Of a stretch of 37,520 nucleotides of DNA, positions 1 through 37,520 are shown piece by piece. Origin of the DNA: Rhodocyclaceae bacterium. Lineage in GTDB: Bacteria; Pseudomonadota; Gammaproteobacteria; Burkholderiales; Rhodocyclaceae. Under the pieces are notes generated by a model. That model worked only from the letters and a program-made list of their open reading frames with translations, searched no databases and had not been told where the DNA came from. Position 1 is the stretch's first letter. Every line of letters begins with the position of its first letter. Position numbers and translations under genes: made by a program. The stretch is from positions 1-37,520 of the forward strand of contig JACDZI010000026.1 of the NCBI GenBank assembly GCA_013426785.1, written 5' to 3'.

Positions 1-15
1 GCCGGGTGGTGTGGG

Positions 16-46
16 AGGGGATCGGTCAGGTATCCTGACCGCCCCT
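16..46. other. Long imperfect hairpin downstream of murJ
   Basis: CGGTCAGG (23-30) and CCTGACCG (34-41) form a perfect 8-bp stem around a 3-base loop. AGGGG (16-20) and CCCCT (42-46) extend it to 13 pairs with a 2-base bulge. No T-run follows on either strand, so it is not a standard intrinsic terminator. It lies beyond the murJ stop and the 24-bp repeat and could mark the transcript end or be an operator. Bases 1-15 show nothing I recognise. Confidence 0.5.
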
Positions 47-57
47 ATCCCGATTTG

Positions 58-81
58 AAAAGTCGGCGCTGGCGGGACGGC
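58..81 (-). repeat. 24-bp dispersed repeat, exact copy, murJ 3' end
   Basis: This is an exact copy of the family consensus, read on the minus strand. It ends one base before the murJ stop codon (83-85), so it begins the murJ 3' untranslated region in the sense orientation. Confidence 0.9.
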
Positions 82-82
82 T

Positions 83-1621
83 TCAGTTCCTGGTTTGCCT
101 GCGAAAATCTCCAGCGCGGAATCCGAGCAGCCAGAGCGTAGCGAAATAGGCTAAGCCGCCGCCGGTCACGAGGGCGGACAGGTGCAGGATGCGGGTTAGC
201 GCCGTCGCGGCCAGCCAATCTGCTTCCCTGCCCATGCCGAACCAGAGGGTCAGACTCAGCACAGCAATGGCAACGCCGATTTTCAGGCCGAACGCCAGCC
301 AGCCCGGCTGTGGCAGATAGGTCTGGCGCTGCCGCAAGCCGCAGAACAACATTGCAGCATTCAGGCAGGAGGCTAGTCCGATTGCCAGGGCCAGTCCGGC
401 GTGCTTGAACGGCACGATGAATATCAGGTTCATGGCTTGTGTTGCGGCGAGGGTTAGCAGGGCGATCCTGACCGGCGTCCTGATGTCCTGGCGGGCATAG
501 AAGCCCGGGGCGAGGACCTTGACGAGAATCAGCCCGATCAGTCCGATGCTGTAGGCGACCAGTGCAGTACGGGTTTGCAGGACATCTTCCACGGTGAATG
601 CGCCGTGCTGGAACAGCGTGGCGATCATGGGTACGGCCAGCAGGGCCAGTCCGACCGCTGCCGGGATTGTCAGCAGGAAGGTCAGTCGCAGTCCCCAGTC
701 GAGCAGGGCCGAGAATTCTTGCGGGTCGCCGTCAGTGTGGGCCTTGGAAAGGCTCGGTAGCAGGATAGTGCCGAGTGCCGCACCGAGTAGTCCGGCGGGA
801 AACTCCATCAGACGATCGGCGTAGTACAGCCAAGAGACGCTGCCGGAAGCCAGAAAGGAGGCGAAGATGGTGTTGATCAGCAGGGAAATCTGGGCGACCG
901 ATACGCCGAGCACGGCTGGTGCCATCAGAGAGAGGACACGGCGCACGCCGGGATCGCCCGGAGCAAAATCGAAGCGCGGCAAGATGCCGATACGCTTCAA
1001 AGCAGGTAACTGAATCGCAAGTTGCAGGATGCCACCGAGAAATACCGCCCAGGCCAGCGCGAGGACCGGTGGATCGAAGTAGGGTGCCGCGAACAGCGCC
1101 ATGCCAATGAAGGAGAGGTTCAGCAATACCGGGGTGAAGGCGGGCAGGGCGAAGCGGCTCCAGGTATTGAGGATGCCGGCGGCCAGGGCCACGAGCGCCA
1201 TGAACAGGATGTAGGGGAAGGTGATGCGGGTGAGCGTGACCGTCAGGGCGAATTTGTCGGCGTCGGCCGCAAAGCCGGGAGCGGAGACATACACCAGTAG
1301 CGGCGCCCCGATGATGCCCAAGGCGGCGATCAGTAGCACTACCAGGAACAACGCAGTGGCGACCCGATCGACCAGTCGGCGTGTCTCGGCTGCTTCGCGC
1401 TGATTGCGGTATTCAGCCAGCAATGGAACGAAGGCCTGCGAAAAAGCACCCTCGGCAAACATGCGGCGCAACAGATTGGGCAGGCGGAAGGCGACGAAAA
1501 AGGCATCGGTAAGCATGCCGGCGCCAAAAGCGCGGGCGATGACGAAATCGCGAACAAAACCCAGAATGCGGGAAAGGAGCGTCAGGCTGCTGACGGTGGC
1601 CAACGTGCGAAGCAGGTTCAT
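83..1621 (-). CDS. murJ: Lipid II flippase MurJ (MviN)
   Basis: This is a polytopic inner-membrane protein of the MOP superfamily that flips lipid II to the periplasmic face for peptidoglycan synthesis. The N-terminus [18 protein letters not shown], followed by GFVRD, is the family signature, and about 14 hydrophobic segments fill the 512 residues, the usual length. I chose the ATG at 1621; an in-frame TTG at 1654 would add 11 residues that do not look like the family. It is divergent from rpsT, a common betaproteobacterial arrangement. No second gene follows in the window; a 24-bp repeat and a hairpin lie immediately downstream. The function is essential in most bacteria, so this copy is presumably active; all family features look intact. 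Confidence 0.96.
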
Positions 1622-1680
1622 GTTGCGATGGTAATGGTTTGCAAGTCTTGCCAAGACGAGAAAAACGCATGAAAAGCACC

Positions 1681-1709
1681 TTGCAAACCCGGGCGGGTCT
1701 GCTTATAAT
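1681..1709 (+). promoter_or_regulatory. Sigma-70 promoter of rpsT
   Basis: TTGCAA (1681-1686) and a perfect TATAAT (1704-1709) are separated by 17 bp. The predicted start lies about 30 bases upstream of the rpsT ATG. This is the best consensus promoter in the window, as expected for a ribosomal protein gene. Confidence 0.85.
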
Positions 1710-1744
1710 CCGCGCCTCTTTAATGATCCATTGCTAAACAAGAC

Positions 1745-2005
1745 ATGGCCAATACCGTTCAAGCCCGCAAGCGTGCCCGTCAGGCGATCCAGCGTCGCGC
1801 CCATAACATGAGTCTCCGCTCGGAATTGCGCACCGCCATCAAGAAGGTCCGCAAGGCCGTCGCCACTGGCGACAAGACCGCTGCTCAAGCAGTCTTCAAG
1901 GAATCCCAGTCGGTCATTGATTCCGTCGCCGACAAGAAGATCATTCACAAGAATGCTGCCGCGCGTCACAAGAGCCGCCTGAGCGCAGCCATCAAGTCGA
2001 TTTAA
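1745..2005 (+). CDS. rpsT: 30S ribosomal protein S20
   Basis: S20 binds 16S rRNA early in assembly of the 30S subunit. The 86-residue, very basic sequence starts [13 protein letters not shown] and ends with [13 protein letters not shown], typical of bS20. It is monocistronic: a strong promoter sits upstream at 1681-1709 and a terminator hairpin immediately downstream. The divergent neighbour is murJ and the convergent neighbour is a DUF3579 gene. Identification is secure. Confidence 0.98.
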
Positions 2006-2025
2006 ATCGCGTCCCGAACAAACGG

Positions 2026-2064
2026 CGGCCCGCCACCCTCATCGGTGTCGGGCCGTTTCATTTT
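2026..2064 (+). terminator. Intrinsic terminator of rpsT
   Basis: CGGCCCG (2026-2032) pairs with CGGGCCG (2049-2055), and an inner CACC/GGTG pairing extends the stem. TTTCATTTT follows. The hairpin overlaps the stop codon of the convergent DUF3579 gene (2058-2060), so it may act on both transcripts, though the minus-strand T-tract is weak. Confidence 0.85.
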
Positions 2065-2339
2065 GGCCAGGGCGTGACATTAAGTTCGTTATCGCGGGCA
2101 AAATTGACGAGGAAACTGTACGCCATGGGTTCGATGTCGTGGATGCGCCCGTCGACATACACACATTTTTCGCCGTCCAGATCGCCCGGCTGGACATAAG
2201 GAGAATAGGTCATGCGGCGTTCTGAACCGAAGGCGGACATAACCCCGCATAACCGATCCGCCCAGTCGCTGGGACGGAATTTCCGCCCGCCCTGCGTGAC
2301 TCCGATGATTACAAAATTCTCGGCGACGAAAGAATGCAT
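2058..2339 (-). CDS. DUF3579 family protein
   Basis: This is a 93-residue soluble protein of unknown function. The segments NFVIIGVTQGGRKFRPSDWA, RLCGVMSAFG and DIEPMAYSFLVNFARDNEL match the DUF3579 family, which is typical of betaproteobacteria and, from memory, often sits beside arginine biosynthesis genes. Here it converges on rpsT and is separated from argD by about 1.4 kb carrying a small gene and parA. A TAGAAT -10-like element on the minus strand (2399-2404) could be its promoter, but no good -35 is visible. No catalytic motif is obvious. Confidence 0.88.
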   Translation of the reverse strand: MHSFVAENFVIIGVTQGGRKFRPSDWADRLCGVMSAFGSERRMTYSPYVQPGDLDGEKCVYVDGRIHDIEPMAYSFLVNFARDNELNVTPWPK

Positions 2340-2499
2340 TCAAACCCCATCGTAATTTCCGTGACGGAACCGACAAGGGTTGTCCATCAATGCGATTGAT
2401 TCTAACAGAAAGCAAATTTCGCTTTCCGGCCGGCGGTGCAGCAGAATCATCGTCAGATGATCTGAAACTGCCATTAAAATAGGGTAGTAGCTTGCATAT

Positions 2500-2527
2500 C
2501 TAATTCAAGGCCCCTAATTCAAGGCCC
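2500..2527. repeat. Perfect 14-bp tandem duplication
   Basis: CTAATTCAAGGCCC occurs twice head to tail (2500-2513 and 2514-2527) in the AT-richer space between the DUF3579 gene and the small gene at 2567. The rest of 2340-2566 shows no gene. The duplication could be a binding site or a simple slippage product. Confidence 0.8.
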
Positions 2528-2566
2528 ATATACTGTCTCGAACTTATTGAAAGAAAAGTATTTTTC

Positions 2567-2788
2567 TTGAAGCTTCCTTCTTTCGTGAAATATGGTTTTC
2601 GTATCCGTACCCGGCCGGGCATGGTCGTGGATAACCTCATGATCCATGGCCTTGATGAACTTGATGCACAACGTAAGCTACGACAGATGTACCCTGGGTG
2701 CGCGATCCTGGAGTGCATCTGCCACACCGGATCGGCTAATGGTGAGTCTACGAACTACGAGAGCGTTCTGGAACTGATCGTCCGGTAA
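2567..2788 (+). CDS. Small hypothetical protein, 73 aa
   Basis: I do not recognise a named family. The sequence RIRTRPGMVVDNLMIHG, then DELDAQRKLRQMY and ILECIC, looks like a compact folded protein, and I recall similar short betaproteobacterial proteins with the pattern RIRTRxGxxVDN...AxRKLRQMY. The start is uncertain: TTG at 2567 keeps the YGFRIRTR segment, while the first ATG at 2621 would cut into it. The purine-rich GAAAGAAAAG lies upstream of the TTG. It converges on parA with a 15-bp gap. Base composition is AT-richer than neighbouring genes, in line with an acquired segment. Confidence 0.55.
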   Translation: MKLPSFVKYGFRIRTRPGMVVDNLMIHGLDELDAQRKLRQMYPGCAILECICHTGSANGESTNYESVLELIVR

Positions 2789-2803
2789 GAGCCGCCTGGT
2801 TTC

Positions 2804-3604
2804 CTAAAGAAAACCGCTGACACGCAATTCGTCAAGTAGTTCGAGGTAGTCCTGAGCCCCCCGACTGGTCGGGGCGTGCGTGAAAATGTCTCGGTTCATT
2901 GCTGGTGATTCAGCAACAGCGACGTTCTCGGAAATTACCGTAGTGCAGACATCGTCACCGAAAGCCTCTTTCATTTTTTCGGCTATCTCGAAACTCAGGC
3001 GCCGACGGCGGTCGAACCGCGTCAACAAGTAACGGCGTTCAACCCTTTTCTTGAGAACCGGTTCCAGCGCCTTGAGGGTGCGTTCGATCTGCTGTGCGCC
3101 TCGCATGCTCAGGTGATCGGATGACACTGGAACCAGTAGACGATCCGCGGCAAAAACGGCGTTAAGGGACAGGACACCCAGATACGGGCAGCAGTCGATT
3201 ACAGTGAGTTCTGCGGCGGCGGCGGGTACGTAGGTCGCTGCCTTCAACTCATGGAGACCATGATTCAAGCGATTGAGGATGTGTGGCCCCTTGCCGAAGA
3301 GCGAGTCAACCTTGATGAGTTCGGTGTGCGCCCGAATAAGCCAGCCCACTGTGGGCCACTCGATCACCAATTCGGAAAGCGGGCGATTGTGCTGGTATAG
3401 CGAGAAGACACTCGATCGTGCATCGATATTCCGATTGTCCTGAATAAAGGTCAGATGGGCCTGCGGGTCAAGATCGACCAGTAGGCAAGGTGTGCTTCGC
3501 TGGGCCGATGCGGCGGCAAGATTGAGCGCTGTGGTCGTTTTTCCGACCCCGCCTTTCTGATTGAAAATCGTAACGCGCAAGATTGTTCCCGGATGATGTG
3601 TCAT
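2804..3604 (-). CDS. Orphan ParA/MinD-type ATPase
   Basis: The deviant Walker A motif KGGVGKTT (residues 17-24, with signature Lys17) and LLVDLDPQAHLT place this 266-residue protein in the ParA/Soj ATPase family. ParA proteins dimerise on ATP and bind DNA or membrane to position plasmids, chromosomes or protein complexes. No parB gene or parS-like site is visible nearby, so a partition role cannot be assumed. The C-terminal part (VSSDHLSMRGAQQIERTLK, then YLLTRFDRRRR) follows ParA. The start at 3604 is the first ATG; no strong ribosome binding site is visible. It reads away from argD and towards the small gene at 2567. It may belong to an insertion between the DUF3579 gene and argD. Confidence 0.85.
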   Translation of the reverse strand: MTHHPGTILRVTIFNQKGGVGKTTTALNLAAASAQRSTPCLLVDLDPQAHLTFIQDNRNIDARSSVFSLYQHNRPLSELVIEWPTVGWLIRAHTELIKVDSLFGKGPHILNRLNHGLHELKAATYVPAAAAELTVIDCCPYLGVLSLNAVFAADRLLVPVSSDHLSMRGAQQIERTLKALEPVLKKRVERRYLLTRFDRRRRLSFEIAEKMKEAFGDDVCTTVISENVAVAESPAMNRDIFTHAPTSRGAQDYLELLDELRVSGFL

Positions 3605-3665
3605 GCATCGAATGCACGACGAGGTTAATCCCTCCCAGGTCGCCGCAGTGTCTCTAGGTCAGGCC

Positions 3666-3694
3666 TATACATGCCGTAATTTTTCACTTATGAT
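3666..3694 (+). promoter_or_regulatory. Candidate promoter of the arginine operon
   Basis: TATACA (3666-3671, 4 of 6 match to TTGACA) and TATGAT (3689-3694, 5 of 6) are separated by exactly 17 bp. Transcription would begin near 3701, ten bases before the terminator-like hairpin at 3711. There is no room for a promoter between that hairpin and the argD start. Confidence 0.5.
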
Positions 3695-3710
3695 CCCATT
3701 CCCGCACAAT

Positions 3711-3747
3711 ACGGTGGCCACGGTACCGAGGCTGCCGTCTTTTTTTT
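3711..3747 (+). terminator. Intrinsic terminator in the argD leader (possible attenuator)
   Basis: ACGGTGGCC (3711-3719) pairs with GGCTGCCGT (3730-3738) over 9 bp including two G-U pairs. A C and eight T residues (3740-3747) follow. The loop contains the palindrome CGGTACCG (3721-3728), which could form a competing fold. No plus-strand gene lies closely upstream. The hairpin stands between the candidate promoter and the argD ribosome binding site GGAG (3763-3766). Confidence 0.75.
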
Positions 3748-3772
3748 CGATGCAGCTTTCGCGGAGCTAACC

Positions 3773-4945
3773 ATGTCGCACCTAATGAAAAATTATGCCC
3801 GACAGGCCGTGGCGTTTACTCACGGCGAAGGTTGCAGCCTGTTTGACGAGCAGGGCAGGCGATACCTTGATGGTCTGGCTGGCATCGCCGTGAATACCCT
3901 AGGCCACAATCATCCGCGCCTCGTTGCCGCGCTAGGTGATCAGATCAGCCGCATGATCCATGTGTCGAATCTTTATAACGTCAGGGAACAGGAATCACTG
4001 GCCGACCGGCTAGCCTTACTCTCAGCCATGGACCAGGTGTTTTTCTGCAATTCCGGCTGCGAGGCGAACGAGGCTGCCATCAAGCTGGCGCGCCTGTTTG
4101 GACACCAGAAAGGCATCGATCAGCCGGCGATTGTCGTCATGGAACATGCTTTTCATGGCCGTACCCTCGCCACGCTCTCGGCGACGGGAAACCGCAAGGT
4201 GCAGGCCGGCTTCGAGCCGCTGGTTTCGGGTTTTGTGCGCGTTCCCTTCGACGACCTGGCTGCCATCGAACATGTAGCGGCGAATAACCAGAACGTGGTT
4301 GCCGTGCTGTTCGAGCCGGTGCAAGGCGAGGGTGGCATCAACGTCTGCCATGACGAATTTATGCGCGGTCTGCGCCGTATTTGCGATGCCAAGGGCTGGC
4401 TCTTCATGGTGGATGAAGTGCAATGCGGTATCGGCCGAACGGGTACCTGGTTCGCCCACCAGCATGCCGGCATCAAGCCGGATGTGATGACCCTGGCGAA
4501 GGGTCTTGGCTCCGGTGTGCCGGTCGGTGCCTGCCTGACGGCTGGGGTGGCGACTGACGTGTTCAAGCCCGGCAATCACGGTTCCACCTTCGGCGGCAAT
4601 CCGCTGGCATGCGTTGCCGCGCTGACGACCCTTGCCGTGCTGGAAGAAGACAATCTGCTGGTTCGAGCTGTCGGGTTGGGCGAACATATCCGTGCCCGCT
4701 TGCGCGAGCGGCTGTCCGGCCATCCAGCCATCGTCGATATCCGTGGCAACGGCTTGATGATTGGCATAGAACTCGACCGACCATGCAGCGCACTGGTGGC
4801 AGCCGGCCTGGAGGCCGGCATCCTGATCAATGTGACGGCCGACCGTGTGGTGCGGTTGTTGCCGCCGCTGGTGATGAGTGATGACGAGGCGGATGAACTC
4901 GTCGATACCTTGGCGGTGGTCATCAAGCAGTTATTGGCAGTTTGA
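3773..4945 (+). CDS. argD: Acetylornithine aminotransferase
   Basis: This PLP-dependent class III aminotransferase converts N-acetylglutamate semialdehyde to N-acetylornithine in arginine synthesis; such enzymes often also serve as succinyldiaminopimelate aminotransferase. Motifs are NSGCEANEAAIKLAR (substrate and PLP-phosphate region), DEVQCGIGRTG (214-224, PLP ring contact) and TLAKGLGSGVPVGA with the Schiff-base Lys at 243. The length of 390 residues is normal. GGAG lies 6 bases before the ATG. It is the first gene of a tight plus-strand operon; argF begins 10 bp after it. A terminator-like leader precedes it. Confidence 0.96.
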   Translation: MSHLMKNYARQAVAFTHGEGCSLFDEQGRRYLDGLAGIAVNTLGHNHPRLVAALGDQISRMIHVSNLYNVREQESLADRLALLSAMDQVFFCNSGCEANEAAIKLARLFGHQKGIDQPAIVVMEHAFHGRTLATLSATGNRKVQAGFEPLVSGFVRVPFDDLAAIEHVAANNQNVVAVLFEPVQGEGGINVCHDEFMRGLRRICDAKGWLFMVDEVQCGIGRTGTWFAHQHAGIKPDVMTLAKGLGSGVPVGACLTAGVATDVFKPGNHGSTFGGNPLACVAALTTLAVLEEDNLLVRAVGLGEHIRARLRERLSGHPAIVDIRGNGLMIGIELDRPCSALVAAGLEAGILINVTADRVVRLLPPLVMSDDEADELVDTLAVVIKQLLAV

Positions 4946-4955
4946 GGAATGCCCC

Positions 4956-5879
4956 ATGAGCGCTCCAAGGCATTTCCTGCAATTCAAGGATTTCACCCGC
5001 ACCGAATTCGATTACCTGTTCGAACGGACGAAAACCATCAAGCAGCGTTTCAAGGCTTACCAGAAGTACTGGCCGCTCGAGGATCGCACGCTGGTGATGA
5101 TCTTCGAGAAGGCCAGTACGCGTACCCGCCTCTCGTTCGAGGCTGGCATGCAACAACTGGGCGGGTCGGCGATCTACCTCAACACGCGCGATTCTCAACT
5201 CGGTCGCGGCGAGCCGGTCGAGGATGCGGCCGAGGTGATCTCGCGCATGAGCGACGTCGTGATGATCCGCACTTTCGAGCAGGCCATCATCGACCGGTTT
5301 GCCGCGCATTCGCGCGTACCGGTGATCAACGGCCTGACCAACGAATACCACCCCTGCCAGATCATGGCGGACATCTTCACCTTCATCGAGCAGCGTGGCC
5401 CGATCCAGGGCAAGACGGTGGCTTGGATCGGCGACTCGAACAACATGTGCAATACCTGGCTACAGGCTGCGGAAGTGCTGGATTTCAATGTGCGTGTGTC
5501 GACGCCGCCCGGCTACGAGGTTGAGCCCGAACGGGCCGGCCTCTATGGCACCGACCATTTCGAGCAGTTTGCCGACCCGATGGCTGCGGCGCGCGGTGCG
5601 GATCTGGTGACGACCGACGTATGGACCTCAATGGGTTTCGAGGCGGAGAACGAGGCGCGCATCAAGGCCTTCAAGGACTGGCAGGTGGATGGCGAGATGA
5701 TGCGTGTGGCCAAGCCGGAAGCCGTGTTCATGCACTGCCTGCCGGCGCATCGTGGCGAGGAAGTGTCGGCGGAAGTGATCGACGGGCCGCAGAGCGTGGT
5801 GTGGGATGAAGCGGAAAACCGCCTACACACGCAGAAGGCCCTGCTGGAATATGTCGTGTTGGGACAAGTCAAGGAATAA
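4956..5879 (+). CDS. argF: Ornithine carbamoyltransferase
   Basis: The cytoplasmic enzyme forms citrulline from ornithine and carbamoyl phosphate. The carbamoyl phosphate motif STRTR (54-58), HPCQ (132-135) and the ornithine-binding HCLPAHRG (from 260) are all present. The start is the ATG at 4956, giving 307 residues, the family length. It is preceded by GAGGA (4944-4948), which overlaps the argD stop codon; upstream in-frame starts would extend the protein into argD and are unlikely. It lies between argD and argG with 9-10 bp gaps, so the three are probably cotranscribed and translationally linked. Confidence 0.97.
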   Translation: MSAPRHFLQFKDFTRTEFDYLFERTKTIKQRFKAYQKYWPLEDRTLVMIFEKASTRTRLSFEAGMQQLGGSAIYLNTRDSQLGRGEPVEDAAEVISRMSDVVMIRTFEQAIIDRFAAHSRVPVINGLTNEYHPCQIMADIFTFIEQRGPIQGKTVAWIGDSNNMCNTWLQAAEVLDFNVRVSTPPGYEVEPERAGLYGTDHFEQFADPMAAARGADLVTTDVWTSMGFEAENEARIKAFKDWQVDGEMMRVAKPEAVFMHCLPAHRGEEVSAEVIDGPQSVVWDEAENRLHTQKALLEYVVLGQVKE

Positions 5880-5888
5880 GGGAAAGTC

Positions 5889-7145
5889 ATGGCAAAAGCA
5901 AAGAGCAAATCGGACATCAACAAGGTCGTATTGGCCTACTCGGGCGGGCTCGACACCTCGGTGATTCTCAAGTGGCTGCAGGACACCTACGGCTGCGAAG
6001 TCGTCACTTTCACCGCCGACCTCGGCCAGGGCGAGGAACTGGAGCCAGCGCGCGCCAAGGCGCTGAAGTTCGGCATCCAACCGAAAAATATCTTCATCGA
6101 CGACCTGCGCGAGGAGTTCGTGCGCGACTTTGTCTTCCCGATGTTCCGCTGCAATACCATCTACGAAGGCGAATACCTGCTCGGCACCTCGATTGCCCGG
6201 CCACTGATCGCCAAGCGTCTGGTCGAGATCGCCCGCAAGACTGGTGCGCAGGCCATTTCTCACGGCGCCACCGGCAAGGGCAACGACCAAGTGCGCTTTG
6301 AACTCGGTGCCTATGCGCTGATGCCCAACATCAAGGTGATCGCTCCCTGGCGCGAGTGGGATCTGCTGTCACGCGAGAAACTGATGGCCTATGCAGAGGC
6401 GAACGGCATCCCGGTCGACATGAAGCACAAGAAGGGCGGCTCACCCTATTCGATGGACGCCAACCTGCTGCACATCTCCTACGAAGGCCGCCACCTCGAA
6501 GACCCGGCCGTAGAAGCCGAGGAGTCGATGTGGCGCTGGACCGTCGCGCCGGAGAAGGCGCCAGCGAAGCCCGAATACCTCGACCTCGAATTCGCCAGGG
6601 GCGACCTGGCGGCGATCAACGGCAAGAAGATGAAGCCGCATGAATTGCTCGCCACGCTTAACCAGATCGGCGGCAAGCATGGCATCGGCCGCCTCGATCT
6701 CGTCGAGAACCGTTATGTCGGCATGAAGTCGCGCGGCTGTTACGAAACCCCCGGCGGCACCATCCTGCTTAAGGCGCACCGCGGCATCGAGTCGGTCTGC
6801 CTCGACCGCGAGGTGGCGCACCTCAAGGACGACCTGATGCCGCGCTACGCCAGCCTGATCTACAACGGCTACTGGTGGAGTCCCGAGCGCAAGGCGCTGC
6901 AGGTGCTGATCGACCACACGCAGCAGAGCGTCAATGGCTGGGTGCGCGTCAAGCTCTACAAGGGCAGCGTGTCGGTGGTCGGCCGCGATTCGAAGACCGA
7001 TTCGCTGTTCGACCCGACCATCGCCACCTTCGAGGACGATGCCGGCGCCTATGACCAGAAGGATGCGGCGGGCTTCATCAAGCTGAACGCCCTGCGCCTG
7101 CGCATTGCCGAAAAGGCCCGCCTGAAGCGAGCCAAGAAAAAGTAA
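5889..7145 (+). CDS. argG: Argininosuccinate synthase
   Basis: It joins citrulline and aspartate with ATP to give argininosuccinate, the penultimate step of arginine synthesis. The N-type ATP-pyrophosphatase loop SGGLDTS is at residues 18-24. Other family segments are [12 protein letters not shown] and [16 protein letters not shown]. The length is 418 residues. GGGAAAG precedes the ATG. The stop TAA is followed directly by the ATG of the DUF2788 gene. The argininosuccinate lyase gene argH is not in the window. Confidence 0.97.
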
Positions 7146-7355
7146 ATGTTCGGCTTTACTGAAGAGCAGGTCGCCGGGTTCGGCATGACCTTCGGCCTTG
7201 GTGCTTTCATGCTGTACATGCTCTTCATCATCGGCGAACTGGCCTACAAGTCCAAGGCCGGCAAGACCGGGACGTTCGTCCTGTTCTTCGTGCTGGCCTT
7301 TGGCATGCTTGGCTTCGTCGCCAAAAACATCATCGAGAAAATGTGGGGAATCTGA
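7146..7355 (+). CDS. DUF2788 small membrane protein
   Basis: This 69-residue protein has two hydrophobic segments, [20 protein letters not shown] and [20 protein letters not shown], separated by a basic loop YKSKAGKTG. That is the layout of the DUF2788 family, small inner-membrane proteins of unknown function common in betaproteobacteria. It begins at the base after the argG stop and ends one base before ppnP, so it is almost certainly part of the arginine transcript. No functional residue can be named. Confidence 0.85.
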
Positions 7356-7356
7356 C

Positions 7357-7662
7357 ATGCAATTCGACAACATTTCCGTCATCAAAAAAGCCAACGTCTA
7401 TTTCGACGGCAAGTGCGTCAGTCATACCGTGCAGTTCGCCGATGGCACCAGGAAGAGTATCGGTGTGATCCAGCCGGCGACGCTGACCTTCAATACCAGC
7501 GTGCCCGAGATCATGGAAACAGTGGCCGGTGCCTGCCGTTACCGCATAAAGGGCGAGGACTGGAAGATCTGTGCGGCTGGCGAGTCTTTCAGTGTGCCGG
7601 GCAACTCGTCCTTCGACATCGAAGTGACCGAGCCTTATCACTACGTCTGCCATTTCGGTTGA
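7357..7662 (+). CDS. ppnP: Pyrimidine/purine nucleoside phosphorylase PpnP (DUF1255)
   Basis: This is a 101-residue cupin-fold protein of the YaiE/PpnP family, which phosphorolyses a wide range of nucleosides. The segments [40 protein letters not shown] and [10 protein letters not shown] align with the E. coli protein from memory. The ATG at 7357 follows GTGGGGA and lies one base after the DUF2788 stop. A longer open frame upstream overlaps the DUF2788 gene and is not the real start. It is likely cotranscribed with argG and yajQ. Confidence 0.9.
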
Positions 7663-7675
7663 ACGGAGCAGCGCC

Positions 7676-8170
7676 ATGTCTTCTTTTGACATTACTTCCG
7701 AAGCCGATCTCGTCGCACTCAAGAACGCCGTCGATGTCGCCGGCCGCCACATTGGCAACCGCTACGATTTCAAGGGCTCCAGCGCCAAGGCCGAACTGAA
7801 CGAGAAGGACAAGCTCATCACGATCTGGGGCGACTCGGAATTCCAACTGGGGCAGATCAAGGACATCCTCTTCCCCGAGATGGAGAAGAAGGAACGCGAA
7901 AGCACCAAGCGGCTCGATGCCGGCGACGTGCAGACCATTTCGGGCAACAAGGCCAAGCAGGAACTCAAGATCAAGAGCGGCATCGAGCAGGAACTGGCAA
8001 AGAAGATCGTCAAGCTGGTCAAGGACAGCAAGATCAAGGTGCAGGCCAGCATCCAGGGCGATGCGGTGCGCGTGGCCGGTGCCAAGCGCGATGACCTACA
8101 GGCCGCGATCGCGCTGGTCAAGAAGACCATCACCGATTACCCGCTGGAGTATGGCAACTTCAGGGACTGA
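7676..8170 (+). CDS. yajQ: YajQ family nucleotide-binding protein
   Basis: UPF0234/YajQ proteins are small two-domain ferredoxin-like proteins that bind nucleotides; a Xanthomonas member is a cyclic-di-GMP effector. The N-terminus SSFDITSEADLVALKNAVD, the segment NRYDFKGSS and the KKIVKLVKDSKIKVQASIQG region are diagnostic. At 164 residues it is full length. It is the last gene of the argD-yajQ run, 13 bp after ppnP. A 24-bp repeat follows 14 bp beyond its stop. Whether this copy binds cyclic-di-GMP cannot be told from sequence. Confidence 0.94.
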   Translation: MSSFDITSEADLVALKNAVDVAGRHIGNRYDFKGSSAKAELNEKDKLITIWGDSEFQLGQIKDILFPEMEKKERESTKRLDAGDVQTISGNKAKQELKIKSGIEQELAKKIVKLVKDSKIKVQASIQGDAVRVAGAKRDDLQAAIALVKKTITDYPLEYGNFRD

Positions 8171-8184
8171 ACGTTCCCCGTATT

Positions 8185-8208
8185 GCCGTCCCGCCAGCGC
8201 CGCCTTTT
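8185..8208 (+). repeat. 24-bp dispersed repeat, one mismatch, between convergent genes
   Basis: One substitution (A to C at position 19 of the unit) separates this copy from consensus. It fills the gap between the convergent yajQ and GATase genes, and its terminal TTTT overlaps the minus-strand stop codon (8207-8209). Confidence 0.88.
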
Positions 8209-8902
8209 ACTGGAGGCCGGCGATCCAGCGCGTGTAAAGCCGGTCGGCGGCCACGCGCATCGCCGTTAGGCGGGCGTCGACGTTCTCCATCATCTGCTCC
8301 GGCGTGAGTACGGACGAGCTCGGATTGGCGCACTCGTCGGCCCACTGGCGGCACCACAGGCGGATCATGGCTTCGGTCATCTCGACGTGGCATTGCATGC
8401 CAAGATGCGGGCCGAGGACGAAAGCCTGGTTTTCGCACCAGGCGCTTTTCAGGATGCGCGTCGCGCCGATCGGGACCGAAAAGGTTTCGCCGTGCCAGTG
8501 GAAGGCGTCGAAGGCGGAGATATCGCCCAGCCAGTCTTGCGCTGCCGCGTCGGTGGTTTCGACCCGGCCCCAGCCGATTTCCTTGACCGGGTTCTTCGTG
8601 ACACTGCCGCCAAGCGCCTTGCTCATGAGTTGGCCGCCAAGGCAGTGGCCAATGATGGGAATGTCGGCGCTGACGGCACGGCGGATCAATTCGAACAGGG
8701 GCGGCAGCCAGGGCAGGTCGTCATTGACGCTCATCGGCCCGCCCATGAAACACAAGCCTGCGAATGGCTGCAGCGTGTCTGGCAGAGGTTCGCCGGCATC
8801 GATGCGGATCAGTTCCCGGGAAATGCCGTGGGCTTCGAGGAAAGTGGCAAAATAGCCGGGACCTTCTCCGGGACTGTGACGAAAGATGGCAACTGGTTTC
8901 AT
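8207..8902 (-). CDS. Class I glutamine amidotransferase-like protein
   Basis: The 231-residue protein has the GATase1 fold: oxyanion region CFMGGPMSVNDD (51-62), nucleophile elbow GHCLGGQL with Cys87, and the His-x-Glu element in QCHVEMTEA. Stand-alone members are annotated as GMP-synthase-like or gamma-glutamyl hydrolase-like, and the substrate is not predictable. The ATG at 8902 gives MKPVAIFRHSPGEGPG, a typical start for this group; a longer open frame reading back to 9199 would run into the divergent protease gene. Its start codon overlaps that of the divergent gene (CATG, 8900-8903). No adjacent synthetase suggests a partner. Confidence 0.88.
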   Translation of the reverse strand: MKPVAIFRHSPGEGPGYFATFLEAHGISRELIRIDAGEPLPDTLQPFAGLCFMGGPMSVNDDLPWLPPLFELIRRAVSADIPIIGHCLGGQLMSKALGGSVTKNPVKEIGWGRVETTDAAAQDWLGDISAFDAFHWHGETFSVPIGATRILKSAWCENQAFVLGPHLGMQCHVEMTEAMIRLWCRQWADECANPSSSVLTPEQMMENVDARLTAMRVAADRLYTRWIAGLQ

Positions 8903-9554
8903 GTGCAAGAAAAAGAGAGTCCGATTGGCGCATTGTATCGTCTGCCTACTGGCCTGCTGGGGAACGAATGTGGTTGCCACAGATGTCGTGCTGGTCGGTT
9001 TATTGCCCGGCAGGGCGCTGGTCGTGGTCGATGGCGGTAACCGGCAGATGGTCAAGGTCGGCGAAAAGACGACTGAAGGAGTGAAACTGGTTTCGAATAA
9101 GCCAGGTGCCGCTGTTTTTGAGGTCGAGGGCAAGCAGCGGCGCTTGCAGATCGGCCAGAGCATCGTTTCTTCCGCCGCTGCCGAAAAACCCGCTACCACC
9201 CTGACGGCCGATGCGCAGGGCCATTATCTGGCCCAAGGCAGTATCAATGGTGCGTCGATGCGCTTTCTCGTCGATACCGGGGCGACCTTCATTTCCCTGG
9301 GGGCGGCCGATGCAAAGCGTGCCCATATCGATCCGTTGAAGGGCATACCGGGCATATCAATGACGGCAAACGGTCCGGCGCGCGTCTGGAAGGTCAAACT
9401 TTCGAGTGTGAAGCTTGGCGGCATCTCGCTATCCGATGTCGATGCGACGGTGCATGAGAAGGATATGCCGGTCGTCCTGCTCGGCATGAGCTTCCTCAAC
9501 CGCATGGACATTCGCCGCGACGGCATGTCGATGACCCTGACGCAACGTTATTGA
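8901..9554 (+). CDS. Periplasmic retropepsin-like aspartic protease (clan AA)
   Basis: A signal peptide is visible: basic MCKKKRVR, then a hydrophobic stretch to about residue 26. The active-site motif RFLVDTGATFISLG (Asp125) and the later VVLLGMSFLNRM are those of the clan AA family (TIGR02281 type), single-domain retropepsin-like proteins that act as dimers. Length is 217 residues from the ATG at 8901; an ATG five codons earlier (8886) has a closer purine-rich GAAAG and is possible. The natural substrate is unknown. It is followed 18 bp later by a Nudix gene. Confidence 0.83.
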   Translation: MCKKKRVRLAHCIVCLLACWGTNVVATDVVLVGLLPGRALVVVDGGNRQMVKVGEKTTEGVKLVSNKPGAAVFEVEGKQRRLQIGQSIVSSAAAEKPATTLTADAQGHYLAQGSINGASMRFLVDTGATFISLGAADAKRAHIDPLKGIPGISMTANGPARVWKVKLSSVKLGGISLSDVDATVHEKDMPVVLLGMSFLNRMDIRRDGMSMTLTQRY

Positions 9555-9572
9555 GGTTGGATCAAATCTGCC

Positions 9573-10154
9573 ATGCCGATTACCATCGAATGGATTCGTC
9601 AGTGCATGCAGAACGGCAGTTGCCCGGAGGTACATGAGCCGGAGTTAACTACCGGCACGCCTACGCTTTCGGCCGTGCTGATTCCGGTCATTACCCGTCC
9701 CAGTGGGCTGACCGTGCTGTTGACACAGCGGACCGCCCACTTGCGCGATCATGCCGGGCAAGTCAGCTTTCCCGGCGGGCGCTGCGAACCGGGAGATGTA
9801 TCGCCTGTGGCGACGGCCTTGCGCGAGAGCGACGAGGAAGTGGGCATCCGGCCTGGCCAAGTTGAGGTGCTAGGCAGATTGCCCGACTATTTCACCAGCA
9901 CCGGCTTTCGCGTCACGCCGGTGGTTGGGGCGGTAACGCCGCCGCTCAACTTGCGGCTCGATGACTTCGAGGTGGCCGATGTGTTCGAACCGCCTCTGGC
10001 ATTCTTCCTCGATGCGGCGAACTATCGCCGGGAAGCCATCGACTATCAGGGGGCGCGACGCGAATACTGGGCGGTACCCTGGCAAGGACGCTTCATCTGG
10101 GGTGCGACTGCGGGCATGCTGGCCTGCCTGCGCGATTGCCTGCGGCGAGTGTGA
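9573..10154 (+). CDS. CoA pyrophosphatase, Nudix family (NudL-like)
   Basis: The UPF0035 signature LLTQRTAHLRDHAGQVSFPG directly precedes a Nudix box running from GGRCEPGD through ATALRESDEEVGI, the pattern of CoA diphosphatases that cleave CoA to 4'-phosphopantetheine and 3',5'-ADP. The position usually held by the first Glu of the box is Asp, as is common in this subfamily. Length is 193 residues. It lies between the protease and a CobD-like gene on the same strand, with gaps of 18 and 33 bp, so cotranscription is plausible. Biochemical specificity is inferred from family only. Confidence 0.88.
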   Translation: MPITIEWIRQCMQNGSCPEVHEPELTTGTPTLSAVLIPVITRPSGLTVLLTQRTAHLRDHAGQVSFPGGRCEPGDVSPVATALRESDEEVGIRPGQVEVLGRLPDYFTSTGFRVTPVVGAVTPPLNLRLDDFEVADVFEPPLAFFLDAANYRREAIDYQGARREYWAVPWQGRFIWGATAGMLACLRDCLRRV

Positions 10155-10187
10155 TATCTTCGCGACGCCCCGACACCCCATCCTTTC

Positions 10188-11114
10188 ATGACGTTCCTCA
10201 GCATCTTTTGCGTTCTTTTTCTTGAGCAGTTGCAGGCATCGCCAATCGGGCGGGTGCGGTCGATTCTGGGCGTCCATGCGGATTTTCTCGAGCGCCAGTT
10301 CAATGGTGGCGAGCGCCATCATGGCATGACGGCCTGGGCCGTCGGGGTGGCACTGCCTGCTCTGATTATTCTGATCATGCAACTGGCCCTGGCGTGGCTA
10401 AACTCCTTGCTCGGCTTGGTATTCGACATTGCGGTGCTTTACTTGGCCATGGGCTTTCGCCAGTTCAGCCATTACTTCACCGATATTCGCCTGGCCTTGC
10501 GCATGGGTGAGATCGACCGCGCCCGGCAACTGCTGGCAGAGTGGCGTTGCCAGTCCGGTGATCGGCTGAGGCCGGCCGAGATTGCCCGGCTGTCGATCGA
10601 GCAGGGAATCTTGTCCTCACATCGTTATGTGTTTGCCCCGCTATTCTGGTTCATGCTGCTAGGCCCGGCGGGAGCGGTCCTTTATCGCCTGAGCGCCTTT
10701 TTGGTTGAACGCTGGCCGGCAGGATCTGTCGTCGCCGGCGAGCCGGATCACTTCAGTCGGTTTGCGTTGCAGATGTTTCAGGCGATCGACTGGATGCCAG
10801 CGCGGCTGACGGCAGTGACCTTCGCGATCGTCGGCGATTTTGAGGACGCCGTATATTGCTGGCGTGCCCAAGCCAGTCAATGGCCGGATGCCGCCTCCGG
10901 TATACTGCTCTCGAGCGGTGCTGGTGCTCTCGGAGTCAGGTTAGGCCTGCCCCTGCCCGATGCCGCCGGAATCGATGCCCGGCCCGAACTTGGTCTGGGC
11001 GAGGAAGCCGATATCGAACATTTGCAGAGCGCGATCGGTCTGGTCTGGCGTGCCCTAATTTTGTGCCTGCTGCTGCTTGCCTTGCTGACTGTGGCAAGCT
11101 GGGTGGGAGCCTAG
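10188..11114 (+). CDS. CobD/CbiB-like integral membrane protein
   Basis: This 308-residue protein has several membrane segments (around residues 48-85, 148-172 and the C-terminal ALILCLLLLALLTVASWV). The pattern EQLQASPIGRV and DFLERQFNGG, a central FAPLFWFMLLGPAGAVLYRL, and DFEDAVYCWRAQA match the betaproteobacterial CobD/CbiB family group, related to AmpE. CbiB attaches aminopropanol in cobalamin synthesis, but no other cobalamin gene lies nearby, and these stand-alone members are of unproven function. It is followed by the thiolase gene after 34 bp. Confidence 0.78.
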   Translation: MTFLSIFCVLFLEQLQASPIGRVRSILGVHADFLERQFNGGERHHGMTAWAVGVALPALIILIMQLALAWLNSLLGLVFDIAVLYLAMGFRQFSHYFTDIRLALRMGEIDRARQLLAEWRCQSGDRLRPAEIARLSIEQGILSSHRYVFAPLFWFMLLGPAGAVLYRLSAFLVERWPAGSVVAGEPDHFSRFALQMFQAIDWMPARLTAVTFAIVGDFEDAVYCWRAQASQWPDAASGILLSSGAGALGVRLGLPLPDAAGIDARPELGLGEEADIEHLQSAIGLVWRALILCLLLLALLTVASWVGA

Positions 11115-11148
11115 TTTCATAACGAATCATCAACCGGGAGTCGAAAAA

Positions 11149-12333
11149 ATGTCGAATAAGGAAGTCGTCGTTCTGAGCGCGGTGCGCTCCGCCGTTGGGG
11201 CCTTCGGAGGTTCTCTCAAGGATATGGAACCGGCCGATCTGGGCGGTCTGGTGGTCAAGGAAGCGATCGCGCGTGCCGGCGTTGATCCCAAGCAGGTCAC
11301 CTTTGCCACAGTTGGCAACTGTATCCCGACCGAAGCGCGCTATGCCTATGTCTCGCGCATCGCCACCATTCAGGGCGGTATGTCGATGGATTCGACCGTG
11401 TTCGCGGTCAATCGCCTGTGCGGTTCGGCCCAGCAGGCCATCGTCAGTTCGGCGCAGGCCATCATGCTTGGCGATGCCGACTTCGCCCTCGGCGGCGGGG
11501 TCGAAGTGATGTCGCGCGGTGCCTACCTGCTACCGGCCCTGCGTTCCGGCGCCCGCATGGGCGACACCCAGGCCATCGATGCGATGGTGGCCGTACTGAC
11601 CGACCCCTTCGGTGTCGGCCATATGGGCATGACGGCTGAAAACCTGGCGACTAAGTATGGTATTAGCCGCGAAGAGCAGGACGCCTTCGCCTGCGAATCC
11701 CAGGCACGCGCCGCCAAGGCGGTCGCCGAAGGTCGCTTCAAGTCTCAGATCGTCCCGATCACCCTCAAGTCGCGCAAGGGCGATGTGGTGTTCGATACCG
11801 ACGAACATCTCAAGCCGGCGACCACCCTGGAAACCTTGGCCAAGATGCGCCCTGCCTTCAAGAAGGATGGCTCGGTCACTGCCGGTAACGCCTCCGGCAT
11901 CAACGATGCGGCCGCCTTCCTGGTGCTGGCTGATGCCGCCAAGGCGGTAGCCGGTGGACACCAGCCGATTGCCCGTCTGGTCGCTTACGCCATCGCTGGC
12001 GTGCCGAACGACTTAATGGGCGAAGGCCCGATCCCCTCGTCCAAGGCGGCCCTACAGAAGGCTGGCCTGACCCTCGACCAGATGGATGTGATCGAGTCCA
12101 ACGAAGCCTTTGCGGCGCAGTCGATCACCGTGGCTCGTGCTCTCGGCCTTGATTCGATCAAGACCAACCCGAACGGCGGTGCCATCGCCATCGGCCACCC
12201 GGTCGGTGCCACCGGCAGCGTGATCGTCACCAAACTGCTGCATGAAATGATTCGTGTCAATGGCCGTTATGGCATGGCGACGATGTGCATCGGTGGTGGT
12301 CAGGGCATTACCACCATATGGGAGCGCGTGTAA
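11149..12333 (+). CDS. bktB: Acetyl-CoA acyltransferase / beta-ketothiolase (BktB-like)
   Basis: The thiolase catalyses reversible condensation or cleavage of acyl-CoA units, as in polyhydroxyalkanoate or fatty-acid metabolism. The catalytic residues are visible: Cys91 in NRLCGSAQQA, His350 in GHPVGATG and Cys380 in CIGGGQG. NEAFAAQS is also present. The 394 residues are a full-length thiolase, and the VSRIATIQGGM and VEVMSRGAYLLP segments fit BktB rather than PhaA. No phaB or phaC gene is nearby. GGGAG precedes the ATG. The Nudix gene at 12343 begins 9 bp later. Confidence 0.92.
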   Translation: MSNKEVVVLSAVRSAVGAFGGSLKDMEPADLGGLVVKEAIARAGVDPKQVTFATVGNCIPTEARYAYVSRIATIQGGMSMDSTVFAVNRLCGSAQQAIVSSAQAIMLGDADFALGGGVEVMSRGAYLLPALRSGARMGDTQAIDAMVAVLTDPFGVGHMGMTAENLATKYGISREEQDAFACESQARAAKAVAEGRFKSQIVPITLKSRKGDVVFDTDEHLKPATTLETLAKMRPAFKKDGSVTAGNASGINDAAAFLVLADAAKAVAGGHQPIARLVAYAIAGVPNDLMGEGPIPSSKAALQKAGLTLDQMDVIESNEAFAAQSITVARALGLDSIKTNPNGGAIAIGHPVGATGSVIVTKLLHEMIRVNGRYGMATMCIGGGQGITTIWERV

Positions 12334-12342
12334 GACTGAAAA

Positions 12343-12906
12343 ATGGATGAGGCGGATTTCATCGAGGAAACCCTGTCGAGCGAACAGGTCTTCGATGGTC
12401 GCCTCCTCAAGGTTTACGCTGACCGGGTGCGACTGCCGGACGGCAAGGAGTCGACACGCGAGATCATCCGCCATCCCGGTGCGGTCGTGATCGTTGCCGT
12501 ACTCGACAACGGCAGGCTGTTGTTCGAGCGCCAGTTCCGTTATCCGCTGCGGCAGGTGTTCCTGGAAATGCCAGCCGGCAAGATCGATGCCGGTGAACAT
12601 ACGCTCGATACGGCGCGGCGCGAGCTACGTGAAGAGACCGGTTACAAGGCGAAATTCTGGCGCCATCTCGGTACCATGCACCCAGCCATCGGCTATGCCG
12701 ACGAACGTATCGAGATTTTCTGGGCGCAGGGCCTGAGTTACGTCGGTGCGGAACTCGATCACGACGAGATTCTTGAAGTTTCCGAACTGACTGTAGCCGA
12801 TGCGTTGCTCGCCGTCCGCGATGGCGAGATCACCGACGCCAAGACCATCACCGCCCTGCTGTGGGCCGAGAAGACCTTGTCCGGCGAGTGGCCGCTGCCC
12901 GTTTAG
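12343..12906 (+). CDS. nudF: ADP-ribose pyrophosphatase, Nudix family
   Basis: The Nudix box GKIDAGE...ARRELREETGY is intact, and the preceding LLFERQFRYPLRQVFLEMPA is typical of NudF-type ADP-sugar pyrophosphatases that hydrolyse ADP-ribose to AMP and ribose-5-phosphate. Length is 187 residues. It starts 9 bp after the thiolase stop and may be cotranscribed. A TAGAAT element (12910s) just after its stop could belong to the next gene. The exact substrate is inferred from family resemblance. Confidence 0.88.
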   Translation: MDEADFIEETLSSEQVFDGRLLKVYADRVRLPDGKESTREIIRHPGAVVIVAVLDNGRLLFERQFRYPLRQVFLEMPAGKIDAGEHTLDTARRELREETGYKAKFWRHLGTMHPAIGYADERIEIFWAQGLSYVGAELDHDEILEVSELTVADALLAVRDGEITDAKTITALLWAEKTLSGEWPLPV

Positions 12907-12978
12907 CGGACGCGTAGAATGTAACGACCAACAATAGCCGTCATCCTATTAGGCGGTATCGAAGAGGAGTCGATTTCG

Positions 12979-14211
12979 ATGGGTACCCCCGCCCCGGCTG
13001 GGACAGCATCGCCCAAGGCAGACAGTGACGGAACTTCCCGCCTGCTGGCACTTGACATTTTTTCCGCAGTGTCGGCTAGCCTGGCCGACGAGGATGATGT
13101 CGAGGAACTGCTGGGCCGTTTTCTCGGCACCATGCTGCGCCTGACCAAGGCCAATGCGGGCGCCGTGCGCGTGGTGACGACCGACGGAAAACACCTGCGG
13201 CTGGTGGCGGCGCGCGGCCTGCCGCCGGAAGTGGTGGAACGCGAGCGACTGGTGCCCATCGATTGCGGCCAGTGCGGCAATGCCATCGCCGATAACCGCA
13301 CCCGCTACGAAATCGACCTGCAGCAGTGCGCGCTGCGAACACGCCATCCCTATTTCGAGCACGATTGCCAAGCGATGGTGGTGGTGCCGCTGCAGCATGG
13401 CGGTCAGTTGCAGGGTACCTACAACCTGTTCCTGCAGGAACGCTTCGAACTGCCTGAAGAGGTGGTGTTGCTGTTCTGCTCGATCAGTGAACACCTCGGC
13501 ATGGCACTGGAAAATGCGCGCCTCAAGCGCGAGAACCTTCGCATCCGGCTGATGAATGAGCGGCAGATGATGGCCGCCGAAGTACACGATTCGCTGGCGC
13601 AGACGCTCGCCTACATGAAGATGCGCATGGCCCTGTTGCAGGATGCCCTGCGCGACGAAAACGCCGAGGGCGCCAACAAGTATGCCGGCGATGTCGGTCA
13701 CGCGCTCGACGAAGCGTACAGCCAGTTGCGCGAACTGCTCGGCCAGTTTCGCAACCGCATGGACCCACTCGGCCTGCAACATGCGCTGGCTGGTCTGGCC
13801 AGCAATTTCCGCGAGCGCACCGGCATTGCCTGCGATTTTTCCAACCGCGTCGCTGACTTGCGCGTCTCGGTCGACCAGGAAGCCCAGGTCTTCTTCATTG
13901 TTCAGGAAGCACTGGCGAACGTCGGTCGTCATTCCCAGGCGACGCAGGCCCAGCTTATTCTTGAAGGTGCCGGTGACCACTACATGATCACGCTTGACGA
14001 CAATGGCCGTGGCGGTCAGGACATTGCTCTTGCCTGTGCTTCCGTGGACGATGGCGAGAAACCGCCCCGAAGCGACCATTTTGGCTTGTCGATCATGCGC
14101 GAACGGGCACGGTTGATCGGTGGCCGGGTCGAGGTGGCCGACCTGGTGGCCGGTGGCTTCCGCGTGCGTCTGACTTTTCCGGCGATGAGCCTGGCTACTA
14201 ACGGGGACTAA
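12979..14211 (+). CDS. Soluble NarX-type sensor histidine kinase with GAF domain
   Basis: The 410-residue kinase has no membrane segment. A GAF-like domain (about 25-180) is followed by a HisKA_3 dimerisation helix with the phospho-acceptor in AAEVHDSLAQTL (His203), and an HATPase region with the N-box FFIVQEALANVGRHS and a G-box near LDDNGRGGQD. This is the NarX/NreB/DegS class. The GAF region holds Cys96 and Cys99 (CGQCG), Cys117 and Cys130, which could bind a metal or act as a redox switch. GAGGAG (12964-12969) precedes the ATG. Its partner regulator starts 2 bp after the stop. The input signal is unknown. Confidence 0.92.
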   Translation: MGTPAPAGTASPKADSDGTSRLLALDIFSAVSASLADEDDVEELLGRFLGTMLRLTKANAGAVRVVTTDGKHLRLVAARGLPPEVVERERLVPIDCGQCGNAIADNRTRYEIDLQQCALRTRHPYFEHDCQAMVVVPLQHGGQLQGTYNLFLQERFELPEEVVLLFCSISEHLGMALENARLKRENLRIRLMNERQMMAAEVHDSLAQTLAYMKMRMALLQDALRDENAEGANKYAGDVGHALDEAYSQLRELLGQFRNRMDPLGLQHALAGLASNFRERTGIACDFSNRVADLRVSVDQEAQVFFIVQEALANVGRHSQATQAQLILEGAGDHYMITLDDNGRGGQDIALACASVDDGEKPPRSDHFGLSIMRERARLIGGRVEVADLVAGGFRVRLTFPAMSLATNGD

Positions 14212-14213
14212 GC

Positions 14214-14876
14214 ATGAGCCCGATTCGTGTTTTGCTGGTCGATGACCACACCCTGTTTCGCAAGGGCCTGGCGGAACTGCTGGAGCAGCGGGGGGCGATT
14301 CGCATCGCCGGCATTGCCGGCAACGGCGACGACGCTTTGCAACTGCTCAGGAAAACCGAAGCCGATGTCATCATCACCGACCTCAACATGCCGCCCCACG
14401 GTGGTTTGGCGTTGCTGCGGGAAGTGCGTGCGAGCGGCTGGCGTGGCCCGGTGCTGGTACTGACCGTCAGCGATGCCGAGGAGGATCTGGCTAGCGCGAT
14501 GAGCGCCGGGGCGCAGGGCTACCTGCTCAAGGACATGGAGCCCGACGATGTCGTCGATGCCGTGCAGCGCGCGGTGCGCGGCGAGACGGTCGTGGCACCG
14601 GCCATGACGCTGAAACTGGTGCACCTGTTGCAGAGCGGTTCGCAGCCGCCCAAGGTCGATGCCTTGCAGCAACTGACGGCACGCGAGCGGGAAATTCTCA
14701 ACTATCTGGCGCAGGGCCTCTCCAACAAAGCGATCGCCCGGGTGCTCGACATCAGCCACGACACGGTCAAGCTGCATGTTCGCCACATCCTCGCCAAACT
14801 CAACCTGACCTCGCGGGTCGAGGCGGCCGTCTTCGCGGTGGAGCAGAAGGCCAGCCAGTCCGGTCGTTCGCGCTAG
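14214..14876 (+). CDS. NarL/LuxR-family response regulator
   Basis: The receiver domain has DD (10-11), phospho-acceptor Asp56 in IITDLNMP and Lys106 in YLLKDME. A LuxR-type helix-turn-helix follows (about 154-197, LTAREREILNYLAQGLSNK and later HDTVKLHVRHILAKLNL). The 220 residues are the normal NarL layout. It begins 2 bp after the kinase gene, so the two form a cognate pair. Targets are unknown; no NarL-like inverted repeats were recognised in this window. It is followed by deaD after a 106-bp gap. Confidence 0.94.
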   Translation: MSPIRVLLVDDHTLFRKGLAELLEQRGAIRIAGIAGNGDDALQLLRKTEADVIITDLNMPPHGGLALLREVRASGWRGPVLVLTVSDAEEDLASAMSAGAQGYLLKDMEPDDVVDAVQRAVRGETVVAPAMTLKLVHLLQSGSQPPKVDALQQLTAREREILNYLAQGLSNKAIARVLDISHDTVKLHVRHILAKLNLTSRVEAAVFAVEQKASQSGRSR

Positions 14877-14897
14877 CGCGCCATCTTCAAGTCGCGC

Positions 14898-14925
14898 CGG
14901 ACAAGGCTGGTGCGCATGCGATAAT
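14898..14925 (+). promoter_or_regulatory. Candidate promoter of the DEAD-box helicase gene
   Basis: CGGACA (14898-14903, 4 of 6 match) and GATAAT (14920-14925, 5 of 6) are 16 bp apart. Transcription would start about 50 bases before the ATG at 14983. The match is moderate. Confidence 0.4.
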
Positions 14926-14982
14926 GGTCCATTGCGGCCGACCCGGCCCTGCCTTTTCAACTCGCCTCGAGCGAGCATCCCC

Positions 14983-16974
14983 ATGACAAAAACGATCGAC
15001 AGCTTTGCGGCGCTCAAGCTGCCCGCCCCGCTCCTGTCCTCCCTCATTGAGGTTGGCTACGAAACTCCGTCGCCCATCCAGGCGGCCTGCATCCCCCTGT
15101 TCCTGGCCGGGCGCGATCTGCTTGGCGAGGCGCAGACCGGTACCGGCAAGACGGCGGCCTTTGCCCTGCCACTGCTGGCACGGCTCGATCTGGCCAAGAA
15201 GGTTCCGCAGGCGCTGGTGTTGACGCCGACGCGCGAACTGGCGATCCAGGTCGCCGAGGCCTTCCAGAAATACGCCCATAACATGCCCGGCTTTCATGTG
15301 CTGCCGGTCTATGGTGGCCAGAGCATGGTGATCCAGCTGCGCGCGCTGTCGCGCGGAGCTCACATCATCGTCGGCACGCCCGGCCGCATCATGGATCACC
15401 TCGAACGCAAGAGCCTCAACCTCGACGGCCTGCAGACGCTGGTGCTCGACGAGGCTGATGAAATGCTGCGCATGGGCTTCATCGACGATGTCGAGTGGAT
15501 TCTCGAACACACCCCGGCAGCGCGCCAGACGGCGCTGTTCTCGGCGACCATGCCCGATCCGATCCGCCGCATTGCCCAACGCTATCTGCGTGATCCGCAG
15601 GAGGTGAAGATTCGTTCGGCGACGACGACGGTGGCCGCCATCAAGCAGCGTTACTGGCAGGTGCGCGGTGCCGACAAGCTCGAAGCGCTGACGCGCATGC
15701 TCGAGGTGGAAGAAGATTTCGAAGCCGCCCTGATTTTTGTGCGCACCAAGACGGCGACCATCGACCTGGCGGAAAAACTCGAAGCACGCGGCTACGAAGC
15801 GGCGGCGCTGAACGGCGACATGACGCAGGGCCTTCGCGAGCAGGTGGTCGAACGCCTGAAGAGCGGCAGCCTCGACATCGTCGTCGCCACCGACGTGGCG
15901 GCGCGCGGCCTTGACGTGCCGCGCATTTCGCACGTCATCAACTACGACGTGCCCTACGATACCGAAGCCTACGTGCACCGCATCGGTCGCACTGGGCGGG
16001 CCGGGCGGGTCGGCAGTGCCATCCTGTTCGTCGCGCCTCGCGAGATGCGTATGCTCAAGGCCATCGAACGCGCCACACGCCAGCCGATCGAACCGATTAA
16101 CCTGCCGACGCGCGGCGAGGTGGCCGAACGCCGCATCGCGCAATTCCGCCAGCAGATCCTTGACGTACTGGCCGAGGAAAACCTCGACTTCTTTTACGAG
16201 GTAGTGCGGCGCATGGAAAGCGAGGAAAACCTCGCCACGCGCCAGATCGCCACCGCGCTGGCCTTCTTGGCCCAGCGCGAACGGCCGCTGCGCCCCGATG
16301 GCGTCGAAATGCCGGCATCGATGATGCGCGAGGAACCGGTCAAGGCCGCACCACCCGTAGCACGCGCTATTCCATCTGCAACTGCCGTCCTGCCAGTGCC
16401 GACTTTTCAGGCCGCCGAGCGCAAGCCGCGCGAAGAAGCGCCGGTGGTCAGGGAACGTAAGGAGCGTCCCGCACCGCGTGATTTCGGCAATGCGCCGCTG
16501 GTGCGTTATCGCATCGAGGTGGGCAAGAACCAGGGCGCGATGCCCAAGGAAATCGTCGGCGCCATCGCCAACGAAGGTGCCATCGACGGCAAGCTGATCG
16601 GCCAGATCAACCTGTTCGACGACTACAGCACGGTCGAGTTGCCCGAGCTGCCGTCCGAATTGATCGACATCCTACGGCGCACGCGCGTCAAGCAGTTGCC
16701 GCTGAAAATCCGCCCGGCCGCACCCGGCGAAGGCGACAAGCCGAGCTTCAGCAAATCGACGCCGCGCAAGTCATACGATAAGTCCGAGCGCCGTCCCCGC
16801 GCGGACGATGCAGCACGCCCGGCTCGATCGGACCGTCCTGCCAGCGCCGACTTTTCCAAGCGGCCACCCTATCGGGATGACAAAAAGCCGGCTTTTGGCA
16901 AGCCCACCGGTGGAAAACCCGCATTTGGCAAACCCGCCTTCAGCAAACCGGCCGGGAAGCCCCGGCCACGCTGA
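14983..16974 (+). CDS. deaD: DEAD-box ATP-dependent RNA helicase (DeaD/CsdA type)
   Basis: The 663-residue protein has the Q motif, AQTGTGKT (50-57), DEAD (156-159), SAT, ARGLDVPRISHVINYDVP and HRIGRTGRAGR, then a DbpA-type RNA-binding domain (about 505-575, YRIEVGKNQGAMPKEIVGAI) and a basic tail with repeated KPAFGKP units. DeaD proteins remodel RNA in ribosome assembly and mRNA decay, especially in the cold. The start at 14983 fits the family; an upstream GTG-type extension is not needed. Two copies of the 24-bp repeat lie in frame in the linkers on either side of the RNA-binding domain, encoding residues 468-475 and 618-624. It converges on lpxH. Confidence 0.95.
   Translation: MTKTIDSFAALKLPAPLLSSLIEVGYETPSPIQAACIPLFLAGRDLLGEAQTGTGKTAAFALPLLARLDLAKKVPQALVLTPTRELAIQVAEAFQKYAHNMPGFHVLPVYGGQSMVIQLRALSRGAHIIVGTPGRIMDHLERKSLNLDGLQTLVLDEADEMLRMGFIDDVEWILEHTPAARQTALFSATMPDPIRRIAQRYLRDPQEVKIRSATTTVAAIKQRYWQVRGADKLEALTRMLEVEEDFEAALIFVRTKTATIDLAEKLEARGYEAAALNGDMTQGLREQVVERLKSGSLDIVVATDVAARGLDVPRISHVINYDVPYDTEAYVHRIGRTGRAGRVGSAILFVAPREMRMLKAIERATRQPIEPINLPTRGEVAERRIAQFRQQILDVLAEENLDFFYEVVRRMESEENLATRQIATALAFLAQRERPLRPDGVEMPASMMREEPVKAAPPVARAIPSATAVLPVPTFQAAERKPREEAPVVRERKERPAPRDFGNAPLVRYRIEVGKNQGAMPKEIVGAIANEGAIDGKLIGQINLFDDYSTVELPELPSELIDILRRTRVKQLPLKIRPAAPGEGDKPSFSKSTPRKSYDKSERRPRADDAARPARSDRPASADFSKRPPYRDDKKPAFGKPTGGKPAFGKPAFSKPAGKPRPR
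16384..16407 (+). repeat. 24-bp dispersed repeat inside deaD, two mismatches
   Basis: It encodes AVLPVPTF, residues 468-475, in the low-complexity linker before the RNA-binding domain. Both differences from consensus are C-to-T transitions. Confidence 0.82.
16832..16855 (+). repeat. 24-bp dispersed repeat inside deaD, two mismatches
   Basis: It is read in another frame, giving RPASADF at residues 618-624 of the basic tail. Two transitions separate it from consensus. Confidence 0.82.
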
Positions 16975-16980
16975 ACTTTA

Positions 16981-17012
16981 CTGGCTCGACTGGCTAGCGC
17001 AGGTCGAGCCAG
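16981..17012. terminator. Inverted repeat at the deaD/lpxH convergent junction
   Basis: CTGGCTCGAC (16981-16990) and GTCGAGCCAG (17003-17012) are perfect 10-bp complements around a 12-base loop. The structure spans the lpxH stop codon and begins 6 bp after the deaD stop. No T-run follows on either strand, so a terminator role is a guess from the stem and location. Confidence 0.45.
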
Positions 17013-17731
17013 TGCCAGTCGTCACCGCTGCAGGCGAGGGCATTGCCACGGTCGGCCGGCCAATCGCCCAACACCCAACGCTGGCAAAGCGCTCCTTCAA
17101 CTTCATGGGTGTGGCAGCCCTGAAGGTGCGTGTGGCCGTGGATCAGGGCGCGGGCCTGATGCCGGGCCATCAGGCGGATGACGGCTTCCTCGTTGACATC
17201 CATGATCGCCATCGGCTTGCCGTATTTTTCCGCTTCACTGCGCGCGCGCAATGCCGCGATTTCCTGTTTCCGATCGGCCAGTGATCGCGCCAGAAATGCG
17301 GCCTGCCAGTCCGGTACGCGCACGCTGGCGCGAAAGCGCTGGTAATCTGCATCGTCCGTACACAGGCAGTCGCCGTGCGTCAGCAGGATCGGCAAGCCGT
17401 TGAGGTCGTACCGGCAGGGATCGGGCAGCAGGGTGACTCCGGCCACGGCGGCAAATCGTTCGCCGAAGAGAAAATCGCGGTTGCCGGCCATGAAGGCGAT
17501 CGCGACGCCAAGCGCGGACAGGCTGCGCAAGGCTGCGACGATGTGCTGGTTGAACGGATCGTCGAGGTCGTCGTCGCCGGCCCAGTAATCGAACAGGTCG
17601 CCCAGGATGGTGACACGCTGCGCGTCGCGCGCATCGCCGGCAAGAAACTTCAGGAAGCGCTCGACCGTGGCCGGCTCGTGCGCGGAGAGATGCAGGTCGG
17701 AAATGAAGAGTTCCGACCCGCGGTCCTGCAT
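16994..17731 (-). CDS. lpxH: UDP-2,3-diacylglucosamine diphosphatase
   Basis: This peripheral membrane calcineurin-like phosphoesterase makes lipid X (2,3-diacylglucosamine 1-phosphate) in lipid A synthesis, implying a Gram-negative outer membrane. The metal-binding motifs are intact: SDLHLS, GDLFDYW, GNRDFLFG, THGD and HGHTH. Length is 245 residues. Its ATG overlaps the ppiB stop (TGATG), a translational-coupling arrangement, so it is the last gene of the minus-strand run that begins with the TPR gene at 21057. Confidence 0.96.
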   Translation of the reverse strand: MQDRGSELFISDLHLSAHEPATVERFLKFLAGDARDAQRVTILGDLFDYWAGDDDLDDPFNQHIVAALRSLSALGVAIAFMAGNRDFLFGERFAAVAGVTLLPDPCRYDLNGLPILLTHGDCLCTDDADYQRFRASVRVPDWQAAFLARSLADRKQEIAALRARSEAEKYGKPMAIMDVNEEAVIRLMARHQARALIHGHTHLQGCHTHEVEGALCQRWVLGDWPADRGNALACSGDDWHWLDLR

Positions 17732-18222
17732 CAGATGACCTCGGCCTTCTCGATCACCACGTCTTCGGTGGGCACGTCCTGATGGAAACCCTTGTTGCCG
17801 GTTCTGACGCCCTTGATCTTGTCGACGACATCCATGCCTTCAACGACGCGCGCGAACACGCAGTAGCCCCAGCCTTGGCCTGACGGCGCACTATGGTTGA
17901 GAAAGTCGTTATCAGCAACATTGATGAAGAACTGCGCCGTGGCTGAGTGCGGCTCGGAGGTGCGCGCCATGGCGACGGTGCCGCGATCATTTTTCAGGCC
18001 ATTGGCGGCCTCGTTCTCGATCGACTTTTGCATGCTTTTTTCCTTCATGCCGACGCCCATGCCACCACCCTGGATCATGAAGCCATCGATGACGCGGTGG
18101 AAGATCGTGCCATCGTAGTGGCCGGACTCGACATAGGCAAGAAAGTTGGCGGCCGTCTTCGGCGCCTTTTCGCTTTCGAGTTCGAGGGTGATGACGCCGT
18201 GGTTGGTGGTGAGCTTGATCAT
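17731..18222 (-). CDS. ppiB: Cytoplasmic cyclophilin-type peptidyl-prolyl isomerase
   Basis: Without a signal peptide, this 163-residue cyclophilin should act in the cytoplasm, isomerising X-Pro bonds. Active-site segments are [34 protein letters not shown] and the [19 protein letters not shown] region. It shows strong similarity over its whole length to the upstream exported cyclophilin, pointing to a tandem duplication. ATGA overlaps join it to the upstream gene, and its stop overlaps the lpxH start. Confidence 0.95.
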
Positions 18223-18788
18223 TTCGCTGCTTCCTTTGGAGTGATGAGAGTGGCGGACTGGATGACGATCGGCGTGGTCGGCACGTCACGGAACATCCCG
18301 GAGGCGCCGGTACTGGCCTTGCCGATTTTCTGGACGACATCCATGCCCTGCACCACCTTGCCGAACACGGCATAGCCCCAGCCGTCACGAGAGGGGTAGT
18401 CCAGCGGTGCGTTGTTGACCAGGTTGATGAAGAACTGCGCCGAGGCCGAGTGCGGGTCGGACGTGCGCGCCATGGCGATGGTGCCGGGCAGGTTCTTGAG
18501 CCCGTTCTTGGCTTCGTTCTGGATGGCCGGGCGTGTTGCCTTCTCTTTCATGCCCGGCTCGAAACCGCCACCCTGGATCATGAAGCTGTCGATGACGCGA
18601 TGGAAAATGGTGCCGTTGTAAAAGCCGTCCTTGACGTATTGCAGGAAATTCTCGGTCGTCTTCGGTGCCTTCTCGGCATCGAGTTCGAGGACGATCACGC
18701 CCTGGCTGGTCTTGAGTTCGACCTGCGGGTTGGCGGCCCAGGCGGTGGAAAGGCAAAAAACGGACAGCAGGACAAGCAGTTTTTTCAT
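18219..18788 (-). CDS. ppiA: Exported cyclophilin-type peptidyl-prolyl isomerase
   Basis: The signal peptide [18 protein letters not shown], with cleavage expected before ANPQVE, directs this 189-residue cyclophilin to the periplasm. It has [20 protein letters not shown] and [12 protein letters not shown]. The start at 18788 has GGAG 7-10 bases upstream; a longer open frame to 19007 overlaps the L,D-transpeptidase gene and is spurious. It is 38 bp downstream of that gene and overlaps ppiB by 4 bp. Confidence 0.94.
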
Positions 18789-18826
18789 GGTGACTCCGAT
18801 GGGGAAAATAGGGACGTCGGGGGATG

Positions 18827-20017
18827 TCAGGCGGCGTCTTCGGAGACGATTTTCCAGCGGCCGCCATCCTTGATCCAGTACTGGCGCTTCTGCATCCGGT
18901 TCGACAGATTGCTGCTCAGGTAATCCTGCTCGAAGGTAACGACCACGTAGTCGTCCTTGCCCGGATTGCGGAACATGCTGATATTGTTGGTGGCGACCTT
19001 GATCCACTGCTTGCCGGCGTTGACCTTTTTCTTTTGGGCGAGCCAGGCGTCCAGATCCTTGCCGTCGCTCTTGAAGTCGCGCGCATAGTGGCTAGCGTAG
19101 CGCTCGAGGTCGAGGCTTTCCCAGTCGCGGCGCCATTCGTCAATCATCGTCAGCAGCGACTGGCGTTCCGTCTGCCAGTCGTCGAGCGATAGCCACTCGA
19201 TACTGTTGCTGATGATGACCGGCGTGGAGCCAATCTGCAGATTCTTCGCCAGCGCATCAAGGTCGGTATTGGCGAGCACGACGCAGCCATCGGAGGCCTT
19301 GGGCGGGCGCGAAAAGGTGTCGGAGGGCGTGCCATGCAGCCAGATGCCGTGGCCCTTGCGCCCCATCTTCTTGTCCCACTCGTTGGGATAATTGAGCGGA
19401 TAGGCACCGTTCCCATAGAGGTCCGGAAGCTTCTGGCGCGGCAGGCTGGAGGTGACGTGATAGACACCGATGGGCGTTTTCTTGTCGCCTTCGGTCAGCT
19501 TTTCGACGCCAAGCTTGCCGTGCGAGATGTAGTAATCGGCGACAAAGCGCGGCGTGCCATTATCGTTCTGGTAGAGATAGAGACGGGCTTTCTGCGTATC
19601 GACGACCACGGCGTGCTTCTGGTCGGACCGCAACTGCACCAGGTAGCGGGGTACCTGGCTTTCCGTCGGCTTGTTCTTGTAAGCCCGCAGGCGGGCGATG
19701 GCTTCTTCGCGCAGGTCGGCAACCTGTTCCTCGGCGACTCTGGGGCCACCCTGCCCGAAGCGCTGCAACGGGCGGGTGCGCGCCAGCAGCAGGTCGCCCT
19801 TGATCAGGTGGCCGAGGCGGAACTTCGGGTAGGCCTTGACGAGCGCCTCGGTTTCATTGAGCGCTGCTTCCCACTGGTTTTGCTCGATCTGTTCGAAGAC
19901 ATGCGCCAGCAGCGGCTCGGGACCGGAGTCGGTGTAGCGTACGGGCACATCGGCAAAGGCTCCGGCAGCGAAAAGGGTGCAGGCTGCCAGCCCGCTCAGA
20001 AACTTGCGTGCTGTCAT
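18827..20017 (-). CDS. Periplasmic L,D-transpeptidase, Cds6-like
   Basis: This 396-residue exported enzyme has an N-terminal signal (cleavage near AFA-DV), a helical repeat-like region to about 120, a YkuD catalytic domain (about 124-275) and a C-terminal NTF2-like domain. The YkuD motif is HGIWLHGT with His228, followed by SDGCVVLAN with nucleophile Cys245. Such enzymes make 3-3 peptidoglycan cross-links, attach lipoproteins or cleave them; the exact reaction cannot be told. The C-terminal domain ([19 protein letters not shown] onward) resembles that of the neighbouring TPR protein. The ATG at 20017 overlaps that gene's stop codon. Confidence 0.9.
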
Positions 20018-21057
20018 CCCCCGACCCGTTCTTGCTGGATCAGCCATTTGCCGTCACGCTTGACCAGCACGAGCGTCTTGCCGGAGGACGTCGATAGGCT
20101 GGCTGACTTGTAGTGCTGACGAAAGCGCACGACCACCTTATCGTCACCTTCTGCCTTGATGGCCAGTTTGTCGCGGCTGACCTCGATCTTGCCTGGCTTG
20201 CCGACGCGCTGGGTGCGCTCGTTTTCCCATTCCTTGCGACTTTGGTCTTTCGGCGGGTCGAAATCCTTGGCATACACCGCCAGGTAACCCTTGACGTCCT
20301 TTTTCGACCAGGCGCTCAACCAGCCATCGATGGCAGCAGCGATCTCGATGCTGGCATCGACGGGTTTGGCGGGTTCGGCCGGCTTGACTGTCGCGACGAC
20401 AATGGGGGTGGGCGGCGTTGGCGCAGGGGCCGCCGGTTGGACGGTGGGCGTTTTGCTGGCGGCGACAATCGGGGTCGGTGCCGTCCCGCCAACGCCGACT
20501 TTTCCTGTGCCGACCAGATCGCTGATCATGGCCAGCTTGGTCTGCGCCGACTCATTGGTCGAATCGATCTGCAGGGCCTTGCCGTAGGCCTGGCTGGCCA
20601 GTCGCGAGTAGATGTCGCCGAGATTTTCGTGCGCCGTGGCGTAGGCCGGATGGGTGCGGATCGCCATTTCCAGCGCTTCCTTGGCCTTGTCGTACTGTTT
20701 CTGTTGTGCGTAGATCACCGCCAGGTTGTTGTAAGGTTCGGGCAACTCGGGATAGTCCTCGGTGAGCTTCCTGAACACGGCGATGGCCTCGCCTTGCTTG
20801 TTCATGCCGGTGAGGATGATGCCCTTGAGAAAACGCCCCTGTGCATCCTTGGGCTTGTCGGCGAGATAGCGGTCAACCTGATCGAGCGCCTTGGCATACT
20901 GGCCTGATTTGATCGAGTGGCTGACATCCTCGATATTGTTCGCCCAGGCAGCAGGGGCAGCACCAAAAATTGTGCAACCGCTGACCAGCAAGACGAGGCG
21001 AACAGGCGCACCCAGGCGCGGCATGAAAGCAGTCGAGAAAGTGGGGAAAATTGGCAT
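20014..21057 (-). CDS. Exported TPR protein with C-terminal NTF2-like (Cds6-type) domain
   Basis: A signal peptide (hydrophobic core LVLLVSGCTIFGAAPAAWA, residues 21-39) is followed by about three TPR units (45-175), a Pro/Ala/Thr linker (185-240) and an NTF2-like domain (about 245-347; IDGWLSAWSKKDVKGYLAVY). The same kind of C-terminal domain ends the downstream L,D-transpeptidase, and the genes overlap by 4 bp, so the two products probably act together at the cell wall. A 24-bp repeat encodes KVGVGGT (186-192) at the start of the linker. Start: ATG at 21057, with an ATG at 21024 equally possible (12 residues shorter). An open frame reaching back to 21852 runs antisense through cysS and is not real. 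Confidence 0.85.
   Translation of the reverse strand: MPIFPTFSTAFMPRLGAPVRLVLLVSGCTIFGAAPAAWANNIEDVSHSIKSGQYAKALDQVDRYLADKPKDAQGRFLKGIILTGMNKQGEAIAVFRKLTEDYPELPEPYNNLAVIYAQQKQYDKAKEALEMAIRTHPAYATAHENLGDIYSRLASQAYGKALQIDSTNESAQTKLAMISDLVGTGKVGVGGTAPTPIVAASKTPTVQPAAPAPTPPTPIVVATVKPAEPAKPVDASIEIAAAIDGWLSAWSKKDVKGYLAVYAKDFDPPKDQSRKEWENERTQRVGKPGKIEVSRDKLAIKAEGDDKVVVRFRQHYKSASLSTSSGKTLVLVKRDGKWLIQQERVGG
20480..20503 (+). repeat. 24-bp dispersed repeat inside the TPR gene, one mismatch
   Basis: It lies antisense to the minus-strand TPR gene and encodes KVGVGGT (residues 186-192). One substitution from consensus changes Ala to Val in the peptide. Confidence 0.85.
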
Positions 21058-21198
21058 GCTGTGCTGGTTTTGACAGAAAGTTTCAACGTATGATTCTAAC
21101 AAAGAAGCCCTTTCCGGCGCTCCTGCGGGGGTTGGAGTAAAGCCCCAATACGCGTCTTTTCCTTCCCTTTTTCGGTCCCGTTTCGCTTGTCTGTAGCC

Positions 21199-22578
21199 AT
21201 GCTGAAAATTTACAACTCGCTTACCCGTTCCGTCCAGGACTTCATTCCCATCGAACCCGGCAAGGTTCGGCTCTACGTCTGCGGCATGACGGTCTACGAT
21301 TTCTGTCATCTGGGTCATGGCCGCGTCATGGTGGTGTTCGACATGGTGACACGCTGGTTGCGGGCAAGCGGCTACCACGTTATCTATGTGCGCAATATCA
21401 CCGATATCGACGACAAGATCATCAAACGGGCGGCCGAAAACGGCGAAACGGTGCGTGCCCTGACCGACCGATTTATCGGGTTCATGCACGAGGATTCCGC
21501 TGCATTGGGGGTGCTGCCGCCCGATCACGAACCGCGCGCCACCGAATTCGTGCCGCAGATGCTTGACCTGATCGGCAGGCTGGAGCAGAACGGCTACGCC
21601 TATCTGGCCGGCAACCATGACGTTTGCTACTCGGTACGCAGGTTCTCCGGTTACGGCAAGCTCTCGGGTAAGGCGCTCGAAGATCTGCGGGCCGGCGAGC
21701 GCGTCGATGTCATGGAAGGCAAGCAGGACCCTCTCGACTTCGTGCTCTGGAAACACGCCAAGCCGGAAGAGTCGGCCGAGGTGAAGTGGGAGTCTGCCTG
21801 GGGCAGCGGACGCCCCGGTTGGCACATCGAATGCTCGGCGATGAGTTCGCAACTACTGGGCGAACACTTCGACATCCATGGCGGCGGGCAGGATCTACAG
21901 TTTCCGCATCACGAAAACGAGATCGCCCAGTCAGAAGGGGCGCACGGCAAGACTTTCGTCAATTACTGGATGCACAACGGCTTCGTGCGCGTCGATGACG
22001 AGAAGATGTCGAAGTCGCTCGGCAACTTCTTCACCCTCCGCGAAATCCTCAAGAAATACGATGCCGAGGTGGTGCGCTTCTTCATCCTGCGCGCCCATTA
22101 CCGCAGTCCCTTGAACTACTCCGACGGCCATCTCGACGATGCACGTGCCGCGCTGACGCGGCTCTACACCGCACTGAAGGGCTTCGCTGTGCAGTCTGTG
22201 GTCGACTGGGACGAAGCCTATGCCTGCCGCTTCCGCAACGCGATGGACGACGATTTCGCCACCCCGGAAGCCGTGGCGGTACTGTTCGACATCGCCAACG
22301 ACCTGAACCGCAGCAAGGATGCCAAACTGGCCGCGCAACTCAAGGGTCTGGCGGGCGTGTTGGGCTTGTTGCAGCGCGATCCGGTCGAGTTTCTGCAGGC
22401 GGGTCCGGCTGACGCTGCCGGCTTGAGAACTACCGAGATCGATAAAAAAGTCGGCGCTCGCAACATGGCGAAAAAGGCGAAGAACTTCGCTGAGGCCGAC
22501 CGCATCCGCGACGAACTCAAGGCAGCGGGTATCGTGCTCGAAGACGGCCCGCAGGGGACGACTTGGCGGCGGGGATAA
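21199..22578 (+). CDS. cysS: Cysteinyl-tRNA synthetase
   Basis: This class I synthetase charges tRNA-Cys. The zinc and substrate region [17 protein letters not shown] carries a HIGH-type [12 protein letters not shown] holds further zinc ligands and [10 protein letters not shown] is the KMSKS loop. The 459 residues are full length. The ATG at 21199 gives the expected MLKIYNS start; a TTG four codons earlier is unlikely. It is divergent from the TPR/L,D-transpeptidase operon. Near the 3' end, 22446-22458 matches half of the 24-bp repeat, and a full exact copy begins inside the stop codon. Confidence 0.97.
22446..22458 (-). repeat. Half copy of the 24-bp repeat in cysS
   Basis: AAAAGTCGGCGCT matches the first 13 bases of the reverse-strand unit exactly, then diverges. 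It encodes the DKKVGARN segment of CysRS. Confidence 0.4.
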
Positions 22579-22600
22579 AAGTCGGCGCTGGCGGGACGGC
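22577..22600 (-). repeat. 24-bp dispersed repeat, exact copy, at the cysS stop codon
   Basis: This exact copy begins at the second base of the cysS TAA (22576-22578), so the first two A residues of the repeat complete the stop codon. Confidence 0.9.
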
Positions 22601-22652
22601 GGGTAGCGACCCCTATGCGCAGTTTTAAAGGGGCTAAACGACGAACCACATA

Positions 22653-22856
22653 ATGAAAATTGCCATTAGTGTCGCCATGCTGTTGATGCTCGCCACCTGC
22701 GGCGTCGATACCGCCAGCACGGCTGCGACCGCCGTCGCGCTGAAGAAACAGGAAGTCGAGCAGGGGCAGCAGACCATGAAGCAACTTCAGCAGAACCTGG
22801 ATCAGGTCAATCAGCAGGCTGCGCAGCGAAACGAGCAGGCGGAGCAGAGCCGATGA
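22653..22856 (+). CDS. Small exported, coiled-coil protein (putative lipoprotein)
   Basis: This 67-residue protein has a short signal-like N-terminus, MKIAISVAMLLMLATCGVD, followed by a Gln-rich heptad-like region (KKQEVEQGQQTMKQLQQNL) likely to form a coiled coil. The residues LATC resemble a lipobox, but Thr before Cys is not the usual Gly/Ala/Ser, so lipidation at Cys16 is uncertain. I know no named family. It lies after cysS on the same strand and converges on mltB with a 6-bp gap. It may be a small periplasmic or outer-membrane protein. Confidence 0.6.
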   Translation: MKIAISVAMLLMLATCGVDTASTAATAVALKKQEVEQGQQTMKQLQQNLDQVNQQAAQRNEQAEQSR

Positions 22857-22862
22857 ATCGGT

Positions 22863-23834
22863 TCATTGCCGTGCCTTGAGCGCCTGCGCGAACTGGAACA
22901 CCGCCATCGCGTAGAAACTGCTGCGGTTGTAGCGGGTGATGACGTAGAAGTTCCGGTAGCCGAGCCAGTATTCGATTGGCGCATCCGGTGTCACCAGATC
23001 AATCAGCGCGGCCGGGGCATCGGGCGCGTTGGCCGGAATCTCGATGCCGAATGCAGCCATCTCCGCAGGAAAACGCACCGGCTTGATGCCTTCGGAAATC
23101 AGTGATTCGGTTACCGTCCCGCCAGCGCCGACTTTTACCGCGACGGGTCCGCCGTTTTCCCAGCCGTGTTCCTTGAGGAAATTGGCGACGCTGCCGATGG
23201 CATCGGCCGGGCTGCGGGTCAGGTCGATATGACCATTCCTGTCGAAATCGACGGCATAGGCGCGGATGCTTGAGGGCAAAAACTGCGGCAGGCCGATCGC
23301 CCCGGCGTAGGAACTGCGATAGCTGTCGGGCGCACGCTGTTCATCACGGGCGAGCAGCAGCAAGGCTTCCAGTTCGCGGCGGAATAGCTCGGCGCGCGGC
23401 GGATAGTCGAAGGCCAGCGTGGCCAGGGCCGCGAAGGTGTCGAAGCGGCCGAGGTACCTGCCGTAGAAGGTCTCGATGCCGATGATGGCAACGATAATTT
23501 CGGCCGGCACGCCGAAGAGGGCTTGCGCCTTCGCTAGCGTTGCCTTGTGCTTGCGCCAGAACTCGAGTCCGGCGGCGATGCGCCGCGGTTCGATGAAACG
23601 CTGGCGGTAGATTTGCCAGGAGCGGATACCCGGATCGGTAGGCGGGGCGATGGCTTTCAGCACCAAGGGGATCGACTGCGTCTGATCGAACAGCGCGGTG
23701 AGGTGTGCGTCATCGAAGCCGTGGCGCGCCTGCATCTCGGCGATGAAAGCCTGAACGTCCTCCCTCGCGGCGTAATCGCTGGCGTGGGCGGTCAGGGAGA
23801 ATAGTAGGGCGAGCAAGGCAAGGAGGCGGTTCAT
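22863..23834 (-). CDS. mltB: Lytic murein transglycosylase B
   Basis: MltB cleaves the MurNAc-GlcNAc bond of peptidoglycan with formation of 1,6-anhydro ends. The catalytic Glu121 lies in GIETFYGRYLGRFDTFAALA, and SSYAGAIGLPQFLPSS is a second family block. A cleavable signal (MNRLLALLALLFSLTAHA) is present without a lipobox, so the 323-residue product should be soluble in the periplasm. A 24-bp repeat encodes KVGAGGT (234-240) in a surface loop after HGWENGGPVAV. It overlaps the tgpA stop by 4 bp and is the last gene of its operon. Confidence 0.93.
   Translation of the reverse strand: MNRLLALLALLFSLTAHASDYAAREDVQAFIAEMQARHGFDDAHLTALFDQTQSIPLVLKAIAPPTDPGIRSWQIYRQRFIEPRRIAAGLEFWRKHKATLAKAQALFGVPAEIIVAIIGIETFYGRYLGRFDTFAALATLAFDYPPRAELFRRELEALLLLARDEQRAPDSYRSSYAGAIGLPQFLPSSIRAYAVDFDRNGHIDLTRSPADAIGSVANFLKEHGWENGGPVAVKVGAGGTVTESLISEGIKPVRFPAEMAAFGIEIPANAPDAPAALIDLVTPDAPIEYWLGYRNFYVITRYNRSSFYAMAVFQFAQALKARQ
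23113..23136 (+). repeat. 24-bp dispersed repeat inside mltB, one mismatch
   Basis: It lies antisense to mltB and encodes KVGAGGT. Only the first base differs from consensus (A for G). Confidence 0.86.
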
Positions 23835-25786
23835 GGCGTGAAGGCAGCAATGCGGCGACGGAGTTCATCGATCTGTCGGGCGGGCAGGCTACCGTAGCGC
23901 AGCCCGGCATAAAGCGCGGCGATGCGATCGATTTCCGCCGCTTTCGCCGGTTGCGTCCGGGCGATACGGCGCGCATAGTCCTGTGGACCCTCCCAGGAGT
24001 GACGTGCCAGCCCCTGTTTGCCGAGGCGGCGCGACAGCCGGCGCCATTGGCGCTCGACCGGATCGAGCCGCGGTCGGCGCCACAGCATCCACCCGGTCAG
24101 GCCCAGCAACATACTGCCGCACAGGACGGCCAGTGTCGCGGTCATGGTCTGCCAGTCGGGGGCGGCCATGCCAAGCTTCTGGAGGAATTCGCGCTGCCGC
24201 TGCGGATCGTAGCCGAGCACCCACTGGTTCCAGGAATTGTTGATCGCCCACCAGCGGAAGCGCATTTCGCGCAGCCAGTCGAAGCCGGCACGTGAGAGCA
24301 AGGGCAGCGAATCTCCCTCTGGTACCGCTGCTGCCAGGTTCTGTTCGATGCGCCTTGGCATACTGACGGCAGTCGGGTCCACGCGCACCCAGCCACGCTT
24401 TGCCAGCCAGACTTCGGCCCAGGCATGGGCATCCGACTGGCGGATCACCCAAGTGTCGTCGACCGGGTTGCGCTCGCCACCCTGATAGCCGGTGACGACG
24501 CGCGCGGGGATACCGGCGGCCCGCATCAGCACGACGAAGGCCGCCGAGAAGTGCTCGCAGAAGCCGCGCTTGTAATCGAACAGGAATTCGTCGGCGACAT
24601 TCATGCTCATCAGGGGTGGCTGCAGGGTGTAGAGCAGGCGCTGGTCGCGCATGAAGTCGATGGCGCGCCGCAGGCGTTCTTCATCCGTGCCGCCGGTGGA
24701 TTTCCAGCCTCCGCCGAGTCCGAGTGTGCGCGGGTTGTCGAGCAGCGGCAGGGCCAGCGCTTCCGCCAGCAGTCGCGGGTCTTCTTCCGGAAATTGCACG
24801 GCGGGCTGCGAGCGCATGTCATAACGGATTCGTTCGCGCACCGGGCGCCGCGCGTGCAACTGGAAGTCGTTGGTCGTGAACCCGATGGCGGGCACCGTTG
24901 TCGGAAATTCGAGCGCGAACAGCCAGGGCTTGTTATGCGGTTCGAGTGTCACGGTATAGGCATAGGCCGGAGCGTTGGCGCTGGACGCGTAGGCAAGCTT
25001 GCTGGTTCTCGATGTCATGCCGCCCGGCCGCCAGGTGCGACCGTCGAGGAGCGCTAACACTGGGCCGCGCCAGTACAAGTCCTTCTGCGCCGGAACCTTG
25101 TTATCGAACTTGACGCGGAAGGCGATGGCATCCGACTGGATCAGGTTGTTGATCGCGCCCGGCGACATGTTGTCCGATAGGCCGGTCAGACTGCTGTAAG
25201 CGTCGGCGGGTAGCCCCCATAGTGGCCCGGAGATACGCGGGAACAGAACGAACAGGATCAGCATGAAGGGTAGCGACTGTGCCAGCATCAGCCCGGCGAG
25301 GCGTACCAGTCCGGCCGGCCGCGCCTGGCTGTCGGTGAGACTGGCCAGCGCCGCAGTCGTGATGACGACTGTTGCAATCATCGTCAGGGCGACCGGGATG
25401 GACTGGTTCTCAAAAAACTGCGTGAGGGTGAGAAAGTAAGCCAGCAGTACGATGGCCAGCCCGTCGCGCGGCGCGCGTGCCTCCAGTTGCTTGAGGGCCA
25501 GAAACAGTACCAGCAGCGCCACGCCGGCTTGCTGCCCGAACAGGGTGCGGTATTGCTCCATCACCCCCGCCGCACCGGCAAGACTGACACACACCAGCAG
25601 CCAGCGGCCGGGCAAGGGTCGGCGCAGCCAGGCGAGCGTGCCGCGCCAGAAGAAAGTAATCGTCGTCAGGGCGGCGAGCCATGGTGGTAACTGTGCCACC
25701 AGCGGGGCGAAGGCGGCAATGCCGGCTGCCAGCAGCCACCAGGTCTGCATTGGCGTGAGTGGATGAATCGGTGTCTTACTGGCCAT
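23831..25786 (-). CDS. tgpA: TgpA-type membrane transglutaminase (DUF3488)
   Basis: About six membrane segments fill residues 15-185, followed by a periplasmic transglutaminase-like domain and a final membrane helix near 560. The catalytic triad is visible: Cys410 in RGFCEHFSAAF, His454 in QSDAHAWAEVW and Asp470 in WVRVDPTAV. Family members are essential in Pseudomonas aeruginosa, probably through a cell-envelope role. The ATG at 25786 gives MASKTPIHPLTPMQTWWLL (651 residues) and overlaps the DUF58 gene end by 11 bp. The moxR-DUF58-tgpA order is widely conserved. Confidence 0.92.
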   Translation of the reverse strand: MASKTPIHPLTPMQTWWLLAAGIAAFAPLVAQLPPWLAALTTITFFWRGTLAWLRRPLPGRWLLVCVSLAGAAGVMEQYRTLFGQQAGVALLVLFLALKQLEARAPRDGLAIVLLAYFLTLTQFFENQSIPVALTMIATVVITTAALASLTDSQARPAGLVRLAGLMLAQSLPFMLILFVLFPRISGPLWGLPADAYSSLTGLSDNMSPGAINNLIQSDAIAFRVKFDNKVPAQKDLYWRGPVLALLDGRTWRPGGMTSRTSKLAYASSANAPAYAYTVTLEPHNKPWLFALEFPTTVPAIGFTTNDFQLHARRPVRERIRYDMRSQPAVQFPEEDPRLLAEALALPLLDNPRTLGLGGGWKSTGGTDEERLRRAIDFMRDQRLLYTLQPPLMSMNVADEFLFDYKRGFCEHFSAAFVVLMRAAGIPARVVTGYQGGERNPVDDTWVIRQSDAHAWAEVWLAKRGWVRVDPTAVSMPRRIEQNLAAAVPEGDSLPLLSRAGFDWLREMRFRWWAINNSWNQWVLGYDPQRQREFLQKLGMAAPDWQTMTATLAVLCGSMLLGLTGWMLWRRPRLDPVERQWRRLSRRLGKQGLARHSWEGPQDYARRIARTQPAKAAEIDRIAALYAGLRYGSLPARQIDELRRRIAAFTP

Positions 25787-26750
25787 ACAGGGCAAGTGCC
25801 TTCAGGCTGGTGTGCAGGTGGTCGGGGCCATGCGCCTGGGCGATTTCGCTTCCCGGCAGGCGCAAGCCCCAGGCCAGTCCATCGGCTTCCGCATCGAGTA
25901 CCCAGCGGGCAAGTATCGACAAGCGGGTTTCGGCATCCATCCGTGGCGGCAGTGCATCCCAATCGAGCCACAGCGCCTGGGTGGCCGTACCGGCGAACTG
26001 CTTGGTCTGCAACGGGGCATCCGGCCCCTGGCGCGCCGCAGTTTTCCAGGCGACATGATGGGGTGGATCGCTCGGCTGGTGGCGACGCAGGCCGGCGAAA
26101 TCCTCGTCGCCGGTATCGCTGGACAGACGGCCGCCCTTCAGGTCGCCAAAAGTCGGCACTGGCGGGACGGCACTGGCGGGTTTGGGATAGATCAGGCAGG
26201 ACAGCGCCGGGGCCGTGTAGCTCCAGGTGCGGATCAGGCCGAGCGGCCAGACGGTCTCAATGGTGGCGCGCGGCATGGCCAGCCAGCCGCGTCGGGGTGC
26301 CCGCTGTGGGAGCAGCACGCGCGTGCTGCCCCTGGCCGGGATGTCGCTGCTCATGACGGCCTGGTCGGGCAGGGCGACCCGAAGCAGGCGGCGTGGGCGT
26401 GCGTCCGGGTTGTGCAGAATCAGGGGAAAGCGGGCAATGTCGCCCGCAAACACCGGCGCTGCGGCGCCGACGGTGATAGCAAGGCCCACCAGATTGCGGA
26501 AGGTATGCAGGATGGCGGTGACGCCCAATCCGGTCAGCAGGAAGACCAGCGCATAGCCAAGACTGAGGTTGTAGTTGATCGCGCCGATCAGCATGACGAT
26601 CAGCGAAACGGCGTAGAGCAGGCCGGCGCGGCTGGGCAGGATATAGACGCGCCGCTGGGAGAGCAGTACCGGCACGGGTTCGGGCGGGCGGGTACGCAGT
26701 GCCCAAGTGGCGAAGCGCTCGTTGAGCTTGCGGCGCAGCGCCTGCAGCAT
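25776..26750 (-). CDS. DUF58 domain protein
   Basis: This 324-residue protein has two N-terminal membrane helices (about 42-80) and a C-terminal DUF58 region with DEDFAGLRRHQPSDPPHHVA followed by WKTAARQG. DUF58 proteins partner MoxR AAA ATPases and transglutaminases, possibly as a vWA-like client-binding protein. A 24-bp repeat encodes AVPPVPTF (194-201) in the linker just before the DUF58 motif. It starts 2 bp after moxR and overlaps tgpA by 11 bp, so the genes are surely cotranscribed. Confidence 0.9.
   Translation of the reverse strand: MLQALRRKLNERFATWALRTRPPEPVPVLLSQRRVYILPSRAGLLYAVSLIVMLIGAINYNLSLGYALVFLLTGLGVTAILHTFRNLVGLAITVGAAAPVFAGDIARFPLILHNPDARPRRLLRVALPDQAVMSSDIPARGSTRVLLPQRAPRRGWLAMPRATIETVWPLGLIRTWSYTAPALSCLIYPKPASAVPPVPTFGDLKGGRLSSDTGDEDFAGLRRHQPSDPPHHVAWKTAARQGPDAPLQTKQFAGTATQALWLDWDALPPRMDAETRLSILARWVLDAEADGLAWGLRLPGSEIAQAHGPDHLHTSLKALALYGQ
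26148..26171 (-). repeat. 24-bp dispersed repeat inside the DUF58 gene, one mismatch
   Basis: It is in the sense orientation and encodes AVPPVPTF. The single change is a transition in the core. A second ACTGGCGGG (26172-26180) follows directly, a partial tandem echo of the unit. Confidence 0.85.
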
Positions 26751-26752
26751 TG

Positions 26753-27679
26753 CTAGGGAAGCGGTACCGCTTCGATCAGCGCCCGGGCAACTTCAGCGGC
26801 ACTGCGTTGCTCTCCGGCTGTCGGCAGGCGGTGCACGGCGACTGCGGGTAGCACGGCCTGCACATCTTCGGGGAGAACGTGGGTGCGCCCGTCCAGCAGT
26901 GCCCAGGCACGGGCGGCGGCGACCAGGCCCAGCCCGGCGCGCGGCGACAGGCCGGTTTTCCATTCCGGGGCGGTGCGGGTATGGGCGACCAGCGCCTGCA
27001 CATAATCGATCAGCGGCGGCGCGACACGCAAGCTGCTGGCACGGGACTGTTCGGCCAGCAGTGCATCCGGCGTGATGAGGGGGCGGGCTTCGGCGAGCAG
27101 GGCGCGGCGGTCGCGTCCTTCCAGCAGCGCGCGCTCGGCGGCGCGATCCGGATAGCCGAGTTCGATGCGCATCAGGAAGCGGTCGAGCTGCGATTCCGGC
27201 AGGGGAAAGGTGCCGATCTGGTAGGCAGGGTTCTGGGTGGCGATGACGAAGAAGGGATCGGGGAGGGGGCGGGTGGCGCCTTCGATGGTGACCTGGCGTT
27301 CTTCCATGGCTTCGAGCAGCGCGCTCTGGGCCTTGGGCGTCGCGCGGTTGATCTCGTCGGCCAGCACCACCTGGGTAAAGATCGGCCCGGGATGGAAACG
27401 GAACTCGCCACCAGTGCGGTCGAACACGGAAATGCCGAGGATGTCGGCCGGCAGCATGTCGCTGGTGAACTGGATGCGCTGGAAATCGAGGCCGAGCAGC
27501 CGGGCCAGCGTGTGGGCCAGGGTGGTCTTGCCAACGCCGGGCAAATCCTCGATCAACAGGTGGCCGCGTGCCAGCAGGCAGGACAGGGCGAGCCGCAGTT
27601 GACGGTCCTTGCCGAGAATGATCTGGTTGGCGGCAGCCAGTGCGGGAGCCAGCGGGTGGGATGCAGTGGTCGGGGGCAT
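26753..27679 (-). CDS. moxR: MoxR-family AAA+ ATPase
   Basis: The 308-residue AAA+ protein has Walker A GVGKTT (48-53) in EDLPGVGKTTLA, Walker B VVLADEINRATPKAQ with Asp-Glu at 108-109, sensor 1 ATQNP and a C-terminal helical lid with SPRAGLGLVAAARAWA. MoxR proteins act as chaperone-like ATPases for vWA or DUF58 partners. It is the first gene of the moxR-DUF58-tgpA-mltB operon. A TAGAAT element on the minus strand (27713-27718) lies upstream, without a clear -35 box. Confidence 0.94.
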   Translation of the reverse strand: MPPTTASHPLAPALAAANQIILGKDRQLRLALSCLLARGHLLIEDLPGVGKTTLAHTLARLLGLDFQRIQFTSDMLPADILGISVFDRTGGEFRFHPGPIFTQVVLADEINRATPKAQSALLEAMEERQVTIEGATRPLPDPFFVIATQNPAYQIGTFPLPESQLDRFLMRIELGYPDRAAERALLEGRDRRALLAEARPLITPDALLAEQSRASSLRVAPPLIDYVQALVAHTRTAPEWKTGLSPRAGLGLVAAARAWALLDGRTHVLPEDVQAVLPAVAVHRLPTAGEQRSAAEVARALIEAVPLP

Positions 27680-27751
27680 GGATAAAATAGGTGATAATGC
27701 GCTTCGTTGTCGATTCTAAGCGAAGCCTCCGCATTCATTTTCGGTGAATTC

Positions 27752-28675
27752 ATGACCATTGCCTTTATCACGCACCGCGATTGCCTGCTGCACGACATGG
27801 GCGCACATCACCCCGAGTGCCCGGAACGCATCGCGGCCATTCAGGATCGCCTCATCGCCGCCGGAATCGATATCTATCTTTGTTACTACGATGCTCCTCT
27901 CGCGGAGAATCAGCACCTGCGGCGCGCCCACCCCCAGAGTTACATCGACACGATTTTTTCCAGTGTGCCCGAACATGGCATCTACCACCTCGACCCGGAT
28001 ACCGCCATGTGTCCCGGCACCCTCAAGGCAGCGCTGCGAGCTGCCGGTGCGGGCGTGCTGGCGACCGACTTGGTGATGCGCAAGGAAGTGCCGGCGGCCT
28101 TCTGTGCGGTGCGTCCGCCGGGCCATCATGCCGAGCATGCCCGGGCGATGGGTTTCTGCTTTTTCAACAACATCGTGATTGCCGCTCGTCATGCACTCGA
28201 TGCCTGGGGACTGAGGCGCGTGGCGATCGTCGATTTCGATGTGCATCACGGCAATGGCACCGAGAACATCCTTGAACAAGACATGCGGACGCTGATGGTG
28301 AGCATCTTTCAGCATCCCTTCTATCCCTATTGCGGCGATGACGAACCGGCACCCAATATGTGCAATGTGCCGCTGCCGGCACGCTCGCGGGGCGATGCCT
28401 TCCGTGAGGTGGTGACGGAGATCTGGCTGCCGCGTTTGCGTGAGTTTGCGCCGGAAATGCTCTTCATCTCCGCCGGCTTTGATGCCCATTACGAAGACGA
28501 CATGGGCAACATGGGGCTGCTGGAATCCGATTATGCCTGGGTGACCGAACAGTTGCTGCAAATTGCCAAGGAATCGGCGCAGGGGCGCATTGTCTCGATA
28601 CTGGAAGGCGGCTATGTGATGTCGCCGCTGGCACGCAGCGTGACGGCCCACATCAAGGCGCTGGCCGAACTTTAA
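27752..28675 (+). CDS. Histone deacetylase-like amidohydrolase
   Basis: The arginase/deacetylase-fold zinc enzyme has RPPGHHA (121-127; His125-126), [10 protein letters not shown] with zinc ligands Asp163 and His165, SAGFDAH with the third zinc ligand and LEGGY. Bacterial members deacetylate small acetylated amines or acetoin-related substrates; the substrate here is unknown. The 307-residue start at 27752 is typical ([17 protein letters not shown]). A GATAAT element (27693-27698) may be its -10. It is divergent from moxR across a 72-bp spacer, and dapA follows 37 bp later. Confidence 0.92.
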
Positions 28676-28712
28676 GATCCTTTCCTCCATTTTTTCCGAC
28701 ATGAGTGCTTCC

Positions 28713-29591
28713 ATGATCCAAGGTTCCATTCCCGCCATCGTCACGCCCATGCTGGCAGATGGTGCGCTCGACCTGCCCGGACTGCGCCGCCTGCTCGACT
28801 GGCATATTGCCGAGGGCTCCGATGCCGTTGTCGTCGTTGGTACCACCGGCGAGTCGCCGACGGTCGATCTCGCCGAACACTGCACGCTGATCCGCGCTAC
28901 GGTCGAACATGTTGCTGGCCGCATTCCGGTGATTGCCGGCACCGGCGCGAACTCGACACGCGAGGCGATCGAACTCGCCATGTGCGCCAGGTCGGTGGGC
29001 TGCACGGCCCATCTGTCGGTCGTCCCCTACTACAACAAACCGACGCAGGAAGGCCTCTATCTACACTTCAGGGCGATTGCCGAGGCGGTCGACCTGCCCC
29101 TGATCCTTTACAACGTCCCTGGCCGCACGGTAGCCGACCTGTCGAACGACACTGCCCTGCGTCTGGCGCAGCTTCCCGGCATTGTCGGCATCAAGGATGC
29201 CACCGGCAACCTTGAGCGCGGCACGGACCTGATCAAGCGTGCCCCGCCTGGTTTCGCCATCTACAGTGGTGACGATGCCGCTGGCTTGGCGGTGGTGCTG
29301 CTCGGCGGGCATGGCGTGATTTCCGTCACCGCCAACGTGGCACCTAAATTGATGCACCAAATGATCGCCGCCGGCCGCACCGGCGACGTGAAGACCGCGC
29401 GGGCGATCAACGACCGCCTGCTCGGCTTGCACAAGCACCTGTTCTGCGAGGCGAATCCGATTCCGGTCAAGTGGGCTTGCGCCCGCATGGGCCTGGTCGA
29501 TGACGCCCTGCGCCTGCCCCTCACCCCGCTTTCCGGCGAATTCCATGCGCACCTGCTGGCAGCCATGAGCGATGCCGGCATCAATGTCTGA
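28713..29591 (+). CDS. dapA: 4-hydroxy-tetrahydrodipicolinate synthase
   Basis: DapA condenses pyruvate and aspartate semialdehyde in lysine and diaminopimelate synthesis. Key residues are Thr44-Thr45 (GTTGES), Tyr107 ([12 protein letters not shown]), Tyr133 (YNVPGRT) and Schiff-base Lys161 (VGIKDATG). The start [13 protein letters not shown] at 28713 gives 292 residues, the usual length; an ATG four codons upstream (28701) is possible. It is followed by bamC, as in many proteobacteria, and the two are probably cotranscribed. Confidence 0.96.
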
Positions 29592-29601
29592 TTTCACCAA
29601 G

Positions 29602-30747
29602 ATGACCCAATCCTATCGTTTCCTTGCAACGGTGCTCGCCGCCGCGATGTTGGCTGCCTGTTCCGGCAACATCATTCCAGAATCGAAGAAGATCGAATAC
29701 AAGTCGGCCGGCAAGCTGCCCACGCTCGAAGTACCGCCTGACCTGACCCAGCCGGCGCGCGATGACCGCTACGCCGTGCCGGACATCAACCCGAAAAGCA
29801 GCGCGACCTATTCCGAATATGCCGGCGAGCGGCGCACCGGTGGTGGCACATCGACAGCCCCGCAAGTGCTGCCCAGTGTCGACAAGATGCGTATCGAGCG
29901 GTCTGGCACGCAGCGCTGGCTGGTGGCCAACGGTTCGCCGGAGCAGATCTGGCCGACGATCAAGGAGTTCTGGCAGGAGGTCGGATTTATCGTCGACGTC
30001 GAATTGCCTGAAGCCGGCGTGATGGAAACCGACTGGGCCGAAAACCGTGCCAAACTGCCACAGGACATCATTCGCGGTACGCTCGGCAAGGTGTTCGACA
30101 GTCTTTATTCGACACCGGAACGCGACAAGTTCCGCACCCGCCTGGAAAAGGGCGCCGAGCCGGGTACGACCGAGATCTACATCAGCCACCGCGGCATGTA
30201 CGAGATCTACGTGAATGAGGGTAAGTCAGATACCAAGTGGCAGCCGCGCCCCGCCGATCCCGAACTCGAGGCCGAAATGCTGCGCCGTCTGATGGTGCGC
30301 CTCGGTGTTGATGAATCGCGCGCCAAGACCATGCTCGCGGCCGAGTCGAAGCAGGAGCGCGCCAAGATGATGCGTGCCGCCGAAGGGGCCGGCACACTGA
30401 CCCTGCAAGAGTCCTTCGACCGGGCCTGGCGCCGCGTCGGCCTGTCACTAGACCGGGTCGGTTTCACCGTCGAAGACCGTGATCGTTCGCAAGGCCTCTA
30501 TTTTGTTCGCTACATCGATCCCGAGGCCGATCCCAAGAAGAAGACAGACCAGGGCTGGCTGTCCAAGCTGAATCCGATGAACGTGTTCAAGGGCAAGTCA
30601 GAGATCGACACCAAGGCCCAGTACCGCATCCACGTCACCAGCGAAGGCAACGACAGCAAGGTGCGCATCCTGACGCGTGAAGGCGGCATCGATAACTCCG
30701 ATACTGCCAGGAAGATTCTCAGCCTGCTCTATGAACAGTTGAAGTGA
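29602..30747 (+). CDS. bamC: Outer membrane assembly lipoprotein BamC
   Basis: BamC (NlpB) is an accessory lipoprotein of the BAM complex that inserts beta-barrel proteins. The signal peptide ends in a lipobox LAACSG, then comes an unstructured PPDLTQPARDDRYAVPDIN segment typical of BamC, and two helix-grip domains. I chose the ATG at 29602, giving a 20-residue signal; ATG at 29584 overlaps dapA and would add six residues. Length is 381. The last residues LLYEQLK and the stop are echoed 1.07 kb downstream just before the MBL gene, suggesting that something was inserted after bamC. Confidence 0.93.
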   Translation: MTQSYRFLATVLAAAMLAACSGNIIPESKKIEYKSAGKLPTLEVPPDLTQPARDDRYAVPDINPKSSATYSEYAGERRTGGGTSTAPQVLPSVDKMRIERSGTQRWLVANGSPEQIWPTIKEFWQEVGFIVDVELPEAGVMETDWAENRAKLPQDIIRGTLGKVFDSLYSTPERDKFRTRLEKGAEPGTTEIYISHRGMYEIYVNEGKSDTKWQPRPADPELEAEMLRRLMVRLGVDESRAKTMLAAESKQERAKMMRAAEGAGTLTLQESFDRAWRRVGLSLDRVGFTVEDRDRSQGLYFVRYIDPEADPKKKTDQGWLSKLNPMNVFKGKSEIDTKAQYRIHVTSEGNDSKVRILTREGGIDNSDTARKILSLLYEQLK

Positions 30748-30769
30748 AGTCTTGCATCGTCTTGGGTGG

Positions 30770-31441
30770 TCAGGAATGGCGGGGCTGATATTCCACTACT
30801 GCATTCCTGCCATCCGCACCGACTAGCGAACCGGTCAAATGACCTCCCGAAAGCTGTATTACGACATCCATGCTCTGAATTTGTCGGGTAATGTTGATCA
30901 TCCAGACGTTGTAGCGATCCGCATCAGCCGGATTGGCCTTGGAGGCGGCCATGGCTTTTTCCAATTCCGCGCCAATGCGGGTGAGGGTTGCATTGCTTGA
31001 AGTCGCGACGAGGACATTCCTTAGGTCGGGGTGGTTGTTGATCAGGTTCTCTAATTCCGCCCGTTTCGGGAAGTCGCCTGCGATCGTCACTTTTCCATCG
31101 GGTTGGTTCGCATTGATCGTCACGGTCGTATCGGCGGAAATTCCAAGCTGCCGCATGGCAAGCTTGAGTGCCGCTTCGGAACGTGTCAATGTTTCCTCGT
31201 AGGAGCCCATCCAAGCAGGAATGGATGGCAAATCGCCATTGGGAAGGAGTTTCGTGGGCTCCTCTCCCTGCCAAACGGCCCTCGTAATGGCTTCGTCGTC
31301 GATCGCCCTGGCTTCAGGGGACAAACTAATCCGGTCGCTGACCGCGGCTGTCGGCTCAAGATTTGCAGTTTGCTCAGTGGCCCGGTAAGTGTGCGCTACC
31401 GCGGCGACATGTGCCGGAGTTGATATGGATTGGGTGAACAT
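30770..31441 (-). CDS. Hypothetical protein with DRISLSPEAR motif
   Basis: I do not recognise a family. The 223-residue protein lacks a signal peptide or membrane segment. It has a polar N-terminal part with VSDRISLSPEARAI, a motif style seen in FlgM-like and other flagellum-associated or unstructured proteins, then a mixed alpha/beta region (LGISADTTVTINANQPDGKV, AELENLINNHPDLRNVLVA). The start at 31441 follows GAGGGAT; an upstream ATG would add six residues. It is convergent with bamC (22 bp) and points away from the MBL gene. It may be cargo of an insertion that split bamC from that gene. Confidence 0.7.
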   Translation of the reverse strand: MFTQSISTPAHVAAVAHTYRATEQTANLEPTAAVSDRISLSPEARAIDDEAITRAVWQGEEPTKLLPNGDLPSIPAWMGSYEETLTRSEAALKLAMRQLGISADTTVTINANQPDGKVTIAGDFPKRAELENLINNHPDLRNVLVATSSNATLTRIGAELEKAMAASKANPADADRYNVWMINITRQIQSMDVVIQLSGGHLTGSLVGADGRNAVVEYQPRHS

Positions 31442-31818
31442 GCGGATCCCTCGCTTCACGGACCGAAAAGGTGGCCCTATGCATGTGCGGGAAAAGCAGG
31501 TTTCATGCCGTTTATACTTTATTGCATTGAATCAATAAACTAAAGATACGATAAGCATGCGGGCCGGCAATAATGGCCGCTCATGCATTCCATGGGCGCT
31601 GCCAGACATAGGCGCCACGAAAGAACTCTGGTTATCTTTGACAAGGGTTGCATTACCTCGATATTTGCCCGGTACGTATCAATGGCGACGAGACTAAAAT
31701 CGCCGTCATCGACACGGTATCGGTAGCCAAGTGGGCACCCCCAACATGAAAATCGAAAAGAAACTGCATTTGTGAAACTGGATGCAGACTACAAAACCAT
31801 GATCTACGAATTGTTGAA
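31442..31818. other. Intergenic stretch with AT-rich hairpin and degraded coding remnant
   Basis: No intact gene is seen. TTTATTG (31518-31524) and CAATAAA (31533-31539) form a 7-bp stem in a distinctly AT-rich patch, perhaps the promoter region of the minus-strand gene. TTGACA (31638-31643) is a perfect -35 hexamer with only a poor TATTTG 18 bp on. From about 31648 the reading frames yield protein-like pieces in different frames (GDETKIAVIDTVSVAKWAPP; then [17 protein letters not shown] ending at 31822), as from a frameshifted, decayed gene. Confidence 0.4.
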
Positions 31819-32583
31819 GTGATCCGCTTTGCTTCTTTGGGCAGTGGCAGCAGGGGTAACGCCTTGCTGGTCGAGTCCGGCCGTACCCGTTTGCTGGTAG
31901 ATTGCGGTTTCGGTCCGCGCGAAGTGGCGTTGCGCTTGGCACGTGCCGGGGTCGAGCCCGAGTCCATAAATGCTGTTCTGGTGACCCATGAACATGCCGA
32001 CCACGTGGGTGGCGCAGCCAGTTGCGCGTCCCGCTTTGGCTGGAAGGTGCATGCCAGTCACGGTACGGCTGCGGCTGCCGGGCAACTGGCGGAGATGGCC
32101 GTGCGGCGCTTCGACAGCCATGCTCCGTTTGCCATTGGCGACCTCGAAGTGCATCCCTATCCGGTGCCGCACGATGCGCGCGAGCCGACGCAATTCGTGT
32201 TTTCCGATGGTGCCACCCGACTGGGGGTACTGACGGATGCCGGTACGGTCACGCCGCACATCGAGGCGATGCTGGCCGTCTGCATGGCGCTGGTGCTGGA
32301 ATGCAACCACGATGCTGACCTGCTGATGACAGGACGCTACCCGCCCTCGCTCAAGCAGCGCATCGCCGGCCAGTTCGGCCATCTTGATAACGGCATGGCG
32401 GCTGAACTGCTGCGCCGGATTGCCGGCGGGCATTTGCAGCATGTCGTTGCCGCCCATCTTTCCGAAGAAAACAATACGCCCGAACTGGCGCGTACTGCGC
32501 TGGCTACCGCCCTGGACTGCCAGCCGGAGTGGATCGGCATTGCCGATCAGGCGATGGGTTTCGACTGGCGGGAAATCAGGTAA
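31819..32583 (+). CDS. MBL-fold metallo-hydrolase (YycJ/WalJ-like)
   Basis: The metallo-beta-lactamase signature [10 protein letters not shown] is present, with later metal ligands in [14 protein letters not shown] and LECNHD. The 254-residue protein starts [20 protein letters not shown], typical of the YycJ-like group of cytosolic hydrolases. The start is a GTG at 31819, whose TGA-overlap (GTGA) joins it to a remnant sequence ending IYELLK. In related genomes, as I recall, this gene follows bamC directly. It is followed 5 bp later by rlmD. The substrate is unknown; nuclease activity has been reported for related proteins. Confidence 0.88.
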
Positions 32584-32588
32584 GACCC

Positions 32589-33893
32589 ATGAATATCGCA
32601 ACGATTGAATCACTGGATCACGAAGGGCGCGGCGTCGCGCATGTCGAGGGCAAGGCCATCTTCATCGAGGGCGCATTGCCGGGCGAACAGGTGAGCTACA
32701 CCTCGTTTCGCCGCAAGCCCAGCTTCGAGAATGCGCGCGCCGATGCCATCCTCAAGGCATCCAGTCAGCGCGTGACGCCGCATTGCCCGCACTTCGGTGT
32801 TTGCGGTGGTTGCAGCATGCAGCATCTTGATCCGGTAGCGCAGGTAGCCGCCAAACAACGCGTGCTGGAGGATGCCTTCTGGCACATCGCGCGGATCAAG
32901 CCGGAGACGATCCTGCCCCCGATCATTGGCCCGGCCTGGGGTTACCGCCGCCGCGCCCGGTTGTCGGTACGCAAGATCGACAAGAAGGGTGGGGTACTGG
33001 TTGGTTTTCGCGAAAAGCGCAGCAGCTACGTGGCGGTGATGGATTCCTGCGCCGTCCTGCCAGCGCCGATTTCTGCCTTGCTCCGGAAGTTGGGCGAACT
33101 GGTTGGATCTCTGTCGATTCCTGATCGTGTGCCGCAGATCGAGGTAGCGGCGGGCGATACCCCGACAGCGCTGGTGTTGCGCATCCTCGAACCGCTGACG
33201 GGCGCGGATGAAGGCTTAGTGCGCGCATTCGCCGATTTGCATGGCGTGGTGATCTACCTGCAAACCGGTGGGCCCGATACTGCCACGCTGTTCCATCCGC
33301 CTGACGCACTGCAACCGGCCTATGAGTTGCCGGATTTCGGTGTCACCCTGCGGTTCCGGCCCACCGACTTCACCCAGGTGAATCACGACCTCAACCGCGT
33401 GCTGGTGCGGCGCGCCCTCGGTCTGCTTGATGTGCGGGCCGGCGAGCGCGTGGCCGACATGTTCTGTGGCTTGGGAAATTTCACCCTGCCGCTGGCGCGT
33501 TCGGGTGCGCATGTCGTCGGCGTCGAAGGCAGTGCGCCGCTGATCTCGCGCGCGAAGGAAAATGCTGCGGCGAACGGTCTGGCGGAGCGGATCGACTACT
33601 GCGTTGCTAACCTGTTCACGGTCACGCCGGAACAGTTGACCATCTGGGCCGGCCGGGGCCGCTTCGACAAGATGCTGATCGACCCGCCCCGCGAGGGGGC
33701 CGTCGAACTCGTCAAGTCGCTCGGCGCGAATGGCCCGGCGCGCATCGTCTATGTCTCATGCAGCCCGGCCACACTGGCACGCGATGCCGCCGTGCTGGTG
33801 CATGAGCAAGGCTATCGACTCGTCGCGGCCGGCATCGCCAACATGTTTCCGCACACCTCGCACGTCGAGTCGATCGCCCTGTTCCAGAAATGA
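32589..33893 (+). CDS. rlmD: 23S rRNA (uracil-1939-C5)-methyltransferase RlmD
   Basis: RlmD methylates U1939 of 23S rRNA using S-adenosylmethionine. A TRAM domain (1-55) is followed by [4Fe-4S] ligands Cys66, Cys72, Cys75 and Cys154, a SAM-binding region ([16 protein letters not shown]) and the catalytic [12 protein letters not shown]. The start at 32589 gives 434 residues; an upstream extension overlaps the MBL gene. A degenerate copy of the 24-bp repeat directly follows the Cys154 codon. A terminator hairpin and an exact repeat copy follow the stop. Confidence 0.95.
33051..33074 (+). repeat. Degenerate 24-bp repeat-like sequence in rlmD
   Basis: Three mismatches separate it from consensus. 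It encodes AVLPAPIS (155-162), starting right after the fourth Fe-S cysteine. The family normally has Cys-x-Val-Leu here, so the match may be partly coincidental. Confidence 0.45.
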
Positions 33894-33919
33894 AAAACGG
33901 CGGCCTGAGCCACCGTTTT
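33894..33919. terminator. Terminator hairpin after rlmD
   Basis: AAAACGG (33894-33900) pairs with CCGTTTT (33913-33919), with an inner GGC/GCC stem and a CTGA loop. The flanking A and T runs allow termination in both directions between convergent rlmD and the BI-1 gene. A 24-bp repeat follows at the next base. Confidence 0.7.
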
Positions 33920-33943
33920 GCCGTCCCGCCAGCGCCGACTTTT
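33920..33943 (+). repeat. 24-bp dispersed repeat, exact copy, between convergent genes
   Basis: This exact copy begins directly after the rlmD terminator and ends at the base before the stop codon (33944-33946) of the minus-strand BI-1 gene. Confidence 0.92.
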
Positions 33944-34633
33944 TCAGTCACGCTCGCCGGTGAAGGCCATCAGCAGGTTGAGCAGGCTGACGAACACGTT
34001 ATAAACATCCAGATAGACCGCCAGCGTGGCAGTGATGTAGTTGATTTCGCCGCCCTGCACGATGCGGTTGATGTCGTAGAGAATGTAGGCGGAGAAGATC
34101 ACCACCGCCAGGGCCGAAATCGCCAGTGACAGCGCGGGGATCTGGAAGAAAATGTTGGCCAGTGCGGCGACGAGGATCAGGATCACGCCGGCGAACAGGA
34201 ACTTGCCCAGATTGGAGAAATCCCGTTTCGAGGTGGCAGCGACGCCAGCCAGTGCGAAGAAGATTGCACCGGTGCCGCCGGCCGCCATGGCAATCAGGCT
34301 GCCGCCGTTGTTGAAGCCCAGGGCGACTTGCAGGATGCGCGACAGCATCAGGCCCATGAAGAAGGTGAAGCCGAGCAGCAGGACGACGCCCATGGCGCTG
34401 TTCTTGGTCTTCTCGATGCCCCACATGAAGCCGAAGGCAATGCCGAGGAACAGCAGGAAACTCATCAACGGGCTGCCGGCCATGAACGAGAAGTTCATCT
34501 GGATGCCGAGCAGGGCACCGAGCACGGTCGGCACCATCGACAGCGCGAGCAGCGCGTAGGTGTTGCGCAGGACACGGTTCTGGCTGCCGACATCGGTGCC
34601 GGCGGTCTGTTGGGCAATCTGGAACGGTTGCAT
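33944..34633 (-). CDS. Bax inhibitor-1/YccA family membrane protein
   Basis: This 229-residue protein has seven hydrophobic segments and ends with the BI-1 signature ILYDINRIVQGG and YITATLAVYLDVYNVFVSLL. Members are related to calcium-leak channels (BsYetJ) and to E. coli YccA, a modulator of FtsH. The N-terminus MQPFQIAQQTAG fits the family; the ATG at 34633 is preceded by AAGGGA, and a 21-residue longer start is unlikely. Its stop codon abuts an exact 24-bp repeat. It is downstream of typA on the same strand by 111 bp. Confidence 0.93.
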   Translation of the reverse strand: MQPFQIAQQTAGTDVGSQNRVLRNTYALLALSMVPTVLGALLGIQMNFSFMAGSPLMSFLLFLGIAFGFMWGIEKTKNSAMGVVLLLGFTFFMGLMLSRILQVALGFNNGGSLIAMAAGGTGAIFFALAGVAATSKRDFSNLGKFLFAGVILILVAALANIFFQIPALSLAISALAVVIFSAYILYDINRIVQGGEINYITATLAVYLDVYNVFVSLLNLLMAFTGERD

Positions 34634-34744
34634 GTTTTCCCTTTCTTTGTCAAACAAGGTAAGACTGAGACTAGCGGAACCTGGTGAAAGTTTCAATCGT
34701 CACGGCTGTGGAAATATAGGCGAACCGTGCGGTTTCAAGCCGGG

Positions 34745-36568
34745 TTATTCAGCGGTTTCCTCGCGGCTGGCGCGTTTTCTTTCGTGCGGATTCAGGTAAC
34801 GCTTGCGCAGGCGGATCGATTTGGGCGTGATTTCGACCAGTTCGTCGTCGGCGATGAATTCGACGGCGCTTTCCAGCGTCAGCTGGATCGGCGGCACCAG
34901 CCGCACGGCCTCGTCGGTGCCGGAAGCGCGCACGTTGGTGAGCTGCTTGCCCTTGATCGGGTTGACCACCAGATCGTTGTCGCGGCTGTGGATGCCGATG
35001 ATCATGCCTTCGTACAACATGTCGCCCGGGCTGACGAACATGCGGCCGCGGTCTTGCAACTTCCACAGGGCGTAAGCGACGGCGGGGCCGTCTTCGGCGG
35101 ACACCAGCACGCCGTTGCGGCGCTCGGCCATCACGCCCGACCAGGGGCCGTATTCGTCGAAGACGTGGCTGGCAAGGCCGGTGCCGCGCGTCAGGGTGAG
35201 GAATTCGCCCTGGAAGCCGATCAGGCCGCGCGCCGGAATGCGGTATTCAAGGCGGACGCGACCGCGTCCGTCCGGCTGCATGTCCTGCAACTCGCCCTTG
35301 CGACGCCCGAGTTCCTCCATCACGCCGCCCTGGTGGCCTTCCTCCACGTCCACAGTGAGCATTTCGTAGGGTTCCTGCTTGCTGCCGTCGGCCAGTTCAT
35401 GCACGACAACGCGCGGCCGGCCGACCGCCATTTCGTAGCCTTCGCGGCGCATGTTTTCCAGCAGGATGGTCAGGTGCAGTTCGCCGCGCCCGGAAACCTC
35501 GAAGATGTCGGCGTTCTCGGTTTCGGCGACGCGCAGCGCCACGTTGGAGAGCAGTTCCTTGTTGAGGCGCTCGCGAATCTGGCGGCTGGTGACGAACTTG
35601 CCTTCCTTGCCGGCCAGCGGCGAGGTGTTGACCTGGAAGTTGATCGTCAGCGTCGGCTCGTCCACGCTGATCGGCGTCATGCCGACCGGGTTGGCGACAT
35701 CGCACAGCGTCACGCCGATGCCGACCTGTTCGATACCCGAAACTAGGACGATGTCGCCGGCCTCGGCGTCGAGGGCCGCCTGGCGTTCGAGCCCCTGGAA
35801 AGTCAGTACCTGCCCCACTTTTGCCGTACCGCGCGCCTCGTCGCCGTACATCACGGCAACCTGCTGGCCCGGCTTGATGTGGCCCTTCTTGATGCGGCCG
35901 ATGCCGATGCGGCCGACATACGAGTTGTAGTCGAGCGAGCAGATCTGAAGTTGCAGCGGAGCTTCGGCGTCGACGTCGGGCGGTGGCACATGCTTGAGAA
36001 TCGCCTCGTACAGTGGGCGCATGTCGGTGCCGGGCGTGTGCGAGGCCAGCATGGCGTAGCCATTCAGCGCCGAAGCGTACACGACCGGAAAATCGAGTTG
36101 TTCCTCGGTAGCACCCAGTTTGTCGAACAGTTCGAAGGTATGGTCGATCACCCAGTCGGGCCGAGCGCCCGGCCGGTCGATCTTGTTGATCACGACGATG
36201 GGCTTGAGGCCCAGCGCGAGAGCCTTCTTGGTGACGAAACGCGTCTGCGGCATCGGGCCTTCGACGGCATCCACCAGCAGCAGCACGCCATCGACCATCG
36301 ACAGGACGCGCTCCACTTCGCCGCCGAAGTCGGCGTGGCCCGGTGTATCGACGATGTTGATGTGTGTACCCTCGAAGTCGATCGCGCAGTTCTTGGCGAG
36401 GATGGTGATGCCGCGCTCCTTCTCGATGTCGTTCGAGTCCATCACCCGTTCGATCACCTGCTGGTTTTCGCGGAAAGTGCCGGACTGGCGCAGCAGTTGG
36501 TCGACGAGGGTGGTCTTGCCATGATCGACGTGGGCGATAATGGCGATGTTGCGAAGGAGACGAGACAT
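34745..36568 (-). CDS. typA: Ribosome-associated GTPase TypA/BipA
   Basis: BipA is a translational GTPase resembling EF-G that aids 50S assembly at low temperature and stress responses. The G domain has AHVDHGKTT (12-20), [21 protein letters not shown] and [16 protein letters not shown]-like domains III and V and a BipA-specific C-terminal domain follow. Length is 607, normal. Large open frames antisense to it are artefacts of its high GC codon usage. A TAGAAT element on the minus strand (36611-36616) may be its -10. A weak AACC/GGTT hairpin lies just beyond its stop (about 34722-34736). Confidence 0.97.
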
Positions 36569-36662
36569 CGGGTGGGGGTGCGCGGAGCGCGGCTTGGGGA
36601 AAGGGCCGGCATTCTAGCAGAGCGCCCGGTTTGGCACGGATGGATGCGAAGGAGGCACAGGA

Positions 36663-37409
36663 ATGTTGGCAATCATCGGGGGCAGTGGGCTGACGCAGTT
36701 GGCCAGTCTGGAGGTCGCCCGCCGTCAGGTCGTGCGCACGCCTTATGGCGAACCTTCGGGCACGCTCAGTTTTGGTCGCATCGGGTCGCAGGACGTTGTT
36801 TTTCTGGCGCGTCATGGCCACGGCCATACGATTCCGCCGCACCGGGTCAATTACCGGGCCAACCTGTGGGCGCTGGTCAACGGAGCCGGGGCCACCGAAA
36901 TCATCTCGGTCGCTTCGGTGGGGGCGATTCGCGCCGATCTGGCGCCTGGCACACTGGTGGTGCCGCACCAGATCATCGACACCACCTGGGGGCGGCCGGC
37001 CACCTTCTTCGATGGTGGTGAAGCTGCCGTGGTGCATGTCGATTTCACCGTACCCTACGACAGCAGCCTGCGCGAACGCCTGCTGTGCGCGGGCGACCAG
37101 GCGGGGCTCCGGCTGGCCGGGCGGGCCGTTTATGCGGCGACCCAGGGACCCCGGCTGGAAACTGCGGCAGAAATCGACCGGCTGGAACGCGATGGCGCAG
37201 ACATCGTCGGCATGACAGGCATGCCGGAGGCGGCGCTGGCGCGCGAACTGGCAACGCCCTATGCGGCACTTTGCGTGGTGGCAAATTGGGCCGCCGGGCG
37301 GGGCGATTCGACCGTTTCAATTCAACTGGATCGGATTGAGCCGGTACTGCAAACGGCCATGGGCCAAGTGCGTACCCTCATCGGGGATTTCTGCGCGGCC
37401 GATGGTTGA
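36663..37409 (+). CDS. mtnP: S-methyl-5'-thioinosine/thioadenosine phosphorylase
   Basis: This 248-residue member of the MTAP/PNP family phosphorolyses methylthio-nucleosides in methionine salvage. IIGGSGL, ARHGHGHTIPPHRVNYRAN and DIVGMTGMPEAALARELATP are family blocks. The MTGMPEAALARE segment and short length resemble the bacterial methylthioinosine phosphorylase described in Pseudomonas, but the substrate (MTI or MTA) is not certain from sequence. AGGAG-like GGAGG precedes the ATG. It is divergent from typA, and an exact 24-bp repeat follows its stop by 5 bp. Confidence 0.9.
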   Translation: MLAIIGGSGLTQLASLEVARRQVVRTPYGEPSGTLSFGRIGSQDVVFLARHGHGHTIPPHRVNYRANLWALVNGAGATEIISVASVGAIRADLAPGTLVVPHQIIDTTWGRPATFFDGGEAAVVHVDFTVPYDSSLRERLLCAGDQAGLRLAGRAVYAATQGPRLETAAEIDRLERDGADIVGMTGMPEAALARELATPYAALCVVANWAAGRGDSTVSIQLDRIEPVLQTAMGQVRTLIGDFCAADG

Positions 37410-37414
37410 ATACC

Positions 37415-37438
37415 GCCGTCCCGCCAGCGCCGACTTTT
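37415..37438 (+). repeat. 24-bp dispersed repeat, exact copy, between convergent genes
   Basis: This exact copy lies between the mtnP stop (37407-37409) and the stop (37446-37448) of a minus-strand reading frame that enters from the right edge. Confidence 0.92.
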
Positions 37439-37445
37439 TGTCCCG

Positions 37446-37520
37446 CTACCCCTGTTGGCCCCGATTGCTTACCCGGTCCGCCTGATCAATGAACGGTGCC
37501 AGGTAATCGATGTCGGCTCC
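37446..37520 (-). CDS. 3' end of a minus-strand gene (partial)
   Basis: The minus strand is open from the window edge to a TAG at 37446-37448 and encodes 24 residues beginning GADIDYLAPFIDQADRV, which read like a real protein end. The reading frame is too short to identify. Its convergent orientation to mtnP with a repeat in the gap matches the other convergent junctions in the window. Confidence 0.45.
   Translation of the reverse strand, partial: GADIDYLAPFIDQADRVSNRGQQG

Follow-up and report, generated by a model that had tools for sequence, protein, structure and literature searches.

The 37.5-kb stretch of Rhodocyclaceae DNA analysed here (the window) carries copies of a dispersed repeat that is probably the recognition signal of sequence-biased natural transformation, that is, a Rhodocyclaceae DNA uptake sequence. 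Three functions had been proposed for the repeat in a first-pass annotation of the window. DNA uptake is the best supported of them because of the in-place evolution of the sites, the existence of a dialect, the lack of strand bias, the even spacing of the copies and their absence from conserved operons; a segregation-type site is disfavoured and a tiny mobile element fares poorly. A slightly better than even case can be made that the repeat represents a third, independently evolved DNA-uptake language, whose partly degenerate 25-bp signal, read by its receptor along more than two helical turns, marks environmental genera that can exchange genes preferentially. No descent of the putative signal from the Neisseria DUS or the Haemophilus USS is demonstrated by the sequences compared.

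The repeat unit and its copies in the window

The repeat unit, YGCCGTCCYGCCAGCGCCGACTTTT, is 25 nt long, has sharp boundaries and is not a palindrome. It had been described as a 24-bp unit; the repeat is real and its best form has 25 nt, with a pyrimidine added before the 24-bp version. All 11 copies announced for the window are found, four exact and seven with 1–3 mismatches, eight on the plus and three on the minus strand. As claimed, their number is beyond chance, 100 dinucleotide shuffles of the window giving zero matches to the 24-bp unit. The exact copies are located at 58–81 (minus), 1 bp beyond the 3′ end of a murJ-like gene (83–1654, minus), at 22577–22600 (minus), with a 2-bp overlap with the end of cysS (21187–22578), at 33920–33943 (plus), 26 bp beyond the 3′ end of an RNA uracil methyltransferase gene (32529–33893), and at 37415–37438 (plus), 5 bp beyond the 3′ end of a phosphorylase-superfamily gene (36663–37409). 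The copies with one mismatch are found at 8185–8208 (plus), at the convergent ends of a DUF520 gene (7676–8170) and a GATase-domain gene (8207–9199, minus), at 20480–20503 (plus), antisense within a TPR-protein gene (20014–21852, minus), at 23113–23136 (plus), antisense within a lytic transglycosylase gene (22863–23834, minus), and at 26148–26171 (minus), within an ORF (25776–26750, minus). The DEAD-box helicase gene (14932–16974) contains two copies with two mismatches each (16384–16407 and 16832–16855, both plus), and the RNA uracil methyltransferase gene one with three (33051–33074, plus). A weak twelfth copy with four mismatches is present at 8659–8682 (minus), and cysS includes a degenerate family member, 79% identical, at 22446–22469 (minus). 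The unit had been set apart from REP elements as non-palindromic, in agreement with the folding of its single strand (DNA parameters), which is no better than that of shuffles.

Abundance, dialects and placement

The genome to which the window belongs (G000; 3.24 Mb in 241 contigs) has 343 + 363 = 706 copies with up to three mismatches and none of the reversed motif. Hundreds of copies are thus present, fewer than the thousand or so extrapolated from the window and well above the few dozen below which a genome-wide role had been considered doubtful. The motif-rich relatives G126, G080 and G019 have 218–703 copies each. Counting by hand from the table of 297 family genomes, 38 have at least 30 exact cores and 259 have 12 or fewer; the reversed core, used as control, occurs 0–2 times per genome and strand. 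The count in related genomes that the first-pass annotation called for reveals a patchy distribution, the motif being abundant in 7 of the 68 Rhodocyclaceae genera sampled and nearly absent from the others (hand count). Six of these genera share the motif and the seventh has a dialect, the T form CCAGCGTCGACTTTT of G045, which was recovered de novo and occupies an orthologous site. Genome G016 has 11 cores, with the T form predominating among those listed, and could be another, weak carrier of this dialect.

The motif is nearly missing in G522 and G533, two members of rich genera that keep comEC. Stretches totalling about 0.14 Mb in G522 and about 0.15 Mb in G533 contain no spread-out candidate for an alternative dialect; the top-ranking 12-mer of the latter genome was rejected as a hidden dialect, being repeated locally on two contigs. 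The same search in 107 kb of G042 and 80 kb of G018 gives no clear candidate, and some 10-mers are moderately enriched in G042. Clusters of 2–5 copies occur in motif-poor genomes (five stretches read). Ten proteins encoded in four such stretches include primase-like, restriction-modification and AAA/RNA-ligase proteins, and four are unmatched; the clusters may thus be imported DNA. Viral contigs contain 44 stretches with an exact 20-mer.

The placement of 185 copies was defined over 0.73 Mb of G000, with genes called by a simple script rather than a standard gene finder. Copies within genes number 109, of which 55 are sense and 54 antisense. Non-coding DNA is preferred (76 copies per 89,172 placements, against 109 per 638,641 in coding DNA), and for 52 of the 76 non-coding copies the nearest gene 3′ end is no more than 40 bp away, against an expected 28%. 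Only two inverted pairs less than 250 bp apart are found among the 185, a point against the uptake reading. Spacing between copies is more even than chance, with a coefficient of variation of 0.725 vs 1.00 ± 0.07 for a null of uniform placement that ignores coding constraint. Relative to replication, as judged from contig GC skew that is weak on several contigs, 97 copies are on the leading and 88 on the lagging strand, which led to rejection of an oriented replication signal. No copy falls in the 28.6-kb block of ribosomal and rpoBC genes or in the greater part of the nuo region.

Change at orthologous sites and the competing explanations

Most motif sites change through base substitution in place, not insertion. 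Tight flank pairs, 70 in total with sites common to several genomes entering more than once, enclose exactly 24 bases in 47 cases and a length within 6 of zero in none. Of 65 copies, 28 contribute such pairs, and 20 of these 28 have a pair at 24; 29 of the 65 copies have no spanning alignment and 24 no two-sided flank match. A per-genome version of the count gives 24 enclosed bases in 48 of 73 pairs, the relative's sequence being unrelated there in 14 of the 48. Among 17 copies of G000, a two-sided flank match is available for 10 of 11 coding and 2 of 6 non-coding ones, so that in-place origin is established mainly for coding sites. Several sites of the window could be compared with their orthologous places. 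The place of 33051–33074 is occupied by a copy in G126, by near-copies in G019 and G080, and by plain coding sequence of equal length in other genera. The copy at 26148–26171 is exact in G126, has two mismatches in G080 and is decayed in G019. At the place of 23113–23136, G126 and G080 also carry copies and G019 carries a near-copy, with small indels close by. The degenerate site 22446–22469 corresponds to a copy in G126 (four mismatches) and G001 (three) and to the T dialect in G045. The exact copy at 33920–33943 is also found at the orthologous place in G038.

A site in a transglycosylase gene resembles a change in length. The motif is found there within a stretch of ~8–10 residues of G038, G045 and G001 that is missing in G000, G126, G080, G019, G046 and G062. 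It supplies 11 of the 13 looser flank pairs (208 in total) that come within 6 of zero. This site counts against the uptake reading, whose probability was lowered slightly on its account, and that of a mobile element was raised by as little.

The rival that survives best, though unlikely, is a target sequence bound genome-wide inside the cell by a nucleoid, segregation, condensation or repair protein, selected in place and with a binding specificity that drifts between genera. It likewise predicts substitution in place, dialects and even spacing. Such a site is disfavoured by the balanced leading and lagging strand counts and the patchy, dialect-like variation, by the near absence of the motif from G522 and G533, which have no evident replacement in the part sampled, and by the motif-free ribosomal-rpoBC and nuo regions. 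A packaging or export signal, such as that of a gene transfer agent or of a system that secretes DNA, with drive favouring donors and not recipients, is given a low probability; biased transfer of this kind would leave identical genomic marks, and nothing observed points to such a system. In-place change, the absence of strand bias, the regular spacing and the non-coding preference together argue against a mobile mini-element, a REP/RAYT system and an RNA element. A tiny self-copying REP- or MITE-like element, as considered in the first-pass annotation, would account for the sharp edges and high identity of the copies and for the one orthologous site where an entire unit seems to have been gained or lost, but it is very improbable given that the tight flank pairs include no clean insertion and that the single strand folds no better than shuffled sequence. 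The search for RAYT transposases advised by that annotation covered six genomes; a single Y1 match in G000 and another in G069 are compatible with such an element, and no match is found in the three motif-rich relatives G126, G080 and G019 or in the motif-poor G042. Least probable of all is an element that acts at the RNA level, such as a transcription terminator, which would fit the clustering of non-coding copies near gene 3′ ends and the T run at one motif end, but not the intragenic majority with its balance of sense and antisense, the mixed orientation at gene ends (28 same, 24 opposite), the folding result or the Rfam scan of the window, in which no match reaches the gathering score.

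In the uptake reading, free DNA that carries YGCCGTNNCGCCAGCG(C/T)CGACTTTT would be preferred by a DNA receptor on the cell surface, for which a minor type IV pilin is the likeliest candidate, and uptake would be biased toward motif-bearing DNA. The imported fragments would then be recombined into the chromosome. Chance mutations toward the motif would be copied by uptake and would accumulate where proteins tolerate them, a molecular drive. Examination of com and pil genes, also suggested earlier, shows that comEC and minor-pilin genes are present, in motif-poor genomes too. ComEC is found in all genomes tested (24/24 and 11/11), motif-rich and motif-poor alike, and ComP_DUS-type pilins (PF16732) in 23 of 24, unrelated to motif abundance; the dialect carrier G045 has no PF16732 match. 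Since both occur in rich and poor genomes, neither tracks the motif, which counts against uptake. That G522 and G533 are nearly motif-free yet comEC-positive is a further point against it, as is the outcome for 22 stretches with minor-pilin operons, which, read by eye, show no gene that follows motif presence. Three genomes have 39 listed N_methyl pilin matches. The one compared among these, the pilin gene at 9321–10058 of L149, which has a copy in its leader region, was dropped as a receptor candidate because the motif-less G522 has a relative.

Comparison with known systems

The motif, unlike the USS of Pasteurellaceae, has a betaproteobacterial family as its host. REP/BIME elements, which are associated with RAYT, are inverted repeats; the motif resembles them in being small, dispersed and present in many copies, and differs from them in not being an inverted repeat and in tight flank pairs that have no insertion signature. 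Chi and KOPS are over-represented, non-palindromic, oriented chromosome words. Unlike them, the motif is much longer and has no leading-strand bias.

The papers cited here report uptake sequences from two families, Neisseriaceae and Pasteurellaceae, so that the question of repeated evolution of such self-recognition rests on two cases. If the uptake reading is true, the Rhodocyclaceae would be a third case beside these two, an independent replicate for the repeated evolution of self-recognition. With both motif-rich and motif-poor genera in one family and at least one dialect, this case would help to ask why such signals arise and what reads them, and would permit testing whether uptake signals channel gene flow in natural communities. 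The motif could also provide a practical handle toward making these environmental bacteria transformable.

Uptake sequences arise by point mutation rather than insertion and have no orientation bias, as stated in passages of PMC1939737. According to the same passages, the Pasteurellaceae USS is abundant, changes by point mutation and has no chromosomal orientation bias, all of which holds for the motif. It differs in sequence from the USS, given as AAAGTGCGGT in a section of PMC2346458, and is GC-rich and longer. In the known DUS and USS one orientation is commoner inside genes, as reported in that section, unlike the even sense and antisense numbers of the motif; such a bias is a trait reported for uptake sequences and does not define them. 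The balance counts against the uptake reading, as does a length of 25 nt, which exceeds the 12 of the DUS and the USS 10-mer. The Neisseriaceae DUS is a 12-mer, ATGCCGTCTGAA, with dialects, and is bound by the minor pilin ComP. All DUS dialects share a CTG core at +6 to +8 in the portion of PMC3630211 that describes them; in the aligned register this core is missing from the motif, which has CC(C/T) or NNC. The likeness to the DUS, as far as that portion describes it, extends to copies that number hundreds or more, a non-palindromic unit placed both within and outside coding DNA, dialects that differ from genus to genus and family members that have no signal (PMC3630211). In addition, the G000 motif starts with the letters GCCGTC, as in the DUS.

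Form and abundance of the repeat

All eleven copies of the 24-bp repeat listed by the first-pass annotation, four of them exact, were confirmed in position and strand, and 100 dinucleotide shuffles of the window gave no motif match. The window is contig C10 of an assembly (G000) of 3.24 Mb in 241 contigs. The genome-wide count proposed in the same annotation yielded 343 forward and 363 reverse matches with at most three mismatches in this assembly and 585 matches with at most two, while the motif read backwards, used as a control, gave 0. Over 335 kb, copies with 0, 1, 2, 3, 4 and 5 mismatches number 27, 31, 15, 15, 5 and 2, respectively; six mismatches are found at 5 further places and the reversed control begins only at seven.

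The aligned copies define the motif as YGCCGTCCYGCCAGCGCCGACTTTT, 25 nt long with sharp edges: nearly all 24 inner positions carry more than 1 bit of information and the flanks are flat. Most other sampled motif-rich genomes have the same word with positions 6–7 open, YGCCGTNNCGCCAGCGCCGACTTTT, a form that is rough as it rests on small samples of 2–19 cores per genome. The dialect of relative G045, CCAGCGTCGACTTTT (T form), emerged de novo as the top over-represented 12-mers of that genome (11 copies in 100 kb). Single-strand folding of the motif is no better than that of shuffles and an Rfam search of the window at gathering scores gave no match. Two exact copies on contig C14 (13031–13108) point towards each other across 30 bp and could fold into a hairpin; another inverted pair, inexact and within a gene, is found on contig C68 (19799–19880). 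The window also carries direct repeats (D2, D3 and D6) spaced by about 503–509 bp at 17797–18721, across two adjacent minus-strand ORFs that read by eye as paired cyclophilin-type peptidyl-prolyl isomerases.

Distribution among genomes

The exact core CCAGCGYCGACTTT is bimodal among 297 family genomes, with at least 30 copies in 38 and at most 12 in 259 (hand count); the reversed core occurs 0–2 times per genome and strand. Motif-rich genomes make up 11 of 12 in the genus of the window, 11/12 in genus g2, 4/4 in g46 and 9/9 in g64, as well as the sole sampled members of g9, g38 and g45. Two single members of motif-rich genera, G522 (1 core) and G533 (5 cores), are almost devoid of the motif and have an intact comEC. 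When 150 genomes of the family were scanned with the 24-mer (three mismatches allowed), 61 had matches, in many cases just a handful. In the order beyond this family, 12 of 291 genomes carry 1–4 copies (at most two mismatches; hand count), and none of 119 genomes besides G000 in a phylum-wide sample matched a degenerate form. Among 80 matches listed from an exact scan of public genomes, titles are mainly Rhodocyclaceae, with Sulfuritalea, Sulfurisoma, Propionivibrio and Azonexus, and also include Thiobacillus, Rubrivivax, Casimicrobiaceae and Gammaproteobacteria-labelled records.

The few copies of motif-poor genomes are often clustered, and some have primase-like, restriction-modification or AAA/RNA-ligase genes close by. 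In four fetched stretches of such genomes (L143, L144, L146 and L147), small groups of near-perfect copies, some beside mobile or defence-type genes, look as if they had been imported from motif-rich donors. A different repeat, with words such as ATTGTAGCTATC and GAGGGAGCTACA, is common to relatives G126 (stretches L163, L164 and L216 pooled) and G019 (L167 and L168 pooled), with 14–15 copies per pool, and resembles a CRISPR array.

Placement and origin of sites

Within 728 kb of G000, 185 copies (at most four mismatches) comprise 109 in genes, 64 between genes and 12 straddling a gene boundary. The density in non-coding DNA is about fivefold that in coding DNA (76 per 89,172 placements vs 109 per 638,641), and 52 of the 76 non-coding copies lie no more than 40 bp from a gene 3' end, where 28% would be expected. 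Intergenic copies have on average 1.1 mismatches to the consensus vs 1.5 for coding copies. Orientation is balanced within genes (55 sense, 54 antisense), at gene ends (28 along the gene, 24 opposite) and relative to replication, a check put forward by the first-pass annotation (97 leading, 88 lagging, by contig GC skew). Copies are spaced more evenly than random placement would give (CV of the gaps, 0.725 vs 1.00 ± 0.07, 95% range 0.87–1.15). Nine copy-free stretches exceed 9 kb; as recognized by eye from protein starts, one of 28.6 kb holds ribosomal protein, tuf, fus and rpoBC genes, two hold nuo genes and neighbours, one is a low-GC surface-polysaccharide region, one has probable bacteriochlorophyll genes, and the remaining ones have mixed genes. 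On contig C88 (~5.0–17.3 kb), a run of proteins resembling by eye BchL, BchH, BchB, BchN, chlorophyll synthase and geranylgeranyl reductase suggests a phototrophic host.

For part of the window and one additional stretch of 20 kb, the orthologous regions of relatives were compared. Site 33051 is a copy in G126, a near-copy in G019 and G080, and plain coding sequence of equal length in other genera. The cysS site (window 22446) aligns gap-free with copies in G126 and G001, the T dialect in G045, and unrelated codons in G046 and G042. When flanks alone were aligned, both were found in one relative for 41 of 65 copies (208 pairs). Among the 70 pairs in which each flank alignment ends 30 bp or less from the site, derived from 28 copies, 47 enclose exactly 24 bases (20 of the 28 copies have such a pair) and none shows the insertion signature of an enclosed length within 6 bases of zero. 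A per-genome version found 24 bases enclosed in 48 of 73 pairs, of which 20 are still copies, 14 have 5–9 mismatches and 14 at least 10. Alignments spanning the site have a gap of 12 or more in 2 of 149 cases, neither a clean 24-bp insertion, and smaller gaps in 65.

Among the 208 looser flank pairs, 13 have an enclosed length no more than 6 bases from zero, and 11 of the 13 are at one place in a transglycosylase gene. In this variable stretch (L182 2496, L179 9193 and L175), motif letters lie within about 8–10 residues, encoding KVGAGGT in G038, KVDAGET in G045 and GVGAGDT in G001; the residues are missing in G000, G126, G080, G019, G046 and G062 and partially present in G042. Of the orthologous sites seen, this is the only one that looks like a length change, which may be either a gain or a loss. 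Substitution is thus the main but not the sole way in which sites differ.

Uptake machinery and known uptake sequences

The motif is most likely a DNA uptake signal of the Rhodocyclaceae. Biased uptake would act as a molecular drive, the motif being written mainly by point mutation where protein constraint is weak. The mainly point-mutational origin, orientation balance, weakly constrained sites, even spacing, dialect in one genus and avoidance of the most conserved genes all match the predictions of such a drive. The main rival explanation is that the motif is an intracellular binding site. Regarding machinery for an uptake signal, ComEC is present in all genomes tested (24/24 and 11/11), PF16732 (ComP_DUS) is found in 23 of 24, motif-rich or motif-poor alike, G045 being without a match, and minor-pilin operons do not discriminate the two groups; none of these tested genes tracks motif abundance. 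The leader region of a pilin-like gene on contig C171 (L149, 9321–10058) contains a motif copy, which codes for AVPPAPTF right before the prepilin cleavage motif; the identical peptide is found in the relative from G080.

Among the open-licence papers listed on uptake sequences and natural transformation, in Rhodocyclaceae and more broadly, none describes the repeat, judged from its listing; an earlier account may exist elsewhere. PMC12616744 names the Pasteurellaceae and Neisseriaceae for USS and DUS. The uptake sequences of both families were gained through point mutation, not insertion, and lack orientation bias according to PMC1939737, which cites an earlier claim of even spacing and itself holds that the spacing is less even than compaction would need. 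Known uptake systems are reported in PMC2346458 to show a sense/antisense bias in genes, whereas the Rhodocyclaceae motif is balanced. The 24-mer and the neisserial DUS both begin with GCCGTC. However, the CTG core, shared by every DUS dialect according to PMC3630211, is absent from the motif in the GCCGTC register, so that the motif was not classed as a DUS dialect; the letters that it has in common with the DUS may be due to chance.
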